From Niastella caeni (GTDB lineage Bacteria; Bacteroidota; Bacteroidia; Chitinophagales; Chitinophagaceae): DNA of 64,000 bases. The stretch lies in NCBI RefSeq assembly GCF_004834005.1, contig NZ_STFF01000001.1:619347-683346 (forward strand). The letters are read 5' to 3'. Shown here in pieces: positions 1 to 64,000 of the stretch. The notes under the pieces are model-generated. The model was not told the origin of the DNA, ran no database searches, and saw nothing but the letters and a program-made list of their open reading frames with translations. Numbering within the stretch: position 1 is the stretch's first letter; the number at the start of each line of letters is the position of its first letter. Made by a program: the position numbers and the translations under genes.

Positions 1-324
1 ATGATCAGAGGATTGGAAGTGTCTGCAGGATATGATGTCAACAAAAACCTGGGGTTATATCTCATTGCCGAAATGAATGGACAAGCTGCATTGCTGGAGC
101 AGGATGGAAAGAAAAAGATCTTCTCGCATGCCTATTTGGTAACAGGATTTCGTCCGGAAATAAAGCTGGGGAATAAATTATCTATCCCCGTTACCGTGGG
201 GCTTAACGCCTGGCGACCTGCAGGAATAACAGACAGAAAGCTTAAAAGCATGTTCCAGAAGAATAAAGAATATTATTTCCAGGCATCACTTTATGCATCG
301 ATGGGTTTAAAAATGGGCTTTTAA
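1..324 (+). CDS. C-terminal part of an outer-membrane beta-barrel-like protein
   Basis: The frame is open from the first base, so the gene probably begins upstream of the window and only its last 107 residues are seen. The visible part alternates short polar and aromatic/hydrophobic stretches, as amphipathic beta-strands do, and ends in Gly-Phe. A C-terminal aromatic residue is usual for outer-membrane barrels recognised by the BAM machinery. The barrel assignment is inferred from this pattern, not from a recognised signature. The next gene starts about 10 bases after the stop, so the two are probably co-transcribed. An ordinary secreted beta-sheet protein remains possible. Confidence 0.45.
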   Translation: MIRGLEVSAGYDVNKNLGLYLIAEMNGQAALLEQDGKKKIFSHAYLVTGFRPEIKLGNKLSIPVTVGLNAWRPAGITDRKLKSMFQKNKEYYFQASLYASMGLKMGF

Positions 325-333
325 TTGGTGACG

Positions 334-1203
334 ATGAAAAAGATGATACAAACCATTGCGTACAGGATCTTGTATGCGCTTTGCTATGCCGTAAGTATGA
401 TTCCGATGTCATTGCTCTATGTAATAGCGTCTTGTGCATTTTTCTTTACCTATTATATTTTTGGATACAGGAAAACAGTTGTCATACAAAACATGGCGCG
501 TTCCTTTCCCGATAAGCGATATGCAGAAATTCATTGTATGGTGAAGAAGTTCTACAGCTGCTTTGCCGACTATTTTGCCGAGATCACAAAAAGCATATCT
601 ACCCCGGCAGTTGTTCTCGAAAAGAAGATCATATTTGAAAACCTGGAACTGGTTAACAGGCACGTGAGGGCCGGACGAAATGTAATTGCCTGCCTGGGGC
701 ATTGCGGTAACTGGGAGATGTTGAATTTTATGCCTTACAAACTTCCCCACGATATGTATGCCATTTACAAGCCCTTGCGGTCGGGGGTAATGAACAGGCT
801 GATGATAAAACTTCGATCGCGTTTTGGCATGCAGCTGATACCTGATATGTCAGTAGTGCGTCATATGCTGAATAAAAAATCAACACCTGGCGTTTACTTG
901 TTTCTGGCTGATCAATGCCCACGTATACAAGACGTGAAATACAAATTTGAGTTGCTGAACCAGGAGTCATACATCTTTTCAGGTATGGAGAAGCTGGCCC
1001 GAATAAGCGGATCGGCTGTCATTTACCTGCATATTACAAAGCTATCGAAAGGAAATTACAATATAACCTGCGTACCAGTATGCTCCGACGCAGCCTCTAC
1101 GAATGAAGGCGAAATAACAAAAATCTATGTTGATTTACTCACAGAAAATGTCAAAGAAGAACCATATGGCTGGCTATGGACTCACAAACGGTGGAAACGG
1201 TAA
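334..1203 (+). CDS. Lysophospholipid/lipid A-type acyltransferase (LpxL/HtrB family)
   Basis: This enzyme would transfer an acyl chain from acyl-ACP to a lipid A precursor or related lipid at the inner membrane. The family catalytic motif H-x4-D/E is present as GHCGNWE about 130 residues in. The N-terminus has hydrophobic segments for membrane anchoring (FFFTYYIFGYRK), and the C-terminus ends in the family-typical WLWTHKRWK. Length (290 aa) is normal. I chose ATG 334 (MKKMIQTIAYR); the frame also has TTG 325 and GTG 328 just after the preceding stop. The acyl chain and exact substrate cannot be told from sequence. Confidence 0.87.
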   Translation: MKKMIQTIAYRILYALCYAVSMIPMSLLYVIASCAFFFTYYIFGYRKTVVIQNMARSFPDKRYAEIHCMVKKFYSCFADYFAEITKSISTPAVVLEKKIIFENLELVNRHVRAGRNVIACLGHCGNWEMLNFMPYKLPHDMYAIYKPLRSGVMNRLMIKLRSRFGMQLIPDMSVVRHMLNKKSTPGVYLFLADQCPRIQDVKYKFELLNQESYIFSGMEKLARISGSAVIYLHITKLSKGNYNITCVPVCSDAASTNEGEITKIYVDLLTENVKEEPYGWLWTHKRWKR

Positions 1204-1207
1204 AACA

Positions 1208-1312
1208 ATGATCTATTTAATCTCAATCATATCAATAGTAGTAGCATTAATATTAATTGTTTGCACAATCTTCTTTTATGTTTTCCTGAAAGCATTTCAT
1301 GAAGAAGACTAA
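1208..1312 (+). CDS. Possible 34-aa single-span membrane peptide
   Basis: An ATG five bases after the acyltransferase stop opens a 34-residue frame that is almost entirely hydrophobic (start MIYLISIISIVV) and ends with an acidic HEED tail, as a single-span membrane peptide would. Its position fits translation coupled to the acyltransferase. It could also be a chance frame in AT-rich sequence just before the transposon remnant. No family is recognised. Confidence 0.3.
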   Translation: MIYLISIISIVVALILIVCTIFFYVFLKAFHEED

Positions 1313-1317
1313 TTATA

Positions 1318-2109
1318 TTGGTGCTGCTTTATACCGTAATTACCAATAAAACAGCCAAAGGTCAGCGAGGCGCTATTGTAGCCATGATCAAAGGTACCCA
1401 GGCAGACAAGGTTATTGAGGTATTACAGCGAATCAGCAAGCGATTGAGGCAAAGAGTGCAGGAAGTAACCCTGGATATGGCGGCTGGTATGCACCTGATC
1501 GTCAAACGCTGTTTCCCTTACGCACACCGGGTGGTAGACCGTTTCCATGTGCAACAACTGGCCTCTGAAGCAGTGCAGGAAATACGTATCAAGCATCGCT
1601 GGCAGGCTATTGATGAAGAAAATGAACAGATTGGGCTGGCTAAAAAGCAGGGAATTACCTATGTCCCACAGCTATTACCCAATGGCGACTCTCCCAAACA
1701 ATTACTGGCACGCAGCCGCTACCTGCTTTTTAAGCACAAAGAACATTGGACATATTCTCAAAAACAGCGGGCTGAACTAATGTTTGAGCGCTATCCGGCA
1801 ATCAGGATCGCTTATGATCTATCAATAAACCTCACGGGTATTTTTAACCATTGCAAGTGCAAAGAAGAGGCATTTAAAAAATTGGCTTTATGGTATAATG
1901 AAGTAGAAGCTGCAGGCATTGACTCTTTTAGATCCGTTGCCAGATCAATAGAAACGCACTATTTGACTATACTCAACTACTTCAACAACATAAGCACCAA
2001 CGCTTCGGCTGAAGCTTTTAATGCCAAAATCAAGGCTTTCAGAGCCTCGGCAAGGGGTGTTCGAGATATTAATTTCTTCTTATTCAGACTCCAGAAAATC
2101 TATGCCTAA
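1318..2109 (+). pseudogene. 5'-truncated ISAon1-type (ISL3-like) transposase remnant
   Basis: The 263 residues match the C-terminal part of ISAon1-type transposases of Bacteroidota: the TxDMAA block around the second catalytic Asp (EVTLDMAAGMH), the RCFPYAHRVVDRFHVQ segment, and the terminal block with the catalytic Glu (STNASAEAFNAKIKAFRA). The N-terminal region and the first Asp are missing. The frame simply begins at LYTVITNKTAKG without a plausible start, so the copy is dead by 5' deletion. No intact N-terminal partner frame is visible upstream. Bases just after the stop (about 2113-2150, CCCCCAATTTTTTC) may be what is left of the right end; I could not identify the terminal repeat pair. 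Confidence 0.85.
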
Positions 2110-2186
2110 ACAAATCAATCCCCCAATTTTTTCACTTGATCCAAAATTCCTCGCCTGAACAGCATTCCAGAAGATGATAAAAATAA

Positions 2187-2212
2187 ACAAGGCAGCATTT
2201 CTGCTGCCTTGT
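2187..2212 (-). terminator. Rho-independent terminator of tRNA-Pro
   Basis: A perfect 11-bp stem (ACAAGGCAGCA / TGCTGCCTTGT) with a 4-base loop starts 10 bases beyond the 3' end of tRNA-Pro. On the minus strand it is followed by a T-rich run. Confidence 0.85.
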
Positions 2213-2221
2213 CCAATTTAG

Positions 2222-2295
2222 TCGGGAGGACAGGATTCGAACCTGCGACCCCGTGGTCCCAAACCACGTATTCTACCGGGCTGAACTACCTCCCG
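2222..2295 (-). tRNA. tRNA-Pro (anticodon TGG)
   Basis: On the minus strand a 74-nt cloverleaf folds: acceptor CGGGAGG pairs with CCTCCCG plus discriminator A, the T arm reads GGTTCGAATCC, and the anticodon arm is CGTGG-TTTGGGA-CCACG, giving TGG. CCA is not encoded. It has its own terminator directly downstream. Confidence 0.95.
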
Positions 2296-2427
2296 AAACC
2301 GCGCTATTCCCTCTCAAAACCAAGGAAATATCGCTTTCCGTATTAATAGGGTTGCAAAAGTAAACATTCTACACTTTCCTTCCAAATTAAAGAAGGAATA
2401 GCGGACAAATTCCTATAAAACAATAAT

Positions 2428-2738
2428 CTATGGCACCACAGTGATTTTTTTACCTGTTGTAATATCCGGTACCGGCAATAACACCCGGTACACAACCGGG
2501 GCATCAATCGTATATAAACCTGTTTGCAGCCTTAATGAATAATAACCGGTATCAATAGAAGCAGGTATGGTGAATTCTATCCCCTGTTCTGTAATAGTGT
2601 TTATTTTAACAGGATCATTTACCCGTGTTCTTCTGTTTCCCAGGAAAATGATCTAAAATAACCTGAGCCGTATTTGCGCTACCCAGCGATGAATGTAACT
2701 TTTATGCCTACCTGTTCGTAGAGGAAAACATAACAGAA
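2428..2738 (-). pseudogene. Frameshifted remnant of an IPT/TIG-domain-like secreted protein
   Basis: Read on the minus strand, three pieces in different frames together resemble one TIG/IPT-like beta-sandwich: VGIKVTFIAG, then GSANTAQVI, then a 74-residue open stretch starting IIFLGNRRTRVNDPVK, containing IPASIDTGYYSLRL, and ending KKITVVP before a TAG at 2428-2430. The VTF/GTN-like start, the NDPVKINTITEQGIEFTIPA segment and the GYYSLRLQTG ending are typical of such domains. At least two frameshifts and no start codon mean it is dead. The family call is mine from the pattern; a profile search would settle it. Confidence 0.5.
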
Positions 2739-2745
2739 ATGAATT

Positions 2746-3777
2746 ATGAAAAGAAAAATTTTTAGCATCCTCAAATGGACATTTTTGATACTCTTAGGCA
2801 TATTTTTTTTCAAGGCTTGTATTCCTTCAAAACAGGATATCCAATCTATTAAACCAAGGCAATCAACTAAATATTGGAATCTAAAAACAGGTTCTAAAAT
2901 TGCATACACTTTTATTGAAGGGAAGGGAAATAAAAAACCTTACCCTGTTATTTACTTACATGGAGGACCGGGTGGATATGTGCATTCAAAAGTTATAGAA
3001 GTTCTTGGGCAACTTTCGGAAGATGGATTTGATATTTATTTATATGACCAAATTGGGTGCGGTCTATCTGACAGGCTCAAAAACGTAAATGAATATACGG
3101 CAACTCGTCATCAAAAAGACCTTGAGGCTATTGTAGAGCTTTTAAAAGCAGAAAAAGTAATTTTAGTAGGACAATCCTGGGGAAGTGCTTTAGCAACTCT
3201 ATTTACAGCGGACAATCTTAACAAAGTTGATAAAATAATACTTACCTGTCCGGGTGCCGTAAAACCAGTGCGTGATTCTGTGGAAAAATTGAAGGCCCCG
3301 GATAGTTTAAATCTCAAAGATCCATTAGATGTCAACAGCAGTGCGATTTCATTTGCATTGAAACCAAGATATATTGCAATTCGTGTTTGGGCATTTTTGG
3401 GAAAGAAAATAGCTACCGACGAAGAGGCTGATAGTTATCTCAACAAGATGGCAGCCGGTTTTACTAAAGGACTTGTTTACGACCCCTCAAAGACATTGCC
3501 TGAAGAAGGTGGTGGCGGCGGTTACTGCAACATTAAAACACCAACAAGTTATAGCAGGCTTGCAGACCCAAGACCCAAACTTATTAATAACAATATTCCT
3601 GTTTTGATAATAAAAGGTCAGTACGATAATATTCCCTGGGGCAACACAAATGAGTATAAAAACATCTTTAAAAACAGTCAATTAAAAATAATTGAGAAGG
3701 CAGGACACGATGTTTATATTGAAAAGCCTGACGAATACTTACAAACAATGAAATTATTTTTGAACATAAGTTCATGA
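2746..3777 (+). CDS. Alpha/beta hydrolase, proline iminopeptidase-like, probable lipoprotein
   Basis: The fold is shown by the oxyanion-hole motif HGGPGG and the nucleophile elbow GQSWGS. A later Asp (GQYDNIPW) and His (KAGHDVY) complete a Ser-Asp-His triad. HGGPGG with GQSWG is the proline iminopeptidase/S33 pattern, so peptidase activity on N-terminal Pro is likely but not proven. The N-terminus is a hydrophobic helix ending in FFFKAC, a plausible lipobox with Cys at residue 25, suggesting attachment to a membrane facing the periplasm. The gene is visibly more AT-rich than the genes around it. It sits between two tRNA genes and next to two pseudogenes, which fits recent acquisition. Confidence 0.8.
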   Translation: MKRKIFSILKWTFLILLGIFFFKACIPSKQDIQSIKPRQSTKYWNLKTGSKIAYTFIEGKGNKKPYPVIYLHGGPGGYVHSKVIEVLGQLSEDGFDIYLYDQIGCGLSDRLKNVNEYTATRHQKDLEAIVELLKAEKVILVGQSWGSALATLFTADNLNKVDKIILTCPGAVKPVRDSVEKLKAPDSLNLKDPLDVNSSAISFALKPRYIAIRVWAFLGKKIATDEEADSYLNKMAAGFTKGLVYDPSKTLPEEGGGGGYCNIKTPTSYSRLADPRPKLINNNIPVLIIKGQYDNIPWGNTNEYKNIFKNSQLKIIEKAGHDVYIEKPDEYLQTMKLFLNISS

Positions 3778-3824
3778 TAATAACAATAGCCAGGAGGAGA
3801 TAATTTGCATTTGTTCGCTTTGGC

Positions 3825-3885
3825 AGGCAAGCTTGCCTCGCTTCCGGAAATCAGAAATGCCCCGCCAGTTGGCGGGGCATTTCTG
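3825..3885. terminator. Two palindromes, the second a 15-bp-stem hairpin between hydrolase and tRNA-Ser
   Basis: A 14-bp palindrome (AGGCAAGCTTGCCT, 3825-3838) is followed at 3852-3885 by a near-perfect hairpin with stem CAGAAATGCCCCGCC and loop AGTT. It lies between the hydrolase (+) and tRNA-Ser (-), so it can stop transcription from both sides. Its inner CCGCCAGTTGGCGG recurs in almost the same form at 15740-15755, so it may also belong to a dispersed palindrome family. Confidence 0.65.
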
Positions 3886-3897
3886 TTACTTTGTTTG

Positions 3898-3988
3898 CGG
3901 AGAGGGAGGGATTCGAACCCTCGGTACAAGTTTAAGCTCGTACAACGGTTTAGCAAACCGGCCCTTTCGGCCACTCAGGCACCTCTCC
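3898..3988 (-). tRNA. tRNA-Ser (anticodon GCT)
   Basis: A 91-nt class II tRNA on the minus strand. Acceptor GGAGAGG pairs with CCTCTCC, discriminator G, T arm GGTTCGAATCC, long variable arm built on GTACGAGC/TTGTAC, and anticodon loop TTGCTAA giving GCT. The long variable arm confirms serine. Confidence 0.94.
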
Positions 3989-4208
3989 GTTTCTGACGGG
4001 ACGGCAAAATTAAGTGGAATTTCCCAATTAAAATCAATTGAATAGCGAAAAAATTCAGAAGTTTTTGACCGGCAGCCCCAGGCTGGATTGCCCCGGGTAG
4101 GCATTGAGTTTTCCAGAAGTCGCGCGGGAAACCTTATTATTCATTCAAACCCTGCTAACCGAAACGACCATTATACGCAGGCAGCCCCAATACCCCACCC
4201 TGGCTTAA

Positions 4209-4310
4209 TTGTACTTTCACCTCTTCAAAATAAAAATCCTGCCCCGGCTTAATCGCAAGCCCCGCCCTATAGTACTTTCCCCTTCCCCAAAACAAAAATC
4301 CCTCCCGGCT
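4209..4310. repeat. Imperfect 61-bp-spaced direct duplication beside dnaA
   Basis: GTACTTTC followed by a C/T-rich run, an A-rich run (AAAATAAAAATCC) and CCGGCT occurs at about 4211 and again at about 4273. The second copy runs into the dnaA terminator, so the region looks like a duplicated, partly decayed terminator segment. No gene is seen in 3989-4298. Confidence 0.5.
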
Positions 4311-4322
4311 AGCCGGAAGGGA
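4299..4322 (-). terminator. Terminator of dnaA
   Basis: A stem TCCCT-CCCGGC / GCCGG-AAGGGA with one mismatch and a 2-base loop, followed on the minus strand by GATTTTTGTTTT. It starts 30 bases after the dnaA stop. Confidence 0.75.
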
Positions 4323-4351
4323 CCTCCTTCTATGGTATATCAGTATATTTA

Positions 4352-5785
4352 CTACATAGCAGCGAGCTGAACCTTCTGCTGCAATTCCATTACGCTCTCG
4401 CGAAATGTACTGTCAGTATCCATCAGATCCTTTACCGTTTGGCAGGAGTGGATCACCGTGGTATGGTCACGGCCACCGAAATGCTCGCCGATGGTTTTTA
4501 ATGAGTTTTTGGTAAACGCTTTAGCCAGGTACATAGTAATTTGTCTGGCCTGCACGATTTCTCGTTTGCGGGTTTTCTGAAGCAGTTTATCGTAAGGAAC
4601 ATCGAAGTATTCACATACCATTTTTTGTATGGTTTCGATGGTGATTTCCTTGCTGCTAGTTTTCACGAAATTACGGAGGACTCTTTTTGCCAAGTCTAGG
4701 TCTATTTCCCGCTTGTTAAGCGAAGATTGTGCCAATAATGAAATCAGCGCCCCTTCTAGCTCCCGTACATTGCTATTGATATTATAAGCCAAATACTTAA
4801 TTACTTCTTTCGGCATTTCCAACCCGTCATTTTTCATCTTCCGCTCCAGGATCTCGATGCGGGTTTCATAGTCTGGCACCTGCAGGTCGGCACTTAACCC
4901 CCAACGGAACCGGCTCAACAACCTTTCCTGCACCCCTTCCAGGTCTTTGGGTGGTTTATCTGACGTTAATATCAACTGCTTGCCGCTTTGATGCAAATGA
5001 TTAAAGATGGCAAAGAAAGCATCCTGCGACTTCTCAGCCCTGTTAAAGAACTGTACATCGTCAATGATCAATACATCTATTAATTGATAGAAATGTATGA
5101 AGTCGTTGATAGCATTGTTACGGCTATGGTCCTGGAACTGGTTAATGAATTTTTCAGAGCTTACATACAACACCACTTTGTTTGGATGCAGCCTTTTTGT
5201 TTCATTACCTATACTTTGGGCCAGGTGGGTTTTACCCAAACCAACACTACCATATATTACTAATGGATTGAATGAACTGGCGCCTGGTTTTTCGGCTACG
5301 GTTTTTCCGGCCCTCCGCGCCACACGATTGCTGTCGCCTTCAATAAAGTTCTCAAATGTATAAATGGGATTGAGCTGCGGATCAATCTGCATTTTTTTCA
5401 AACCCGGGATCACGAACGGATTCTTGACCGGATTATTTATAATGAGTGGAAAATCCATCTCATTACTTGAAAACGTTTTGTAGCCGTGTGTAGGAACATC
5501 CATAGTTAGCGGTTTGTTATTATGATTACCACTATCAACCATTATCCGATATTCTAGTCTGGCGTCCTTACCAAGTACTCGTCTTAATGTTTTTGCCAAC
5601 AGATTAACATAATGCTCTTCCAAATATTCATAAAAGAATTGACTCGGAACTTGAATGATAAGTATATTGTCTCTTAGCTCAACTGGTTTAATAGGTTCAA
5701 ACCATGTTTTGAAATGTTGCCACTCAACAATATCCTTTATTATTTCCAAACAATTACTCCAAACTTTTTCGGACGTCTTAGCCAT
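4352..5785 (-). CDS. dnaA: Chromosomal replication initiator DnaA
   Basis: DnaA binds origin boxes and uses ATP to open DNA and load the helicase. In order, the protein has the N-terminal DnaB-interaction domain (WSNCLEIIKD...FKTWFEPIKP), a charged linker, an AAA+ core with Walker A (GSVGLGKTH) and Walker B (VLIIDDVQFF), an arginine-finger region (ERLLSRFRWGL), and the C-terminal helix-turn-helix with the box-recognition signature GGRDHTTVIHS. I prefer the ATG at 5785 (MAKTSEKVW), which matches the usual N-terminus; in-frame ATGs continue to 5839 and would add 18 untypical residues. The gene is single, with its own terminator. Confidence 0.97.
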   Translation of the reverse strand: MAKTSEKVWSNCLEIIKDIVEWQHFKTWFEPIKPVELRDNILIIQVPSQFFYEYLEEHYVNLLAKTLRRVLGKDARLEYRIMVDSGNHNNKPLTMDVPTHGYKTFSSNEMDFPLIINNPVKNPFVIPGLKKMQIDPQLNPIYTFENFIEGDSNRVARRAGKTVAEKPGASSFNPLVIYGSVGLGKTHLAQSIGNETKRLHPNKVVLYVSSEKFINQFQDHSRNNAINDFIHFYQLIDVLIIDDVQFFNRAEKSQDAFFAIFNHLHQSGKQLILTSDKPPKDLEGVQERLLSRFRWGLSADLQVPDYETRIEILERKMKNDGLEMPKEVIKYLAYNINSNVRELEGALISLLAQSSLNKREIDLDLAKRVLRNFVKTSSKEITIETIQKMVCEYFDVPYDKLLQKTRKREIVQARQITMYLAKAFTKNSLKTIGEHFGGRDHTTVIHSCQTVKDLMDTDSTFRESVMELQQKVQLAAM

Positions 5786-5839
5786 TATACAAGAAGCAGT
5801 TTTATTATGTTGAGTTAAGTTCGTATTCATAATCATCAT

Positions 5840-6789
5840 TGCGCACTCGTGTCTACTTCACAGGACAGTTGGGGAATCTCAAAAAGTTAAAAAGGGCGAC
5901 GAATATCAAAATTTTTATTCGAAAAAAAAATTTTTTATTCACTAGTTTTTGACAATTCTACACTCTGTCTATTTATTAATTTATTTTATTTTTTACTGTC
6001 AAAATAATTCCCATCAATAATCTTCCTATGCAATTATTATGCGCAGACTTTAGTTACTGTTCCAACCTGTGAGAACCGGGTAATGCAAGCAATGAAGCGC
6101 AAAAAGCAGCAGATCTTATGTTCAACATTTCATCTCCTATGCTACCTGCTTTTGCGTCACTACTATTCTTAGCAGCGCTCATCTTTTTATTATATGCCCG
6201 GGAAAATTGGTTGTGCGGGCGTGCCGACCGTGAAGCACCTGGTTTACATTGAACGGATTTTATTGTGGTTTTGCAGGGAATGCGGATGAAGAAAGACAAC
6301 AACGCAGTAGTATCAAAAAATGCTTTCTTCATATTATTTATTGGATGCTCTTGAAGGTACAAATTATTTGAAATGGAGGAAATATAAATCAGGTTTTTTT
6401 TATTTCTTGATCAAAATAATAAAACAATTAACAACATAGTATTAGTTGAAAAAAAGTTATAGATTAATTTTTTACCGCATTAGCCTTAAAATACACCTAT
6501 ATTGGTTAACACTTGTAAGCATAACATTAAACGGCCCAAGGTATTCAGGTATTTTATATAAAACAATAACACATACTGGTATAATTTAAAACGCTGCAAA
6601 TACAAGTCTGTTCATTTATAAATCTTTACAACCAATACTTATAGATCATGGTAAAAAAACATGTCATTACACATTACAAACCGCTAAACAAATACACTGC
6701 TTTAGCACCCTTATATAATAATAAAGAACGTATCTTTTACCTTACTTTTACTTCCTGCCAATCGTGGAACACTTTTGTGATTTAGAACT
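5840..6789. other. AT-rich ~1 kb region upstream of dnaA; no confident gene
   Basis: This is the longest gene-poor stretch of the window. 5900-6010 is extremely AT-rich, with a direct repeat of AAATTTTT(T)ATTC at about 5910 and 5930. 6370-6790 is again AT-rich and closed in all frames. An AT-rich block next to dnaA could be an origin or the dnaA control region. I found no TTATCCACA or close DnaA box on either strand, so I do not call an origin. A weak short frame in it is listed separately. Confidence 0.5.
6054..6332 (-). CDS. Doubtful 92-aa hypothetical protein
   Basis: The frame starts MKKAFFDTTALLSFF, which looks vaguely like a signal or anchor, and continues with a basic, Ser/Ala-rich stretch without recognisable domain. 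It ends near 6054. Its G+C is higher than the surrounding gap, which is the main reason to keep it. No family is recognised and no promoter box or clear ribosome binding site is seen. It may be a chance frame. Confidence 0.25.
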   Translation of the reverse strand: MKKAFFDTTALLSFFIRIPCKTTIKSVQCKPGASRSARPHNQFSRAYNKKMSAAKNSSDAKAGSIGDEMLNIRSAAFCASLLALPGSHRLEQ

Positions 6790-6792
6790 TGT

Positions 6793-6834
6793 TACCTTTG
6801 CACTGTTCAATAATTTTTTAGGTTAACTACCTAA
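6793..6834 (+). promoter_or_regulatory. -7 box TACCTTTG and leader hairpin of the FAD dehydrogenase gene
   Basis: TACCTTTG (6793-6800) is an exact Bacteroidota -7 box; no TTG lies 19 bases upstream (one lies 15 away). In the short leader, TTAGGT and ACCTAA (6818-6834) form a hairpin ending four bases before the ATG at 6839, placed where it could hide the ribosome site or bind a repressor. Confidence 0.6.
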
Positions 6835-6838
6835 CAAT

Positions 6839-8431
6839 ATGCAACAACGAATCACTTTAAAATTGCTTCCTTCCGAAGCAGCCGTAGCATCCATCGTACA
6901 ACAATACGCTGCACAAACGATTGGAGTTCCCACATCCGCTATTACCGGCTATCACGTTATTAAACAATCTATTGACGCCAGAGGCAGGCAAACCTGGATC
7001 ATGATGACCATCCTCGCCTTTGTAAATGAGCCATACCACGAGCGAACCATTAAGAAACTGCTATTGCAGAATGTGTCTAAAGCTACCCGCCAGGTGATCA
7101 TTGTTGGCGCAGGCCCTGCCGGCTTGTTTGCTGCTTTAAAGTTGATAGAACAAGGTATTAAACCCATATTGCTGGAAAGAGGTAAGGATGTTCGCTCCCG
7201 TCGCAGAGATCTTGCAGTATTAAATAAACAAGGTATTGTAAATAGTGAAAGCAATTATTGCTTTGGTGAAGGTGGCGCCGGTACATATAGCGATGGTAAA
7301 TTATATACCCGTAGTACCAAACGCGGCGATGTGGAACGGATATTAAATATACTGGTTCAATTTGGCGCCCATGAAAAGATCCTGTACGAAGCACATCCGC
7401 ATATTGGCACCAATAAATTGCCTGAGATCATTACAGCTATCAGAGAACAGATTATATCATGCGGCGGAGAGTTTTTATTTGAACAAAAAGTAACCGATCT
7501 CTTAATACAGAACGATACTATTCATGGCGTTAAAACAGCCAGTGGTAATATTTTCAATGCAGATGCGGTGATCCTGGCAACCGGCCACTCTGCCAGAGAT
7601 ATTTTTGAACTTCTGTATAATAAAAATATCCTTATAGAAGCAAAACCCTTTGCGCTGGGAGTTCGTGTAGAGCATCCGCAAAGCATAATTGATAGCATAC
7701 AATATCATTGTAGCACCCGCAACGAATTGCTGCCGCCTGCTTCTTATAGCCTGGTGCAACAGGTACACGAACGAGGCGTATTCTCGTTCTGTATGTGCCC
7801 AGGCGGAATTATCGCACCTGCATCTACCAGTGAGGGTGAACTTGTTGTGAACGGATGGTCGCCTTCCAAACGCAATAACCCGTTTGCTAATTCCGGAATC
7901 GTTTCCGCCGTTGAGTTGAAGGATATAATGAATTTTCAGAAAGCCCCCTCTTCTTTATCCCGCATAAAGGAAATGGGGCCTTTATGCGGGATGTATTTTC
8001 AACAAGCTGTTGAACGAAAAGCCTTTCAGTATGGCGGTGGGAAGTTTGTAGCGCCGGCTCAACGGATGGCTGATTTTACCCAGAAGAAACAATCCTCTTC
8101 CCTACCCGATTGCTCTTATTTACCAGGCATTGCATCTGCGCCGTTGAATGAAGTGCTGCCGCCTTTTATTTATTCATCACTGCAACAGGCCTTTATAGAG
8201 TTTGGCAAGAAAATGAAGGGCTATTTTACCAATGAAGCTGTACTCGTGGCCACTGAATCAAGAACATCATCTCCTGTTCGTATCCCCCGCGATGCAACAA
8301 CGCAACATCCACAGATCAAAAAATTATTTCCCTGTGGCGAAGGCGCCGGTTACGCCGGTGGTATTGTTAGTGCTGCTATGGATGGAGAACGGGTTGCAAT
8401 AAACGCCGAACGCATAATGCTTAACGCTTAA
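6839..8431 (+). CDS. FAD-dependent dehydrogenase of the COG2509 type
   Basis: The protein has an N-terminal domain of about 80 residues. The FAD dinucleotide fold follows, with VIIVGAGPAGLFAA near residue 88 and an acidic strand end LLERG. The family-specific segment NYCFGEGGAGTYSDGKL comes next, and a C-terminal nucleotide-binding block has CGEGAGYAGGIVSAAMDG. These are hallmarks of the uncharacterised FAD-dependent dehydrogenases of COG2509 (about 520-530 aa). The electron donor and substrate are unknown. It is a single gene with its own promoter. Nothing looks broken. Confidence 0.88.
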   Translation: MQQRITLKLLPSEAAVASIVQQYAAQTIGVPTSAITGYHVIKQSIDARGRQTWIMMTILAFVNEPYHERTIKKLLLQNVSKATRQVIIVGAGPAGLFAALKLIEQGIKPILLERGKDVRSRRRDLAVLNKQGIVNSESNYCFGEGGAGTYSDGKLYTRSTKRGDVERILNILVQFGAHEKILYEAHPHIGTNKLPEIITAIREQIISCGGEFLFEQKVTDLLIQNDTIHGVKTASGNIFNADAVILATGHSARDIFELLYNKNILIEAKPFALGVRVEHPQSIIDSIQYHCSTRNELLPPASYSLVQQVHERGVFSFCMCPGGIIAPASTSEGELVVNGWSPSKRNNPFANSGIVSAVELKDIMNFQKAPSSLSRIKEMGPLCGMYFQQAVERKAFQYGGGKFVAPAQRMADFTQKKQSSSLPDCSYLPGIASAPLNEVLPPFIYSSLQQAFIEFGKKMKGYFTNEAVLVATESRTSSPVRIPRDATTQHPQIKKLFPCGEGAGYAGGIVSAAMDGERVAINAERIMLNA

Positions 8432-8591
8432 CACACCTTCCTGCGATGGATGCTGACCGAATAAACTCAGATAGCCCGATATTCGGGTAAGCGTTCTGCG
8501 CTACGTGTACGGCGTCTTATATAGTGTGATTTCAACATTTGTTAATTGGGGAATGTTTTCTCAAACTGGGGAAATATCAATATTGAGGTCC

Positions 8592-8648
8592 AATGTCGAA
8601 TGTCGAAGTATTTTCACTTCAACATTCGATATTCAATATTCGTTATTC
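8592..8648. repeat. Period-7 array with two complementary arms (AATGTCG / NNNATTC)
   Basis: AATGTCG is repeated at 8592 and 8599. After a short core, ATTC recurs at 8624, 8631, 8638 and 8645, exactly 7 bp apart; the two arms are of opposite orientation (GAATGTCGAA against TTCAACATTC). The right arm contains the stop codon of the phospholipase C-like gene (8643-8645). The rest of 8432-8591 holds a small hairpin (CCCGATATTCGGG) and no gene. Confidence 0.75.
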
Positions 8649-9641
8649 ATCTGTTTCCTTGTCCTGCTTAGCCATTAACAATTTCTTCTCTATTAGTTGG
8701 TTCTTTTTAAACGCCTCCATTTCTTCCTGCAGATCTCTTTTCACTTTTTTCTTTTCAGGTGATTGCACTCCCTTGTTCAAATTCGGACAACCGGCATCTA
8801 CCCAACTGGTATACCAGAAGTCTGCCACCAGATTCGCTGAACTAATGAGCTGCTGATTAATGGTGTTGCCCAATCGCTCACTATATGCTTTTGCAAATGA
8901 AGATGTATAATTCTTATACTCCCTGCCATTCCGCATTTGCACCCGGTATTTTTCAGTGTCGCTAAATGACTTAGTGACTGCCTTTTCCTGTGCAAATACG
9001 TCTTTTAATAATTTATTCGACTGCCGGATAGCCCGCCAGATGTCTCTTTCAGGATGCTTCAGGTAACGCGCCTTGTGCCGGCTGCGCAAATCGTATTCCT
9101 TTAATTCAATCTCCGGCACCATCGTTTCCCATAAACTGTGCAAACCTTTCTGTCCGCTCAATTGTCCATCGTAATTTTCAGTAACATGCAATGGCACATG
9201 TGCATCACTAATATAATGGCCCAGGTCGGTTGCATAAAAAAGAATACTGTCTTTATTGCCACTGCGGAAAGCGGCCGTCAGCCGTTCTTTCATGGTAACT
9301 ACATAATAAGGTAAATACCCGCATTGCGCTAAACTGTCCTTCCCATATTTCTTTACAGCTTCCGCCCAGCGCAAAGGCATTTTCCATGCTGCGCTATCGC
9401 CATACAATTCCAGGTCAATATAATGTTTAGGCGCCTCGGTTTTGTCTTTATTCCTTCGCTGGTCGGGCCGTACCGAATTCTTTACCACCTCATTCATATT
9501 ACGATGGAAAAAATACCGCATCGCCGGCGGTAATTCATATATGGCCAGTTGATGAATGGTACGGTGCACCAGGAAACCCCAACTGCTACAAACAATGCCT
9601 GCCACTATTAATACACTACCCGTTACTATCAATCTTTTCAT
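8643..9641 (-). CDS. Secreted zinc-dependent phospholipase C / S1-P1 nuclease-like protein
   Basis: After a signal peptide (MKRLIVTGSVLIVAG...), the mature protein starts with WGFLVHRTIHQLA. An N-terminal Trp and His of this kind bind zinc in phospholipase C and S1/P1 nucleases. Further metal-ligand candidates are ATDLGHYISDAHVPLH and the downstream GLHSLWE. The protein would act in the periplasm or outside the cell on phospholipids or nucleic acid; which one is not clear. I use the ATG at 9641 because upstream codons would place residues before the signal peptide. The C-terminus is a Lys/Glu-rich tail, and its stop lies in a period-7 repeat arm. Confidence 0.82.
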   Translation of the reverse strand: MKRLIVTGSVLIVAGIVCSSWGFLVHRTIHQLAIYELPPAMRYFFHRNMNEVVKNSVRPDQRRNKDKTEAPKHYIDLELYGDSAAWKMPLRWAEAVKKYGKDSLAQCGYLPYYVVTMKERLTAAFRSGNKDSILFYATDLGHYISDAHVPLHVTENYDGQLSGQKGLHSLWETMVPEIELKEYDLRSRHKARYLKHPERDIWRAIRQSNKLLKDVFAQEKAVTKSFSDTEKYRVQMRNGREYKNYTSSFAKAYSERLGNTINQQLISSANLVADFWYTSWVDAGCPNLNKGVQSPEKKKVKRDLQEEMEAFKKNQLIEKKLLMAKQDKETDE

Positions 9642-9903
9642 ACGGATTAATTTGGGCGAAGTTGCATAAATAAAATGCGCGCCTGTAATAAATCTGTTTT
9701 TTTTGCTACTAATTAACTGTTTCGTTACCTTTTGCATGGCCACCGAAGCCTTAGCGAAGGTGACAAAGCACTTGTTTCAGCACACAACTTCAACCTGTTA
9801 GAGCTTGCCTCGAAATACCGGGGGCTATGCAATGTATGTTTGTTGCACTAACAAGCGACCTTACAGGTTTTAGATATGTATATTATCAAAAAGCTTGCAT
9901 GCA

Positions 9904-10839
9904 ATGAACAGACTGGAAGTTAAACATCTAAAAAAATATTATACTTCGCAGAAAGCGGTAGATGATATTAGTTTCTCCCTGGCGCCCGGCAGTATCTTTG
10001 GTTTATTAGGTCCCAATGGAGCCGGCAAAACTACTCTCTTAAGAATGATCACCGGTATTTTGTTCCCCGATGAAGGAGAGATCATATTCGATGGGAAAAA
10101 ATTTGATCCTGATACTGACATCGCCTATATAGGTTATATGCCCGAAGAAAAAGGGTTATATAAAAAAATGCAGATCGGCGACCAGGCCATTTACCTGGCG
10201 CAGTTAAAAGGACTGAGCAAGGCAGCCGCCCTGGAAAGCGTAAAACACTGGTTCGTTAAATTTGAAATGCAAAGCTGGTGGAACAAGAAAGTGGAAGACC
10301 TGAGCAAAGGCATGCAGCAAAAACTTCAGTTCGTTACTACTGTACTGAACGATCCCAAACTCATAATTCTTGACGAACCTTTCAGCGGCCTCGACCCTGT
10401 TAATACCAACCTCATCAAGGATGAAATTTATAAGCTCGCCCAAAATGGCAGCAGCATAATTTTCAGTACCCACCGCATGGAGCAGGTGGAAGAAATTTGC
10501 GACCACATCATCCTCGTCAATAAAGGGCAAAAGATACTCGATGGAACGGTAAACGGCGTTAAACAACAATTCAAGGAAAACATGTTTGCCATCGGTCTTG
10601 AGAGCATACCGGAAAACATCAGCACACCGGCTTTTGAAGTTATTAGTAATAACAGGGACCATCAACTGTTATTGAAGATCCATGAAGGATATAAACCCAA
10701 TGATGTGCTGCATTATTTTCTGCAACAACAGGTTGGCATTAATTCCTTTCATGAAATACTCCCTTCGCTGAGCGAAATATTTATAAAACTGGTAGAAGGC
10801 ACGCCGCTTACCCGGCAATTTCAAACTGTAACTGCTTAA
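9904..10839 (+). CDS. ABC transporter ATP-binding protein (NatA-like)
   Basis: Walker A is GPNGAGKTTLL, the signature LSKGMQQKLQF, and Walker B LIILDEPFSGLDP, followed by the switch His (STHRMEQ). The roughly 80-residue C-terminal extension is typical of exporters of the NatA/DrrA type. The ATG at 9904 gives MNRLEVKHLKKYY; the frame extends back to a TTG at 9895. It precedes its membrane partner by 12 bases, so the two form an exporter operon. The substrate is unknown; sodium export is one family activity but cannot be assumed. Confidence 0.9.
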   Translation: MNRLEVKHLKKYYTSQKAVDDISFSLAPGSIFGLLGPNGAGKTTLLRMITGILFPDEGEIIFDGKKFDPDTDIAYIGYMPEEKGLYKKMQIGDQAIYLAQLKGLSKAAALESVKHWFVKFEMQSWWNKKVEDLSKGMQQKLQFVTTVLNDPKLIILDEPFSGLDPVNTNLIKDEIYKLAQNGSSIIFSTHRMEQVEEICDHIILVNKGQKILDGTVNGVKQQFKENMFAIGLESIPENISTPAFEVISNNRDHQLLLKIHEGYKPNDVLHYFLQQQVGINSFHEILPSLSEIFIKLVEGTPLTRQFQTVTA

Positions 10840-10851
10840 TACGATATTGGA

Positions 10852-12168
10852 ATGAATAAGATATTACTTGTCATACAACGTGAATACCTGGTACGGGTTA
10901 AGAAAAAATCTTTTCTGTTTACGACCATCGGCGTACCCATCATCATCATTGGGTTTTATGCTGTCATGATTGCAGTTGGCGTGAGCGGCGGGCCTGAAAC
11001 AAATAAAATTGCCGTGATCGATGAGGCCAATTTGTTTAATGGTAATATTGATAAGGCAAAAGACGATGGCTCGGAATATGTTTTCATTAGCAATCAATCA
11101 CCCGACTCGCTTAAAGTAAAGTATAAAAAACTGGGCTATGATTATTTTTTATACATCCCGCCCATAGAAGATTTTACCAAAAATGTCAGCAACATTCAAT
11201 TGTTCAGCAAGTCGCCGGTTGCGATGAAGCAAAAAAGAAAAATTGAAAAAACGATCAATAGTATTATAGAACAAAAAAGACTGCAATCGGCCAATATTTC
11301 ACGTGAGCAGTACCGTTCCATCAAATCAGATGTATCTATAGACAATAAAATTGTAGATGGTAAGGAAGAAAAGAAAGGGGTAGCTGCTGTTGCAACCATT
11401 GTATCATTCGTCTGCGGTATTCTTATTTACATGCTCATGTTGATCTATGGAACCATGGTAATGCGAGGGGTTATGGAAGAAAAATTAAACCGCATTGCGG
11501 AAGTAATGGTAAGCTCCGTAAAACCATTTCAATTGATGTTGGGCAAGATCATTGGCATTGGCGCCGTAGGGCTAACCCAATTTGCCATTTGGATTGTTCT
11601 GATCGTTGGCTTGCAGTTCATCCTGTCAATCTTTATTCCTTCATTTGATTTGAGCACGCTCCCCCAGACCGGTCAGGGCGCCGGCGCTATGGCAGAAAAC
11701 GTAAGCAAAATGGACGCTTTCCGCATCGGATTTCATTCAGTTCCCTGGGGCCTGATCATCTTCAGTTTCATCTTTTATTTTATTGGCGGCTATTTGTTGT
11801 ATGCCTCTTTATTTGCAGCCATTGGCAGCGTAGTGAGTGAAGATCAGAATGAAGCGCAGGCAATGGTATTTCCGGTAATGATGCCGATCGTTCTGGGCTT
11901 TGTAATTATGACGAAAGCCATTACCGAGCCCAATACTCCACTCGCAATTTTTGGCAGCATATTTCCGCTTACGTCGCCTGTTGTCATGATGGGACGTCTC
12001 ATGTACAACGTGCCCATAAGCCAGGTGATCATTTCCATGCTGTTGCTGGTGTTAAACTTTATATTCTTTGCCTGGTTATCCGGAAAAATTTACCGCACCG
12101 GCATTTTAATGTATGGGAAGAAAGTTACCTGGAAAGAGATGATCAGGTGGACGGTGAGAAAGAGTTAG
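10852..12168 (+). CDS. ABC-2 type transporter permease (NatB-like)
   Basis: An N-terminal membrane helix (SFLFTTIGVPIIIIGFYAVM) is followed by a large extracytoplasmic domain of about 160 residues. A cluster of five or so membrane spans then begins at about residue 180 (ATIVSFVCGILIYMLMLIYG). This is the ABC2_membrane_3/NatB layout. The motif MEEKLNRIAEVMVSSVKPFQLM is the conserved coupling segment. It forms a pair with the ATPase just upstream. Downstream is an 8-bp-period inverted repeat starting three bases after the stop. Confidence 0.88.
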   Translation: MNKILLVIQREYLVRVKKKSFLFTTIGVPIIIIGFYAVMIAVGVSGGPETNKIAVIDEANLFNGNIDKAKDDGSEYVFISNQSPDSLKVKYKKLGYDYFLYIPPIEDFTKNVSNIQLFSKSPVAMKQKRKIEKTINSIIEQKRLQSANISREQYRSIKSDVSIDNKIVDGKEEKKGVAAVATIVSFVCGILIYMLMLIYGTMVMRGVMEEKLNRIAEVMVSSVKPFQLMLGKIIGIGAVGLTQFAIWIVLIVGLQFILSIFIPSFDLSTLPQTGQGAGAMAENVSKMDAFRIGFHSVPWGLIIFSFIFYFIGGYLLYASLFAAIGSVVSEDQNEAQAMVFPVMMPIVLGFVIMTKAITEPNTPLAIFGSIFPLTSPVVMMGRLMYNVPISQVIISMLLLVLNFIFFAWLSGKIYRTGILMYGKKVTWKEMIRWTVRKS

Positions 12169-12170
12169 TA

Positions 12171-12255
12171 AGTTCCTGAGTTATTTAGTTATTGAGTTCT
12201 TCAGTTACTGGAATTCAAGAACTCAATAACATATGAACTGAATAACTCACGAACT
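12171..12255. repeat. Inverted pair of five-unit octamer arrays (AGTTNNNN x5 / NNNNAACT x5)
   Basis: Left arm: five consecutive 8-mers starting AGTT (12171-12210, no gaps). Right arm: five consecutive 8-mers ending AAC(T/A) (12216-12255). The arms are separated only by GAATT. Pairing the arms unit by unit, the outer two units match 7 of 8 bases and inner ones 5-6 of 8, so the whole is a roughly 40-bp imperfect hairpin with an internal 8-bp beat. It starts three bases after the ABC permease stop and ends nine bases before the next ATG. Confidence 0.9.
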
Positions 12256-12263
12256 TTGCAGCT

Positions 12264-12821
12264 ATGCTTTACTTCATAGCTATAGTAACACCTGAAACCA
12301 TCAACCAGCAGGTACTGGAATGGAAAAATTATATGCTGCAGCAGTTCAACTGTAAAGTGGCTTTGAAATCACCCGCGCATATAACCCTTATTCCACCTTT
12401 TCAAATGCCCGATAGCGCACAACAGGAAATGAAGGATCACCTGCAGTCGTTTGCTGCCGGCAAAGAAAGCTTTTCTATTCAATTAAAAAATTTTGCCGCG
12501 TTTAAGCCCCGGGTCATTTATGTAAACGTGCTGCCCAATGACCCCTTAAAAGAATTGAGAACCCAATTGGAAACAACCCTGCTGAAAAGCAGGCGCTTCC
12601 CTGTAAAAAAAGAAGATCGACCTTTTCATCCCCACGTTACCATTGCCAACCGCGATCTTACCAAGGAAGATTTTCCGCAAGCCTGGCAACATTTTCAATC
12701 AATAGCTTACGAAGCAACTTTTACCGCCGATGCCATTTCACTGTTGCGGCATAACGGTAAAATTTGGGAAATAGTCGCAAGCTTCCCTATTCTTAGTTCA
12801 TATAGTTCTGAAGTTCATTAG
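12264..12821 (+). CDS. 2'-5' RNA ligase / cyclic phosphodiesterase superfamily protein (LigT-like)
   Basis: The two family motifs H-x-T-hydrophobic are present: HITL at residues 39-42 and HVTI at 124-127, which together form the active site of the 2H phosphoesterases. Length (185 aa) fits. Such proteins open or join 2',5'- or cyclic phosphodiester bonds in RNA or nucleotides; the natural substrate here is unknown. The last eight residues (SSYSSEVH) are encoded by the first units of an AGTT octamer array, so the native C-terminus probably ended near VASFPIL and was extended by the repeat. Confidence 0.85.
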   Translation: MLYFIAIVTPETINQQVLEWKNYMLQQFNCKVALKSPAHITLIPPFQMPDSAQQEMKDHLQSFAAGKESFSIQLKNFAAFKPRVIYVNVLPNDPLKELRTQLETTLLKSRRFPVKKEDRPFHPHVTIANRDLTKEDFPQAWQHFQSIAYEATFTADAISLLRHNGKIWEIVASFPILSSYSSEVH

Positions 12822-12890
12822 TTATTGAGTTCCTTAATTATCCAGTCTGAACACACCTAATGAACTTACTAACTTAAGAACTCACAAACT
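12795..12890. repeat. Inverted octamer arrays overlapping the LigT-like stop
   Basis: AGTT or a near variant recurs at 12795, 12804, 12812, 12820, 12828, 12836 and 12844 (one 9-bp step, otherwise 8). AACT recurs at 12863, 12871, 12879 and 12887. The arms have opposite orientation. The left arm includes the end of the LigT-like reading frame (stop 12819-12821). Confidence 0.85.
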
Positions 12891-12948
12891 TTTTGTGTGT
12901 TAAAAAAATCTTCTCTTTTAAAAAATCTTCCCGCCCCGTGCAACAATT

Positions 12949-12986
12949 TACGAAAAGCATCGTATTTTTATACGAAAGGCATCGTA
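12949..12986. promoter_or_regulatory. Tandem BlaI/MecI-like palindromic operators
   Basis: Two 16-bp palindromes, TACGAAAAGCATCGTA (12949-12964) and TACGAAAGGCATCGTA (12971-12986), share TACGA-N6-TCGTA and are centred 22 bp apart, about two helical turns. The shape and half-site resemble known BlaI/MecI operators such as TACGACA-NN-TGTCGTA. They lie 26 bases before the ATG of the coiled-coil gene. No BlaI-type gene is in the window, so the regulator would act from elsewhere. Confidence 0.65.
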
Positions 12987-13012
12987 ATTAACTATTATTA
13001 AAATTAACAACC

Positions 13013-13912
13013 ATGAAATTGCAATCACCATTTACCCGCTGGGGTACCTTGTCCATCCTTGCGCTGGCGGGCATTATCACCCTGCTGGCTTTTGAGGGCG
13101 GTCCGCTCCAACACCGCGTTATGGCTAACCAGGGAGCCGATACTTTACCGCAAAAAAGAAATAAAGTAACCCGCGATGATGCCAACCGCCGCGACCTGGA
13201 TAAAGAATTACAAAACCTGGACAATGCCAGGGAAAACCTCGACAAGTTGAAAGAAAAGGACTGGAACGAAATAGAGCGCAAAGTGGAAGAGTCGATCCGC
13301 AAGATAGATCTCGAAAAAATTCAACAACAGGTTGAGAACGCCGTTCGCAATATTGATTATGAAAAGATCAATCGACAGGTGCAGGAAGCATTGCAAAAGA
13401 TCGACTTCGACAAAATTCAACGTGACATCGACAAATCATTGGCTGATGTAAAAAACATTGATAGAGAAGAGATCAAGCGCGAAATAGAAAAAGCAAAACA
13501 ACAGGTGAAAGAAGCCCTGGAAAAAGAAGATTGGAAAGAAGAAATGAAAGAAGCGCAAAAACATAGTAAGGAAGAAGTGAAGAAAGAACTGGAAAACGCC
13601 AAAAAGGAAATGGCGCGGGTAAAGGAAGACCTAAAACTCCAGAAATTAGATCTTAAGAAAGAACTGGATAAAGCCAGAGCAGACATCGATAAATCAAAAG
13701 CAGCATTGAAAGACTACCAGGAAATGATCTATGCTATGGAGAAAGATGGCTTACTGAACACTAAAGAAGATTACTCCATTCTATACAAAAACGGCGAACT
13801 GTTCATCAACGATAAAAAACAATCGCCCGAAGTTGCCGATAAATACAAAAAGTATATTAAGCCTAAGACGATAGCCATAAAAAAAGAAGATGGTGAAATG
13901 AAGATCAACTAA
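13013..13912 (+). CDS. Membrane-anchored coiled-coil repeat protein of unknown function
   Basis: After one membrane or signal helix (residues 12-28) the protein is a highly charged helix rich in Lys/Glu. Four related segments with the motif N/K-ID-x-E/D-K/E-I start at residues 97, 113, 129 and 148 (KIDLEKI, NIDYEKI, KIDFDKI, NIDREEI), an approximately 16-residue beat suited to an amphipathic coiled coil. The C-terminal 60 residues (DGLLNTKEDYSILYKNGE...) look like a small folded domain. Its promoter region carries two BlaI/MecI-like palindromes. In Bacteroidota such regulators are often paired with M56 (BlaR1-like) sensors, so a stress or antibiotic-response role is possible; that is inference. 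Confidence 0.8.
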   Translation: MKLQSPFTRWGTLSILALAGIITLLAFEGGPLQHRVMANQGADTLPQKRNKVTRDDANRRDLDKELQNLDNARENLDKLKEKDWNEIERKVEESIRKIDLEKIQQQVENAVRNIDYEKINRQVQEALQKIDFDKIQRDIDKSLADVKNIDREEIKREIEKAKQQVKEALEKEDWKEEMKEAQKHSKEEVKKELENAKKEMARVKEDLKLQKLDLKKELDKARADIDKSKAALKDYQEMIYAMEKDGLLNTKEDYSILYKNGELFINDKKQSPEVADKYKKYIKPKTIAIKKEDGEMKIN

Positions 13913-13940
13913 TTCAACGTTTCGGATACACATTTTGATT

Positions 13941-14050
13941 AGTACCAGTTGCCAGCTACCAGGTACCGGGGCGCAATCCAATAGCAGTCTGATTATTGGC
14001 GGGCATTCTGCGCTAAGGTCCCGGCAACCGGAAACTGGCAACCGGTAACC
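13941..14050. repeat. Inverted heptamer arrays (GTTNCCN / GGNAACC) with palindromic core
   Basis: Four clear heptamers of the type GTTGCCA lie at 13941-13968 and four of the type GGCAACC at 14023-14050, each with a more worn fifth unit on the core side. The core contains nested palindromes (GCGCA...TGCGC around CCAATA...TATTGG). It lies between two convergent genes, just ahead of a normal terminator. Confidence 0.85.
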
Positions 14051-14094
14051 AATTCACCATTGATCATTCACCATAGAACCCAATTAAACGAAAA

Positions 14095-14119
14095 GACCGT
14101 CCGGTAAACCTGGACGGTC
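14095..14119. terminator. Bidirectional terminator between convergent genes
   Basis: GACCGTCC and GGACGGTC pair around a 9-base loop, with AAAA on the left and TTTT on the right, so it can end both the coiled-coil gene (+) and the carboxypeptidase-regulatory-like gene (-). Confidence 0.85.
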
Positions 14120-14147
14120 TTTTATTAATGATTCTTTTATATTTTCA

Positions 14148-14564
14148 TCATCCTTCCATCATGCGCAGGAAAGGATGAAATACATCGCTTTCATCATCAT
14201 CAAGCTTTATATTCGTAATATCGAAATTCATTTTGAGGGAAACGCCTTCTTTAATGATGATCCCTTCGCGGCGGGTAGTTTTATATCCTTTCTTCTCCAA
14301 TATTATTATCACCTCACCTGCCGGCATTTGGGGAACTTTGAAGTTTCCCGCCGCATCGGTGGTAACTTCTTTTTTCTCCTGGCCTTTTGGCGTGGAAATA
14401 GAAATGGTTACCCCCTGTACAGGCTTTTTCGTTGAAGCATCCGCTACACATCCTTGTATAACAGGCTCTGTCGATTTACGATTACCGTTATCGCCATTCG
14501 CTTTGGTTAACAAAGAAAGAGGCAATAACACTGCAAGCAACAGGTAAGTTTTTTTACCTCTCAT
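14148..14564 (-). CDS. Secreted carboxypeptidase-regulatory-like (CarboxypepD_reg) domain protein
   Basis: The start MRGKKTYLLLAVLLPLSLL at 14564 is a signal peptide; earlier in-frame Met codons would lengthen it. The mature part is one beta-sandwich: IQGCVADASTKKPVQGVTISI, DAAGNFKVPQMPAGEVII, LEKKGYKT, the pattern of CarboxypepD_reg-like domains found at the N-termini of TonB-dependent receptors and in free-standing envelope proteins. The C-terminal acidic tail (DDDES) is not typical of the domain. Role unknown; probably periplasmic or on the cell surface. Confidence 0.78.
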   Translation of the reverse strand: MRGKKTYLLLAVLLPLSLLTKANGDNGNRKSTEPVIQGCVADASTKKPVQGVTISISTPKGQEKKEVTTDAAGNFKVPQMPAGEVIIILEKKGYKTTRREGIIIKEGVSLKMNFDITNIKLDDDESDVFHPFLRMMEG

Positions 14565-14709
14565 AAAATTAGTGTTTAAAAGGTGGGTTTTCATCGAGAC
14601 CAAATCTAAAGACATTATGCACGTACATAATGTTGCATTCCCTGCCTGAAGGTAATTAAAATATAAAGAATTTACCCAGTTAAGTCAGCTTTTGCCCCGG
14701 AATTATTTA

Positions 14710-15708
14710 TTAAGATTCACCCAGATCGATCTCCGTATTATCGCCGATATTCAAACTGCGGCTTTCCCCTTTTACTTCGGTATCGCTACCAATGAGAGAA
14801 TTAGTTAATACAATATCATAGAGATCTGCAAATGAGCCAATAATAGAATCTTTAATTATTGAATAATTGATAGTGGTTTGTTCGCCAATGGTAACGTTGG
14901 GACCCACAATGGAATTCTTGATATCACAGCCTTCCGCAACGCTAACGGGCGGAATGATGATCGTATTCTCAAAATTGTGATCGGGAGAAATGATGCCGCC
15001 AAACTTTTTTAGCAAAGTAGCGTTCGATTCCAGCAGGGTATCCTTCTTACCGCAATCGAACCAGTTCTGCACCTTAAATGGCTGAAAGCGGGCGCCATGC
15101 TGTATCATACATTCCAGGGCATCGGTTATACTGAATTCGCCCCGGCTCATAACCTGGTTGCGTATATTGCTTTCAAGGCAGTTGAATAAGAAGGAAGTTT
15201 CTTTGATGCGATAGATACCTACCAGGGCCATATTCGACTTGGGGATCTGTGGTTTTTCCACCACCCGGTTAATATACCCGTCTTCGCCCATTTCTACCAC
15301 GCCAAAGTCCCGGGGATCATCAACCCGCTTTACACCGAGGGCCGAGCAGGGCATATCCAACAATTCTTTAATGTCATACTCACAAATGGTATCGCCCAGT
15401 ACAATGAAGATCTCATCGTCGCCCACAATGTCTTTGGTAAGTTGAATAGCATGGCCAATACCGTGGCGTTCGCCCTGGGTTACAAACCAGGCTTTCAGCT
15501 CGGGGTATTTTTCTTTTACGTAGTCCTGAATTTTATCACCGAGATATCCTACTATAAAAACAAATTCATTTATACCGCCTTCGCGAAGCTGGTCAACAAT
15601 AATACTAAGGATTGTTTTGCCGGCCAGGGGTATAAGTGCCTTTGGTTGCGTATACGTATGCGGTCGCAGTTTAGTACCTGCACCAGCTACGGGAATGATT
15701 GCTTTCAT
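14710..15708 (-). CDS. Sugar-phosphate nucleotidyltransferase (NDP-sugar pyrophosphorylase)
   Basis: The N-terminal nucleotidyltransferase domain carries the variant nucleotide loop PVAGAGTKLRPHTYTQPKAL (RmlA/GlmU-type), the metal-binding LGDTICEYD and the sugar-contact EKPQIPKS and NWFDCGKK segments. From about residue 250 a left-handed beta-helix follows (hexapeptide-like SIVGPNV, SIIKDSII, SLIGSDTEV). This two-domain layout is usual for glucose-1-phosphate thymidylyl- or mannose-1-phosphate guanylyltransferases. The exact sugar and nucleotide cannot be fixed. It is divergent from glyA across a repeat-rich 330-bp gap. Confidence 0.87.
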   Translation of the reverse strand: MKAIIPVAGAGTKLRPHTYTQPKALIPLAGKTILSIIVDQLREGGINEFVFIVGYLGDKIQDYVKEKYPELKAWFVTQGERHGIGHAIQLTKDIVGDDEIFIVLGDTICEYDIKELLDMPCSALGVKRVDDPRDFGVVEMGEDGYINRVVEKPQIPKSNMALVGIYRIKETSFLFNCLESNIRNQVMSRGEFSITDALECMIQHGARFQPFKVQNWFDCGKKDTLLESNATLLKKFGGIISPDHNFENTIIIPPVSVAEGCDIKNSIVGPNVTIGEQTTINYSIIKDSIIGSFADLYDIVLTNSLIGSDTEVKGESRSLNIGDNTEIDLGES

Positions 15709-15739
15709 TTGAAAAATATTTGTTCTTCAGCCATCCCCG

Positions 15740-15755
15740 TCCGCCAGCTGGCGGA
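15740..15755. repeat. Palindrome TCCGCCAGCTGGCGGA
   Basis: A perfect 16-bp palindrome 31 bases upstream of the nucleotidyltransferase ATG. Nearly the same palindrome (CCGCCAGTTGGCGG) forms the centre of the hairpin at 3852-3885, suggesting a dispersed element rather than a gene-specific operator. Confidence 0.6.
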
Positions 15756-15907
15756 GGGAAACATCCAGGCTTTGTTTAATGCTACTGCCACTTTCTTTTT
15801 TACAAGCCCTCTGAAGCACTGGTTGTTTCTTGAAAAACAAGTGGTTTGTTTTTTCAAAGCCGTGAAAATAGTAAAAAATATTTTACCAGCGTTTGTTAGT
15901 TATAAAA

Positions 15908-16024
15908 AGGCATAAAGGCACAGAGGCATCGAGGCAACGAGGAATACAGGATAACATGCCCTATTTACTGCTGGTTGCCTTGCAGCCCCCTTGTTGCCTT
16001 TTTGCCTTGTTGCCTCGTTGCCTT
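15908..16024. repeat. Inverted octamer arrays (AGGCANNN / NNTTGCCT) in the glyA control region
   Basis: AGGC(A) recurs at 15908, 15916, 15924, 15932 and (AGGA) 15940. GCCT recurs at 15996, 16004, 16012 and 16020 in the opposite orientation. Steps are exactly 8 bp in each arm. The right arm contains the glyA -33 TTG and stops five bases before the -7 box. Confidence 0.85.
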
Positions 16025-16036
16025 GCCTTATATTTG
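16007..16036 (+). promoter_or_regulatory. glyA promoter, TTG-N19-TATATTTG, probably giving a leaderless mRNA
   Basis: TTG (16007-16009) and TATATTTG (16029-16036) have the exact Bacteroidota consensus with a 19-base spacer. The -7 box ends four bases before the ATG at 16041, so transcription should begin at or within a base or two of the start codon. Confidence 0.8.
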
Positions 16037-16040
16037 CGCC

Positions 16041-17321
16041 ATGCAAAAAGATACGCTTGTTTTTGACCTTCTGAGAAAAGAACTTGAACGTCAAAGAAAT
16101 GGAATAGAACTCATTGCTTCCGAAAATTTTACTTCCTACCAAACCATGCAGGCCATGGGCACTGTACCCACCAATAAATATGCGGAAGGGTATCCCGGCA
16201 AACGCTATTATGGTGGTTGTGAAGTAGTGGATGAAATTGAGACACTGGCCATAGACCGCCTGAAAAAGATCTTCAATGCCAGTTGGGCCAACGTGCAACC
16301 CCATGCAGGCGCCCAGGCGAATGTTGCGGTATTTTTAGCGTGCCTGAAACCAGGCGATAAGATCCTGGGACTCGATCTGAGCATGGGTGGTCACCTTACC
16401 CATGGCAGCCCTGCCAACTTCAGTGGTAAAAACTACCAGGCATTGCATTATGGGGTTAATAAAGAAACCGGTTTGGTTGATTATGATCAACTGGAAGCCA
16501 CTGCCAAAAAGGAAAAGCCCAAAATGATCATTTGCGGCGCATCTGCCTATAGCCGTGACTGGGATTATAAACGCATCCGGGCCGTAGCTGATGAAATCGG
16601 CGCCCTGGTGATGGCCGATATCGCCCACCCTGCCGGCTTAATTGCTAAAGGTTTGCTGAACGATCCGTTCGATCATTGTCATATAGTAACTTCTACTACA
16701 CATAAAACATTGCGCGGTCCCCGCGGCGGTATCATCATGCTGCGCCATGATTTCGATAACCCGCTGGGCATTAAAGACCCGAAAGGGAATATCCGCCCAA
16801 TGAGCGCGCTACTCGACCTGGCCGTTTTCCCCGGTATGCAGGGTGGACCGCTGGAGCATGTGATTGCCGCTAAAGCTGTAGCTTTTGGCGAGATCCTTAC
16901 CGATGAGTTCAAAACATACGGTGAGCAGATCATTAAAAATGCCCAGGCCATGGCTGCTTCGTTTGTTAAACGCGGCTATAACCTCATTAGCAATGGTACC
17001 GATAACCATTTAATGTTGATTGACCTGCGTAACAAGAACATTACCGGTAAAAAAGCCCAGGAAACCCTCGATAAAGCACACATTACCCTCAACAAGAATG
17101 CCGTGCCTTTCGACGATAAGAGCCCATTTGTTACCAGTGGTATCCGCGTAGGGGTTCCTGCCGTTACTACCAGGGGCATGAATGAAGGACACATGGAAAC
17201 AGTGGTAAGCCTGATCGATAAAATATTAATGGATACTGATAATGAAGCCACCATCACTGCTGTGAAGCATGATGTGCATGCCTTCATGAAACAGTTTCCG
17301 CTGTACCCGGAACTGGGGTAA
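16041..17321 (+). CDS. glyA: Serine hydroxymethyltransferase
   Basis: This PLP enzyme interconverts serine and glycine while loading one-carbon units on tetrahydrofolate. The N-terminus [19 protein letters not shown], the cofactor-binding region [11 protein letters not shown], and the PLP lysine in [14 protein letters not shown] are all present. Length (426 aa) is standard. The start at 16041 ([15 protein letters not shown]) is fixed by the family N-terminus and by the promoter, which overlaps any earlier start. Transcription appears leaderless and its promoter is embedded in an octamer repeat array. Confidence 0.97.
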
Positions 17322-17367
17322 GAGTATCAATGATGAATAGCACTTATGAAGAACTTAGTGCTATTAT

Positions 17368-17455
17368 GTTACAGGTTACCAGTTACCGGGGAATACAATT
17401 TTCGCCGGCTTACTGCAGTAAGGCCCCGGCAACCGGCTACTGGTAACCGGTAACA
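17368..17455. repeat. Inverted heptamer arrays (GTTACNN / GGNNAC(C/A))
   Basis: Heptamers start at 17368, 17375 and 17382 (GTTACAG, GTTACCA, GTTACCG). Opposite-strand units start at 17428, 17435, 17442 and 17449 (GGCAACC to GGTAACA). The core holds the palindrome CTTACTGCAGTAAG. Same word family as 13941-14050 and 17952-18007. Confidence 0.8.
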
Positions 17456-17526
17456 ATGCTTAATTCGAAGACCATAAGTTACATTGTCAAAATCATTGGC
17501 TACTACGACTAACAAATAATTAACCC

Positions 17527-17952
17527 ATGATCCAACGTCTACAATCAGTTTGGTTATTGCTGGCCGCCGCTGCCGCATTTTGCAGTTTGAAATTCTCCTT
17601 TTACAGCGGTAATATGATCGCGGAAAATCAAAGCAAAACGTTTGCTTCGTTAACGGCCCAAAGCAATTTGCTGTTGCTGATCTTAACAGCAGGTGTAGGC
17701 ATTGCATCGCTCATCGCTATCTTTTTGTTCAAGAACAGAAAGATGCAATTACGCATCGTTTTATTAACACTGCTGGTATCCATCATCAACCTGGTCATCT
17801 TCTTTACAGAAACAAAAAAGTTTGTAGCTAACGAAGGCGCATTCGATCTCACCGCCATATTCGCCATCTTCATTCCCGTTTTATTGTTCTTCGCTATCAG
17901 GGGTATTCGCAGAGATGAGAAGCTGGTGAAGAGTTTAGATAGGTTGAGATAG
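17527..17952 (+). CDS. DUF4293 family membrane protein
   Basis: A 141-residue protein with four membrane spans, starting MIQRLQSVWLLLAAAAAF, with FFTETKKF between the third and fourth spans. This is the length and layout of DUF4293, a Bacteroidota-specific family of unknown function. It ends with a basic cytoplasmic tail (RRDEKLVKSLDRLR). The stop codon is immediately followed by a heptamer array. Confidence 0.85.
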   Translation: MIQRLQSVWLLLAAAAAFCSLKFSFYSGNMIAENQSKTFASLTAQSNLLLLILTAGVGIASLIAIFLFKNRKMQLRIVLLTLLVSIINLVIFFTETKKFVANEGAFDLTAIFAIFIPVLLFFAIRGIRRDEKLVKSLDRLR

Positions 17953-18007
17953 TTGCCGGTTACCAGGCACCGGTTGCCAGTTACAGGTTACATGTTTCAG
18001 GTTTCAG
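17952..18007 (+). repeat. Eight-unit heptamer array (GTTNCNN)
   Basis: Eight uninterrupted heptamers from 17952, all variants of GTTACCA (for example GTTGCCG, GTTACAG, GTTTCAG), beginning at the last base of the DUF4293 stop. No complementary arm is present here. Confidence 0.85.
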
Positions 18008-18054
18008 GGATCTTACTTCAAACCTCATGACTGCCTTTTTGCCTTTTCACGACT

Positions 18055-18097
18055 AACGAACTTAATAACTTAATAACTCAATAACTGAATAACTACT
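18055..18097 (+). repeat. Octamer array (NNNNAACT)
   Basis: AAC recurs at 18059, 18067, 18075, 18083 and 18091, exactly 8 bp apart (TAACTNAA units). It ends two bases before the stop of the minus-strand secreted protein and is of the same word family as 12171-12255. Confidence 0.85.
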
Positions 18098-18099
18098 GC

Positions 18100-18591
18100 C
18101 TATTTCCCCAACTCCAGTTCATAAGCAATATACTTCCTCCCATCCTTCAACCGGGTAGTGATCACTTTTACGCGGATCGTTACCGTACCATTACTATATA
18201 TAGTATGCTTCGCTTCTTTAAAATCGTACCTCGCCGTGGCATGGTAGTTATTCTCTAACAGCCAGCCGGCAATCTGTTGATATTCTTCCTTATTATAAGT
18301 ACGGTACGTGATCAACCTGCTCGATAAGTTCCTGACTTTTGCTTCCATCAGCACAAAAGAGCGCACTACGGCATTGCCATCATCCTGCTTGTCGAACCAG
18401 GAATACTGGTATAAAGAACTGGTAGAATCAATATCTTTTTCCATTAACAAATACCCATCTTTCTTCAGGGTGGTATCAATGTGGTTAGGCGTCCAATGGA
18501 GCATATTGATGAGCGTGGGTACCGCCACCGATTGAGGAAAAGCACTAAAACCAGTGATTATCAACAACAAAGAAATTATGATTTTATACAT
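18100..18591 (-). CDS. Secreted protein of unknown function
   Basis: The N-terminus MYKIIISLLLIITGFSAFPQS is a signal peptide. The remaining 140 residues (LINMLHWTPNHIDTTLKKDGYLLMEK...) look like one compact alpha/beta domain with several aromatic residues. No family is recognised. The codon pattern is like that of its neighbours and no cysteine cluster or lipobox is present, so a soluble periplasmic or exported protein is likely. Confidence 0.65.
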   Translation of the reverse strand: MYKIIISLLLIITGFSAFPQSVAVPTLINMLHWTPNHIDTTLKKDGYLLMEKDIDSTSSLYQYSWFDKQDDGNAVVRSFVLMEAKVRNLSSRLITYRTYNKEEYQQIAGWLLENNYHATARYDFKEAKHTIYSNGTVTIRVKVITTRLKDGRKYIAYELELGK

Positions 18592-19086
18592 TAGTTTGCT
18601 ATAATTTTTGCAAAGTAATGCTTCTAATGCTTTTATAGTGTTAAAAGACAGTTGCCCCCCTATCAGTGAAAATCGGTTAAACCCGCTCGTAAAACTCCCA
18701 ACGCACTCACAATCACAATTTAATCTCGCAAATGATTTTGAAATTTAACTATTTTTATTACCTTCGATTTCGCGTTCATCCCATCCCGTAGAAAATATAA
18801 AGAGATTTATACGTACAAACCATCTGATTGGTTTTCCCCCCTGACGCTGTAGCCATTTCCAATATCATTAGAATTTCCTACCTGTTGCATTTTCCCTGTT
18901 TGAAACATCTTGTTTTAATCCATATCCTATTTGAATCCCACCGGTTTAGGTATTTGATTATTCCCTGTTCCATTATCTGTCTAAAGCCCTAATGGTCCAA
19001 CATCGTTGGTACTAACCGTTACCCGTATGTTCATCAAACATCGGAATAGCAATGTATTTTATTTTCTGAACCTAATAAATGTATGT
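18592..19086. other. Intergenic region upstream of the T9SS protein
   Basis: About 500 bases without a convincing gene. TACCTTCG near 18761, with TTG about 18 bases upstream, is a 7-of-8 match to the -7 box and could serve the T9SS gene through a long leader. No terminator, array or clear riboswitch fold was seen. Confidence 0.4.
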
Positions 19087-20016
19087 ATGAAAAAGTTTTA
19101 CCTCTCAATCATGGCCTTAGTGGGCTTGGCCAGCACTACAAAAGCTCAAAACCCTGCTATATGTCCAACTGCAGTTGAAGCAAAATATTACACTGTTCCC
19201 GTAACACCTGCTTATTGCAAACTGTTCATTGGCGGCGGGCCTGCCGCAACGCCTGCCGATACTCCAGTAGTATCATTAATAGAACCCAGCGTGTTGGGTG
19301 GTCAGCCAATTCCCGATTTAAATGGTAACAATTTTACTAAGCTGTCTAATACCGGCGGAGCAACAGTTGCTTACAATTGCCAAACTATCGATCATATTGA
19401 AATAGATTTTAACGTTGGTGGTGTGCACTACACTTGTTCTTATCCCGTTGCTGCAGGTGGTGCGCTGCCCATCAAATTGTCTGCTTTCACGGGTCGCCTG
19501 GCTACCGAAACAGAAGCAACTCTTAGCTGGACTTCATCAATAGAAGAAAACAGCTTCCAATACGAAGTACAAAGAAGCGCTGATGGTAAGAATTTCGTAA
19601 CGGTTGGTACCGTAAAAGCTGCGGGTACTTCTCTGGAATCTATTAAATATGCATTTAATGATCCGCTCCCTGGCGCAGGCGCTTATTTCTATCGTCTTAA
19701 CATGATCGATATAGATGGTAAAAAAGAACTGTCGAAAGTAGTATACGTAAACAGCAAAAAAGGTGCAGGCATTGTTACTAAAGTGTTCCCGAATCCATTC
19801 AACAGCGAAATTCAACTGATCGGCGCTACTTCTGCTGATCTGAATACGCAAGGTAATGTTAGAGTGTTCAACACCAGCGGTCAACAGATCAACTTCCGCA
19901 TAGTTGGTGCTAATGCAATCACTATCGATCCATCTGCACCTAAAGGCATGTATTTCCTGAAATTCAGAAACAGTACCAATACTTCTGAGCAGATCTTTAA
20001 ACTGGTTAAACAATAA
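19087..20016 (+). CDS. Secreted protein with type IX secretion (T9SS type A) sorting domain
   Basis: The start at 19087 (MKKFYLSIMALVGLASTTKAQ) is a signal peptide; upstream in-frame Met codons precede it and are not plausible. A roughly 130-residue N-terminal part with five cysteines (CPTA, YCKL, YNCQ, YTCSY) is unique. It is followed by the common segment LPIKLSAFTGRL...ATLSWTSSIEENSFQYEVQ, a fibronectin-like domain usual before the sorting tag. The end is a T9SS type A C-terminal domain (VFPNPFNSEIQL, VFNTSGQ, PKGMYFLKF, EQIFKLVKQ). The protein should be exported through the outer membrane by gliding/T9SS machinery and the tag removed. Confidence 0.9.
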   Translation: MKKFYLSIMALVGLASTTKAQNPAICPTAVEAKYYTVPVTPAYCKLFIGGGPAATPADTPVVSLIEPSVLGGQPIPDLNGNNFTKLSNTGGATVAYNCQTIDHIEIDFNVGGVHYTCSYPVAAGGALPIKLSAFTGRLATETEATLSWTSSIEENSFQYEVQRSADGKNFVTVGTVKAAGTSLESIKYAFNDPLPGAGAYFYRLNMIDIDGKKELSKVVYVNSKKGAGIVTKVFPNPFNSEIQLIGATSADLNTQGNVRVFNTSGQQINFRIVGANAITIDPSAPKGMYFLKFRNSTNTSEQIFKLVKQ

Positions 20017-20120
20017 GTGGCGCAAGATTTGTAATGAGTAGAATCAGGGAGTCATTACACGACTAATAAATACCAAGTACAAACGTTTTTTTGTTACTAT
20101 AGAGTAGCATTATTCCATGA

Positions 20121-20156
20121 AAAAAATCCCTCCGGTTGAACCGGGGGGATTTTTTA
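20121..20156 (+). terminator. Terminator of the T9SS gene
   Basis: AAAAAATCCC-T-CCGG and CCGG-G-GGGATTTTTT pair around a small loop, with a long T run: a strong rho-independent terminator about 105 bases after the stop, usable in both directions. Confidence 0.88.
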
Positions 20157-20166
20157 TTTTTTAGGT

Positions 20167-20241
20167 CGTTAGTTATTGAGTTTTTTAGTTTAAAATTCAC
20201 AGGTTAACTTACTATCTCATGAACTCAATAACTAATTAACT
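20167..20241. repeat. Inverted octamer arrays (AGTTNNNN / NNNNAACT)
   Basis: AGTT at 20171, 20179 and 20187, and AACT at 20206, 20222, 20230 and 20238, with 8-bp steps (one missing unit). Same word as at 12171 and 12795. Lies between the T9SS terminator and uvrA. Confidence 0.8.
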
Positions 20242-20251
20242 CACTTTTCCG

Positions 20252-20283
20252 TTTCAATATTCGACATTCACTATTCAATATTT
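20252..20283. repeat. Heptamer array (NNNATTC) abutting the uvrA stop
   Basis: ATTC/ATTT at 20259, 20266, 20273 and 20280, exactly 7 bp apart, running into the uvrA stop codon (20282-20284). Same word as the right arm at 8617-8648. Confidence 0.8.
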
Positions 20284-23095
20284 ACAGAAACTGTCCCGTA
20301 TAACTCTCCTTCACTTTCTTCAACCCTTCCGGTACACCGGCATATACGATCTGGCCGCCGCCAACGCCGGCCTCCGGGCCCAGGTCAATGATCCAGTCGG
20401 CACTTTTAATAACGTCGGTATTATGCTCTATCACTAAAATGGAATGCCCCTGCTCAATGAGCGCATTGAAAGAGGTCAACAGCTTTTTTATATCGTGAAA
20501 ATGCAAACCGGTAGTAGGCTCATCGAAGATGAATAAAATATGCCCCTGCCCCCTACCCTTGCCCAGGAAAGAAGCCAGCTTTACGCGTTGCGCTTCACCG
20601 CCCGACAGCGTATCTGACGACTGACCGAGCTTTACATATCCTAACCCCACATCGCTCAGGGGTTTTATTTTACTGATGATGTCTTTTTCATCTTTAAAGA
20701 ATTCCAGCGCTTCATCCACACTCATCTCCAGCACCTCATACACGTTCCTTTCTTTATAGGTTACTTCCAGTACTTCTTCTTTAAACTTCTTACCGCCGCA
20801 TACCTCACACGTAAGGTGCACATCGGCCAGGAATTGCATTTCAACAATCTGTTCGCCTTCTCCTTTACAGGTATCGCAGCGGCCACCATCAACATTAAAC
20901 GAAAAATGCTTGGGTTGAAAACCGCGCATTTTGCTCAGCGGTTGTTTGGCATACAGGTCGCGCACTTCATCCCATGCCTTGATATACGTTACGGGGTTGC
21001 TGCGTGATGATTTACCGATCGGGTTCTGGTCTACCATTTCTATCTGCGATATATACTCAATATCGCCGGTAACAGCTTTGTGCATACCGGTCTTTTCAAC
21101 CGGTTCACCCTTCAGTTTTTTAAGCGCCGGGTACAGGATCTGTTTAACAAGGGTGGTTTTACCGCTGCCGCTCACGCCGCTTACCACGCACAGGAGGTTC
21201 AGCGGAAATGTAACGTCAACGTTTTTAAGATTGTTCTGCCGGGCGCCTTCTACACTTACCGACCGGTTCCATCTGCGAACGGTGCGGGGCGCTTCAATTT
21301 TCAGATCGCCGCGCAGGTACTTTCCGGTAAGGCTGTTTTCGCTTTTAATAATACCATTATAATCGCCCTGGGCAACCACTTCCCCGCCGAGGTGCGAAGC
21401 CAGCGGTCCCATGTCGATGATATAATCGGCCTGCCGCATCATCATTTCATCATGTTCCACCACTACTACGGTATTGCCCAGGTCGCGCAGTTCTTTTAAC
21501 ACCTTAATCAGTCGCTCGGTATCGCGCGAATGCAAACCGATAGACGGTTCATCGAGTATATATAAAGAATTGGTTAAATTACTGCCCAGCGAGCGGGTTA
21601 ACTGAATACGTTGACTTTCGCCACCGCTTAATGAATTGGCCAGGCGGTTGAGGGTAAGATAACCCAACCCAACATCGATCAGCGTTTTCAACCGGTGGTT
21701 TATTTCAATTAAAATACGTTTGCCTACCTGTTTATCGTATTCACTTAACTGCAGGTTGGCGAACCATTGGGTAAGGTCGCTTACCGGCATTTCGCACAGC
21801 TCACCAATATGTTTATCGCCCACCTTAACGTACAACGCTTCTTTACGTAAGCGATACCCATTACAATCGGTACATTGTGTTCTACCCCGGTAGCGCGACA
21901 GCAACACACGGTACTGCACTTTATACAGGTTTTGTTCTACTTCCTTAAAGAAGTCGTTGATACCGTTCACAAATTCATTGCCTTCCCACAGTATTTTATA
22001 TTGTGTTTTGGAAAGGTCCATGATGGCTTTATGAACGGGGAAATCGAATTTGCGGGCGCCCCGGATGAACTGGTCTTTCCACAAGCCCAGTTTTTCGCCT
22101 TTCCAGGGGGCAACAGCGCCTTCATATACGCTTAACCGCTTGTCGGGAATTACCAGGTCTTCATCAATACCCAGCACCTGGCTGAACCCTTCGCAGGTTG
22201 GGCAGGCGCCAAACGGGTTATTAAAGGAAAATAAATTAGGTACGGGTTCTTCAAACTGCATCCCGTCGAGTTCGAAGCGGTTGCTGAAATGCAGTTTGGT
22301 GGCACCATTTATTTCCAACATCAATTCACCTTCCCCCTCATAAAAAGCGGTGCCGATGGAATCGGCCATTCGATGCCGGTCGTCTTCATCAAATGCTTTG
22401 GCCACGAGCCGGTCGACCAGTACATAAATATCACCGGTTAGTTTAGGTACAGCGCCGGTTTTTTGGCTGGCCGAATCGATCAGCTCTTCTATGCGCAAAA
22501 TTTCACCATTATATAACCGTGAAAAGCCTTTTTGCATCAGGATATTCAGCTCTTCCAGCGGTTTGCGGTTTTTGTGTTGTTTGAATGGGATCAGCACAAG
22601 CACTTTATCGCCGGAGGGCCGGTTAGCGATGGCCTCAATAACATCGTTTATATCGTCCTTTTTTACCTCCCGGCCCGAAACAGGCGAAATGGTTTTGCCG
22701 GTACGGGCGAACAATAACCGTAAGTAATCGTAAATCTCCGTCATGCTACCCACAGTAGAGCGTGGGGTACGGGTGATCACCTTTTGTTCGATAGCTATGG
22801 CGGGGCATAACCCTTTTATATAATCCACATCGGGTTTTACCATCCGGGCCATAAACTGGCGCGCATAGGCGCTAAGGCTTTCCGCATAACGGCGCTGGCC
22901 TTCGGCAAATAAAGTATCTATGGTAAGAGAAGATTTTCCCGACCCCGACACGCCAGTGACCACAATAAGTTTATTACGGGGTATTTCTACCGATATATCT
23001 TTTAAGTTATGAACCCTTGCGCCTTTTATATATATGTTTTCAGCCTTTTTAGGCATAGTGCTTGCTAACGTATTAGCCTTTGTTGATACTGCCAT
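20282..23095 (-). CDS. uvrA: Excinuclease ABC subunit A
   Basis: UvrA is the damage-sensing ATPase of nucleotide excision repair; it works as a dimer and loads UvrB. Two ABC modules are visible: Walker A GVSGSGKSSLTIDTL with signature LSGGESQRIQLTRSLG, and Walker A GVSGSGKTTLVKQ with signature LSGGEAQRVKLA. Zinc-binding cysteine pairs occur at CPTCEGF and CDTCKGEG/CEVCGGKKF. Length (937 aa) is normal. The start may be 23095 or MPKKAENIYI at 23056; a good -7 box 13 bases upstream fits the longer one. It is divergent from the sigma factor gene. Confidence 0.97.
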   Translation of the reverse strand: MAVSTKANTLASTMPKKAENIYIKGARVHNLKDISVEIPRNKLIVVTGVSGSGKSSLTIDTLFAEGQRRYAESLSAYARQFMARMVKPDVDYIKGLCPAIAIEQKVITRTPRSTVGSMTEIYDYLRLLFARTGKTISPVSGREVKKDDINDVIEAIANRPSGDKVLVLIPFKQHKNRKPLEELNILMQKGFSRLYNGEILRIEELIDSASQKTGAVPKLTGDIYVLVDRLVAKAFDEDDRHRMADSIGTAFYEGEGELMLEINGATKLHFSNRFELDGMQFEEPVPNLFSFNNPFGACPTCEGFSQVLGIDEDLVIPDKRLSVYEGAVAPWKGEKLGLWKDQFIRGARKFDFPVHKAIMDLSKTQYKILWEGNEFVNGINDFFKEVEQNLYKVQYRVLLSRYRGRTQCTDCNGYRLRKEALYVKVGDKHIGELCEMPVSDLTQWFANLQLSEYDKQVGKRILIEINHRLKTLIDVGLGYLTLNRLANSLSGGESQRIQLTRSLGSNLTNSLYILDEPSIGLHSRDTERLIKVLKELRDLGNTVVVVEHDEMMMRQADYIIDMGPLASHLGGEVVAQGDYNGIIKSENSLTGKYLRGDLKIEAPRTVRRWNRSVSVEGARQNNLKNVDVTFPLNLLCVVSGVSGSGKTTLVKQILYPALKKLKGEPVEKTGMHKAVTGDIEYISQIEMVDQNPIGKSSRSNPVTYIKAWDEVRDLYAKQPLSKMRGFQPKHFSFNVDGGRCDTCKGEGEQIVEMQFLADVHLTCEVCGGKKFKEEVLEVTYKERNVYEVLEMSVDEALEFFKDEKDIISKIKPLSDVGLGYVKLGQSSDTLSGGEAQRVKLASFLGKGRGQGHILFIFDEPTTGLHFHDIKKLLTSFNALIEQGHSILVIEHNTDVIKSADWIIDLGPEAGVGGGQIVYAGVPEGLKKVKESYTGQFL

Positions 23096-23108
23096 AATAT
23101 TAGAAATA

Positions 23109-23116
23109 CAAATTTA
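23109..23116 (-). promoter_or_regulatory. -7 box of uvrA (TAAATTTG)
   Basis: On the minus strand TAAATTTG is an exact TAnnTTTG box 13 bases before the longest uvrA ATG. No good TTG at -33 was found. Transcription would start within about 10 bases of the ATG. Confidence 0.5.
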
Positions 23117-23190
23117 TTGTATAACAGACCTAATAGTAAATAGTTTCTTTAGCGGTTATTGGGTAAAAAAATCTAAATATTGCTTAAAGT

Positions 23191-23220
23191 TTGCTTTTTT
23201 CGAAAAAGTCTCTATCTTTA
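23191..23220 (+). promoter_or_regulatory. Promoter of the sigma factor gene, TTG-N19-TATCTTTA
   Basis: TTG at 23191-23193 and TATCTTTA at 23213-23220 (7 of 8 to consensus) with the standard 19-base spacer. The leader to ATG 23355 would be about 130 bases. Confidence 0.6.
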
Positions 23221-23354
23221 GTTAGTAATTTGTACAACGAAAACGAAAACTAAACACACCGCCTATCGCCGGACACTTCTACTCAGAAAAACCATTCAAA
23301 AAATAAAAATCCATTTAATAAATATCCTATCACCTTCAAAACCCGTAGAAGTTT

Positions 23355-23936
23355 ATGAGTTCACTACGTAAAAAGACCGATCATGAGTTAATCCAGGATT
23401 TCCAGGATGGAGACTTGTATGCTCTTGAAACACTCATCCTCCGCCACAAGGAGAAAATGTACACATCAATTTTATTTCTTGTTAAGGACAAATATCTGGC
23501 AGAAGATATTTTCCAGGATGTGCTCATCAAGATCATTGACACCATTCGTGGAGGCCGGTACACCGAGGAAGGAAAGTTCCTTCCCTGGGCAATGCGTATT
23601 GCTCACAACTTGTGTGTTGATCACTTCCGTAAGGTAAAACGTACCCCTGCAATTAAAACCAGCGACGACAGGGATATATTCGAAGTGATTAATTTCACAG
23701 AAGACGGTGCTGATCAAAAAATGATGAAACGTCAGTCTTACGACCGCGTTCGTCAGATGCTTGATCTGTTACCAGATGATCAGCGCGAAGTGATTATTTT
23801 ACGTCATTACGCCGATCTGAGCTTTAAAGAGATCGCGGCTTTGACGAACTGCAGCATCAACACTGCATTAGGCAGAATGCGTTATGGCCTGATTAACCTG
23901 CGCAAAATGATGTTACAAAAAAAGATCGCTTTGTAG
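23355..23936 (+). CDS. ECF-type RNA polymerase sigma factor
   Basis: Sigma region 2 (YALETLILRHKEKMYT...AEDIFQDVLIKIIDTI, WAMRIAHNLCVDHFRK) and region 4 (LPDDQREVIILRHYADLSFKEIAALTNCSINTALGRMRYGL) are complete; region 3 is absent, as in ECF sigma factors. Region 4 would read the -35 element and region 2 the -10. No anti-sigma gene lies next to it, which is unusual for an ECF factor; control may therefore be at the level of its own promoter. It is divergent from uvrA and has its own strong terminator. Confidence 0.92.
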   Translation: MSSLRKKTDHELIQDFQDGDLYALETLILRHKEKMYTSILFLVKDKYLAEDIFQDVLIKIIDTIRGGRYTEEGKFLPWAMRIAHNLCVDHFRKVKRTPAIKTSDDRDIFEVINFTEDGADQKMMKRQSYDRVRQMLDLLPDDQREVIILRHYADLSFKEIAALTNCSINTALGRMRYGLINLRKMMLQKKIAL

Positions 23937-24128
23937 TATTTTTACTTTAGTACGGGTACTTACAGAAAATTTAACAGCTTTCTGAAAAAGGGAACGGAAT
24001 AAGCTAGTTAGATTTGCAGAAGAAGATTTGAGAAAGTAAAAAATATTGTCATTCTGGCCCTCCATCCGGGCCCATTTTCCTGAATTGCTTGCTTGCCGGA
24101 AGGCTGGAACAGAATGACGCCTAATTAA

Positions 24129-24155
24129 ACACCTTGCTCAGGCTGAGCAAGGTGT
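24129..24155 (+). terminator. Terminator of the sigma factor gene
   Basis: A perfect 12-bp stem ACACCTTGCTCA / TGAGCAAGGTGT with a GGC loop, followed by TTTCTTTTTT. Confidence 0.93.
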
Positions 24156-24176
24156 TTTCTTTTTTATTAGGGTTGA

Positions 24177-24383
24177 TTATAATGACCATTTGCTGAATTC
24201 AATATTCCGTTTGGCGAATTCGAGGATCAATTTTCCAAATTCTTTATCCAGTTTATCGTTTTCTATTTCAAATTTGCAGAATTGAACAATCAGTTTTTCG
24301 AATTTGATGCGCAGTTTGTTGAATTCGAGAACCAAATTTTCGTTTCTATTACACATTTGGTGAATTCCACAACCAATTGTCAT
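24177..24383 (-). CDS. 68-aa heptad-repeat peptide encoded by a 7/21-bp tandem array
   Basis: The frame reads as seven consecutive heptads close to x-E-F-x-K-L-x (EFNKLR, KFEKLI, EFGKLI, EFAKRN...), an amphipathic or coiled-coil helix. The DNA itself is a degenerate 7-bp array with a clear 21-bp beat: AATTC or a near form at 24196, 24217, 24238, 24259, 24280, 24301 and 24322. Because 21 is a multiple of 3, the repeat stays in frame. It could be a real small coiled-coil protein, a gene emerging from a repeat array, or only an open array. No promoter was identified. Confidence 0.45.
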   Translation of the reverse strand: MTIGCGIHQMCNRNENLVLEFNKLRIKFEKLIVQFCKFEIENDKLDKEFGKLILEFAKRNIEFSKWSL

Positions 24384-24652
24384 TTTGCATGGCGTTTTTA
24401 CTAATGTTGCCCCCTAAACAACCAAATGTGTTAACGAATACAACTAATTGACTGCTAAAATTGGTAAACTGATAGTCAAACTTTACAAACAGGGGTATAG
24501 CATTCTTCTAACAGACCATCCAGGTTGTGAAATTGGATGAAGATTTCTTGCGAAGGATTAGCAAATCTGACAAATGAAAGGATCCATTTTGAAAAAGAAG
24601 TAATGAATTCGCTATAAGGGCTGATAAAAACTAATAAAACTTCCTAAAATAC

Positions 24653-24683
24653 AACAATCCCAAAGTAACACTTTGGGATTGTT
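24653..24683. terminator. 14-bp-stem hairpin downstream of dsbD-like gene
   Basis: AACAATCCCAAAGT and ACTTTGGGATTGTT pair perfectly around an AAC loop, 35 bases after the stop of the minus-strand DsbD-like gene. The stretch 24384-24652 shows no other gene or repeat. Confidence 0.8.
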
Positions 24684-24718
24684 TATTGATAATAGTCGTT
24701 AAACAAGCGTATAACGCA

Positions 24719-26674
24719 CTATTTGGAGGCCGTTTGCGTGCCTTTCTTATAGGCATCAATGCCACATTCCAACCATTGCGCAAATTCCTTTGCACTCGGC
24801 GTATAACCCTTTGTTTTGGTCAGTATTTTTTCATCCGGACTTATAATGGCATATTGCGGCTGGGCAACGGCATCAAAATTTTCAGATTGGAAAGTTGCCC
24901 ACTTGTCTCCCACTGTAATGATCTTTTTCTGAACACCTGATTTAGTGGTGTATTCTACCTGCTGTGTTGCCGGCAGGGCTCTTCTTTCATCAACATAAAG
25001 AGAAACTATAATAAACTTATCCTTGATCAGCTCTCCTACTTTTTCATCGGTCCATACATTTTCTTCCATCCTGCGGCAATTCACGCAAGCCCAGCCGGTA
25101 AAATCTATCAAAACCGGTTTGTTTTCTTTTTTTGCCAGTTGTAAAGCTTCTTCGTAATCATTTCGCAAGGGTTCAATACCCTTCTCGCAATTAACCGGAT
25201 TCTTGTACAAGCTATAGCAAAGCGGTGGTGGAAACCCACTTATCAGTCGAAGGTTGGCACTGTGGGTATTGGTAAGGCCGGGTACAAAATACAAGGTAGC
25301 AACAGTAAAAAATACAATGAAAGCAATTCTTGTTTTACTGAATTTCTTTACCGGACTATCATGAGGAAACCTGATTTTGCCTAAAAGGTATAGAACTATC
25401 AAAATGCCAACAGCTACCCATATTCCCATAAATACTTCTCTCTTTAAAAAACCCCACTGCTTCACCAGATCAGCGTTTGATAAAAATTTCACTGCCATAG
25501 CTAATTCCAAAAAGCCCAGCACCACTTTCACACTGGTTAACCAGCCACCTGATTTTGGCAATGATTGCAGCCAGCCTGGAAACATGGCAAATAAAGCAAA
25601 TGGTAATGCTAACGCCAAACCAAAACCAGCCAGACCTACAGTTAAAGGCCATGCACCTTCAGCAGCAGTTCCCGCTAATAAAGAACCCAGAATAGGACCA
25701 GTACACGAAAAAGAAACAATGGCTAATGTCAATGCCATAAAAAAGATACCACCGAGGCTGCTCATGCCTGACCGGGAATCAATTTTGTTAGCCAGGCCAC
25801 TGGGTAAGCCAATTTCAAAATATCCGAAAAATGAAATAGCAAAGAACACAAAAATGAGAAAGAAGAATATATTCAGCCATACATTGGTTGAAATATTATT
25901 GAGAATCTCCGGATTTACACCACTAATAAGGTGAAATGGAATACTAAGCAAAATGTAGATCAGGAAAATAAAGAGCCCATATATCGTCGCATTGGCAATA
26001 CCCTTTTTTTTATGCTGTGACTTTTTAGTAAAAAACGAAACAGTTAATGGGATCAGGGGAAATACGCAGGGGGTAAATAAAGCAATAAAACCACCCAGCA
26101 TGCCCAGTAAAAATATACTGAACAACCCCTTGCCGCCTGTATCATCATCTCCACAGGAACTAACAGGATTTTTCAGATCGAAAGATTCCACCTTTACCTT
26201 TGAAGTAGTTGCCACCCCGCCTTCCAGGGGTACAGAAAAAGCATACGCGTTTAATGGATAGAACTCATCTCCTTTACCATAGGTAAATCGAAAAGTACCT
26301 AGTAATACGGCAGGTATTGAACCTTTGAATGTAATGGTTGCTGTAAATGATGCCGGTCCTTCATAAACTTTAAAGGAAGCATTATCAAAAACAGGGTTTT
26401 TGAATGCTTTACCTTCGCCTGTTTCCTTAAATGGTTTGTTGATTTCAATGGAAGAGTCGGCTAATTCAATCTCTACGGAGGGTACATCACTTATTGATTC
26501 ATTGGCGCCATATAATTGCCAATTATTATTTCCAGCAGTGGTGAAAGTTAATTCGTATACTTTATCCTGAATTTTTTTACTGGATACTTCCCATTTATAA
26601 GCAGTTGAGTCCTGGCCCTTAACCGTGGAGTTCATTAGAATTAGTACTAATAAACTCCCTAAAAAATATTTCAT
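24719..26674 (-). CDS. DsbD-like thiol:disulfide interchange protein (TM electron relay plus thioredoxin domain)
   Basis: Domains in order: signal peptide (MKYFLGSLLVLILM), an N-terminal immunoglobulin-like domain resembling nDsbD, eight membrane spans of the CcdA/DsbD type from about residue 185 (FTPCVFPLIPLTVSFF and FSCTGPILGSLLAG hold the paired membrane cysteines), and a C-terminal thioredoxin domain with GWACVNCRRME. It should carry electrons from cytoplasmic thioredoxin to the periplasm. In the N-terminal domain the expected cysteine pair is gone: the aligned segment reads TYGKGDEFYPL where the neighbouring stand-alone copy reads VCNDEKCLPP. That copy, encoded 93 bases upstream, probably takes over the terminal step. 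Start chosen at ATG 26674. Confidence 0.88.
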   Translation of the reverse strand: MKYFLGSLLVLILMNSTVKGQDSTAYKWEVSSKKIQDKVYELTFTTAGNNNWQLYGANESISDVPSVEIELADSSIEINKPFKETGEGKAFKNPVFDNASFKVYEGPASFTATITFKGSIPAVLLGTFRFTYGKGDEFYPLNAYAFSVPLEGGVATTSKVKVESFDLKNPVSSCGDDDTGGKGLFSIFLLGMLGGFIALFTPCVFPLIPLTVSFFTKKSQHKKKGIANATIYGLFIFLIYILLSIPFHLISGVNPEILNNISTNVWLNIFFFLIFVFFAISFFGYFEIGLPSGLANKIDSRSGMSSLGGIFFMALTLAIVSFSCTGPILGSLLAGTAAEGAWPLTVGLAGFGLALALPFALFAMFPGWLQSLPKSGGWLTSVKVVLGFLELAMAVKFLSNADLVKQWGFLKREVFMGIWVAVGILIVLYLLGKIRFPHDSPVKKFSKTRIAFIVFFTVATLYFVPGLTNTHSANLRLISGFPPPLCYSLYKNPVNCEKGIEPLRNDYEEALQLAKKENKPVLIDFTGWACVNCRRMEENVWTDEKVGELIKDKFIIVSLYVDERRALPATQQVEYTTKSGVQKKIITVGDKWATFQSENFDAVAQPQYAIISPDEKILTKTKGYTPSAKEFAQWLECGIDAYKKGTQTASK

Positions 26675-26766
26675 ATTAATGAATACTGGGTTGATTTTAA
26701 AAAACAAACGAGTTCTTTCAATAAGAACCCGTTTCTATAACTTAATAATTTGCATGAAGCAATGCT

Positions 26767-27219
26767 TTATCCGCCGATAGCAATTGAGAATGTTGTTTCG
26801 GCTGGTGGCAAACATTTTTCATCATTGCAAACCATATATTCTACTTTGCCGGCCAAATTTGTTTTACCGCCTTTGATCTTTACTTTTTGAATAAATTCAA
26901 CTTTGTTTTCATAATAACGTACCTCACCACCCCATACTTCTTCGTTCTTCTTGATCAGCTTTCCGTTCTCTTTTACGGTTCCTTCAAATGCCAGCAACGG
27001 ATTTTTAGTGAATGTAAATGATGTAGGAATAGGACCATCTACGCCTACACTTTGAGAATAAATATGCCAGTTGCTATTAACGGTTGCGGTCAACACAACT
27101 TCATACGTTTTGTCGGCAATCTTCTTTGACGAAAATGCCCATTTAACTTCTTTGTTCGACTGCGCCAACGACACAGCACTGATCATGGTTACCAAAAGTG
27201 AGAGCAGAGTTACCTTCAT
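26767..27219 (-). CDS. Stand-alone DsbD N-terminal-like periplasmic domain with intact cysteine pair
   Basis: A 150-residue secreted protein (signal MKVTLLSLLVTMISAVSLAQ) made of one immunoglobulin-like domain. VNSNWHIYSQ and the ending GKVEYMVCNDEKCLPP are nDsbD features; C131 and C136 correspond to the redox cysteines that pass electrons from DsbD to periplasmic partners. It lies just upstream of the DsbD-like gene and is probably co-transcribed with it. The two proteins align over this whole domain, including VSSKKIQDKVYEL against FSSKKIADKTYEV, so they arose by duplication. Confidence 0.85.
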   Translation of the reverse strand: MKVTLLSLLVTMISAVSLAQSNKEVKWAFSSKKIADKTYEVVLTATVNSNWHIYSQSVGVDGPIPTSFTFTKNPLLAFEGTVKENGKLIKKNEEVWGGEVRYYENKVEFIQKVKIKGGKTNLAGKVEYMVCNDEKCLPPAETTFSIAIGG

Positions 27220-27290
27220 GTTGTAGTTTTTGTTACTTATATAAGACAGTTACCTGTCTCAAAAGTCTTAGAAAAAAACTTAATAATTAC

Positions 27291-27995
27291 CTAAATATTG
27301 ATCAACGCAGCTTTTTCAGTAACAACGGCCTTTGCATTAATGATCAACGATTTTAATACAATACGGCCATCTGTATTGCCTAATGCGTCTGATGTAGCCC
27401 TTTCCGGATGCGGCATCATCCCAAACACATTGCGTGTTTCATTACATATTCCGGCGATATTGCGAATAGCGCCATTTGGATTTGCTTGCGCAGTAATGTC
27501 GCCATTTTCGTTGCAATAACGATATATTACCTGGTTGTTAGCTTCCAGTTTATTAAGCGTTGCTTCATCGGCATGGTATCTTCCTTCCCCATGCGCAATG
27601 GGTATTTTTAACGCTTTGTCGGAACCCACGCCTTTCAAGTATACGTTCTTACAAATAAACTGTTGATTGGCATTACGTAATAAAACGCCTGGTAACAAAT
27701 GTGACTCACATAATACTTGAAAACCGTTACAAATTCCCAGAACTTTACCGCCCTGCTGGGCAAATTCGATCACACTTTGCATCAATGGGCTGAACCGGGC
27801 AATAGCTCCGCAACGCAGATAATCGCCATACGAAAAACCTCCGGGCAATACGATACAATCCTCAGTTTTAAACATGCTGAGGTCTTTTTCTTTATGCCAT
27901 AACATGATTACTTCCTGATTCAGATCATTTTGCAGGGAATCCTGCATATCACGGTCGCAATTAGAGCCGGGAAAAACTACAACACCAAATTTCAT
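27291..27995 (-). CDS. purQ: Phosphoribosylformylglycinamidine synthase subunit PurQ
   Basis: This class I glutamine amidotransferase supplies ammonia for the fourth step of purine synthesis. The nucleophile elbow is [11 protein letters not shown] with Cys, and the His-Glu pair is in MMPHPERA. The N-terminus [16 protein letters not shown] and the oxyanion segment [16 protein letters not shown] are typical of small PurQ (230 aa), which needs separate PurL and PurS; neither is in the window. A -7 box lies 22 bases upstream of the ATG. Confidence 0.95.
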
Positions 27996-28016
27996 AGCGG
28001 GTATTTAAGTGAAGAG

Positions 28017-28024
28017 CAAAGATA
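28017..28024 (-). promoter_or_regulatory. -7 box of purQ (TATCTTTG)
   Basis: An exact TAnnTTTG box on the minus strand, 22 bases before the purQ ATG. The -33 region reads TGG rather than TTG at the 19-base spacing. Confidence 0.55.
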
Positions 28025-28080
28025 GCATGTTTCCCGATACCCCCCAGCCTCCTACTATTGGCAAAGAGTTTTTAAAATCA

Positions 28081-28167
28081 GCTATAAGCCGTAAGCGATA
28101 AGCTGTTAGCAAATACAATTTCCGTTTTGCCTTTCGCTTACAGCTTATGGCTTGCAGTTTACAGCCT
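28081..28167. repeat. Inverted five-unit heptamer arrays (GCNNTAA / NNAGCTT)
   Basis: Left arm: five heptamers from 28081 (GCTATAA, GCCGTAA, GCGATAA and two more). Right arm: GCTT, GCTT, GCTT, GTTT, GCCT at 28136, 28143, 28150, 28157 and 28164, opposite orientation. The core is about 17 bases. It lies between purQ and the DUF6427-like gene. Confidence 0.88.
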
Positions 28168-28219
28168 TCAATGTTCAGGCTTGTATATCTTGTTAATTAT
28201 CAACAAATTAGAATTAAAC

Positions 28220-29212
28220 TCAATTCAGCCAATAATTCAAATAAATGGCAAAACCGAAAAGGATCCAGTGAATGATCACAGACAGGCGGCTGGAGTTCAT
28301 ATAAAAATAAGCGGCGGCATGAAAGGCGGTGATGGGAACCGAACACAACATCCAACTGAGGTAAAACCCACGATTATTACTGCCGGCATCGGCCATTATG
28401 ATAAGCATGGCCATAATTAAATACAATAACAACAGGCTCCAGCTTTTTCGAACATGAATGTACATTTTGTTCAGGTTGGCCTGTACAAAATACCCTCCGA
28501 TCATAAAGGGCACCACCAACAAAATAATGCTGATGGTGATATATAATGAAGTAGGGATCGCCGGCAAGCCGATACTGAAAGTGGGCTTTATTTTATTCCA
28601 GTCCCATTGATTGCCCAGGTATAACACCAACGCCAGAAAATAATACGGCATGGTAATACCCAGCATATTGATGGCCCATTCGCGCAGGCGGAAAGGCCGC
28701 ATAATAAACAGGGCCAGTAATATTAACGCAACAAATACAATAGCCGGCCGGTATATTAAAGTAACTATTCCTATCTGTACCCCGATACTAAAAATGGCAG
28801 GCGCCGGTTTTTGAATATTGGGCAGGGTGGTCATGCGGTAAAAGATCCAGATCAAAAAAGTATTGGCTAATAGCGGCGCCGAAAAATAATTCCACTCCAC
28901 AAACAGCGAGGTGGTTAACAGGTGCGCCATGGCCGGCAGGTAATTGGGCCGGGGTAATAACTTTTGGTCGTTGCAAATGCGGTTGAATAACAGGGCCTGG
29001 CTGTACAACAACATAAAAGTGAGCAATACATACAGCACGGGCGCCATATGCAGCGGTTTTAAAAACCCAATCAGCCAGGTGTATAAAAAATGATCTTCCG
29101 GTTGTTGTATTGGACCGGCAGGGTGCAGAAAACGATTAAATTTCAGAATTAAACCATATACCAGTAATATGATGATATTACTGGAGGTTTTTTGCTTGAA
29201 TATTCCTGTCAC
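28220..29212 (-). CDS. DUF6427-like polytopic membrane protein
   Basis: A 330-residue protein with about ten hydrophobic spans and short loops, starting MTGIFKQKTSSNIIILLVYG. A short N-terminal segment then a long chain of spans with a conserved-looking FNRICNDQKLL loop fits the Bacteroidota family DUF6427, of unknown function. Its start is 12 bases after the stop of the secreted protein upstream, so the two form an operon. I cannot assign a transport or enzyme role. Confidence 0.65.
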   Translation of the reverse strand: MTGIFKQKTSSNIIILLVYGLILKFNRFLHPAGPIQQPEDHFLYTWLIGFLKPLHMAPVLYVLLTFMLLYSQALLFNRICNDQKLLPRPNYLPAMAHLLTTSLFVEWNYFSAPLLANTFLIWIFYRMTTLPNIQKPAPAIFSIGVQIGIVTLIYRPAIVFVALILLALFIMRPFRLREWAINMLGITMPYYFLALVLYLGNQWDWNKIKPTFSIGLPAIPTSLYITISIILLVVPFMIGGYFVQANLNKMYIHVRKSWSLLLLYLIMAMLIIMADAGSNNRGFYLSWMLCSVPITAFHAAAYFYMNSSRLSVIIHWILFGFAIYLNYWLN

Positions 29213-29224
29213 TCAAACAGTAAT

Positions 29225-30781
29225 TTAAAATTCAATTTTGGCGAACGTAAGATAATTTCTGTACTGACAGGGAACAATCAATGAGCCGGCGCTGATCTGC
29301 TTGCCTAATCTGGGCATAAATTCCACCCCTCTCTCCAGGTTTTTCAATGTTGGATGGCGGGTGATCTTTCCTTCAGCGTCAATGCTATGATCGTTCAGTA
29401 AAAGAGTTCTGCGCTCGTATTTATTAAATAAAAAGTGCAATTCTCCTCCTGTGTTCATCAATGTATGTGAAATCAACGCATCTGTTTCGTCATCAAACAG
29501 CTCCTTGGCGATCACATTACTCCATTGCAATTTTTCATCTTTATCAAATGACAGCACCATGATATTTTCGGCATGGTACCGCGTGGCTGCAGAACCTCCA
29601 TACCGGTTCCAGGGCGACCGCCAGGGACTATAATAGGGCGACCAGTAACTATAATCGAGTGGCGACGACCAGGGGTTGTTCCAATACAGATAATCCCATC
29701 TATTAAACGTACCGCCGCGCGATGTAGTATACATCGATTCAGCAGTAAGTATATAACCGCCATCGCGTTTTATTATAATATCGCTGATAAAATAATCATT
29801 AAAAGCTATCCGCAGATTGGCATCGGGCCCTTTTGCCTGCTTACGCAGGTCTTCGGTAAAGGCCACCAGGGTCTCCTTGAGAATGGAATCTGCTCCCTTA
29901 TCCCAGATCACGGTATACAACCCTTCTACATTGCCCCGTTTTTGCTTATAATACAATGCCGAGAATAAATAACGCCTGTTAGTATTATCGATTTTGACCT
30001 TTACCTCATCAAGCACGCGTTCGTCTTTACTATTACCATTCAGATCGCGAACGGTAAATTTTTCTTCGCTTCTTTTTTTAGTGATCAATTGCAGGTTGCT
30101 GATATAATCGCTCCCGTTCTTTCGAACGAATTTGCCAAACACCATATCGCCTTCATTATCCAGCAGGAAGTCGGTAAAATAATCGTTCCGTTCTTCCATG
30201 GCCATGGTCATATGATGCTTATGCTGTAATTGCATTTCGGCATTGAAGAGCAGGGTGGTGAACAGGAAGTTTTTGGGATTGCGGTTATTGATCTTGAACA
30301 CCATGATCTTTTGCTTGTCGTCGCTGTAGATGGTGGTGTATAATTTATTACTGGCCGCCCAGCCTATGCGGGTAGTGTCCAGTTCAATGGGATCGGCAAG
30401 GCGTTTGGCATTGGCATCGAGCTTAACGCCCATGCAATACACAATACTTCTGCGCTGGAACTGGTAGATCATCCAGACGTGATTGGCATATGGCACAAAA
30501 TCAACATTGATCCAGCGATCGTCCATATAATCGACCTTTACCCGGTCGAGGAGCTTCATTTCGCTGTTATAAACGCTGATGGCGTTTTCGTTGCGGTTAT
30601 TTTTAAATACGAGAACATTACTGCCTATTTTACCTATAATTTCAAAATCTGTACGACGGCTATCTTCCCGTTCCGGTTCAGAATAGGAGATTCTCTGGGC
30701 GGTGCTGATAAAAGGGAAAGCGGCCTGCAACAATACGACCAGAAGCAATTGGTGCAGGATTTTTTTGCATAATTTCATCAT
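29225..30781 (-). CDS. Large secreted protein of unknown function with Tyr/Trp/Pro-rich insert
   Basis: The ATG at 30781 starts MMKLCKKILHQLLLVVLLQ, a signal peptide cut near STAQ. About 490 residues follow, rich in beta-strand patterns (repeated blocks such as NVLVFKNNRNENAISVYNSEMKLL), which suggest a beta-propeller or beta-solenoid; no family is recognised. Around residue 390 there is an odd insert rich in Tyr, Trp, Pro and Ser (YWNNPWSSPLDYSYWSPYY). It is the first gene of an operon with the DUF6427-like protein, so the pair may act together at the envelope. Confidence 0.7.
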   Translation of the reverse strand: MMKLCKKILHQLLLVVLLQAAFPFISTAQRISYSEPEREDSRRTDFEIIGKIGSNVLVFKNNRNENAISVYNSEMKLLDRVKVDYMDDRWINVDFVPYANHVWMIYQFQRRSIVYCMGVKLDANAKRLADPIELDTTRIGWAASNKLYTTIYSDDKQKIMVFKINNRNPKNFLFTTLLFNAEMQLQHKHHMTMAMEERNDYFTDFLLDNEGDMVFGKFVRKNGSDYISNLQLITKKRSEEKFTVRDLNGNSKDERVLDEVKVKIDNTNRRYLFSALYYKQKRGNVEGLYTVIWDKGADSILKETLVAFTEDLRKQAKGPDANLRIAFNDYFISDIIIKRDGGYILTAESMYTTSRGGTFNRWDYLYWNNPWSSPLDYSYWSPYYSPWRSPWNRYGGSAATRYHAENIMVLSFDKDEKLQWSNVIAKELFDDETDALISHTLMNTGGELHFLFNKYERRTLLLNDHSIDAEGKITRHPTLKNLERGVEFMPRLGKQISAGSLIVPCQYRNYLTFAKIEF

Positions 30782-30954
30782 GGTGCTGCAATGCATGTTA
30801 TATGCCAAATTACTGATTGTTAAACGGCTGCCCAAACTTTCGGTATAAATTTAAGCATTCATTTTTTTAAGCCTCCCGGCAACCAGAAACGCATAAAATT
30901 CGTCGGGGTAACGAATGGAAACATAAAACCGTGGAGAATTAATAATTTTACGTA

Positions 30955-30962
30955 TACCTTTG
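30955..30962 (+). promoter_or_regulatory. -7 box of kup (TACCTTTG)
   Basis: An exact TAnnTTTG box. It overlaps any start at 30960 and so argues for the downstream GTG at 31038 as the kup start, with a leader of about 70 bases. Confidence 0.6.
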
Positions 30963-31037
30963 TACCAGGCGCCCCGGATTAACCCGGGGTGTTATTATTT
31001 TTTAAAACCCTTTGATAACGGGATAAGCGACACTACC

Positions 31038-33023
31038 GTGGGCAAACAAATTAATAAAGTTACCGCTGCCTCCTTACTTATTGCGTTAGGAATTATTTAT
31101 GGCGATATAGGAACATCCCCATTGTATGTACTAAATGCAATTACCAGCGGCCGGACGATCGATGAAAGTTTAATTCTGGGCTCTCTGTCCTGCATAATCT
31201 GGACACTCACCCTGCAAACAACCCTGAAATATGTGGTGCTTACTTTAAAAGCCGATAACCGCGGTGAGGGGGGAATTTTTTCGTTATATGCACTGGTTCG
31301 CCGGCAAAAAAGATGGCTGGTAATACCCGCCATGCTGGGGGGTGCGGCCCTGTTGGCCGATGGAATGATCACCCCGCCCATTTCGGTAACCTCCTCCATC
31401 GAGGGTTTGCGAAATATTCAGGGACTGGGCCGTATTGAAGATTCTACCATTGTATACATTGTTCTCGCCATTATAAGCGTACTTTTTTTTCTGCAGCAGT
31501 TCGGCACCGCATCCATAGGTAAAATGTTTGGCCCCATCATGATGTGCTGGTTCTGCATGCTGGCCATATTGGGGGCTACGCACCTGTTAGATGACATGCA
31601 CATTTTTAAGGCGTTCAACCCGTACCACGCCATAGACCTGTTAACACACTACCCCAAAGGTTTCTGGCTACTGGGCGCCGTATTCCTTTGTACAACGGGG
31701 GCCGAAGCCCTGTACTCCGACCTGGGCCATTGCGGCCGGGAGAATATCCGGTACTCGTGGATCTTTGTTAAATCGTGCCTGATCCTGAACTACCTGGGCC
31801 AGGGCGCTTTCCTGCTCGCCAATTATTCTGGCAAACAGATCACCGCCGATATGATCAGCGCCGGGTTCAACCCGTTTTACAAGATCATGCCAGACTGGTT
31901 TGTGATCCCGGGCATTTTGATTGCCACCGCAGCGGCCATTATTGCAAGCCAGGCCCTCATCAGCGGGTCGTTTACGCTTATCAGTGAAGCCATGCGCCTG
32001 AACCTGTGGCCCAAATTGAAGATCAATTACCCCACCGAAGAACGGGGCCAGTTATATATTCCCGGCATCAACATGTTGTTATTCGTGGGTTGCGTAGGTA
32101 TTGTGTTGTATTTTAAAAAATCATCACAGATGGAAGCAGCTTACGGGTTGGCGATTACCATTTGTATGATTGCCACCACCATGCTGTTTGCCAACTTCCT
32201 GGTAAGCCGCCGGGCCAAACCATTATGGATCTACCTGTTCCTGATCGTTTATTTGACCATAGAACTATCGTTCCTGTTTGCCAACCTCGAAAAATTCCCG
32301 CACGGCGGTTATGTTACCCTGTTGGTAGGCGGTGGGTTGTTCTTTGTGATGTACATCTGGTACCGCAGCCGCAAGATCAAGAACCGGTATGTGGAGTTTG
32401 TACGGCTCGAACATTATATACCGCAAATACAGGAATTAAGCAACGACAAAACCGTACCCAAGTACGCTACCCACCTGGTATACCTTACCAGCGCCAATAA
32501 CCCCAAGGAAATTGAGCATAAGATCATTTATTCTATCCTCAATAAAAAGCCCAAGCGGGCCGATATTTACTGGTTTGTGCATGTTGACACGCTCGACGAC
32601 CCGTATACCTGCGAGTACACGGTGGAGCACATTATTCCCAACGACATCATCCGGGTTGAGTTCAGGTTAGGTTTCAGGATGGAGCCGAAGATCAACCTTA
32701 TGTTCCGCAAAGTGGTGGCCGACCTGGTAGCCAATAAAGAAGTGAATATTACCAGCCGGTACGAAAGCCTTGAACGGAATAATGTGGTGGGCGACTTCCA
32801 GTTTATTGTAATGGAAAAATACCTGAGCCAGGATATTGAGCTCCCCTTCTTCGAAAAAATGATCATGCGACTGTATTTTATGGTAAAAGAATACAGTTTG
32901 TCGGAAGAACGCGGGTTTGGCCTGGATGTGAGCAACGTGACCATCGAAAAATTCCCACTCATTGTTGCTCCGGTACCTAATCTTAATTTGAAAAGGGTTT
33001 TTGATAGCGAAGAAAGTTTGTAG
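31038..33023 (+). CDS. kup: KUP/HAK/KT family potassium uptake protein
   Basis: The protein begins with the family segment ALGIIYGDIGTSPLYV and has about twelve membrane spans (GGAALLADGMITPPISV, GAEALYSDLGHCGRENI, LILNYLGQGAFLL) followed by a cytoplasmic C-terminal domain of about 200 residues. It should bring in K+ with protons across the inner membrane. I start it at GTG 31038 (GKQINKVTAAS): there is no ATG before the conserved region and the promoter overlaps the longer frame. Its stop is followed, seven bases later, by an inverted heptamer array. Confidence 0.93.
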   Translation: MGKQINKVTAASLLIALGIIYGDIGTSPLYVLNAITSGRTIDESLILGSLSCIIWTLTLQTTLKYVVLTLKADNRGEGGIFSLYALVRRQKRWLVIPAMLGGAALLADGMITPPISVTSSIEGLRNIQGLGRIEDSTIVYIVLAIISVLFFLQQFGTASIGKMFGPIMMCWFCMLAILGATHLLDDMHIFKAFNPYHAIDLLTHYPKGFWLLGAVFLCTTGAEALYSDLGHCGRENIRYSWIFVKSCLILNYLGQGAFLLANYSGKQITADMISAGFNPFYKIMPDWFVIPGILIATAAAIIASQALISGSFTLISEAMRLNLWPKLKINYPTEERGQLYIPGINMLLFVGCVGIVLYFKKSSQMEAAYGLAITICMIATTMLFANFLVSRRAKPLWIYLFLIVYLTIELSFLFANLEKFPHGGYVTLLVGGGLFFVMYIWYRSRKIKNRYVEFVRLEHYIPQIQELSNDKTVPKYATHLVYLTSANNPKEIEHKIIYSILNKKPKRADIYWFVHVDTLDDPYTCEYTVEHIIPNDIIRVEFRLGFRMEPKINLMFRKVVADLVANKEVNITSRYESLERNNVVGDFQFIVMEKYLSQDIELPFFEKMIMRLYFMVKEYSLSEERGFGLDVSNVTIEKFPLIVAPVPNLNLKRVFDSEESL

Positions 33024-33029
33024 CTGTCT

Positions 33030-33135
33030 GTTTCTTGTTTATGGTTTTTGGTTTCTTGTTCTTAATTTCGGAAAGCTGCCCAATAGCAGGCCTCACGCAT
33101 AAAAAACCATAAACTATAAACAACAAACCATAAAC
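33030..33135. repeat. Inverted five-unit heptamer arrays (GTTTNNN / NNNAAAC)
   Basis: GTT recurs at 33030, 33037, 33044, 33051 and 33058; AAC recurs at 33105, 33112, 33119, 33126 and 33133. Both have exact 7-bp steps and five units. The core of about 36 bases includes TTTCGGAAAGCTGCCCAAT. It starts seven bases after the kup stop and ends three bases before the TTG start of the next gene. Confidence 0.9.
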
Positions 33136-33138
33136 TGC

Positions 33139-33927
33139 TTGCCTACTTTCGTTTACTATATCATCAGCAGCCTTCTGGTATTAAGCATTATTGCTTATTT
33201 GATACAGGACCGGTTTATTTTCAAGCCCGAAAAGCTGCCGCCCGATTTTCAATTCCGGTACGACGCCCCCTTCAATGAATTAAATTTCGATGTGTCGCCC
33301 GGCGTACGCATCAATGGATTGCATTTTTACCGCCCGGAACCCAAAGGATTGATCCTGTATTTTCATGGCAATACCCGCAGCATCAAAGGCTGGGCTAAGT
33401 ATGCCCGTGATTTTTACCGCTACGATTATGATGTAGTGCTGGTCGACTACCGGGGATTTGGCAAAAGCACCGGCAAGCGCAGTGAAAAAGACATGCTGAA
33501 CGATATGCAATTCGTTTATAATGTTCTGACCGGAAAATACCCCGAACACCACATTATTGTGTACGGACGAAGCATCGGCAGCGGGTTTGCCGCCAAGATA
33601 GCCTCAGATAACAAACCCCGTTATCTCATCCTGGATTCGCCATATTATAATTTTCGTATAGTGGTGAAACGGTTTCTGCCCATACTGCCGGTACAATGGG
33701 TTTTGCGGTACCACCTGCGCACCGATAAATGGATCCGCCATGTAAACTGCCATACGTATATCATTCATGGCACCAAAGACCGGCTGATCCCTATCAGGCA
33801 CAGTGAAAAATTACAGCGCATCAACCCCAACAAGATCACGCTTATTCGTATTGTGGGCGGCCGGCATAACAACCTGCCCGACTTTCCGGAATATCACAAT
33901 TTTGTAAGAGACATTCTCAAATATTAA
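33139..33927 (+). CDS. Membrane-anchored alpha/beta hydrolase (Bem46/ABHD13-like), first of a tandem pair
   Basis: An N-terminal membrane helix (YYIISSLLVLSIIAYLI) anchors a serine hydrolase domain with LYFHGNTRSIKGW (oxyanion turn), VLVDYRGFGKSTG, nucleophile elbow YGRSIGSGFA, acid in HGTKDRLIP and His in GGRHNNLP. The layout matches Bem46/ABHD13-type hydrolases, whose substrates are poorly known. The frame has no early Met; the only start before the membrane helix is TTG 33139, which sits just after a repeat arm. The next gene is a paralogue. Confidence 0.83.
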   Translation: MPTFVYYIISSLLVLSIIAYLIQDRFIFKPEKLPPDFQFRYDAPFNELNFDVSPGVRINGLHFYRPEPKGLILYFHGNTRSIKGWAKYARDFYRYDYDVVLVDYRGFGKSTGKRSEKDMLNDMQFVYNVLTGKYPEHHIIVYGRSIGSGFAAKIASDNKPRYLILDSPYYNFRIVVKRFLPILPVQWVLRYHLRTDKWIRHVNCHTYIIHGTKDRLIPIRHSEKLQRINPNKITLIRIVGGRHNNLPDFPEYHNFVRDILKY

Positions 33928-33931
33928 ATCA

Positions 33932-34043
33932 GTTTGTTGTTTGTAGTTTGTAGTTTGTGGTTGCCTTGCCAGCGCAGGCAGCCGGCCAATTCTCTCACTT
34001 CCCGAATCAAAGAACTACAAACCACAAACCATAAACCACAAAC
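33932..34043. repeat. Inverted five-unit heptamer arrays (GTTTGTN / NNAAACN)
   Basis: GTT at 33932, 33939, 33946, 33953 and 33960; AAC at 34013, 34020, 34027, 34034 and 34041. The core contains CAGGCAGCCGGCCAAT followed by CTTCCCGAAT, clearly related to the core at 49946-49983. It starts five bases after the stop of the first hydrolase. Confidence 0.92.
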
Positions 34044-34061
34044 AACTATCTTGCATTCGCT

Positions 34062-34865
34062 ATGAAAAAGATCGTCTTCCGCTGGTTAAAGGTTTTTATA
34101 CTTATATATTGTCTTATCGGTATCGCCATATATTACGGACAGGATAAAATATTATTCCATCCGCAACCAGTGACGGCTCAATCGCAATACAGCTTTCCTT
34201 CCCCGTTTAAAGAAGTGAATATTCCCTATTCGAAAAAGTCGAACATCAATATCATTCAATTTGCGGCCAATCAACCGCAGCCCAAAGGCGTGGTGTTGTA
34301 TTTTCATGGCAATAAGCAAAACATTGCCCGATATGCCAAAGCGGCGCCGGATTTTATTAACCGGGGTTATGAGGTGTGGATGATAGATTATCCCGGCTTT
34401 GGTAAAAGCACCGGCGAGTTTACTGAACAACAATTGTACGATTGGGCGCTGGTGTTTTATAAACTGGCGCAGGCCCGTTATTCGAAAGATAGCATTATTA
34501 TATATGGCAAATCGATGGGAACCGGCATTGCTGCGCAACTGGCAACCAGGCGCGATTGCAAAGCCCTGATACTTGAAGCGCCTTATTATAGTTTTCCTTC
34601 GATTATCGGAAGCTGGTTGCCGGTGTACCCCGTCAATAACATGATCCGGTTTAAATTACCTACCTGGCAATATGTACAGGAGGTAACCAATCCCATTATT
34701 ATATTTCATGGCACCAGCGATAATACCATTCCTTATCGCAATTCGAAAAAGCTGATACCGTATCTAAAACCTACGGATGAATTTATAACTATTGAAGGCG
34801 CAAAGCATAATGACATTGCCACGTTCCCAATTTATAAGCAGAAACTTGATTCGTTGTTGAAATGA
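34062..34865 (+). CDS. Membrane-anchored alpha/beta hydrolase (Bem46/ABHD13-like), second of the pair
   Basis: Paralogue of the preceding hydrolase, with the same plan: N-terminal membrane helix (FILIYCLIGIAIYYGQDK), LYFHGNKQNIARY, MIDYPGFGKSTG, elbow YGKSMGTGIA, acid HGTSDNTIP and His GAKHNDIA. All three catalytic residues are kept in both copies, so both may be active with different substrates. The start MKKIVFRWLKVF is clear. The tandem pair is separated by an inverted heptamer repeat rather than a normal intergenic gap. Confidence 0.85.
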   Translation: MKKIVFRWLKVFILIYCLIGIAIYYGQDKILFHPQPVTAQSQYSFPSPFKEVNIPYSKKSNINIIQFAANQPQPKGVVLYFHGNKQNIARYAKAAPDFINRGYEVWMIDYPGFGKSTGEFTEQQLYDWALVFYKLAQARYSKDSIIIYGKSMGTGIAAQLATRRDCKALILEAPYYSFPSIIGSWLPVYPVNNMIRFKLPTWQYVQEVTNPIIIFHGTSDNTIPYRNSKKLIPYLKPTDEFITIEGAKHNDIATFPIYKQKLDSLLK

Positions 34866-34912
34866 AAAATTAAAAAGTCAAAGGCCCTTCATAATCGCAA
34901 ACCTGTATTCAC

Positions 34913-34953
34913 TTTCTCATTCCTCATTTTAAATTTTTAATTTCTTATTTCGC
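34913..34953. repeat. Heptamer array (ATTTNNN) abutting the oxyR stop
   Basis: ATTC/ATTT at 34919, 34926, 34933, 34940 and 34947, five units with 7-bp steps, ending at the oxyR stop codon (34954-34956). A worn A-rich counter-arm may lie at 34864-34884. Confidence 0.7.
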
Positions 34954-35889
34954 CTAAATAGGCACTACGTTCAGATCCTTATTCAACTTTATCTTATCCG
35001 GAATGGCCGCAATGATCTCTTCTTTTAGGGCTTCAATAAGGCGTTTCTTAACAAAATCCCGGTGCACTACAATACTCACTTCCCGCATGGGAGCCGGTTT
35101 TTTAAAATGCCTGATCAGTTGAAGCTGGCGGGCCGTCATATCGAGCGTGGTAAGTTCGGGCAGAATGGTAATGCCATCATTCAGTTCCACCATACGGCGA
35201 AGCGTTTCAATACTACCCGCTTCATACTCGAAATGCGTTCCCATTTCACTGGCCCGGCGCAATTCGCACAGGTTAACAATTTGCGAGCGGAAGCAATGCC
35301 CTTCTTCCATCAGCCATAACTTCTCCGGATCAATGTCCTGCGCCAATACATATGTTTTTTTATACGCTGCATTCTTGCGCGAAACATAGGCCAGCAGTTC
35401 TTCATAAAACAACACATGCTCTTTAATGCCATTTTCCTGCAACGGCGTTACCAGAATGCCTACATCTATGCGCCCTTCCCGCAGCCGGGTAATGATGTAC
35501 TCCGTCATCAACTCCTGCACCACGAGTTTAATACCCGGGTATTTTTTATAAAAGCTTTGTATGAAGAGGGGCAATAAATAAGGCGCCAGGGTGGGTATAA
35601 TACCAATGCGTAATTCGCCGGTAAGAATGCCTTTTTTGGTTTGGACCAGTTCGTTGATCACATTCTTTTCCGATAAAATACGACGCGATTGCTCAATGAT
35701 CTCCACGCCTATTTCGGTGGGCACTACGGGTTGCTTACTGCGATCGAAGATCTTCACTCCCAGTTCCTCTTCCAGCTTTTGCACCTGCATACTTAAAGTA
35801 GGCTGGGTAACAAAACAATGCTCGGCGGCGGTAGCAAAATGCCGATAGGTATCTACGGCAACTACATATTCCAATTGTACAAAAGTCAT
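34954..35889 (-). CDS. oxyR: Hydrogen peroxide-sensing LysR-type regulator OxyR
   Basis: The N-terminal winged helix-turn-helix (FATAAEHCFVTQPTLSMQVQKLEEELG) is LysR-type. The effector domain carries C199 and C208 in EEGHCFRSQIVNLC, the same numbering and spacing as the redox pair of E. coli OxyR, whose disulfide formation switches the regulator on. Length (311 aa) is normal. A palindromic LysR box, ATAGATAAAATCTAT, ends one base before the ATG, which suggests autoregulation by blocking or overlapping the start. It lies convergent to the second hydrolase and divergent from a stretch that ends in a strong terminator. Confidence 0.93.
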   Translation of the reverse strand: MTFVQLEYVVAVDTYRHFATAAEHCFVTQPTLSMQVQKLEEELGVKIFDRSKQPVVPTEIGVEIIEQSRRILSEKNVINELVQTKKGILTGELRIGIIPTLAPYLLPLFIQSFYKKYPGIKLVVQELMTEYIITRLREGRIDVGILVTPLQENGIKEHVLFYEELLAYVSRKNAAYKKTYVLAQDIDPEKLWLMEEGHCFRSQIVNLCELRRASEMGTHFEYEAGSIETLRRMVELNDGITILPELTTLDMTARQLQLIRHFKKPAPMREVSIVVHRDFVKKRLIEALKEEIIAAIPDKIKLNKDLNVVPI

Positions 35890-35890
35890 G

Positions 35891-35905
35891 ATAGATTTTA
35901 TCTAT
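35891..35905. promoter_or_regulatory. OxyR/LysR-type palindrome next to the oxyR ATG
   Basis: ATAG-N7-CTAT with a perfect dyad (minus strand ATAGATAAAATCTAT) matches one half of the known OxyR site ATAGnTnnnAnCTAT, including T and A at the defining places. It sits directly before the start codon, where binding would hinder oxyR expression; it also faces the divergent candidate RNA. Confidence 0.65.
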
Positions 35906-35957
35906 TGTTCTATAATATATATCAATTTGCTTTATCCCCGAAATTATTGAAGTTTTG

Positions 35958-36092
35958 CTAAGTAATCTAATCTTCTTCATTAAAGCAGACAACAACGTAG
36001 AGATCTCTATATAGATAGTCACAGGAGTAAATTATAAGTCTTAGGTTAAAGTACGCCACACGATCCTTAGGAAGGACGGGTGGTTTTTTTTT
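35958..36092 (+). ncRNA. Candidate small RNA divergent from oxyR, ending in a strong terminator
   Basis: There is no plus-strand gene before it, yet 36056-36083 forms a good stem (CCAC, CG and TCCTT pair with GTGG, CG and AAGGA; loop AGG) followed by nine T. Something short must be ended there. A possible promoter is TTG 35927 with AAGTTTTG 35950-35957 (weak, 6 of 8). Position relative to oxyR is the same as that of oxyS in enterobacteria. The start given is a guess from the weak promoter; no similarity to OxyS sequence is claimed. Confidence 0.35.
36056..36092 (+). terminator. Plus-strand terminator without an upstream gene
   Basis: Interrupted 11-bp stem with a three-base loop and a run of nine T (36084-36092). 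The nearest plus-strand coding gene ends 1.2 kb upstream with oxyR in between. Confidence 0.75.
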
Positions 36093-36094
36093 CG

Positions 36095-36122
36095 TGAATG
36101 GTGAATGGCCAATGTTCAATGG
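36095..36122 (+). repeat. Four-unit heptamer array (NNAATGN)
   Basis: AATG at 36097, 36104, 36111 and 36118, exactly 7 bp apart, starting just after the orphan terminator. Confidence 0.7.
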
Positions 36123-36162
36123 TAAAGGTCCAACTTCAGCAGGGAAACTATGAAACTAAAAA

Positions 36163-36178
36163 CCCCGAACCATCGGGG
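36163..36178 (-). terminator. Terminator of the first TIGR04222 gene
   Basis: CCCCGA and TCGGGG pair around ACCA; on the minus strand the stem is followed by TTTTTAG. About 110 bases after the stop. Confidence 0.7.
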
Positions 36179-36264
36179 CAATTTGTGAATAATGAATCCG
36201 CCTTCGCGCTTCGGTGAAAAAGTCGTGCTATAACTGTATTTGCTTAAGCGTGTAGCTTGCCTTC

Positions 36265-36290
36265 CTCCCCTTTAGGGGCCGGGGGTGTAC
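36265..36290. repeat. Stop-codon repeat CCCCTTTAGGGGC(C/T)GGGGG, copy 1
   Basis: CTCCCCTTTAGGGGCCGGGG followed by GTGTAC, ending at the stop of the first TIGR04222 gene. Almost the same sequence sits at the stop of the first S66 peptidase gene (39529-39556). Confidence 0.75.
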
Positions 36291-37711
36291 TAATCTCCTC
36301 CTCCACAACCACCGCATCCGCCACCACAACCTCCTCCTCCTCCTCCACTGCAACCACCACCACCGCCGCTGCAACTGCTGCATGAACCAGTTACGTTTGC
36401 TGCTTTTGTATGATCGATTACAGGGTACACACTAAAAATACCTGCCAGCACTATGCCATCGGAAAACCAGTTAATGGCATCGTTTCCATCCATGGCAAAC
36501 TCACCAACTAACTTATCTCCGTACAGTGAACCCACGTCCTGTTGAAGCCTTGCCAGGACCTCCACCTTTTTAAAAATGATTGCTTTACGGGAAACCATTT
36601 TAGTTAGCGCCATGGAAGCAAGCACCAGCAATACCATTTCCCAGAAAAGATATCCTACATCTTTGCCATTGGCCAATCCCTGGAACAACCGGGCAATACC
36701 TACGGCATATGGGACCATCAATAAATGGTATCTTTTAAAGAAAGGCTCTTTGTGATAAGCCAGCAGGTACAACTTTTGTAACACCGGATGCATGTTGCTC
36801 TCATCATTATACCAGTTACAGGCGATCATGTCATAAGTAACACTGCTGCTTTCTTCATTTAAAAAACCTGCTATCAACGGGTTCTGTTCATTATCCGGCC
36901 TGTAGTAGCGGTTTCTATACACTATAAACTGTTTATCGGAAGTAAGACCTAATAAATTTCTACGTACCAGGTCTACGATCGCAGTCTGAACAGCCCGGTG
37001 CTTTCCATAAAGGAACTGAGCCAATTGATAAACAGTAGCGTCTGTGGGAAAATGGGTAGTAACAAGTTGATGTAATGCCCGGCCTTTTTCATTTTGAAGA
37101 ATAACATAACAAATGATGCAGGTTATTGCCAGGAGCGGGAAGAAAACTAAAAACTGAGGGCCATCGAGCGAAAAAGGAAATAGATCTTTGTGCAGGTAAG
37201 CACTAACGGTAAGCGTGAACAATAACAACATTAAAATAAGAGCGATCACTTCATTTCTTATACTCCAGGTGGGTTCGGGAATTAACTCATACTCCGGAGG
37301 CGGTGGCCAAATGTCATTGGGCGGAGGTGATTCAAAAACGGATTGGTATAAAGTAAGCGTAGCTGCATACCAATCAAGGTGCTTGTGATCTTCTTCATCC
37401 CCTCCCCGGGATGGATAATGATGGATGTCTTTGCCAAGTGTGTTTTTACACAGATCGATCCAGTACGATTTAGTGTAAGTGAGGTGTAAGTGCCAGGCTT
37501 CATCTACAGCCTGTGAGGGGGAAGCGCCATTTGGAGAGATACAACATAAGAAGATGAATTTCCGGTATTCCTCAACAACCCGTTCAGTAAAGGTGGGCGA
37601 CCATTTTTGCTTTGCAGATAATTTGCTGGAGAAGGTAATTTCTGCATTCGGGTCATCGAGGGGAAATTGTTGAATTGCACTCCAAAGGCCACTGTGTTCT
37701 TCAATTTTCAT
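36290..37711 (-). CDS. TIGR04222-type membrane protein with Gly/Cys tail (copy 1)
   Basis: The N-terminal domain (LWSAIQQFPLDDPNAEITFSSKL...VDEAWHLHLTYTKSYW...LGKDIHHYPSRGG) is the glycine-rich-domain-protein-like module typical of TIGR04222 proteins. Two membrane spans follow at about residues 152-168 and 184-201, then a cytoplasmic-looking region, then two more spans near 346 and 365. The last 30 residues are almost only Gly and Cys with some Ser (for example GGCSGGGGGGCGGGCGGCGG). Function is unknown; the Cys-rich tail suggests metal binding, cross-linking or a processing substrate. A paralogue lies immediately upstream. Confidence 0.85.
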   Translation of the reverse strand: MKIEEHSGLWSAIQQFPLDDPNAEITFSSKLSAKQKWSPTFTERVVEEYRKFIFLCCISPNGASPSQAVDEAWHLHLTYTKSYWIDLCKNTLGKDIHHYPSRGGDEEDHKHLDWYAATLTLYQSVFESPPPNDIWPPPPEYELIPEPTWSIRNEVIALILMLLLFTLTVSAYLHKDLFPFSLDGPQFLVFFPLLAITCIICYVILQNEKGRALHQLVTTHFPTDATVYQLAQFLYGKHRAVQTAIVDLVRRNLLGLTSDKQFIVYRNRYYRPDNEQNPLIAGFLNEESSSVTYDMIACNWYNDESNMHPVLQKLYLLAYHKEPFFKRYHLLMVPYAVGIARLFQGLANGKDVGYLFWEMVLLVLASMALTKMVSRKAIIFKKVEVLARLQQDVGSLYGDKLVGEFAMDGNDAINWFSDGIVLAGIFSVYPVIDHTKAANVTGSCSSCSGGGGGCSGGGGGGCGGGCGGCGGGD

Positions 37712-37903
37712 AATTCTGTCTTTGGTTACACAAAGTTATAACGGAGTTATGCAAACGTGCAAGCAACTATGTATTACCAAATTGTTAAGGAGCGTGGAAC
37801 GTGTGAAACGTGAACACGGCTGCAAGCAGCAAGCCGAAGGCTGAAATACAAGTAAGCTTCATTTTAATCTGTTTTCGCTCTGGGCTTTTGCCTTCTGTAG
37901 TCC

Positions 37904-37934
37904 ATTATCACATTAGCAAATTAGCACATTAATC
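37904..37934. repeat. Octamer array (ATTANCNN) overlapping a stop codon
   Basis: ATTA at 37904, 37912, 37920 and 37928, exactly 8 bp apart; the last unit holds the stop codon of the second TIGR04222 gene. Confidence 0.75.
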
Positions 37935-39404
37935 TCCTCCTCCCCCACAGCCGCCACAGCCACTACCATCACTACCGCAACTGATGTTGCTGTAGCTACA
38001 ACTGGTTACACCACCACAACTGTCAGCGCCTGTGCTGTTGTCGCCACCCGACTTGTTATCCCGGTTCCTCCAACCAGACACAAAAGGGCTGCGTGCAAGT
38101 GTTGCTGCCGGGAAAATGGCAAACATCGATGCCAGCATAAGCCCCGGCGGTAGCCAGTCTAACACGGTTTGTCCGTTGCGGGCATAATCATTTACCACTT
38201 CATCGCTGTGCAGTGTTCTATCTCCTTTATTATCCTGCAGCAGGTTTTTCACTCTATCAAAACACACCTTATCCGTTGAAAAATTATACTCCATAATCAG
38301 TGCGCCGATTATCAGGACTGCTATTTCCAGCAACAGGAAAAGAACAGGCCTGTCGTTATAAATGCCCTGCGTTACCCGTGCCAATCCTATAAATAAAACA
38401 ATAAGTATAACCAGGTATTTCCTGAAGAATGATTCTTTTTGATCCCCCACCCAAAACAGTTGCGAGATTGCAGGATGTTCAAAATCTGTTTGCTTATACC
38501 AATCGTTTGCAATTACATCATATTCTACCGTGCTATTATCAGCCTTGCTCAATAAACCGGGAACAAGCGGGTTGTCTTCTTTTTCCGGCGCCTGATATCG
38601 TTGCCTCAGCGCAACTATTTTTCCATTATCGTTTACTTGTACCAGGTCACGCCGATAGAGATCTACCAGGCAGGTCTCTACAGCCCGGTCCTTGCCATAC
38701 ACCGCATAAGTAAGTTGGTAAATAGAAAGATCTCCGGGCGACCAGGCATCCACCACCTTTTTCAGGTACGCCAGTTTATTTTTCTGCAACAGGTAGTGTG
38801 CTATAAAAGCAGCCACTATGAGGAAGATGTAAAAAAGCAGGAACTGTTTTCCATTTATCGAAAACGGCGACGCTTCTCCGGTAAAAAAGTAATTGATGGC
38901 AAAAGGCAACAACAAAATCAACACTACAATCGCTGCCACTTGGTTATCTATGCGATATGGCTGTGCGGCAATTGTAATAGACTGTTTACTGGGTTGTGGC
39001 CAAATGTCAGCCGGTGGCCGGGTGCCGAAAACCGATTCATATAGTTGCAGGGTCTCTGCATACCAGTTTGAATGCTTATGGTTTTCCTTGTCGCCACCTG
39101 TTGAGGGATAATGATGAATATCCTTACCCAGGGTATTTTTACAGAAAGCATTCCAGTACGATTGGGTATAGGTAAGGTGCAGGTGCCAGGCTTCGTCTAC
39201 CGCCTGTGAGGGAGATGCGCCTTTCGGAGAGATACAACATAAAAAAATAAACTTACGGTATTCTTCAATAACCCGTTCGGTAAAAGCAGGTGACCATTTC
39301 TGTTTGTCGGCCAGTTTTTTTGAGAACGTGATCGTGGCGTTTGGTTCGTCAAACGCAAACTGTTGAATGTTGTTCCAAAGTGGCTGGTGTTCGGGCAGAT
39401 TCAT
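37929..39404 (-). CDS. TIGR04222-type membrane protein with Gly/Cys tail (copy 2)
   Basis: Paralogue of the downstream gene with the same N-terminal module (LWNNIQQFAFDEPNATITFSKKL, VDEAWHLHLTYTQSYW, LGKDIHHYPSTGG), similar spans and a Cys/Gly/Ser tail (CGSDGSGCGGCGGGGD) that is less regular than in copy 1. I start at ATG 39404 (MNLPEHQPLW), which aligns with the start of copy 1; an upstream in-frame Met at 39452 would add 16 unrelated residues. Gap between the pair is about 220 bases with an octamer array, so the two are not tightly coupled. Confidence 0.85.
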   Translation of the reverse strand: MNLPEHQPLWNNIQQFAFDEPNATITFSKKLADKQKWSPAFTERVIEEYRKFIFLCCISPKGASPSQAVDEAWHLHLTYTQSYWNAFCKNTLGKDIHHYPSTGGDKENHKHSNWYAETLQLYESVFGTRPPADIWPQPSKQSITIAAQPYRIDNQVAAIVVLILLLPFAINYFFTGEASPFSINGKQFLLFYIFLIVAAFIAHYLLQKNKLAYLKKVVDAWSPGDLSIYQLTYAVYGKDRAVETCLVDLYRRDLVQVNDNGKIVALRQRYQAPEKEDNPLVPGLLSKADNSTVEYDVIANDWYKQTDFEHPAISQLFWVGDQKESFFRKYLVILIVLFIGLARVTQGIYNDRPVLFLLLEIAVLIIGALIMEYNFSTDKVCFDRVKNLLQDNKGDRTLHSDEVVNDYARNGQTVLDWLPPGLMLASMFAIFPAATLARSPFVSGWRNRDNKSGGDNSTGADSCGGVTSCSYSNISCGSDGSGCGGCGGGGD

Positions 39405-39445
39405 TTGAATAGGATGGTTATTGTTGTGAATGGGGAATGGGGAAA

Positions 39446-39530
39446 GCTTCAAGCTGCACGCTGCAAGCTAAAAGCAAAAACAGCTTTGATCTCCGGATAA
39501 CTTGTCAACCTATCAACTTGTCAACTTACT
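39446..39530 (+). repeat. Five-unit heptamer array (GCTNNAA) followed by four-unit octamer array (AACTTGTC)
   Basis: Heptamers start at 39446, 39453, 39460, 39467 and 39474 (GCTTCAA, GCTGCAC, GCTGCAA and two more). Octamers start at 39499, 39507, 39515 and 39523. The two words are unrelated but lie side by side. The heptamer word recurs at 49136-49170. Confidence 0.85.
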
Positions 39531-39556
39531 CCCTTTAGGGGCTGGGGGTTTACTCC
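39529..39556. repeat. Stop-codon repeat CCCCTTTAGGGGC(C/T)GGGGG, copy 2
   Basis: CTCCCTTTAGGGGCTGGGGG followed by TTTACTCC; the TTA is the stop codon of the S66 gene. Compare 36265-36290. Confidence 0.75.
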
Positions 39557-40458
39557 TCCAAACTAACTTTCGTTTTCCCTACCTTCAACTTATACCCAAC
39601 TCCCACTTTCAATGCGTAATTTTCTTTTTCATGGCTCACGGGAAAACCAAAACAAACCGGGTAATCATATTCCTTAACGATGTTATGAATGATCTCATAC
39701 ACGTTTTGCCCAAATGGCCGCTCGGTATCCTTTGTGTCACTAAAGCCGCCGATGATCAGTCCGGCCAGTTTATCCAGTTTACCGCTTCTTTTCAACTGCA
39801 GCATCATGCGGTCGATATTGTACAGGTACTCCCCAATATCTTCCAGGAAAAGGATCCTGCCTTTTGTTTTTATATCTGAAGGCGAACCTACCAAATGCGC
39901 CAATAACGCCAGGTTACCGCCTACCAGTTCGCCAATCGCTTCTCCTTTCTGATTAAACTCATGGCCCGCACATTCGTACTTTATATGTTTTCCTGTGAGC
40001 ACATTCTTCAATGACTTCACAAATTCGTTGTTATAGCCGCCATCATTAAACGCACCGGCCATGGGCGCATGTAGGGTGGCGATACTATAATTGGAATAGA
40101 TATGCGAATGCAGCACCGTTATATCACTAAACCCTATCACCCATTTGGGCTGCTTTTTAAATTTCTTAAAGCTGATGTGATCTATAATGCGGCTTAATCC
40201 ATATCCGCCGCGGGCACATAGTACGGCATGTACTTCATCATCGTCGAGTATTTGTTGAAAATTGATCAGTCGTTCTTCATCGGTACCGGAAAAGTAAGTG
40301 GTGGAATGGCTGCCAACGGTAGTGCCCACCTTCACTTTATATCCCCATTGTTGTAATACATCAATGCATGTTTGCGCTTTTTCTATTGCCATAAACCCCG
40401 AAGGACATACCAATGCGATTGTGTTACCTGGCTGTAAATAGGGAGGAATTTTTACCAT
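39550..40458 (-). CDS. LD-carboxypeptidase, peptidase family S66 (cytoplasmic copy)
   Basis: S66 enzymes such as LdcA remove the terminal D-Ala from the tetrapeptide during murein recycling. The Ser nucleophile is in IGFSDITVLH, the Glu in FLEDIGEYLYN and the His in PVSHEKENYAL; CARGGYG and LVGGNLALL are family landmarks. Length 302 aa. There is no signal peptide, so it is likely cytoplasmic, where LdcA works. A second, exported S66 gene lies 73 bases upstream on the same strand. Confidence 0.92.
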   Translation of the reverse strand: MVKIPPYLQPGNTIALVCPSGFMAIEKAQTCIDVLQQWGYKVKVGTTVGSHSTTYFSGTDEERLINFQQILDDDEVHAVLCARGGYGLSRIIDHISFKKFKKQPKWVIGFSDITVLHSHIYSNYSIATLHAPMAGAFNDGGYNNEFVKSLKNVLTGKHIKYECAGHEFNQKGEAIGELVGGNLALLAHLVGSPSDIKTKGRILFLEDIGEYLYNIDRMMLQLKRSGKLDKLAGLIIGGFSDTKDTERPFGQNVYEIIHNIVKEYDYPVCFGFPVSHEKENYALKVGVGYKLKVGKTKVSLEE

Positions 40459-40531
40459 TATCTATTTATTTGTAAAGCCAAACGGCTAAATGTTACAATG
40501 AATATCCAAATTTAAGCAAACCTTTCTACCA

Positions 40532-41551
40532 TCAAATTTCCCGCAACGTTGCTTCGGTGGTCGAAACGGTTAACCGATGAACGACCCCACATTTTAACGC
40601 ATAATTATTTCGTTGATGCCCAACGGGAAAATCAAAACAAACGGGGTAATTATACTCTTTTACTTTATCAAGCACAATATCCTGTAACGTACGGCCAAAT
40701 TCTTCACCAACATCATCGGGTTTTATCTTAAAACCGCCGACGATCAACCCGGCCAGTTTTTCCAGTTTACCGGTGCGCTTCAGGTTCCAGAACATACGAT
40801 CGATGCTGTACAAATATTCCCCGGTATCTTCTACAAATAATATTTTATTGGTGGTGCGAAGGTCCGACTTTGTGCCGGCCAGGGTTTCAATCAGTTTCAG
40901 GTTACCACCAATAAGCGTGCCTTCCGCCCTGCCGGGTTTATTTTGTAAATGCACCGGCGCCGTATATTTCATTTTTTGCCCTGTTAACGCCTGTTTTATG
41001 GAGAGAATTGTTTCAATCTGGATGGGTTCCGCTTTATTCCAGTCGTCGGGAAAGCTATTGCACATTTTTGAATGGATAGAAGCAATGCCGTAATTCCGGT
41101 TCAGGTGGCAGTGCAATACCGTAACATCGCTAAAGCCGATGATCCATTTAGGCTGTGCGGCCAGTTTGGTGAAATTTAATTTATCAATAATACGTACGAA
41201 GCCGTAACCGCCACGGGCACACATAATGGCTTTTACTTTGGGATCATCGATCATTTGTTGAAAATCGCGCGCCCGTTCCTCATCGGTTCCACCAAACGTA
41301 AAATCTTTTTTGCCCACTGTATCGCCCACCTTAATGTTAAACCCCCACTCCACCATTTGTATCATGGCCGGCTGAATTTCTTCCAGGGTAATGGAACCGG
41401 CCGGGCAGGTTATGCCAACCGTATCGCCAGGTTTAAGATAGCGGGGTAGAATGGGCGCAGCCGGATCTTTTTCATCACTAACCAATGCAGACCAACCAGG
41501 AACAGGCAATCCGGCTACCAGGAATGAGGATAAAAAGTGCTTACGGTTCAT
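40532..41551 (-). CDS. LD-carboxypeptidase, peptidase family S66 (exported copy)
   Basis: Paralogue of the downstream S66 enzyme. Ser in IGFSDVTVLH, Glu in FVEDTGEYLYS and His in PVGHQRNNYAL are all kept. It has an extra N-terminal signal (MNRKHFLSSFLVAGLPVPG), so this copy should act in the periplasm on intact peptidoglycan or imported muropeptides. The pair would thus cover the same reaction on both sides of the inner membrane. Confidence 0.9.
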   Translation of the reverse strand: MNRKHFLSSFLVAGLPVPGWSALVSDEKDPAAPILPRYLKPGDTVGITCPAGSITLEEIQPAMIQMVEWGFNIKVGDTVGKKDFTFGGTDEERARDFQQMIDDPKVKAIMCARGGYGFVRIIDKLNFTKLAAQPKWIIGFSDVTVLHCHLNRNYGIASIHSKMCNSFPDDWNKAEPIQIETILSIKQALTGQKMKYTAPVHLQNKPGRAEGTLIGGNLKLIETLAGTKSDLRTTNKILFVEDTGEYLYSIDRMFWNLKRTGKLEKLAGLIVGGFKIKPDDVGEEFGRTLQDIVLDKVKEYNYPVCFDFPVGHQRNNYALKCGVVHRLTVSTTEATLREI

Positions 41552-41624
41552 GTAACGAATATATATTTTAAATATACCGGAAATCTATATCAGCCAATCT
41601 TGTCAAAATACTAATTTTATCTTC

Positions 41625-41795
41625 ATGTATTTTCGCTTTATACAGGCAATTTTTCTGTGTATAGTGCTGATTGGCTGGGTGGCTTATCAAATATTAATAC
41701 GCAAAAAACCCGTAGCCCAGATCAATGACGATGTCATGATGATTGCATTTTTTATAGCCGTGTGGACCGGTATCGTATTATGGCTGGTTTATTAA
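41625..41795 (+). CDS. 56-aa membrane protein with two spans
   Basis: ATG 41625 opens a frame MYFRFIQAIFLCIVLIGWVAY, then a short basic/acidic loop (RKKPVAQINDD), then a second span (MMIAFFIAVWTGIVLWLVY) and a stop. Two clean hydrophobic segments with a charged hairpin between them are unlikely by chance. Third codon positions look like those of neighbouring genes. No family is recognised. It is divergent from the exported S66 gene. Confidence 0.6.
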   Translation: MYFRFIQAIFLCIVLIGWVAYQILIRKKPVAQINDDVMMIAFFIAVWTGIVLWLVY

Positions 41796-41840
41796 CTCCC
41801 CTGAATTATCAATTCTTAAGAAATATGCCCCCAACCACCT

Positions 41841-41931
41841 GAAAACTGGAACCCGGTAACCTGCATATCGCGAGGTTCAACCCAAAACTGGAAACCGGAA
41901 CCCGGAGCCCGGGAACTGGCGCCCGGTAACC
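41841..41931 (+). repeat. Heptamer arrays (GGNAACC), three plus seven units
   Basis: Three units at 41841-41861 and seven at 41883-41931 (for example GGAAACC, GGAACCC, GGCGCCC, GGTAACC), all in one orientation, upstream of metG. The word is the complement of GGTTACC seen at 17952 and 52728. Confidence 0.85.
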
Positions 41932-41957
41932 AATTTTATCCCTTCCCCCCGAATAGT

Positions 41958-41965
41958 TATTTTTG
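41958..41965 (+). promoter_or_regulatory. -7 box of metG (TATTTTTG)
   Basis: An exact TAnnTTTG box about 100 bases before the ATG. The -33 position at 19 bases reads TTA instead of TTG. Confidence 0.5.
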
Positions 41966-42063
41966 CAATCCACCCTTCGCCAGCACCCGCTGCATAGCGA
42001 TATGCTGTACAAGCGAGCGTGGCAAGGAACGATGATTAGCATTACTAAAGACGATCAAACAAA

Positions 42064-44178
42064 ATGAGCAATTTTAAGCGCTATTTAGTCACAGCGGCCC
42101 TGCCGTACGCCAATGGTCCCGTGCATATCGGTCACCTGGCAGGCTGCTATTTACCGGCTGATATTTACGTGCGTTACCAACGGGCGCAGAAAAGAGATAT
42201 TAAATTTATTGGTGGCAGCGATGAACATGGGGTGCCCATTACCATCCGTGCCATGAAAGAAGGCGTGAGCCCGCAACAAATTGTAGATAAATACCATGCC
42301 CTGATCAGGGAAAGCTTTGATCAGATGGGTATTTCTTTCGATATCTATTCCCGCACTTCCAACAAAGTACACCATGAAACGGCCGCCGCCTTTTTCAAAA
42401 AGCTGTACGACGATGGGCTGTTCGAGGAAAAAGAGACCGAACAGTATTATGATGAAAAAACCAATACGTTCCTCGCCGACCGGTACATTACCGGTACCTG
42501 TCCCGTTTGCGCCAACCCCAATGCTTACGGCGATCAGTGCGAGAAATGCGGTTCTTCATTAAGTCCTGAACAATTGATCAACCCGCGCAGCACCCTCAGC
42601 GATGCCGTGCCTGTAAAACGGAAAACCAAACACTGGTATTTTCCGCTGCAGAATTATGAGGACTGGCTGAAGGACTGGATCCTGGAAGGTCATAAAGAAT
42701 GGAAGAACAACGTATATGGACAGTGCAAAAGCTGGCTCGATAGCGGATTGCAAAGCCGCGCCATGACGCGCGACAGCAGTTGGGGCGTGAAAGTGCCGTT
42801 GCCCGATACCGAAGGCAAAGTGCTGTACGTTTGGTTCGATGCCCCCATCGGTTATATTTCTGCAACGAAAGAATTAACTGAAGACTGGGCCGATTACTGG
42901 TGTAAGGAAGACACCAAGCTGGTGCATTTCATTGGGAAAGACAATATTGTTTTTCACTGTATCATTTTCCCGGCGATGTTGAAAGCGCATGGCGAATTCA
43001 TACTGCCTGATAACGTGCCGGCCAATGAGTTTTTAAATATTGAAGGCGATAAAGTATCAACCAGCCGCAACTGGGCGGTATGGGTGCATGAATACATAAA
43101 AGATTTTCCGGGTTGTGAAGACGTGTTGCGGTATGTGCTGTGCAGCAACGCACCCGAAAGCAAAGACAATGATTTTACCTGGAAAGATTTTCAGGACCGC
43201 AATAACAGCGAACTGGTTTCCATCTTCGGCAACTTTGTGAACCGCGCCTTCGTGCTTATGCACAAATTATGCGGTGGTAAAGTACCGCCATTACATGCAG
43301 ATGTACTGGACGAAGTTGACAAGAACCTGTTGGCCGAATTTGAAATTGCCAAAGGAAAAGTGGAAGAGAGCCTGGAGAATTTCAAATTCCGCGATGCGCT
43401 GTTTGAGGTTATTGACCTGGCAAGAAAGGGCAACAAATACATGCAGGAAAAAGAACCCTGGATCGTTGCCAAGCGCCTGACAGAAGACCCTGACGCACAA
43501 AAACTGATCGATAACTGTCTGCACATTTGTTTGCAGTTGACCGCCAACCTGGCAATATTGATCAATCCTTTCCTGCCCTCCACTTCTAAAAAAATGCTGC
43601 ACCTGATGAAGGTGGTAGATAAATTATTGGATTGGGACAATGCCGGTAAAACAAAATTGCTAAGTGTTGGTTATAGTTTACGGGCGCCGGAATTATTATT
43701 CAGGAAAATAGAAAACGAAGAGATAGAAGCGCAGGTAGCCAAATTAAAAGCTGGTTTAATTAAACCAGTTGAAACAGTGAAGCCTGAGGCAGAAACAAAG
43801 AAGGGCGAAACCGCAGCAGCCGATGCTGGCGCTGAACCCAAAACAGTGAAAGAACAGATCCAGTACGATGATTTTGCCAAGCTCGATCTTCGGGTAGGCA
43901 CCATTGTGGCTGCGGAGAAAGTGCCCAAGGCCGATAAGCTGTTAAAGTTGCAGGTTGACCTGGGTTTTGAAACCCGTACGATTGTTTCGGGTATTGCAGC
44001 ACATTTTAAACCCGAGGACATCACCGGTAAACAGGTGGTGGTGGTAGCCAACCTGGCGCCCCGTAAAATGCGCGGCATTGAAAGCAACGGCATGATATTA
44101 ATGGCGGAAGACAAAACAGGTAAACTGCATTTTGTGAATCCCGTCGATGCAATTGATAACGGTTCATCTGTTAGTTAA
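42064..44178 (+). CDS. metG: Methionyl-tRNA synthetase with C-terminal tRNA-binding domain
   Basis: The class I motif HIGH occurs in [15 protein letters not shown] and the second signature is the variant KVSTS ([13 protein letters not shown]). A zinc knuckle is formed by CPVCANPN and CEKCGSS. The anticodon domain follows, then a Glu/Lys/Ala-rich linker (about 570-600) and the C-terminal Arc1p/EMAP-like OB fold ([35 protein letters not shown]), which helps tRNA binding and dimerisation. Length 704 aa is normal for this two-part form. Own promoter and terminator. Confidence 0.97.
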
Positions 44179-44198
44179 ATAGATTATTCACCATTGTG

Positions 44199-44234
44199 CC
44201 CCACTTGTTTTGCGCAATGGCAAATCAAGTGGGG
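44199..44234 (+). terminator. Terminator of metG
   Basis: CCCCACTTG and CAAGTGGGG pair around an 18-base loop, followed by TTCATTTTTT. Confidence 0.8.
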
Positions 44235-44255
44235 TTCATTTTTTAATACTAGTAT

Positions 44256-45128
44256 ATGAAACTCGGCTTCATTGGATTAGGCAATTTAGGTACGCCCATC
44301 GCAGAGAACATTTTAACAAGCGGGCATGAAGTATTTGTATACAATCGCACCGCTTCCAAAACAAAACCATTAACCGACAAAGGCGCAACGGCCTGTGCAA
44401 CGGTAAAGGAATTAACAGCAGCCTGTACTGTTATTATCACCATGGTGTCGGACGATAAAGCTTTAAAAAGTATCTGCGAGGGTGAAGATGGCCTTATAAA
44501 AAATATGCAGCCGGGCAGCGTTCATATTTCCATGAGCACCATACTGCCGCTTACCGCCGAAGAACTTTCCAACCAGCATACACAAAACGGTTCTCACTAC
44601 CTGGCGGCGCCGGTATTTGGCCGGCCTGAAGCGGCCCGTGCCCGTAAGCTGAACTTTGTGATGTCGGGCGGCGGAGCACATCGCCCCCAATTTGAACAGT
44701 TATTGAAAGATGCAGGCGGCGCCGGCGTATGGGATTTTGGCGATGTCGTTACTGCTGCCAACACCATCAAACTCTGCGGCAATTTTATGATAGCATCTGC
44801 CCTGGAAGCCATTGGTGAAAGCGTGGCACTGGCCGAAAAAAGTAACATCGATAAACAGAAAATGTGGTCGTTCTTTACGCAAACTATTTTCAACTCGCCT
44901 ATTTATATCAACTACGGAAACATCATTGTTAACCGCCTGTTTGAACCGGCCGGATTCAGCATGCAGTTGGGATTAAAAGACGTGAACCTTGTATTATCAC
45001 AGGCAGCACACGTACAGCATAAAATGCCGTTGGCCAATTTGCTGCAAAACCATATGCAACAGCTCATAGAAAAAAAGGGCCCGGAGGTGGATTGGAGTAC
45101 GGTTTCGCAGGCAGCTGAAATCAATTGA
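44256..45128 (+). CDS. NAD(P)-dependent beta-hydroxyacid dehydrogenase (3-hydroxyisobutyrate/tartronate semialdehyde reductase-like)
   Basis: The N-terminal Rossmann fold starts FIGLGNLGTPIAENI (GxGxxG) with VYNRT at the second strand end. The family substrate loop is present as HYLAAPVFGRPEAAR, and the catalytic Lys lies in NTIKLCGNFM. This is the beta-hydroxyacid dehydrogenase family. It faces the glycerate kinase gene, so a tartronate-semialdehyde reductase feeding glycerate is a reasonable guess, though 3-hydroxyisobutyrate or succinic semialdehyde are alternatives. The stop codon lies inside the first unit of a heptamer array. Confidence 0.85.
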   Translation: MKLGFIGLGNLGTPIAENILTSGHEVFVYNRTASKTKPLTDKGATACATVKELTAACTVIITMVSDDKALKSICEGEDGLIKNMQPGSVHISMSTILPLTAEELSNQHTQNGSHYLAAPVFGRPEAARARKLNFVMSGGGAHRPQFEQLLKDAGGAGVWDFGDVVTAANTIKLCGNFMIASALEAIGESVALAEKSNIDKQKMWSFFTQTIFNSPIYINYGNIIVNRLFEPAGFSMQLGLKDVNLVLSQAAHVQHKMPLANLLQNHMQQLIEKKGPEVDWSTVSQAAEIN

Positions 45129-45195
45129 CAATTGGCAATGGACAATAGGCAAAGAATAATTTCGAATTTGCCAATTGCTTATTGCCCATTAAATG
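45122..45195. repeat. Inverted five-unit heptamer arrays (CAATNNN / TTGNNNN), 4-base core
   Basis: CAA at 45122, 45129, 45136, 45143 and 45150; then TAAT; then units at 45161, 45168, 45175, 45182 and 45189 (TTC/TTG/TTA). Five plus five units with exact 7-bp steps. The first unit (CAATTGA) includes the stop codon TGA of the dehydrogenase. Confidence 0.93.
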
Positions 45196-45207
45196 TTATT
45201 TATATCC

Positions 45208-46524
45208 TCAAGGAATCAATACAACTATAACATCCATTACATTCGTGTGCGTAGGTCCCGTAATAACATGCCCGCCCGCCTGGTGAAAGAAGTTCCAGGA
45301 ATCGTTTTGTGAAAGATATTTTTCGGCATGTAACCCGTGTTTAGCAGCCAGCTGCAACACACCCGCATCCACAACCGCACCGGCGGCATTGGTAGGGCCA
45401 TCGGTGCCATCGGTGCCGGCGCTGAGCAGCACCGGCATACCTTCACCGCCAGGAAAAGCCTTTTGCAAAGCAATTAACGCAGCCAGCGCAAACTCCTGGT
45501 TTCGGCCGCCTTTGCCCGGGTTCCTGATGGTTACCGTTGTTTCACCGCCTAATAATAAACAAGCCGGTCTCGGTCCCTGGTAATCTATTACCTGTTCCAC
45601 CAGTTCCTGCGCTTTATCCTTCGCCTCCCCTTTCAACGCATCGGTAATAATAACGGGCTCGTAATGTAGCGACCGCGCCATGTCAGCCGCCGCATCCAGC
45701 GCCACGCGATTGGTACCTATGAGGTAATTGTAACTTTTTGTAAAAATGGGATCACCGGGCTTTGGCGTTTCTGCAACCTGCTTATTCAACCCCAACTGCA
45801 ACCAGCGAATGATACTTACCGGTAGTTTATCTAACAACTGGTATTTGCGAACAATTTCCCAGGCATCGGCAAACGTAGAACGGTCGGCCACGGTAGGCCC
45901 GCTGGCAATACTATCGAGCGGATCGCCTATTACATCACTTAAAATAAAGTTGACAACCGTTGCAGGCCAGGCGGTGCGCATCAACTGCCCGCCTTTAATG
46001 CCGGCCGACAAATGTTTGCGCACGGTATTCATTTCTTCAATGGTGGCGCCGCATTGCAATAACCGGTTAAAGACTGATTGCAGTTCAGTTAATAATACCC
46101 CGGGCACACAATCTACCATCAGCGCGGATGCGCCGCCACTGATCAATGCAATCACTACATCCTTTTCATTTGCTTGTTTCAGCAATTTGAGAATTTCCCG
46201 GCCCGCCTGCAAACTGTTATCATCCGGCACCGGATGGCCGGCTTCTATGCAACGAATTCTTTTCAGCGAAAATACATGCTCGTACTTGGTAACTATAACG
46301 CCCTCGTCGATCCGGTCTCCCAAAATAATTTCCGCTTCCCGGGCCATGGCGGCACTGGCCTTACCGGCGCCTATAATAAATACCTTATTTATATCGGGCT
46401 GTTTAAAAAGCTGTTCGCCCAGGTGCAGTTGATTTTGCTGCCATCGCATATGCCTGGGCAGCAGGTACTGCGGTTGTACCGCCCGCACCCCTGCCGTAAA
46501 TATTTTAAGCGCATCCTTCCGCAT
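45208..46524 (-). CDS. Glycerate 2-kinase (GckA/MOFRL type)
   Basis: It phosphorylates D-glycerate to 2-phosphoglycerate. The N-terminal DUF4147 domain shows VFIIGAGKASAAMAREAE and SGGASALMVDCVPG, and the C-terminal MOFRL domain shows LLLGGETTVTIRNPGKGGRNQEFALAAL and SAGTDGTDGPTNAAGAVVD. Length 438 aa is standard. It is convergent with the beta-hydroxyacid dehydrogenase. Together they could run the tartronate semialdehyde-glycerate route, draining glyoxylate or serine-derived carbon into glycolysis; that pairing is inference. Confidence 0.92.
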   Translation of the reverse strand: MRKDALKIFTAGVRAVQPQYLLPRHMRWQQNQLHLGEQLFKQPDINKVFIIGAGKASAAMAREAEIILGDRIDEGVIVTKYEHVFSLKRIRCIEAGHPVPDDNSLQAGREILKLLKQANEKDVVIALISGGASALMVDCVPGVLLTELQSVFNRLLQCGATIEEMNTVRKHLSAGIKGGQLMRTAWPATVVNFILSDVIGDPLDSIASGPTVADRSTFADAWEIVRKYQLLDKLPVSIIRWLQLGLNKQVAETPKPGDPIFTKSYNYLIGTNRVALDAAADMARSLHYEPVIITDALKGEAKDKAQELVEQVIDYQGPRPACLLLGGETTVTIRNPGKGGRNQEFALAALIALQKAFPGGEGMPVLLSAGTDGTDGPTNAAGAVVDAGVLQLAAKHGLHAEKYLSQNDSWNFFHQAGGHVITGPTHTNVMDVIVVLIP

Positions 46525-46617
46525 GGTTTATAGCAAGTTTTAACGGAAAGCCAGGAACTTAGGCTGGCTCCGGTTCCGGCCCAATTTCTTATTAACCTGC
46601 TAAATTATAAAAAGCAC

Positions 46618-46670
46618 TTGGCAGGTGACGATTTTTAGTTATCTTTGAAAATAGTTGTTTAGCTAACTAT
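46618..46670 (+). promoter_or_regulatory. Promoter TTG-N19-TATCTTTG and leader dyad of the fadN-like gene
   Basis: TTG 46618-46620 and TATCTTTG 46640-46647, an exact Bacteroidota consensus with a 19-base spacer. In the 29-base leader, ATAGTT and AACTAT (46651-46670) form a dyad ending six bases before the ATG, similar in placement to the dyad before the FAD dehydrogenase (6818-6834). Confidence 0.85.
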
Positions 46671-46676
46671 TTTTTT

Positions 46677-49058
46677 ATGACTAAACGAATCATTAAAAAA
46701 GTAGCTGTACTGGGTAGTGGTGTTATGGGTTCTCGCATAGCTTGTCATTTTGCCGGCATTGGCGTACAAGTGTTGTTACTTGACATGGTGCCTAAAGATG
46801 CTGTCGAAAGCGAAAACAAAACAGCCCGTAATAAACTGGTTAACGATGCCCTCCAGGCTGCTTTGAAAAGCAATCCTTCTCCTGTTTACACGAAAGACGT
46901 GGTGAAAAAGATCACCACGGGCAATTTTACCGATAATATAAGTAGTATTACCGGGTGTGACTGGATCATTGAGGTAGTCGTTGAACGACTCGATATAAAA
47001 CAACAAATCTTTGCAGAAGTAGAAAAGTACCGAACCCCAGGTACGCTCATCACGTCCAACACGTCAGGTATTCCTATTCACCTGATGGCCGAAGGCAGAA
47101 GTGATGATTTTAAAAAACATTTCTGCGGTACTCACTTTTTTAACCCGCCCCGTTATTTACGGTTATTAGAGATCATTCCAACACCACATACAGATGCTGG
47201 TGTAGTTGATTTCTTAATGCAGTATGGCGATCTGTACCTGGGCAAAACTACCGTGTTGTGTAAAGACACACCGGCATTTATTGCCAACCGTATTGGCGTA
47301 TATGGCATTATGGCCATCTTTGGGCTGGTTGAAAAAATGGGATTAACCGTTGATGAAATTGATGCATTAACAGGTCCCGTTATAGGGCGGCCTAAATCAG
47401 CTACGTTCAGAACGGCTGATGTAGTGGGCATTGACACGTTGGTGAAAGTGGCGAAAGGCGTGTATGAGAACTGCCCCAACGATGAGCACCGCGATACCTT
47501 TATAATACCAGCCTGGCTCGAAAAAATGGTGACCAGCAATATGCTGGGCGATAAAACCGGGCAAGGCTTTTTTGTAAAGAAGAAAGGAGAAAAAGGAGAG
47601 AAGGAAATTTATTCCCTCGACCTTACAACGTTTGAATACAAATCGCGGTCTAAAGCAAAATTCGCTACGGTAGAAGCGGCCAGGCCGATCGATGATCTTA
47701 AAACAAGATTAAAGGCATTATGTGCCGGTACCGATAAAGCGGGTGATTTCTATCGTCATTTTCATTACGGACTGTTTTCGTATATCTCACACCGTATTCC
47801 CGAGATCTCTGACGAGATCTATCGAGTAGATGACGCCATGATGGCCGGCTTTGGCTGGGAGATCGGCGCTTTTGAAAGCTGGGATGTATTGGGTATTGAA
47901 AGTACTGTGAAGAAAATGAAGGAAGCCGGTTATTCAGTAGCTGGCTGGGTAAATGAAATGCTGGAAGCCGGTGTAAAGGCTTTTTATAAAGTAGAGAATG
48001 GAAAGCGGCTGTATTATGATGTGGCCTCAAAATCGTATAAATCGTTGCCCGGTGGCGATGCATTTATCGTAATGAAAAATTTTGAGAACCAGACCGTATG
48101 GAAAAACAGCGCCTGCCGGCTCTACCATTTGGGCGATGATGTTTTAGGCCTTGAATGGTATACCAAAATGGGTAGCATCGGCGGTGAAGTGCTGGAAGGA
48201 TTTCAGCAATCAATTGCCAAAGCAGAAGCGAAATATAAAGGAGTTGTAATTGCCAACGACAGCGCTAATTTCAGCGCGGGCGCCAATGTAGGCATGATTT
48301 TTATGCTTGCCATTGAACAGGAATATGATGAGCTGGATATGGCCGTTCGAATGTTCCAGAACACCATGATGCGGGCCCGGTATTCATCCGTTCCTGTGGT
48401 GGTTGCACCGCATGCGCTGGCCCTCGGCGGCGCTTGTGAGTTGAGTTTACACTCCGATAAAGTTTGTGCTGCCGCGGAAACCTATATTGGTTTGGTTGAG
48501 TTGGGTGTTGGATTGATACCCGGTGGTGGCGGTACTAAAGAATTTGTGTTACGGGCCGCAGATGAAATGCATGAAGATGAACCGGATACCATTACACTAA
48601 AGAACCGTTTTCTTACCATAGCCACGGCCAAAGTTGCTACTTCAGCGCATGAAGGGTTCGACCTGGGCATTTTACGCAAAGGAAAAGATGAAGTAGTGCT
48701 GAACCAGGGCCGCCGGATCGCAGAAGGCAAGAAGAGTGTGATTGAACTTTTTGAAAGCGGTTATGTTACACCTGTACAACGAAACGACATCAAGGTGTTG
48801 GGACGTTCAGCATTGGGCGCTTTATATGCCGGCATCAATGGCATGTGGCGCGCGCAGTATGCGACCGATCATGATGCAGTAGTAGCCAAAAAGCTGGCTT
48901 ACGTTATGTGCGGCGGCGACCTGAGCGAACCCACTTTGGTATCTGAACAATATTTACTCGATCTGGAAAGGGAAGCCTTCTTATCGCTCTGTGGCGAGAA
49001 GAAAACCCTGGAAAGAATTCAAAGTGTTTTGAAAGGCGGAAAGCCTATCCGCAATTGA
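46677..49058 (+). CDS. 3-hydroxyacyl-CoA dehydrogenase / enoyl-CoA hydratase fusion (FadN-like)
   Basis: A bifunctional beta-oxidation enzyme with the dehydrogenase first: Rossmann motif VLGSGVMGSRIACHFA, catalytic His region GTHFFNPPRYL, NTSGIPI, and second 3HCDH domain (GAFESWDVLGIE). The hydratase domain is C-terminal (SANFSAGANVGMI, ALALGGACELSLHSDKV, LGVGLIPGGGGT with a catalytic Glu). This order and 793-aa length match FadN of the Gram-positive type rather than FadB/J. A thiolase partner (FadA) is not next to it, which is unusual. A strong promoter and a leader dyad suggest dedicated control, perhaps by fatty acids. Confidence 0.92.
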   Translation: MTKRIIKKVAVLGSGVMGSRIACHFAGIGVQVLLLDMVPKDAVESENKTARNKLVNDALQAALKSNPSPVYTKDVVKKITTGNFTDNISSITGCDWIIEVVVERLDIKQQIFAEVEKYRTPGTLITSNTSGIPIHLMAEGRSDDFKKHFCGTHFFNPPRYLRLLEIIPTPHTDAGVVDFLMQYGDLYLGKTTVLCKDTPAFIANRIGVYGIMAIFGLVEKMGLTVDEIDALTGPVIGRPKSATFRTADVVGIDTLVKVAKGVYENCPNDEHRDTFIIPAWLEKMVTSNMLGDKTGQGFFVKKKGEKGEKEIYSLDLTTFEYKSRSKAKFATVEAARPIDDLKTRLKALCAGTDKAGDFYRHFHYGLFSYISHRIPEISDEIYRVDDAMMAGFGWEIGAFESWDVLGIESTVKKMKEAGYSVAGWVNEMLEAGVKAFYKVENGKRLYYDVASKSYKSLPGGDAFIVMKNFENQTVWKNSACRLYHLGDDVLGLEWYTKMGSIGGEVLEGFQQSIAKAEAKYKGVVIANDSANFSAGANVGMIFMLAIEQEYDELDMAVRMFQNTMMRARYSSVPVVVAPHALALGGACELSLHSDKVCAAAETYIGLVELGVGLIPGGGGTKEFVLRAADEMHEDEPDTITLKNRFLTIATAKVATSAHEGFDLGILRKGKDEVVLNQGRRIAEGKKSVIELFESGYVTPVQRNDIKVLGRSALGALYAGINGMWRAQYATDHDAVVAKKLAYVMCGGDLSEPTLVSEQYLLDLEREAFLSLCGEKKTLERIQSVLKGGKPIRN

Positions 49059-49086
49059 TAATAGGCGTCACATGAGAAAACACACA

Positions 49087-49116
49087 GGCGTTCCCATACC
49101 TCGGGGCGCCTTTTTT
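49087..49116 (+). terminator. Probable terminator of the fadN-like gene
   Basis: GGCG(T)TCCC pairs with GGGGCGCC and is followed by TTTTTT, 28 bases after the stop; the stem has G-T pairs and is moderate. Confidence 0.55.
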
Positions 49117-49135
49117 ATTAAATTACGTTGTGAAA

Positions 49136-49170
49136 GCTTCAAGACAAAAGCTCCAAGCTGCAAGCAATAC
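49136..49170 (+). repeat. Five-unit heptamer array (GCTNCAA)
   Basis: Units start at 49136, 49143, 49150, 49157 and 49164 (GCTTCAA, GACAAAA, GCTCCAA, GCTGCAA and one worn). Same word and length as the array at 39446-39480. Confidence 0.88.
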
Positions 49171-49211
49171 AGAGGGTTTGCAATATAGAGCCAGACCAAA
49201 CCGCGGTCAGC

Positions 49212-49244
49212 AACCACAAACAACAAACCATAAACTACAAACCG
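49212..49244 (+). repeat. Five-unit heptamer array (AACNNNA) just before the metzincin ATG
   Basis: AAC at 49212, 49219, 49226, 49233 and 49240, exact 7-bp steps, ending four bases before ATG 49248. Same word as the right arms at 33105 and 34013 but without the counter-arm; the GCTNCAA array stands in its place. Confidence 0.88.
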
Positions 49245-49247
49245 GCA

Positions 49248-49907
49248 ATGGGTGAAGTCGAATTACATACTATTACCAATCAACTCATCATTCATTCTGT
49301 ATTCTTCTTTTACGGAGATGCAGCCACTAATGATCTGTCCTGGCAAATAGCCGACGACATCAGCCAGCACTGGAATGAACCTAAAGCAAAGATCAAAATT
49401 GGCAGCGCCCTGTTCAATGTGCAGTTCGACATTGATGGTATATATGAACCCGACCTCGACCCCGAAAAAGTATGGTACAATGATAACCCCCGGTTCAATT
49501 TTTTTCGCATTGAAGAATTCGCCAACGGCAATATTTCTTTCGTAGATGGCATTGGCTGCAATACCGGTTATTTTAAACTGGATAATCTTTTACAAACTTC
49601 CACTACGGCCGCCCATGAATACGGTCATACCCTGGGGCTTGTTCATCCAATGAACCTCGATATAAGGGGCAAAGACACCCCTGGCATAATGTATCCGCGC
49701 GGCACCATTGTAGATCCACCGTTTCAATACGACCCCAATGCAGAAGCCGGTAAAGCCGGCGGTACCTTAAATCCCGTTCATCGAAAGGTGCTTATAAATG
49801 ATATTGAAGAATTAAAGCTTCATAAGTTGTTGTTTACGAATGGAAGAGCGGTAGTAGGTGATTTTTCCAGCCTATATCATTCGAAGCATACCCCGCCAGT
49901 GAGTTAA
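49248..49907 (+). CDS. Metzincin-type zinc metalloprotease
   Basis: The extended zinc motif HEYGHTLGLVH (H123, E124, H127, H133) followed by a Met-turn-like IMYP at 147-150 defines a metzincin, closest in pattern to matrixin (M10) domains. Length is only 219 aa, essentially a catalytic domain. Oddly, there is no signal peptide: the N-terminus (MGEVELHTITNQLIIHS) goes straight into the domain, and the upstream bases are a repeat array, so the leader may have been lost or the enzyme may be cytoplasmic. The last 20 residues are basic and unrelated to M10. Confidence 0.8.
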   Translation: MGEVELHTITNQLIIHSVFFFYGDAATNDLSWQIADDISQHWNEPKAKIKIGSALFNVQFDIDGIYEPDLDPEKVWYNDNPRFNFFRIEEFANGNISFVDGIGCNTGYFKLDNLLQTSTTAAHEYGHTLGLVHPMNLDIRGKDTPGIMYPRGTIVDPPFQYDPNAEAGKAGGTLNPVHRKVLINDIEELKLHKLLFTNGRAVVGDFSSLYHSKHTPPVS

Positions 49908-49910
49908 ACG

Positions 49911-50006
49911 GTTTATTGTTTCTGGTTTATTGTTTTTGGTTTTCCAGGGCGGGCAGCCCGCCAATATTCGGTCCTTCCGAATGAAAAAACAAGAAACCAT
50001 AAACTT
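49911..50006. repeat. Inverted heptamer arrays (GTTTNTN / NNAAACN) with two-hairpin core
   Basis: GTT at 49911, 49918, 49925, 49932 and 49939; AAC at 49988, 49995 and 50002. The core has two small hairpins, GGCGGGC-A-GCCCGCC and ATTCGG...CCGAAT, related to the core at 33967-34008. Starts four bases after the metzincin stop. Confidence 0.9.
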
Positions 50007-50073
50007 TCCTCCCTTGGTAATATTTGGCTTGTACCAACGACATACTTGTTGTACTTTATATTAAACAGGTATT

Positions 50074-50970
50074 ATGGCTATTCTTACCGTAAATAATCTC
50101 TATAAAAATTACGGCCTTATAAAGGCATTAAAGGGGGTATCGTTTTCGGTGCCGCCCGGATCGGTTTTTGGCATCCTGGGCCCTAACGGCAGTGGCAAAA
50201 CGACCTTGTTAGGTATTATCCTCGATGTATTAAAGGCCTCCGCAGGTTCCTATAAATTGTTCGATGAAGAGCCTACACACCTACACCGGCAACAGATAGG
50301 TACGTTACTGGAAACACCTAACTTCTACCACTACCTGAATGGCGTACAGAATTTAAAGATCGCGGCAGCGATCAAACAACGGGGTGCGGGCGATATTGAT
50401 AACGTGCTGGAAATGGTTAACCTGGAACAGCGCAAGTTTTCAAAATTCAGTACCTATTCATTAGGCATGAAACAACGGCTGGCCATTGCCAGCAGCCTGC
50501 TGGGAGATCCTGATGTGCTGGTTTTTGATGAACCAACCAATGGACTGGACCCCGTGGGCATTGCAGAAACCAGGGAACTGATCAAAAAGCTGAGCAAGTC
50601 GGGCAAAACCATTATCATGGCCAGCCACCTGCTCGATGAGGTAGAGAAAGTTTGTACCCATGTAGCGATCCTGCAAAAAGGCACGCTGATCACTCACGGA
50701 CATGTTGATGAAATACTGGTAACAGATGAAGTTGTAGAAACGGCCGCCACCGACATGCATCAATTGTACGCAATACTGCAGCAATACCCAGGCTCCAAAA
50801 AGGTTTATGCACACGAACAACATATCGAGTTGTCATTCACCGCAGGCACCGCATCACTCGAAGCGTTGAACCGGTATTGCTTTGATAACGGCGTAACCCT
50901 TCGTCACCTGCGGCTTCGCAAAAAGAGCCTGGAAACCAAATTTTTTGAACTTACCCAAACAACTAAATAG
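50074..50970 (+). CDS. ABC transporter ATP-binding protein
   Basis: Walker A GPNGSGKTTLLG, signature YSLGMKQRLAIA, Walker B VLVFDEPTNGLDP and switch ASHLLDEVEKV. About 80 extra C-terminal residues, as in BcrA/NatA-like exporters. The partner permease starts two bases after its stop, so the two are translated together. The substrate is unknown; the Bcr-like layout hints at efflux of peptides, lipids or drugs. Confidence 0.92.
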   Translation: MAILTVNNLYKNYGLIKALKGVSFSVPPGSVFGILGPNGSGKTTLLGIILDVLKASAGSYKLFDEEPTHLHRQQIGTLLETPNFYHYLNGVQNLKIAAAIKQRGAGDIDNVLEMVNLEQRKFSKFSTYSLGMKQRLAIASSLLGDPDVLVFDEPTNGLDPVGIAETRELIKKLSKSGKTIIMASHLLDEVEKVCTHVAILQKGTLITHGHVDEILVTDEVVETAATDMHQLYAILQQYPGSKKVYAHEQHIELSFTAGTASLEALNRYCFDNGVTLRHLRLRKKSLETKFFELTQTTK

Positions 50971-50971
50971 T

Positions 50972-51775
50972 ATGGGCCAATTGCTATCTATAGAATGGAT
51001 GAAGCTGAAGAACTATCGCGCTTTCTGGATACTGCTATGCCTTTATATTGCCACCATCTTTGGCGCCAATTATATTATATATAGAATACAGCAGGTAATA
51101 TATGCTGAAAGGCAGGCAAAAGGTATTGCCACCATGGTATTGGGCGATCCACCCTACTCCTTTCCTACGGTATGGCAGGCCACGGCGCATGTGAGCAGTT
51201 TCCTGTTATTTATTCCCGGCCTCATACTCATCATTGCCATAACCAATGAATACAGCTTCAAGACCCACCGCCAGAATGTTATTGATGGCTGGACCCGCCA
51301 GCAGTTCATTGCTTCCAAAATAATAATAGCTACGTTATTCGCCGTATTATCAACGGTAGTTGTTGCCATTACGGCCGTGATATTCGGTTATATGCAAGGC
51401 GATGCCGCATTCAGCTTCGAAGGTTTTTCGTATATAGGCTACTTTTTCCTGCAGGCCATGAGCTATATTATGGTTGCGTTGCTGATGGGCGTTTTGTTTA
51501 AAAGAGGCGGACTGGCCATTGGCGTTTTCTTTTCTTATGCACTGGTGCTGGAGCAGATCATTGTGCTGATCCTAAACAGATATGCTAACTTTTCTGGTCG
51601 CTATATGCCGCTGGAAACAACTGATATGCTTATCCCATTTCCTCATATTCAGCGGGTGATGAACAAGCTAACCGCTAGCCCCCCGAATTATACCGCCATT
51701 TTTATTCTGGCATTGGTTTACCTGGCTGCGTATTTATTTATTGTGGTAAGAAAATTCCAGACAGATGACCTGTAG
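50972..51775 (+). CDS. ABC-2 type permease partner
   Basis: About six membrane spans (FWILLCLYIATIFGANYII, FLLFIPGLILIIAITNEYS, KIIIATLFAVLSTVVVAITAV...) with the cytoplasmic coupling segment YSFKTHRQNVIDGWTRQQF. The ATG at 50972 (MGQLLSIEWMKLKNY) is two bases after the ATPase stop; the frame also stays open upstream inside that gene. It is convergent with the TIGR01777 gene, with stops one base apart and no terminator between them. Confidence 0.9.
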   Translation: MGQLLSIEWMKLKNYRAFWILLCLYIATIFGANYIIYRIQQVIYAERQAKGIATMVLGDPPYSFPTVWQATAHVSSFLLFIPGLILIIAITNEYSFKTHRQNVIDGWTRQQFIASKIIIATLFAVLSTVVVAITAVIFGYMQGDAAFSFEGFSYIGYFFLQAMSYIMVALLMGVLFKRGGLAIGVFFSYALVLEQIIVLILNRYANFSGRYMPLETTDMLIPFPHIQRVMNKLTASPPNYTAIFILALVYLAAYLFIVVRKFQTDDL

Positions 51776-51776
51776 T

Positions 51777-52703
51777 TTATTTTTTGAGAAGATCGTCCAG
51801 CGCCGCATCCAGGGTGGGAAATAAAAACTGGAAACCGCCGCTTACGATCTTTTCACTGCTAACAGTGGCGCTTTTCAGTATTTCAATGCTTACTTCACCC
51901 AATATCAACTTCAGTAAAAAAGAGGGAATATATACAGGAATAAAAAAACGGCCTTTCATTTTTTTAGCCAGCGTAAGCATAAAGTTTTTATTGGTCACCG
52001 GTTGAGGGGCCACCGTGTTATAGATGCCGCTTTTCCTTTCGTTTTCTATATAAATTATAAATAACCGGCACAGGTCATCAATATGGATCCAACTGGTAAC
52101 CTGGTCACCGCTTCCAAAAAACGGCGCAATACCTGCCCGTACGGGCTTTTGAAATTCCGCTAAAGCGCCACCGTCGTTGCTTAACACAATGCCACTACGA
52201 AAAATGACCAGGCGTTTATTCAATGCGGTTACGGGCTTAATGGCATCTTCCCATTTTACGCAGGTTTGGCCCAGAAAACCTTCATCGGCCGGATCGCCTT
52301 CATAAAAAGCGGGTTGTTTGGCGCTACGTTTATTATCATCGCCATACCAGCCAATGCCCGACATACTGATCACCGCCTGTACTTTGTTTTCATTTTCCTG
52401 TAAGGCCTTTACCAGCAGCGCACCACTTTGCACCCGGCTATCAACCAGTTCTGCTTTACGCTTTTTCGTCCACCGTTTATCAGCCACGCCGGCGCCGGCC
52501 AGGTTAATAATATAATCGGCTTTTTGCAACGCTTCTATATCGATAGTCTGCTTAGCCGGGTCCCACGCGGCATACGACACTGCGTCTGTGCCTGTCCGGG
52601 GATGGCGGCTTAAAATAATTACCTGGTGTTGCTTTGCGGTGAGGGCTCTGCTCAGGGCTTTGCCGATGGTGCCAGTACCGCCGGTGATAAGAATAGTAGC
52701 CAT
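51777..52703 (-). CDS. TIGR01777 family NAD-dependent epimerase/oxidoreductase
   Basis: An atypical short-chain dehydrogenase: Rossmann start ILITGGTGTIGKALSRAL, then ADYIINLAGAGVADKRWTKKRK, which is the hallmark of TIGR01777 (YfcH/SDR39U1-like). Active-site Tyr region is replaced by the family-specific SMSGIGWYGD. Length 308 aa is normal. Its reaction is unknown. The promoter -7 box is four bases before the ATG, which predicts a leaderless or nearly leaderless mRNA. Confidence 0.92.
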   Translation of the reverse strand: MATILITGGTGTIGKALSRALTAKQHQVIILSRHPRTGTDAVSYAAWDPAKQTIDIEALQKADYIINLAGAGVADKRWTKKRKAELVDSRVQSGALLVKALQENENKVQAVISMSGIGWYGDDNKRSAKQPAFYEGDPADEGFLGQTCVKWEDAIKPVTALNKRLVIFRSGIVLSNDGGALAEFQKPVRAGIAPFFGSGDQVTSWIHIDDLCRLFIIYIENERKSGIYNTVAPQPVTNKNFMLTLAKKMKGRFFIPVYIPSFLLKLILGEVSIEILKSATVSSEKIVSGGFQFLFPTLDAALDDLLKK

Positions 52704-52707
52704 AATA

Positions 52708-52715
52708 CAAAGTTA
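52708..52715 (-). promoter_or_regulatory. -7 box of the TIGR01777 gene (TAACTTTG), near-leaderless
   Basis: An exact TAnnTTTG box on the minus strand, four bases upstream of the ATG; the start site would coincide with the start codon. No TTG at the 19-base position; a repeat array occupies that place. Confidence 0.55.
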
Positions 52716-52727
52716 GGATTATTGTCG

Positions 52728-52845
52728 GTTACCAGTTACCAGTTTCAGATTACCGGATGGCAGTTACAGGTTACAAGTTACCGGTTACAAGTTTCAGGGA
52801 TTTTGCCTTTTTCATTTCTCTGTTCCTCATTCCTCATCTTAACTT
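52728..52845 (+). repeat. Ten-unit heptamer array (GTTACNN) plus a five-unit CTCATTN array
   Basis: Ten uninterrupted heptamers from 52728 to 52797 (GTTACCA, GTTTCAG, GTTACAA and similar), then, after a short gap, five pyrimidine-rich heptamers at 52811-52845 (CCTCATT-like). Ten is twice the usual five. Confidence 0.88.
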
Positions 52846-52850
52846 TCTTT

Positions 52851-52879
52851 AAAAAAAATCCCCCCGATTAGTCGGGGGG
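52851..52879 (-). terminator. Terminator of ftsZ and the dcw operon
   Basis: CCCCCCGA and TCGGGGGG pair around TTAG; on the minus strand eight T follow. It lies about 130 bases after the ftsZ stop. Nothing gene-like is seen between them. Confidence 0.93.
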
Positions 52880-53010
52880 ACTACAACTAAAAACAACAAT
52901 CGCTGTGTTTAAACAATCGATTTAGACCCGGTGCCCTTGCTCAGTAAACCTTTACTCTAAAAAAAGGAACAAGTAGCACACTGGGTGGGACAGATACAAA
53001 ACAACATTTA

Positions 53011-54876
53011 TTAATCAGGTTTTTGCCCATCTAAAAACGTGTTCAATGTAGAGATCTGGGCATTATTATTTTCGTCGGTTTTCACTTCGTACTTGCTGTA
53101 GAAGTTTTCTACGCTAGAGATCGTGTTATACAGTTCCAAATTGCGGCGGATGTATGCCGGCACAGTTTCAAACTCGTTGTTAGGGTCTGCTCCATTAATA
53201 TTGAACGAAAGATTGCGCAATTTCTGTATTCGTTCAGCAGCTCGGCGTTTTTGTTCTTCTGCTTCGTCTAGCATAGCCAGGTCCTCAACAGAAATGTTGC
53301 CGTTACTAACAGGGGGTTGAGAATGGTAGGCCCCAGGCACATCCGCCGCTGGAATATCATCTTTGAATACCAGGTGCAGATCATTGGAATCATCTTCCTG
53401 GATTGGTGCACTGGCATTCCGGTTTGGATCTTTCACAGGGGTGTGTTCAGATTTGGATTCATCTGCTTTTGGTTCTGCATAAATATTGGATGGCTTGGCC
53501 AAGTATCCTCCGGACGCTGCAGACGTCGAAGAACTATTTTGAGTCTTTTGAGGCTGTTGTTGCTGTTGCTTAATTGTTGAGGTATTTACCTGCTCAACGG
53601 GGTCGGATGGTTGCGAAAGTACCCATTCAATTTTTTCCGGGGCGCCATTTTTATCCACGCCATTGTCCACAGTAGTTTTACCAGTTTCCTCTCTCGTAAA
53701 AAGCTCTAACGGCGTGGAAGCTGTGGTCGCTTCCGTATCAATCAATTTAGGCGCCAGCTCAGGTTTGATAACCGGCTCCACCTTTTCTTCTTTTTTCTCG
53801 GCAACAGGTTGTTCCCTTTTTGCGGGCTTTTCCGGTTGTTGTTCTAAAGAAAGAATGATCTTGTCGTCCTTTTTAGGCTCCGCTTTTTTAGCAGCTTTCT
53901 TAAAAGGGTCTTTATGTTCAAAGCCGGTGGCAATAAGGGTAATACCCAGTTTATCGCCCAGCGAGTTGTCGTATCCCATACCCAGTATTACGTCGGTACC
54001 TTCTCCGGCCTGGTTTAACAGGTAGTTCTGAATGACCTCTACTTCATCCATTGTGAACTCATGATCGCCTTCAGCAGAATTAATATTAATTAAGATCCAT
54101 TTAGCGCCACGGATATCATTATCGTTCAATAATGGTGAGCTCAATGCTTCTTCGATGGTACGCAACGCCCTGTCTTCCCCGTTGCAAGCTCCGCTACCCA
54201 AAATAGCTACGCCACCATTGCGCATTACGGTACATACATCCGCAAAGTCAACGTTGATCTGACCGGTGCTGTTAATTACATCGGTAATACATTTGGCGGC
54301 TGTTGCCAAAACGTTATCGGCTTTGGCAAAAGCTTCTTTCATTTTCAAATTACCAAACTGATGACGCAGCTTGTCATTACTGATCACCAGCAACGTATCA
54401 ACAGATTGTTTCAGTTCTTTTATACCAAATTCAGCCTGCAACTGCCGCTTTTTACCCTCGTATGAAAATGGCGTAGTTACAATACCAACAGTAAGTATGT
54501 CAAGCTCTTTACATATTTTAGCAATAATGGGAGCGCCACCCGTTCCGGTTCCGCCACCCATACCCGCAGTAATAAACGCCATCTTGGTATTTACTTCCAA
54601 AATGCGCTTGATCTCTTCAAAGCTTTCTACTGTGGCCTGCTTGCCTATCTCGGGGTTGGCACCTGCACCCAGTCCTTGCGTAAGATGAGGTCCTAACTGC
54701 ACTTTATTCGGCACATTGCTTTGGGATATAGCCTGTGCATCGGTGTTACAAATAATAAAATTTACACCCTCGATGTTCTGGCCAAACATGTGGTTAACCG
54801 CATTGCTGCCTCCGCCACCTACACCAATGACTTTGATGATAGATGATTTTTCCTTTGGTAAATCAAAATGAATCAT
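53011..54876 (-). CDS. ftsZ: Cell division GTPase FtsZ with very long C-terminal linker
   Basis: FtsZ polymerises under the membrane into the division ring. The GTPase domain (residues 1-320) has the tubulin signature GGGTGTGGAP, N-terminal GVGGGGSNAVNHM and the synergy loop NINSAEGDHEFTMDE. From about 325 to 560 runs a low-complexity acidic/Pro/Gln linker (with QQQQQPQK), far longer than in most bacteria, giving 621 aa in total. The conserved FtsA-binding peptide appears as VPAYIRRNLEL and is followed by a further 40 residues (to the end DGQKPD), so it is not terminal. Last gene of the dcw cluster; separated from ftsA by 400 bases containing a 23-unit heptamer array. Confidence 0.97.
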   Translation of the reverse strand: MIHFDLPKEKSSIIKVIGVGGGGSNAVNHMFGQNIEGVNFIICNTDAQAISQSNVPNKVQLGPHLTQGLGAGANPEIGKQATVESFEEIKRILEVNTKMAFITAGMGGGTGTGGAPIIAKICKELDILTVGIVTTPFSYEGKKRQLQAEFGIKELKQSVDTLLVISNDKLRHQFGNLKMKEAFAKADNVLATAAKCITDVINSTGQINVDFADVCTVMRNGGVAILGSGACNGEDRALRTIEEALSSPLLNDNDIRGAKWILININSAEGDHEFTMDEVEVIQNYLLNQAGEGTDVILGMGYDNSLGDKLGITLIATGFEHKDPFKKAAKKAEPKKDDKIILSLEQQPEKPAKREQPVAEKKEEKVEPVIKPELAPKLIDTEATTASTPLELFTREETGKTTVDNGVDKNGAPEKIEWVLSQPSDPVEQVNTSTIKQQQQQPQKTQNSSSTSAASGGYLAKPSNIYAEPKADESKSEHTPVKDPNRNASAPIQEDDSNDLHLVFKDDIPAADVPGAYHSQPPVSNGNISVEDLAMLDEAEEQKRRAAERIQKLRNLSFNINGADPNNEFETVPAYIRRNLELYNTISSVENFYSKYEVKTDENNNAQISTLNTFLDGQKPD

Positions 54877-55117
54877 AGCTTACTGTTTAACAGCCCCACC
54901 AGCCTACCCTCACTCGCTGTTGAGACCAGATTAAGAATAACGGGTTAGTTTAACAATTTTGCATGCCAACGGTTCGTGTTGTGTAGGCAAACTTTCCGTT
55001 GTCATGCCGGTACTTTTCATATTCCCCGGATTTTCTTTTCAATAGGTTGAATGTACGTGGTCTGTTATTAAAGTCTGTTACTTGTATTTTACTTGTGCCT
55101 TGAGTCCTTGGCTTTTC

Positions 55118-55278
55118 TTGTGCCTTGGACCTTGTGCCTTGTGCCTTGGACCTTGGACCTTGTGCCTTGTGCCTTGGGCCTTGGACCTTGTGCCTTGGAC
55201 CTTGTGCCTTGGGCCTTGGACCTTGTGCCTTGGACCTTGTGCCTTGGGCCTTGGACCTTGGGCCTTGGACCTTGTGCC
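55118..55278 (-). repeat. 23-unit perfect heptamer array TTGKRCC between ftsA and ftsZ
   Basis: Read on the plus strand, 23 consecutive heptamers without a single indel, of only three kinds: TTGTGCC (A, 10x), TTGGACC (B, 9x), TTGGGCC (C, 4x). Order: ABAABBAACBABACBABACBCBA. The five-unit block BABAC occurs twice in a row (units 10-19), a 35-bp higher-order repeat. Worn units continue from about 55093 to 55117. The array ends one base before the ftsA stop codon complement (55280-55282), so it is transcribed directly after ftsA. 54877-55092 shows no other feature. Confidence 0.97.
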
Positions 55279-55279
55279 T

Positions 55280-56656
55280 TTACAAAGCGTGGTCTTCTTC
55301 TTCCTTGAACAATTCAATGATACCATCTTTGAACTTGCCCCAGAAGTCTTTTATTCCTTTCCGGTTCCTTACTTTTTGCGCCTGTGATTCTTCATCATCC
55401 ATCACTTCTTCTTCAACCAGCTCTGCCTTGCGCAGGTTTTCAGGTATTTCCAATTTTCTGAACTGGTTCTCGAATTGTTTGCGATGATTTTCATAATCGC
55501 TGTAGCCTTTCAAAATAAGACCAATACAAGTTGAATAGGTTGGGCGGGCTAATTCTTCAATATGTCCTGCTGCCAGGTGTTCGGTCGGAAAGCCGATGCG
55601 GGCATTCAGGCCGGTTACATATTCTGTTAACTGGATGAGGTGTTTTAATTGTGAACCACCGCCGGTCAATACCACGCCACCGTTCAGCATGCGGTTATCT
55701 AAACCAACCTGCTTTAAGTGATAGGTAACGAAATCCATGATCTCGCTCATACGGGCCTGTATGATGTTGGCCAGGTTCTTTACACTGATCTCTTTGGCAG
55801 GCATTCCACGCAAACCAGGAATGGTAATGAACGCATTGCTGCGGGCTTCGTTGGCCAGCGCGCTACCAAACTGCACTTTCATTTGCTCGGCTTGTGTTTT
55901 CAAAACTCCCAAACCGGTTTTAATATCGTTGGTAATGTTCTCACCACCAAACGGTATAACCGCCGTGTGTTTTAAAATACCTTCATAGAAAACAGCCAGG
56001 TCGGTAGTACCACCACCAATATCAACGATGGCTACACCTGCTTCCAGGTCTTCAGTTCCCATAACGGCTGAAGCAGAGGCCAGCGGTTGCAACACCAGGT
56101 CCTTTGTTTTCAATCCACTTTTCTCTACAGCGCGGGTAATGTTGCGAATGGCATTTCTATCACCGGTGATGATGTGGAAATTAGCACCAATTTTCACGCC
56201 ACCATAGCCAATTGGGTTAGGAATATTTTGAAAATTATCAACTGTAAACTCCTGGGGTATCACATCGATGATCTGATCACCGGCAGGAATGTACGTTTTG
56301 TACTGATCTGCTATCAACTGATCGATCTCCCGTTGCGAGATCTCATCATCGGTTTGATGACGCACAATGTCACCGCGGGTTTGCAGGCTTTTTATATGAT
56401 GACCTGCAATACCTACGTATACTTCAGAGATCTCCAATCCGGGATTTGATGCGTAACAATTTTCAAGTGCCATGGTAATGGCCTTGATCGTTTCATCGAT
56501 ATTAAGCACTTGCCCGTGCTTAACACCGTTGGAGTTTGCCCGGCCAAAGCCAAGGATCTCCAACTTGCCGAATTCGTTCTTTCGGCCGGCAATCGCGGCA
56601 ATCTTTGTCGTACCGATATCCAGTCCGACAATAATGGGTTGTTGTTCGTGTTGCAT
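55280..56656 (-). CDS. ftsA: Cell division protein FtsA
   Basis: This actin-like ATPase tethers FtsZ to the membrane and recruits the late divisome. The ATP-binding phosphate-1 motif is GLDIGTTKIAAIAG, phosphate-2 VDIGGGTTDLAVF, and adenosine GGVVLTGGGSQLKHL; a 1C (SHS2) domain lies between. The C-terminal amphipathic membrane helix is KDFWGKFKDGIIELF. ATG 56656 (MQHEQQPIIVGLDIG) is preferred over an in-frame Met at 56704. The stop codon is immediately followed by the heptamer array. Confidence 0.97.
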   Translation of the reverse strand: MQHEQQPIIVGLDIGTTKIAAIAGRKNEFGKLEILGFGRANSNGVKHGQVLNIDETIKAITMALENCYASNPGLEISEVYVGIAGHHIKSLQTRGDIVRHQTDDEISQREIDQLIADQYKTYIPAGDQIIDVIPQEFTVDNFQNIPNPIGYGGVKIGANFHIITGDRNAIRNITRAVEKSGLKTKDLVLQPLASASAVMGTEDLEAGVAIVDIGGGTTDLAVFYEGILKHTAVIPFGGENITNDIKTGLGVLKTQAEQMKVQFGSALANEARSNAFITIPGLRGMPAKEISVKNLANIIQARMSEIMDFVTYHLKQVGLDNRMLNGGVVLTGGGSQLKHLIQLTEYVTGLNARIGFPTEHLAAGHIEELARPTYSTCIGLILKGYSDYENHRKQFENQFRKLEIPENLRKAELVEEEVMDDEESQAQKVRNRKGIKDFWGKFKDGIIELFKEEEDHAL

Positions 56657-56765
56657 ACTTATCCTGTTTTTAGTTGTTGTAAATGGGGTATCGTGAAACG
56701 GCAATCGGCAAAGGCTGTCCTAATTTTTCATCTGAATTACTATTCGAACATCGATTTTTCAATCT

Positions 56766-56800
56766 CTGATTTCCTACTTCCTGCCTCTGACTTCTTACTT
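56766..56800. repeat. Five-unit heptamer array (CTNNCTT) between ftsQ and ftsA
   Basis: Units start at 56766, 56773, 56780, 56787 and 56794 (CTGATTT, CCTACTT, CCTGCCT, CTGACTT, CTTACTT). Same pyrimidine-rich word as 59251-59285. Confidence 0.85.
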
Positions 56801-56846
56801 CGTTTACCTATTTCACCCTTTTATCAATTATTCTTATTTACTTTCT

Positions 56847-57623
56847 TTATGTGCCACTTTTCACCCCAATCACTTGTCGCGCGTATCGTACGTTCAGCGT
56901 TTGGTACACATCCATTCCTGTTTTGCTCAACACCTGTTGATAAAACAACAGCAACCGTTTAAACTTCTTCTCATAATCGGTACCGTCTCCAAACTGAATG
57001 ATATGGTTGCCTACCACGGGTATCATTTCAAATGTGCGATCTGCCTGGATGTCTATTTGCGAAACCTGCGCCATCCAAAATTCATCATGCATCAGGTAGT
57101 CGCTTATATTAATTATATCCCGAACCAACACACTATCTGCTCCTTTCAGTTTATCTCTTTCCGAAGGAAAGCCGGTAAAAACCGGTAAGCGGGCTGAAAA
57201 TTTATCCGACAACGGTAATCTTTCGCCACTGCTGTCAATGTAAAAGCTATTGCCTGTAACGGTGAATAACCTGGCCACGGGCACGCGTTCTTCTATGCGC
57301 ACCTGCAATACCCGGCTATTATCAAAGAACAACTCTGCATCCTTTACCCACACATTATTCTTCAACTGGTTCTCCATTCTGCGCAGGTCAAAACTTTTTA
57401 CTGACCGGCCCTGGACACCCCCCTGCACGATCAGCAGCGCCGCTATATCTTTTTTATCGAGGAACCATTGGTCAGCTTTTCCTTTGATGCTGATGGCATA
57501 TCCTTTACAGCTCTTATTGTTCTGTACGTTCATTGCCGCTACCAGCAATACCATAGTGCCGGCTGCTACACACAGCCAGAAAGACACTACAATTAATTTC
57601 CTGATAGAGCGTTTCTTTTTCAT
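56847..57623 (-). CDS. ftsQ: Cell division protein FtsQ/DivIB
   Basis: A short basic cytoplasmic start (MKKKRSIRKLIVVSF), one membrane span (WLCVAAGTMVLLVAAMNV) and a periplasmic part with a POTRA-like domain (ISIKGKADQWFLDKKDIAALL, NNVWVKDAELFFDNSRVLQVRIEERVPVARLF) followed by the beta domain. This is the FtsQ layout; it links early and late divisome proteins. Sequence conservation is low as usual, but position between murC and ftsA supports the call. Length 258 aa. Confidence 0.92.
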   Translation of the reverse strand: MKKKRSIRKLIVVSFWLCVAAGTMVLLVAAMNVQNNKSCKGYAISIKGKADQWFLDKKDIAALLIVQGGVQGRSVKSFDLRRMENQLKNNVWVKDAELFFDNSRVLQVRIEERVPVARLFTVTGNSFYIDSSGERLPLSDKFSARLPVFTGFPSERDKLKGADSVLVRDIINISDYLMHDEFWMAQVSQIDIQADRTFEMIPVVGNHIIQFGDGTDYEKKFKRLLLFYQQVLSKTGMDVYQTLNVRYARQVIGVKSGT

Positions 57624-57662
57624 CTGAACATTTTAATTGTCGGTTGGCCAGATGGATCTTAC

Positions 57663-57711
57663 CATGACAAAATTTTCATTGCCTTAAATGTCATAATGAA
57701 AATTTTTCATG
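57663..57711. other. Large inverted repeat between murC and ftsQ
   Basis: CATGA-C-AAAATTTTCATT pairs with AATGAAAATTTT-TCATG: 17 bp with one bulged base and a 14-base loop. There is no T run, so it is not a normal terminator. Lying between murC and ftsQ, it could attenuate or process the dcw mRNA or bind a regulator. Unlike the arrays it has no 7/8-bp beat. Confidence 0.75.
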
Positions 57712-57725
57712 GACGATTCATTTCT

Positions 57726-59111
57726 TTATTTCGATTCAATGATCGCTTTGATCGGCTGCACCAGCGTATCAATATCACCGGCGCCGGCTGTGATCAATAA
57801 CCAACCATTCCCAGTTTTAGTTGCCTTGCTCCGCACCTCTTTTATATATGCCAACAATTCCTCTTTATTCAACACCTGCCTGTTCTTATTCTGCATCTTG
57901 TTTAGTATCGTATTGCTTGTTACTCCTTCTATTGGTAACTCTCTCGCCGGATAAATGGGCAACAGCACTACTTCATCGGCCATATCCAATACTTCTGCAA
58001 ATTCAGTGGCCAGGTCCCTCGTGCGGGTGAACAGATGCGGTTGAAACACCACCGTACACTTCATGTTGCCAAACAATCCTTTTGCACCGGTTATTAAAGC
58101 CCGCAATTCTTCCGGGTGATGCGCGTAATCGTCAACAAATGTTACTTCGGGTGTTTTGATCACATATTCAAATCGCCGTCTTACTCCCCTGAATGCTTCT
58201 ACTGCCGCTTTAATTTTTTCATCAGCAATTCCCAGGCGATGTGCAATGGCAATTGCTGCTATTACGTTTTCTATGTTATGTAAGCCTCCCATATTCAACA
58301 CCACATTCAACAACCGCCAATCTTTCACCTGCACATCAAATTCATAAGTACCATGATGCATTTGAATATTACAGGCATATATATCGGCTTCGGTATTTTT
58401 CAAATGATAAGTGAAATGGTTCGGCGCTTTCAATTCCTTTCCTCTCGGCAAACCATGCTTGCTTATCAATAAACCACCGGGCTTTATTTTTCCGGCAAAT
58501 TCAATGAACGCTTCTTCCATGGTAGCGGGTGTTCCGTAAATGTCCAGGTGATCGGGGTCCATGGCGCTGATCACCGCTACATCCGGCGTCAACCGTAAAA
58601 AACTGCGATCGTATTCATCAGCTTCCACTACACAGGTATCGCGTTCATGGCTCCAGTAATTGCTGTTATAGTTTACGGCAATTCCGCCCAGGAAAGCATT
58701 ACAACCATATTCACTATGCCGCAGGATATGCGCCACCATGGTAGTAATGGTTGTTTTACCATGGGTTCCTGCTACACAGATATTAAAAGAACTTCTGGTT
58801 ATGGCGCCCAGCACTTCACTTCGTTTCAACAACGGATAGTTGTTTTGCTGGTAGTACAACAACTCGGTATGTTCCTTCGGCACTGCCGGCGTATACACTA
58901 TTAATTGTGCATCTTTTGGCGCCAGATCCAGGTTATCTTCATAGTGTACCGGAATGCCTTCACTGGTCAGTTGCTTTGTAAGCAGGGTTTCGGTTTTGTC
59001 GTACCCACTTACTTCTTTTCCGTGAAACTTGAAATAGCGGGCCAGCGCACTCATTCCTATCCCACCAATGCCTATGAAATAAACTTTCTTTATGTCTTTT
59101 ATGTCAACCAT
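57726..59111 (-). CDS. murC: UDP-N-acetylmuramate--L-alanine ligase MurC
   Basis: It adds the first amino acid to UDP-MurNAc in the cytoplasm. The N-terminal Rossmann-like domain begins VYFIGIGGIGMSALARY, the ATP site is AGTHGKTTITTMVAH, and the C-terminal domain has DDYAHHPEELRALI and FQPHLFTRT, all Mur ligase landmarks. ATG 59111 (MVDIKDIKKVYFIG) is the right start; the frame continues upstream through a repeat array that is not coding. Length about 460 aa is standard. Confidence 0.97.
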   Translation of the reverse strand: MVDIKDIKKVYFIGIGGIGMSALARYFKFHGKEVSGYDKTETLLTKQLTSEGIPVHYEDNLDLAPKDAQLIVYTPAVPKEHTELLYYQQNNYPLLKRSEVLGAITRSSFNICVAGTHGKTTITTMVAHILRHSEYGCNAFLGGIAVNYNSNYWSHERDTCVVEADEYDRSFLRLTPDVAVISAMDPDHLDIYGTPATMEEAFIEFAGKIKPGGLLISKHGLPRGKELKAPNHFTYHLKNTEADIYACNIQMHHGTYEFDVQVKDWRLLNVVLNMGGLHNIENVIAAIAIAHRLGIADEKIKAAVEAFRGVRRRFEYVIKTPEVTFVDDYAHHPEELRALITGAKGLFGNMKCTVVFQPHLFTRTRDLATEFAEVLDMADEVVLLPIYPARELPIEGVTSNTILNKMQNKNRQVLNKEELLAYIKEVRSKATKTGNGWLLITAGAGDIDTLVQPIKAIIESK

Positions 59112-59150
59112 GTTTTGTGAATCGTTAATCGTGAATAGGTAGTCTGCAGT

Positions 59151-59246
59151 GATTTCTGATTTCGAGATTTTTCGATTTTGTGATTTGAAATACAAATACC
59201 GACTAAAATGAAATCCCGAAATCGCTAATTCAAAAATCTCCAAATC
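59151..59246. repeat. Inverted five-unit arrays, mostly octamers (GATTTNNN / NNNAAATC)
   Basis: GATT at 59151, 59158, 59166, 59174 and 59182 (steps 7, 8, 8, 8); AATC or a near form at 59212, 59220, 59228, 59235 and 59243 (steps 8, 8, 7, 8). Core of about 24 bases. It splits murG from murC. Confidence 0.88.
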
Positions 59247-59250
59247 ACCA

Positions 59251-59285
59251 CTTCTTACCTCTTACTTCCTACCTCCTACTTCAGC
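59251..59285. repeat. Five-unit heptamer array (CYTNYTA) abutting the murG stop
   Basis: Units start at 59251, 59258, 59265, 59272 and 59279 (CTTCTTA, CCTCTTA, CTTCCTA, CCTCCTA, then worn). One base separates it from the murG stop codon at 59287-59289. Confidence 0.88.
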
Positions 59286-59286
59286 C

Positions 59287-60432
59287 CTATATTATCCTCA
59301 ATATTTCTCTCGCAACAACCTCATCTGCATTTGTGATTGCCAGCTTCGCTATATTCTCTTTAAGCATGTTCTGTTGTTGTTCATCATGAGCCAGGGCAAT
59401 TACCGTTGGCACCAGTTTCTCTTTCGCTTCGCTGTCCTTTATCATTAACCCGGCTTGTTTGTTCACCAGGTTTTGCGCATTGGCCGTTTGGTGATCTTCT
59501 GCTGCAAATGGAAAGGGTACAAACACCACTGGTTTCTTCGCCACACATAATTCAGCCACCGACATGGCGCCAGCTCTTGAGATCACTACATCTGCGGCGG
59601 AATATGCATACTCCATTTGGGTTATAAAACTATTGGCCCAGATGTTCTTATTCTCCACGGCCAGTGCACTGGCTTTCTCTGCATATGGTTTACCGGTTTG
59701 CCATATCAACTGCACATTATTCTTAGCAAATGCAGAGATGCTGGCATCGATAGCTTCGTTAATTCCTTTTGCACCCAGGCTGCCGCCGGTAACAAACACC
59801 GTCTTCTTTGCCGGGTCCAATTCAAAGAACTCAATACCGGCGTTTCTGCTAATGGTATTGTTCACAATATTCTGCCTTACCGGGTTGCCGGTGATCATGA
59901 TCTTTTCTGCCGGAAAAAACTTTTCCATGCCATCGGTAGCTACGAATATTTTACTGGCATTTTTACCCAGCATAATGTTCGCCTTACCGGCAAATGAATT
60001 GGCTTCATGAATGAAAGTGGCAATTCCCTGGGTCTGCGCATAACGCAATACCGGAAAACTGGAATAGCCACCCACACCAATGACCGCATTGGGTTGAAAT
60101 GATTTAATAATGCTTCGTACCTGCCAGAAACTTTTTATCAGTTTGAATGGCAGTCCGATATTCTTAATCAAAGAACTTCTGTTAAACCCTGCTATATCCA
60201 GCCCTTTAATATTGTATCCCGCTTGCGGCACTTTTTCCATTTCCATTTTTCCTTTGGCGCCAACAAATAAGATCTCGATGTTGGGTTGCAGCTTACGCAA
60301 GGCATGTGCAATAGCCACAGCCGGAAAAATGTGTCCGCCTGTTCCTCCTCCTGCTATGATTATCCGGCCGCCCCTAACCCCTCCGGTGGAGGGACGCTGG
60401 TTGCCTAATACTTTATTTTGCGACTCGCTCAT
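59287..60432 (-). CDS. murG: Lipid II synthase MurG, with odd N-terminal extension
   Basis: MurG transfers GlcNAc from UDP-GlcNAc to lipid I at the inner membrane, making lipid II. The nucleotide loop IIIAGGGTGGHIFPAVAIA, VGVGGYSSFPVL, TGGSLGAKGIN and the donor site SRAGAMSVAEL are intact. Normal MurG starts just before the glycine loop; here some 22 extra residues (MSESQNKVLGNQRPSTGGVRGG) precede it, part of them encoded by a CCCTCC-ggt-GGAGGG palindrome typical of intergenic DNA. No better start exists downstream, so the extension seems to be translated. The stop is four bases... from an array end, between murG and murC. Confidence 0.96.
   Translation of the reverse strand: MSESQNKVLGNQRPSTGGVRGGRIIIAGGGTGGHIFPAVAIAHALRKLQPNIEILFVGAKGKMEMEKVPQAGYNIKGLDIAGFNRSSLIKNIGLPFKLIKSFWQVRSIIKSFQPNAVIGVGGYSSFPVLRYAQTQGIATFIHEANSFAGKANIMLGKNASKIFVATDGMEKFFPAEKIMITGNPVRQNIVNNTISRNAGIEFFELDPAKKTVFVTGGSLGAKGINEAIDASISAFAKNNVQLIWQTGKPYAEKASALAVENKNIWANSFITQMEYAYSAADVVISRAGAMSVAELCVAKKPVVFVPFPFAAEDHQTANAQNLVNKQAGLMIKDSEAKEKLVPTVIALAHDEQQQNMLKENIAKLAITNADEVVAREILRII
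60379..60393. repeat. Palindrome CCCTCC-ggt-GGAGGG inside the murG reading frame
   Basis: It encodes part of the N-terminal extension of MurG (around STGGV). With the neighbouring GGCCGCCCCTAACCCC on the left it resembles the CCCCTAAAGGGG/CCGGCCCC repeats at 36265 and 39529. Confidence 0.7.
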
Positions 60433-60441
60433 GTGCGTTGT

Positions 60442-61914
60442 TTAATTTTCTTTATTCCCCTCGTCAAGCAAAGGCTTCAATGCTCTGAGTTTTGCCGCCT
60501 TCTCTTCAGTAGTTTCTACCTTTTCCTTCTTCCTGGTCGCTTTCTCCTTTTTAACCTTTACCGGCGTTTCCTCTTCTTCCTCCACCTCCTCTTCTCCTTC
60601 TACGGCCTTTGCATCTGCAGCTTTCTTTTTCACTTTGGCTTCCTTCGCTTTTGCATTGTCAGCATCTACCGGCGCTTCCAACTGTTCAACATTTCTCGCT
60701 ACACTCAGAATGATGCCAATGGCTAAGCAGGTGAACAAAAATGAACTTCCGCCCATACTTACTAGCGGTAAGGTCACCCCTGTTACCGGGAACAAATTCA
60801 CGGTTACCGCCATATTGATCAGTGCCTGTATCACCAGGGTAAAGCTTAACCCCAACGCCAGAAATGCCCCAAAAGCATAAGGGCATTTTTTGAATATTCG
60901 TATACTTCGTAACAGGAACAGCAGGTATACAAATAAAATAAAACCGCCTCCTATCAGTCCATATTCTTCAATGATGATCGCAAAAATGAAATCCGAATAT
61001 GGATGCGGTAAAAAGTTGCGTGTTTGACTATTACCTGGTCCTAGTCCCAGCAAGCCGCCTTTTGCAATGGCGATCTTTGACTGGTTTATCTGGTAATTCT
61101 CATCTTTATCTACCTGCTTGCTGTCATAAATAAAGTTCTGCACGCGGCTTATCCAGGTAGGCACCCGACCTACTTGTATAAAGAATGGCAGTTCGCTACA
61201 TTTCTCTTCCTTTTTATCATAGAATGCCACGGCTATCATCACCAGTATGGCAACCGGTATGGCAGCAACGCCCATCGTCAGCAACAGGTGTTTGGTGCTT
61301 GCCCTGCCTATAAATAATAACAACATGCTGGTAGCGGCTACCAGCAATGCAGTTGACAGGTTGGCCGGTGCTATCAATATACAGATGATGGCCACCGGCA
61401 TTATGACCGGGATAAACCCTTTTTTAAAATCCTTGATCACTTCCTGCTTCTTGCTTAACAAGCGGCTCAGGAACATGAACAACGCCAGTTTAGCCAGGTC
61501 GGAAGTTTGAAATGTTAGATTAATGATAGGTAGCCGAATCCACCGGCTACCTTCATTTAATTTTAACCCAAAGAATAATGTGTATATCAATAAGGGGATC
61601 GACAGCATAAATAAAATGCGCGCCACCCTTGAATACAAAGTATAATTTACCCGGTGCGAAAAATAAATAATAGCTAACCCCACAGCAGTAAATATTACCT
61701 GTTTGAACAGGTATACCTCTGTGTTGCCGCGGTTATACTTGTAAGCTAATAACCCGGTTGAACTATATACCGCCAGCATCGACACCAATGCCAACAAGAC
61801 CACAATGGCCCAGATAACTTTATCGCCCCGGGTTTTGCTCAGCAGGCCGCTTTGCGCCTGCCCGCCCGCAGGCAGGTTTGGCTCCTTTAACGATATGTCG
61901 TTTGCGCCTGTCAT
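60442..61914 (-). CDS. ftsW: Septal peptidoglycan polymerase FtsW, with acidic/Lys-rich tail
   Basis: A SEDS glycosyltransferase that polymerises lipid II at the septum with its partner PBP. Ten membrane spans with the SEDS landmarks GSRWIRL, KGGLLGLGPGNSQTRNFLPHPYSDFIFAIIIEEYGLIGG and PLVSMGGSSFL are seen. About 100 extra C-terminal residues are a Glu/Lys-rich cytoplasmic tail (VEGEEEVEEEEETPVKVKKEKA), unusual in FtsW generally. The N-terminus (LKEPNLPAGGQAQSGLLS) is partly encoded by a palindrome. Overlap or spacing with murG is about nine bases, so the two are tightly coupled. Confidence 0.95.
   Translation of the reverse strand: MTGANDISLKEPNLPAGGQAQSGLLSKTRGDKVIWAIVVLLALVSMLAVYSSTGLLAYKYNRGNTEVYLFKQVIFTAVGLAIIYFSHRVNYTLYSRVARILFMLSIPLLIYTLFFGLKLNEGSRWIRLPIINLTFQTSDLAKLALFMFLSRLLSKKQEVIKDFKKGFIPVIMPVAIICILIAPANLSTALLVAATSMLLLFIGRASTKHLLLTMGVAAIPVAILVMIAVAFYDKKEEKCSELPFFIQVGRVPTWISRVQNFIYDSKQVDKDENYQINQSKIAIAKGGLLGLGPGNSQTRNFLPHPYSDFIFAIIIEEYGLIGGGFILFVYLLFLLRSIRIFKKCPYAFGAFLALGLSFTLVIQALINMAVTVNLFPVTGVTLPLVSMGGSSFLFTCLAIGIILSVARNVEQLEAPVDADNAKAKEAKVKKKAADAKAVEGEEEVEEEEETPVKVKKEKATRKKEKVETTEEKAAKLRALKPLLDEGNKEN
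61857..61876. repeat. Palindrome CCTGCC...GGCAGG inside the ftsW reading frame
   Basis: CCTGCCcGCccGCaGGCAGG lies within the first 20 codons of ftsW (NLPAGGQAQ). Similar GGCAGG/GGCGGGC palindromes occur in intergenic cores at 3825, 33967 and 49946. Confidence 0.65.
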
Positions 61915-61948
61915 TTATCTATTAACTGAAATATCTTTACCAGTGTTC

Positions 61949-63289
61949 TTATAATTCCCTTACCGCCTTCTTAAACTGATCACCCCGATCTTCATAATTC
62001 TTGAACAGGTCGAAGCTCGCACAGGCCGGACTTAACAAAACGGTGTCGCCCGGACTGGCAAAATGAAACGCAGCTTTTACTGCTTCATCGGCACTGCTGG
62101 TGTTTACCATCAGTTGCACATCGCTTTTAAAAGCCTCATGGATCTTACGGTTATCGGTACCCAAACACACAATCGCTTTTACTTTCTCCCGAACCAGGTC
62201 TGTAAGGATAGAGTAATCATTTCCTTTATCTACGCCACCCAAAATCAAGATCGTAGGCCGATCCATACTTTCCAGGGCAAACCACGTGCTGTTCACGTTG
62301 GTAGACTTGCTATCATTGATGAACTCAACCCCGCGTATGGTGCTCACTGGCTCCATTCTGTGTGCCAGCGATTCGAACGTTTGAACGGCTACGCGGATCT
62401 TCTCTTTGCGAATCCCCACCGTTACGCCACCTAAACTTGCTGCCATCGTGTTGTTCTGGTTATGTTTGCCCTTTAATGTAAAATCGTTCACATTCATCTG
62501 CATTCTCTCATCGTCAACTGCTACAGTCATCTGTCCGTTCCTGATAAAACCGCCCTGGGGTAATTCTTTGCTCATACTGAATGGTAATGGGTTAGATTTG
62601 ATGGAATATTTCTCTAAATATTGCATGGTTACCGGATCATCGGCACAGTAAATAAAATAGTCCTGCTCCGTTTGATTCTCTGTTATCCGAAACTTACTGT
62701 GTATGTAATTTTCGAACCGGTAATCATAGCGATCTAAATGGTCTTCTGAGATATTGGTGAGTATAGCTACATCCGGCCTGAACGTATGGATATCATCCAA
62801 CTGAAAACTGCTGATCTCTGCCACGTACCATTCTTTTGGATCTTCAGCAATTTGCTTTGCGAATGAATACCCGATGTTGCCTACGAGCGCACAATCCAAA
62901 CCACCTGTTTTACAAATGTGGTACATCAATGACGTCGTAGTGGTCTTTCCGTTACTGCCGGTAATGCCAATGATCTTACTGTTGCCTTTGTAGCGGTATG
63001 CAAATTCTATTTCACTGATCACCGGTATCCCTTTCTTCCTGATCTTCTTTACGAGTTCGTTCTTTTCAGGAATGCCCGGGCTTTTCATCACTTCATCCGC
63101 ATTCAGGATCTTCTCTTCGGTATGTTGATTTGCTTCCCACACTATGCCATGCTTGTTCAGTTCTTCCTGGTACTTCTCCTTAACCGGTCCACCGTCTGAT
63201 ACAAATACATCATACCCTTTTTGCACGCCAAGGATGGCAGTGCCAACGCCGCTTTCGCCGGCTCCAAGTATAACCAAACGCTTACTCAT
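61949..63289 (-). CDS. murD: UDP-N-acetylmuramoylalanine--D-glutamate ligase MurD
   Basis: It adds D-Glu to UDP-MurNAc-L-Ala. The N-terminal fold starts RLVILGAGESGVGTAIL, the ATP site is GITGSNGKTTTTSLM, followed by AEISSFQLDDI and the C-terminal FINDSKSTN(V)NSTW and LLSPACASFDLFKNYEDRGDQF, which are MurD-specific. Length 446 aa is standard. It is 34 bases upstream of ftsW in the operon. Confidence 0.97.
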   Translation of the reverse strand: MSKRLVILGAGESGVGTAILGVQKGYDVFVSDGGPVKEKYQEELNKHGIVWEANQHTEEKILNADEVMKSPGIPEKNELVKKIRKKGIPVISEIEFAYRYKGNSKIIGITGSNGKTTTTSLMYHICKTGGLDCALVGNIGYSFAKQIAEDPKEWYVAEISSFQLDDIHTFRPDVAILTNISEDHLDRYDYRFENYIHSKFRITENQTEQDYFIYCADDPVTMQYLEKYSIKSNPLPFSMSKELPQGGFIRNGQMTVAVDDERMQMNVNDFTLKGKHNQNNTMAASLGGVTVGIRKEKIRVAVQTFESLAHRMEPVSTIRGVEFINDSKSTNVNSTWFALESMDRPTILILGGVDKGNDYSILTDLVREKVKAIVCLGTDNRKIHEAFKSDVQLMVNTSSADEAVKAAFHFASPGDTVLLSPACASFDLFKNYEDRGDQFKKAVREL

Positions 63290-63311
63290 GTAATTACTAA
63301 CTCCATTTATG

Positions 63312-63328
63312 CCGCGCCTTCGGCGCGG
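63312..63328. other. GC-rich hairpin CCGCGCC-ttc-GGCGCGG between mraY and murD
   Basis: A perfect 7-bp GC stem with a three-base loop, 23 bases upstream of murD, without a T run on either strand. It may slow transcription or protect the mRNA; it is not a convincing terminator. The remaining 63329-63517 has no gene. Confidence 0.6.
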
Positions 63329-63517
63329 TTCCTTATATTGTTACCATTCGGGTAATTCGGATTAAAGGGGGTTCTTCGATAGTTTGAATTCTTACTGTCC
63401 TACCACACTCTACCTACTACTATGATTGGTTTTCCTTAAGTGGAAATTCAGAGTGATGGTTTTTCAGTAATCTGGTCACTATATTTTTAAGGTACCGGCT
63501 AACCGGTCTCGCTACTA

Positions 63518-64000
63518 TTATCTTATTTTCAGGGTTACGATCGCAAACACGATGCACAGAATGGTCACGATCCAGAATCTCGTAACGATCTTCGATTCAT
63601 GATAGCCCAGTTTCTGATAGTGGTGGTGCAGCGGGCTCATCAGGAAGATCCGTTTACCTTCACCATATTTCCGTTTCGTGTATTTGAAATAAGTTACCTG
63701 CAGGATCACGCTTAAGTTCTCAACCAGGAACACACCGCAGAAAATAGGTATCAGCAATTCTTTTCTAACAATAATGGCCAGCGCCGCAATGATACCGCCT
63801 AGTGTTAAACTACCTGTATCACCCATAAACACCTGCGCCGGATATGCATTATACCACAGGAACCCTACGCACGCCCCGATAAGCGCTCCAATGAATATAG
63901 ACAACTCACCCAGGTTGGGGATGTACATGATGTTCAGATATTCGGCAAACCGAAGGTTACCGCTGGCATAGGCAAAGATGCCCAAACACGCACCGATGAT
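63518..64000 (-). CDS. mraY: Phospho-MurNAc-pentapeptide translocase MraY (3' part)
   Basis: MraY makes lipid I by moving phospho-MurNAc-pentapeptide onto undecaprenyl phosphate. Only the last 160 residues are in the window and the frame runs off its right edge. The catalytic [12 protein letters not shown] and the histidine motif [22 protein letters not shown] are present, with membrane spans between them. It is the first visible gene of the minus-strand dcw cluster; 228 bases separate it from murD. Confidence 0.96.

Follow-up and report, generated by a model that had tools for sequence, protein, structure and literature searches.

We lean towards the view that the short, degenerate 7- and 8-bp repeat arrays found at many gene ends of Niastella caeni are the arms of tiny mobile elements, each made of a left arm (L), a core and a right arm (R), spread by a putative trans-acting recombinase or transposase. 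Such elements are likely REPIN/MITE-like and non-autonomous. The reading is supported by a fixed arm polarity, same-word doublets, typical cores, dispersed units and local spread, and further by an insertion at one orthologous gap, unlinked arm positions, the scores of doublet arms and a comparable architecture in a second genus. The findings link separate accounts of heptamer repeats in bacteria through one word-independent architecture and point to mobile doublets.

Periodicity, unit number and word families

The window, a stretch of 64,000 nucleotides to which all coordinates below refer (no strand is assigned to the elements), has at least one array at 24 of its 48 junctions and 49 arrays in total, one of which lies inside a gene. 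This agrees with the roughly twenty-four intergenic places reported in an earlier note on this DNA, and all 12 places that it named as 7- or 8-bp arrays were re-found on re-scanning. A period scan of 718 gaps of at least 30 bp, over 1.264 Mb and with an array threshold of at least 13 bits, yielded 223 arrays of period 7 (shuffles 4), 86 of period 8 (shuffles 6) and a small class of 34 of period 11 (shuffles 2), which was absent from the earlier list. Other periods gave, relative to shuffles, 4 and 3 (period 5), 4 and 2 (6), 15 and 3 (9), 4 and 3 (10) and 11 and 13 (12) arrays. A family scan of 1.26 Mb of genome found 470 arrays in 264 of the 718 gaps, compared to 15 in shuffles. The lag analysis proposed in the note, carried out on 271 gaps (79,909 bp from the window and from C1:1-400,000), gave the expected excess at lags 7 and 8: single-base autocorrelation above shuffles peaks at lag 7 (z ~26) and then lag 8 (~12), with lesser excesses at lags 3, 4 and 6 (z 11, 6.5 and 7.5), while coding sequence has no lag 7/8 peak in the same autocorrelation. 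Matches of 4-mers are 3.3-fold (lag 7) and 2.3-fold (lag 8) those in shuffled sequence, and 1.0-1.3-fold at lags 4-6 and 9-12.

Five units per arm, as previously claimed, is indeed the mode for period 7 (63 of 223) and period 8 (32 of 86), but "strictly five" is too strong, because four and six units are also common (four to seven being usual) and four and five tie in the family scan with 123 arrays each out of 470. Arrays of at least 14 units are present as well; an example of a long, near-perfect expansion is the CTTGGGC/CTTGGAC heptamer run at 55117-55280, with ~23 units and a 35-bp super-period. The words fall into ~15 recurring families with a period of 7 or 8, besides a few with a period of 11, and within families the degeneracy of the units is confined to fixed columns.

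Arms, cores and dispersed copies

Per word family, elements are laid out as L arm, core and reverse-complement R arm with fixed polarity, and one left-arm orientation per cluster accounts for 47 of 48 same-cluster pairs. Neighbouring arms with the same word are arranged LR in 110 cases, RL in 2, RR in 2 and LL in none, compared to LR 48, RL 6, LL 16 and RR 22 for neighbours with different words (family scan). Thus, 110 of 158 LR neighbours share their word, against ~8% expected for independent arms, and 48 of 158 are chimeric. The proposal of one architecture over many words, genome-scale and with inverted pairs, is upheld.

Same-word elements in the window include the TTACCGG heptamer at 13942-14050 (L 13942-13969, core ~51 bp, R 14021-14048; dispersed in the genome as a unit of ~108 bp) and at 17369-17453 (L 17369-17389, R 17426-17453), an AGGCA octamer in a divergent gap at 15909-16022 (L 15909-15948, R 15991-16022), an AAGC/GCTT heptamer at 28078-28183 (left arm 28078-28112, right ~28121-28178), a GTTT heptamer at 33928-34047 and ATGAAAA in a convergent gap at 34862-34955 (L 34862-34882, R 34914-34955). 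Chimeric elements combine TTACCGG L 17953-18008 with AGTT R 18054-18093 (convergent gap, 17953-18093), ATGGTGA L 36091-36138 with GTTT-family R 36146-36174 (36091-36174), AAGC L 37816-37843 with octamer AATGTG R 37901-37932 (37816-37932), AAGC L 49133-49167 with GTTT-family R 49212-49246 (49133-49246) and ATGGTGA L 56676-56710 with GAAGT-family R 56748-56823 (56676-56823). At 39423-39530, two L arms (ATGGTGA 39423-39443 and AAGC 39443-39477) face an R arm of the AACTTGTC octamer (39499-39530). Longer runs are a TTACCGG-family R array of 13 units at 41839-41929 and, within 52722-52850, a TTACCGG L array of 11 units together with an ATGAAAA-type R run (52802-52850). Two arms were recovered in five of the six places earlier described as five-plus-five, the pair at 28081-28167 being merged as one run by the family scan; at 45122-45195 only the left arm exceeds the threshold.

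Core length is typical in some families, with 48-53 bp in 10 of 17 TTACCGG, 19-22 bp in 7 of 11 GATTT and 37, 48-50 or 82-83 bp in 8 of 10 GTTT elements, although core sequences mostly differ even there. Elsewhere it is scattered (AAGC 0-116 bp, AATGTG 14-98 bp). Degenerate positions show no covariation between the two arms (51 pairs, mean excess -0.0006, p=0.79), which favours subsites read by a protein over selection on base pairs. Arm lengths are uncorrelated (r=0.05, 106 pairs), and per-unit scores are higher in doublet arms than in the remaining arms (7.3 vs 6.7, family-centred p=0.03), the same trend as reported for REPINs.

All four elements tested genome-wide (AGTT, GTTT, TTACC and GATTT) belong to dispersed units of ~95-112 bp with 68-88% identity. 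Together with the recurrence of ~15 families, these copies speak against one part of the earlier contention, namely that the arrays did not arise by copying of one sequence. For GTTT, scoring of 40 out of 183 candidates gave at least 14 further near-full-length copies (73-88%) with unrelated flanks, which begin at positions 2-10 of the 120-bp query and extend to 116-120; 33932-34043 is one such dispersed 112-bp unit. TTACC has at least 8 further near-full-length copies (69-79%; unit ~108 bp), and none of the 40 other matches listed starts left of query 94. For AGTT, all 49 other matches listed fall within query 160-264 of 601. The listed GATTT matches start at query 68-79 with one exception, and a GAAGT module next to GATTT is matched separately; GATTT is sharply bounded on its left edge only, as opposed to the sharp-edged GTTT and TTACC units. 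Neighbouring array gaps have a family in common in 43 of 175 cases (25.1 +- 4.4 permuted), which indicates local spread. An insertion is suggested by gap 10840, which is 10-12 bp long in eight species and 119 bp, with an AACGC-type array, in one.

Other results weaken the mobile-element reading. None of 12 full-length GTTT copies is flanked by an exact repeat of 3-10 bp flush with its ends, as a target-site duplication would leave, and no autonomous copy is among the GTTT matches scored (40 of 183 candidates). The closest further GTTT copy reaches no more than 88% identity, so no recent movement is seen, and same-word array pairs 350-4,500 bp apart are inverted and direct equally often (23 each, 1.26 Mb). 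The scattered AAGC and AATGTG cores count against it too, as do the uneven array density, the RL pairs of the second genus and the failure of a Y1 transposase as driver described below. One period and unit count over many families is also unexpected of independent transposon families.

If the arrays are mobile-element arms, each arm would offer ~five iterated subsites to a predicted cognate enzyme, so that conserved columns would be the contacted bases and degenerate columns would be free, and the moving unit would be the doublet. New elements would insert in or next to old ones, which would replace the word at a gap and produce the chimeric words as well as LLR and LRR gaps, both of which are present. 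The murG-murC gap may illustrate such nesting, with ATGGTGA L 59114-59148, GATTT octamer L 59149-59187 / R 59210-59248 and an outer GAAGT-family R (59250-59298) overlapping the murG stop, all within 59114-59298. Insertions would persist chiefly at the 3' boundaries of genes, where the stop codon may come from an arm, and would be lost from promoters and coding cores.

Gene ends and orthologous gaps

The arrays mark gene 3' ends, with a stop codon within the array at 98 of 247 ends. AGTT octamers at 12164-12254 (L 12164-12211, R 12215-12254) and 12796-12889 (L 12796-12844, R 12858-12889) hold the stop of 10852-12168 and the C-terminal tail and stop of gene 12264-12821, respectively, in their L arms. 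The L arm of the GTTT heptamer at 33012-33139 (L 33012-33067, R 33105-33139) holds the stop of 30960-33023, and the first units of an 8-unit CAAT heptamer run (45120-45176) hold that of 44256-45128. A GTTT L arm (49907-49941) lies immediately 3' of the stop of 49248-49907. At 20156-20282, AGTT arms (L 20156-20195, R 20201-20240) are followed by AATaTtG R 20255-20282 at the stop of 20282-23095, and at 8402-8647 an AACGC/AAGC-type L arm (8402-8429) covers a gene's last codons ahead of AATaTtG L 8573-8605 / R 8620-8647. Such exact starts at stop codons also count against the mobile-element reading, which explains them only by selection or by a target preference inseparable from it here. Since about one-third of the examined gaps are occupied and their words often change between species, the arrays bear on gene ends, 3' UTRs and stop codons alike.

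It is possible, though rather unlikely, that the arrays are kept for work at the 3' end, as a putative bidirectional hairpin that terminates transcription or shields the ends of mRNAs and whose arms also give translational stops; the word would then hardly matter and would drift. This agrees with the occupancy of convergent (50/105), tandem (181/496) and divergent (33/117) gaps and with the position of tandem arrays, whose median distance is 7 bp to the stop as against 54 bp to the next start. Across nine species, the orthologous-gap comparison that the earlier note had called for likewise showed that position is often kept, with 44 of 61 convergent and 9 of 61 divergent cells filled, while 61% of comparisons have no word in common. 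However, some species lack anything at such gaps (0 bp and -8 bp). In convergent gaps, arrays go along with fewer classic intrinsic terminators (19/100 ends vs 42/110 without, p=0.0024), but no such difference is seen in tandem gaps (35/181 vs 53/315, not significant). Folding is good in eight elements of the window (z -3.3 to -6.8) and better in tandem gaps with arrays than in those without (median z -1.5 vs -0.4), yet convergent gaps fold equally well without them (-3.1 vs -2.9). Stops in all three frames are enriched in inward (157/508) over outward arms (60/508; dinucleotide shuffles 92 and 28), but the bias is reversed in TTACCGG (inward 0/62, outward 11/62). Chimeric words and arms without covariation are not expected of such a hairpin either.

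Word replacement could also reflect a word-agnostic writing or moving system, a tentative idea to which we give about the same low weight, in which one machinery or a fast-diverging enzyme family places facing arms of ~five 7- or 8-bp subsites at gene ends and interchangeable specificity lets sister species reword their gaps.

Less probable still is local slippage, by which a polymerase prone to slips of 7-8 nt would turn unconstrained gene-end DNA into arrays without movement. Long near-perfect expansions fit this idea, as does a survey that found heptamers to outnumber other long repeats in most genomes, with a proposed polymerase contact of 7 nt (Mrazek 2007, as cited in MacGregor 2015, PMC4679880). 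Slippage, however, would not produce words common to the whole genome, inward polarity, a set core length or dispersed copies with the core included, and it is at odds with degeneracy at fixed columns and with the lack of excess in Paraflavitalea. Templated end writing is similarly improbable: a repeat-adding polymerase with telomerase-like logic would extend broken intergenic ends, whose rejoining would leave the L word on one side and the R word on the other. Expected under this model are inward polarity, chimeric words, arm lengths that do not correlate, degenerate positions that vary independently, an absence of target duplications and a fusion of the first units with the stop codon, but typical core lengths and dispersed units with a common core are left unexplained.

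Other genera, enzyme candidates and known systems

In a second genus (G018), 113 gaps contain 62 period-7 and 17 period-8 arrays, with 19 inverted pairs and 1 direct; same-word neighbours in its family scan are LR in 14 cases but RL in 4. No excess was found in Paraflavitalea (2 period-7 arrays in 121 gaps, 2 in shuffles) or in a 100-kb stretch of the same-genus G004 (2 arrays in 54 gaps, 1 in shuffles), the latter indicating a very uneven density. Nine species, two genera with arrays and Paraflavitalea without them make up a comparative system for an enzyme search. As driver, a conserved IS200-like Y1 transposase is neither sufficient nor required, since Paraflavitalea has the Y1 gene without an array excess and the array-rich G018 has only a broken copy of it, besides a weak match to another Y1 type. 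A candidate RAYT-like gene pair in G000 (L200) matches REP_Tyr_transpos with 75.5 and 59.6 bits, below the cut-off of 80. Weak RAYT-like matches were found as frames of 203-204 aa in 7 of 10 genus genomes and of 206 aa in G018, with none listed in the array-rich G007 or in G011 and G015.

REPINs (Bertels and Rainey 2011, PMC3116915) resemble these elements in their inverted doublet unit, extragenic position, better conservation of doublets than singlets and a spacer conserved by length rather than sequence, a typical length being found here in some families only. Unlike in REPINs, the arms are iterated 7/8-mers instead of REPs, and a cognate RAYT is only a candidate. The GTAG or CGTC tag of REPs is missing from most words on inspection of the word list. 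Bacterial MITEs are similar as ~100-bp non-autonomous dispersed units with inverted ends, but here no target duplication was seen at the 12 GTTT copies, no parent transposon was found among the scored GTTT matches or the same-word pairs in 1.26 Mb, and the two arms agree at conserved columns only. Cyanobacterial STRR heptamers are likewise 7-bp tandem repeats between genes.

The earlier statement that no named element is like this does not hold, as degenerate heptamers with facing pairs are described by Rehm et al. (2015, PMC4692102). TAACTGA heptamers of Beggiatoaceae, cyanobacteria and Bacteroidetes (MacGregor 2015, PMC4679880) are also intergenic, but are described as direct repeats of one perfect word, mostly upstream of starts in the main genome; their forward word holds stop codons, which limits overlap with coding ends. 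The closest described case is that of the GGGANTN / GGGGA(C/T)T heptamers of Xanthomonas and Nostoc (PMC4692102), with a 7-bp beat, fixed and degenerate columns and a preferred small unit number. As described there, facing pairs always have one array per strand (two Xanthomonas genomes contain 70 and 75 such convergent pairs), arrays are biased to the coding strand directly past stop codons and rare in divergent gaps, and position is mostly kept between species while length and sequence vary. The G-quadruplexes discussed for those arrays are refuted as a general cause here and can be set aside in spite of the shared period, degeneracy, facing pairs and stop proximity, because only 5 of 470 arrays have at least four runs of three G or three C, the architecture is common to all and the mode is five units, not four. 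The Xanthomonas and Nostoc genomes are described with a single G-rich word type each and four units as the commonest number, compared to ~15 words, 8- and 11-bp beats, a mode of five, typical cores, dispersed units and word replacement here. Relative to both accounts of heptamers (PMC4692102, PMC4679880) as described, many words per genome, octamers and the replacement of words in orthologous gaps appear new.

Scale and anatomy of the arrays

The genome under study is an 8.10-Mb assembly in 17 contigs from the family Chitinophagaceae, with Paraflavitalea sp. CAU 1676 as its closest named relative by MurG (76% identity), and nine genomes of the same genus form the comparison set. Genes were called in the window and three further stretches of the assembly (1.264 Mb in total) by a hexamer-based caller made for this analysis rather than by a standard program, and arrays were sought with a column model in 718 gaps, with dinucleotide shuffles of these gaps as the control. 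An earlier note had claimed genome-scale intergenic arrays of five units with 7- or 8-bp period, often as inverted pairs. The arrays are indeed real and genome-scale, as 223 arrays of period 7 and 86 of period 8 stand against 4 and 6 in the shuffles. Intergenic DNA has autocorrelation maxima at lags 7 and 8 and at multiples of these, which coding DNA lacks, and the claimed preference for five units is borne out by the mode of both periods. A third, small class has a period of 11 bp (34 arrays versus 2 in shuffles of the 718 gaps). Inverted arrays with this 11-bp beat (CCTCTTTGCCT-type) and cores of 0-9 bp lie at C1:160214, C11:378964, C11:392288 and other sites of the genome.

When clustered by profile, the arrays fall into about ten heptamer and six octamer families large enough to be useful, named here by unit word, and small 11-bp clusters. 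Fifteen oriented family profiles, trained on the same 1.26 Mb that was later scanned, detect 470 arrays in 264 of the 718 gaps, as against 15 arrays in dinucleotide shuffles; they cover the families other than the 11-bp clusters and five small ones with heptamer words. Consecutive arrays with the same word within a gap are inverted in 60 cases and direct in 8, compared to a baseline of 155 inverted and 171 direct among random pairs of related arrays. Each family has one left-arm orientation (47/48 pairs); polarity was assigned by hand, using sister-species pairs, for four families that lacked their own pairs. In the 15-profile scan, neighbours sharing a word are arranged LR in 110 cases, RL in 2 and RR in 2. 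For neighbours with different words the counts are LR 48, RL 6, LL 16 and RR 22, and chimeric neighbours too are therefore mostly inward-facing. The core between the arms measures 48-53 bp in 10 of 17 TTACCGG elements, 19-22 bp in 7 of 11 GATTT elements and 37, 48-50 or 82-83 bp in 8 of 10 GTTT elements; it is scattered in other families (0-116 bp in AAGC), and core sequences are mostly unlike each other.

Arrays are not evenly spread over the genome (chi2 132, df 63); across 61 bins of 20 kb, their density correlates positively with native coding score (rho 0.57) and with GC (0.47). A 100-kb stretch of a same-genus genome (G004, C1:5,000,001-5,100,000) has no array excess, and array density may serve to date acquired DNA. 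Within the window, Rfam returns two tRNAs and nothing else. A near-perfect, very long heptamer expansion at window 55117-55280, with a super-period of 35 bp (five heptamers), differs from the usual degenerate arms.

Dispersed doublets and turnover between species

The best reading of the elements is that of REPIN- or MITE-like non-autonomous doublets with arms of iterated enzyme subsites. The facing L and R arms would together form the non-autonomous element, and each arm would offer repeated subsites to the enzyme that moves it. In searches of open-licence PMC papers, the closest description of such arrays is that of Rehm et al. 2015 (PMC4692102), followed by MacGregor 2015 (PMC4679880), and the nearest mechanism is found in Bertels and Rainey 2011 (PMC3116915).

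A GTTT element (C11:371753-371864) has at least 14 further near-full-length copies at 73-88% among the 40 of 183 candidates scored, one of them at window 33932-34043. In the copies, four GTTTRTN units followed by GTTGCTGCCGCGCTTTGAG lie on one side of a variable middle, and AAAGAAC followed by four NNNAAAC units on the other; alignment shows their flanking DNA to be unrelated, and one copy carries additional heptamer units on one arm. Exact, flush target duplications of 3-10 bp are absent at 12 GTTT copies. For the TTACCGG unit at window 13943-14050, 8 further near-full-length copies are 69-79% identical and share their left edge. AGTT likewise behaves as a dispersed unit, as does GATTT at its left edge. 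Neighbouring array-bearing gaps share a family in 43 of 175 cases versus 25.1 expected (P=0.0005), which suggests local spread of arrays. No candidate for an autonomous long-core element emerged in the 1.26 Mb, where distant same-word pairs are 23 inverted versus 23 direct.

Orthologous gaps of the window were compared with those of eight same-genus genomes (mean protein identity 82-87%). Arrays are present in 44 of the 61 gap cells between convergent genes, in 72 of 218 between tandem genes and in 9 of 61 between divergent ones, a single gap accounting for 7 of these 9. When both species have arrays at a gap, family and polarity agree in 133 of 344 comparisons (39%), against a baseline of 13% between unrelated gaps. 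One species has two stops overlapping by 8 bp at gap 34866, and the other eight have arrays between the same stops, with the word GAAGT in four, ATGAAAA in two and AATATTG or TTACCGG in the rest. Gap 17953 measures 0 bp in one species and 23-191 bp in all the others, and the murG-murC gap holds arrays of six families in 7 of 9 species.

Position at gene ends

In tandem gaps (n=181) the median distance is 7 bp from stop to first array and 54 bp from last array to next start. With the scan extended into genes, the array reaches more than 3 bp into the gene at 90 of 247 stop-side ends and lies within 3 bp at 74, compared to 18 and 16 of 139 start-side ends; the array contains the stop codon at 98 of the 247. 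The last residues of the 185-aa product of gene 12264-12821 are array-encoded, and matches in nine relatives stop at residue 176-178. It is possible that arrays are kept for a function at gene 3' ends, which would be compatible with other readings, and classic terminators are fewer in convergent gaps with arrays. However, chimeric arms argue against pairing as the selected trait, as does the base-pair test, in which the two arms show no covariation at degenerate positions among pairs of up to 11 units outside the 11-bp class. Unit counts of paired arms are also uncorrelated (r=0.05, 106 pairs). The idea that the period arises from arrays built to carry stops in all frames is rejected, since among arrays of up to 14 units the bias is no more than a tilt (157/508 inward versus 60/508 outward) and is reversed in TTACCGG.

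Two other features of the window recur in sister species. An operator-like palindrome (TACGAAAG..ATCGTA-type) lies at 12890-13010 upstream of gene 13013, also in several sister species. Gene 46677-49058 is followed at 49060-49120 by a TCACATGAGAAAA motif, a hairpin and a T-run, likewise in sister species; the hairpin and T-run are probably a terminator.

Candidate enzymes and reach beyond the genus

Array richness extends to a genome of another genus (G018), which at 79 arrays in 113 gaps equals or exceeds the genome under study, with a period-7 mode of five units and 19 inverted pairs to 1 direct. At 60 MurG loci from other genera, the arrays found are of period 7 (54), 8 (16), 6 (15), 9 (12) and 5 (11), with only 4 inverted versus 3 direct pairs; the array-rich form is therefore not family-wide.

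By sequence, two neighbouring RAYT-like genes (L200:505-1032 and 1387-1989, near C13:11180) are a possible candidate for the mobiliser of the arrays. They score 75.5 and 59.6 bits against the NCBIfam REP-associated tyrosine transposase, below its cut-off of 80. Weak RAYT-like matches with frames of 203-204 aa, near the E-value limit, occur in 7 of 10 genus genomes; in the array-rich G007 the gene is absent among the matches listed, which fall near that limit.

A single-copy IS200-like Y1 transposase gene lies at L199:1474-1902 (near C10:200734), and occupies the same single locus in all ten genus genomes, nine of which have an ATgGTgA array next to it. It is rejected as sole driver because co-distribution fails: Paraflavitalea has an orthologue (62%) and no array excess was found in 200 kb of its DNA, while G018 has arrays and only a broken IS200-like copy plus a weak match to another, RAYT-like Y1 type. 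The L199 gene looks domesticated; it has an HMH motif with a tyrosine at the expected place, and its flanking genes are aromatic-biosynthesis-like (DAHP-synthase-like and aroB-like).
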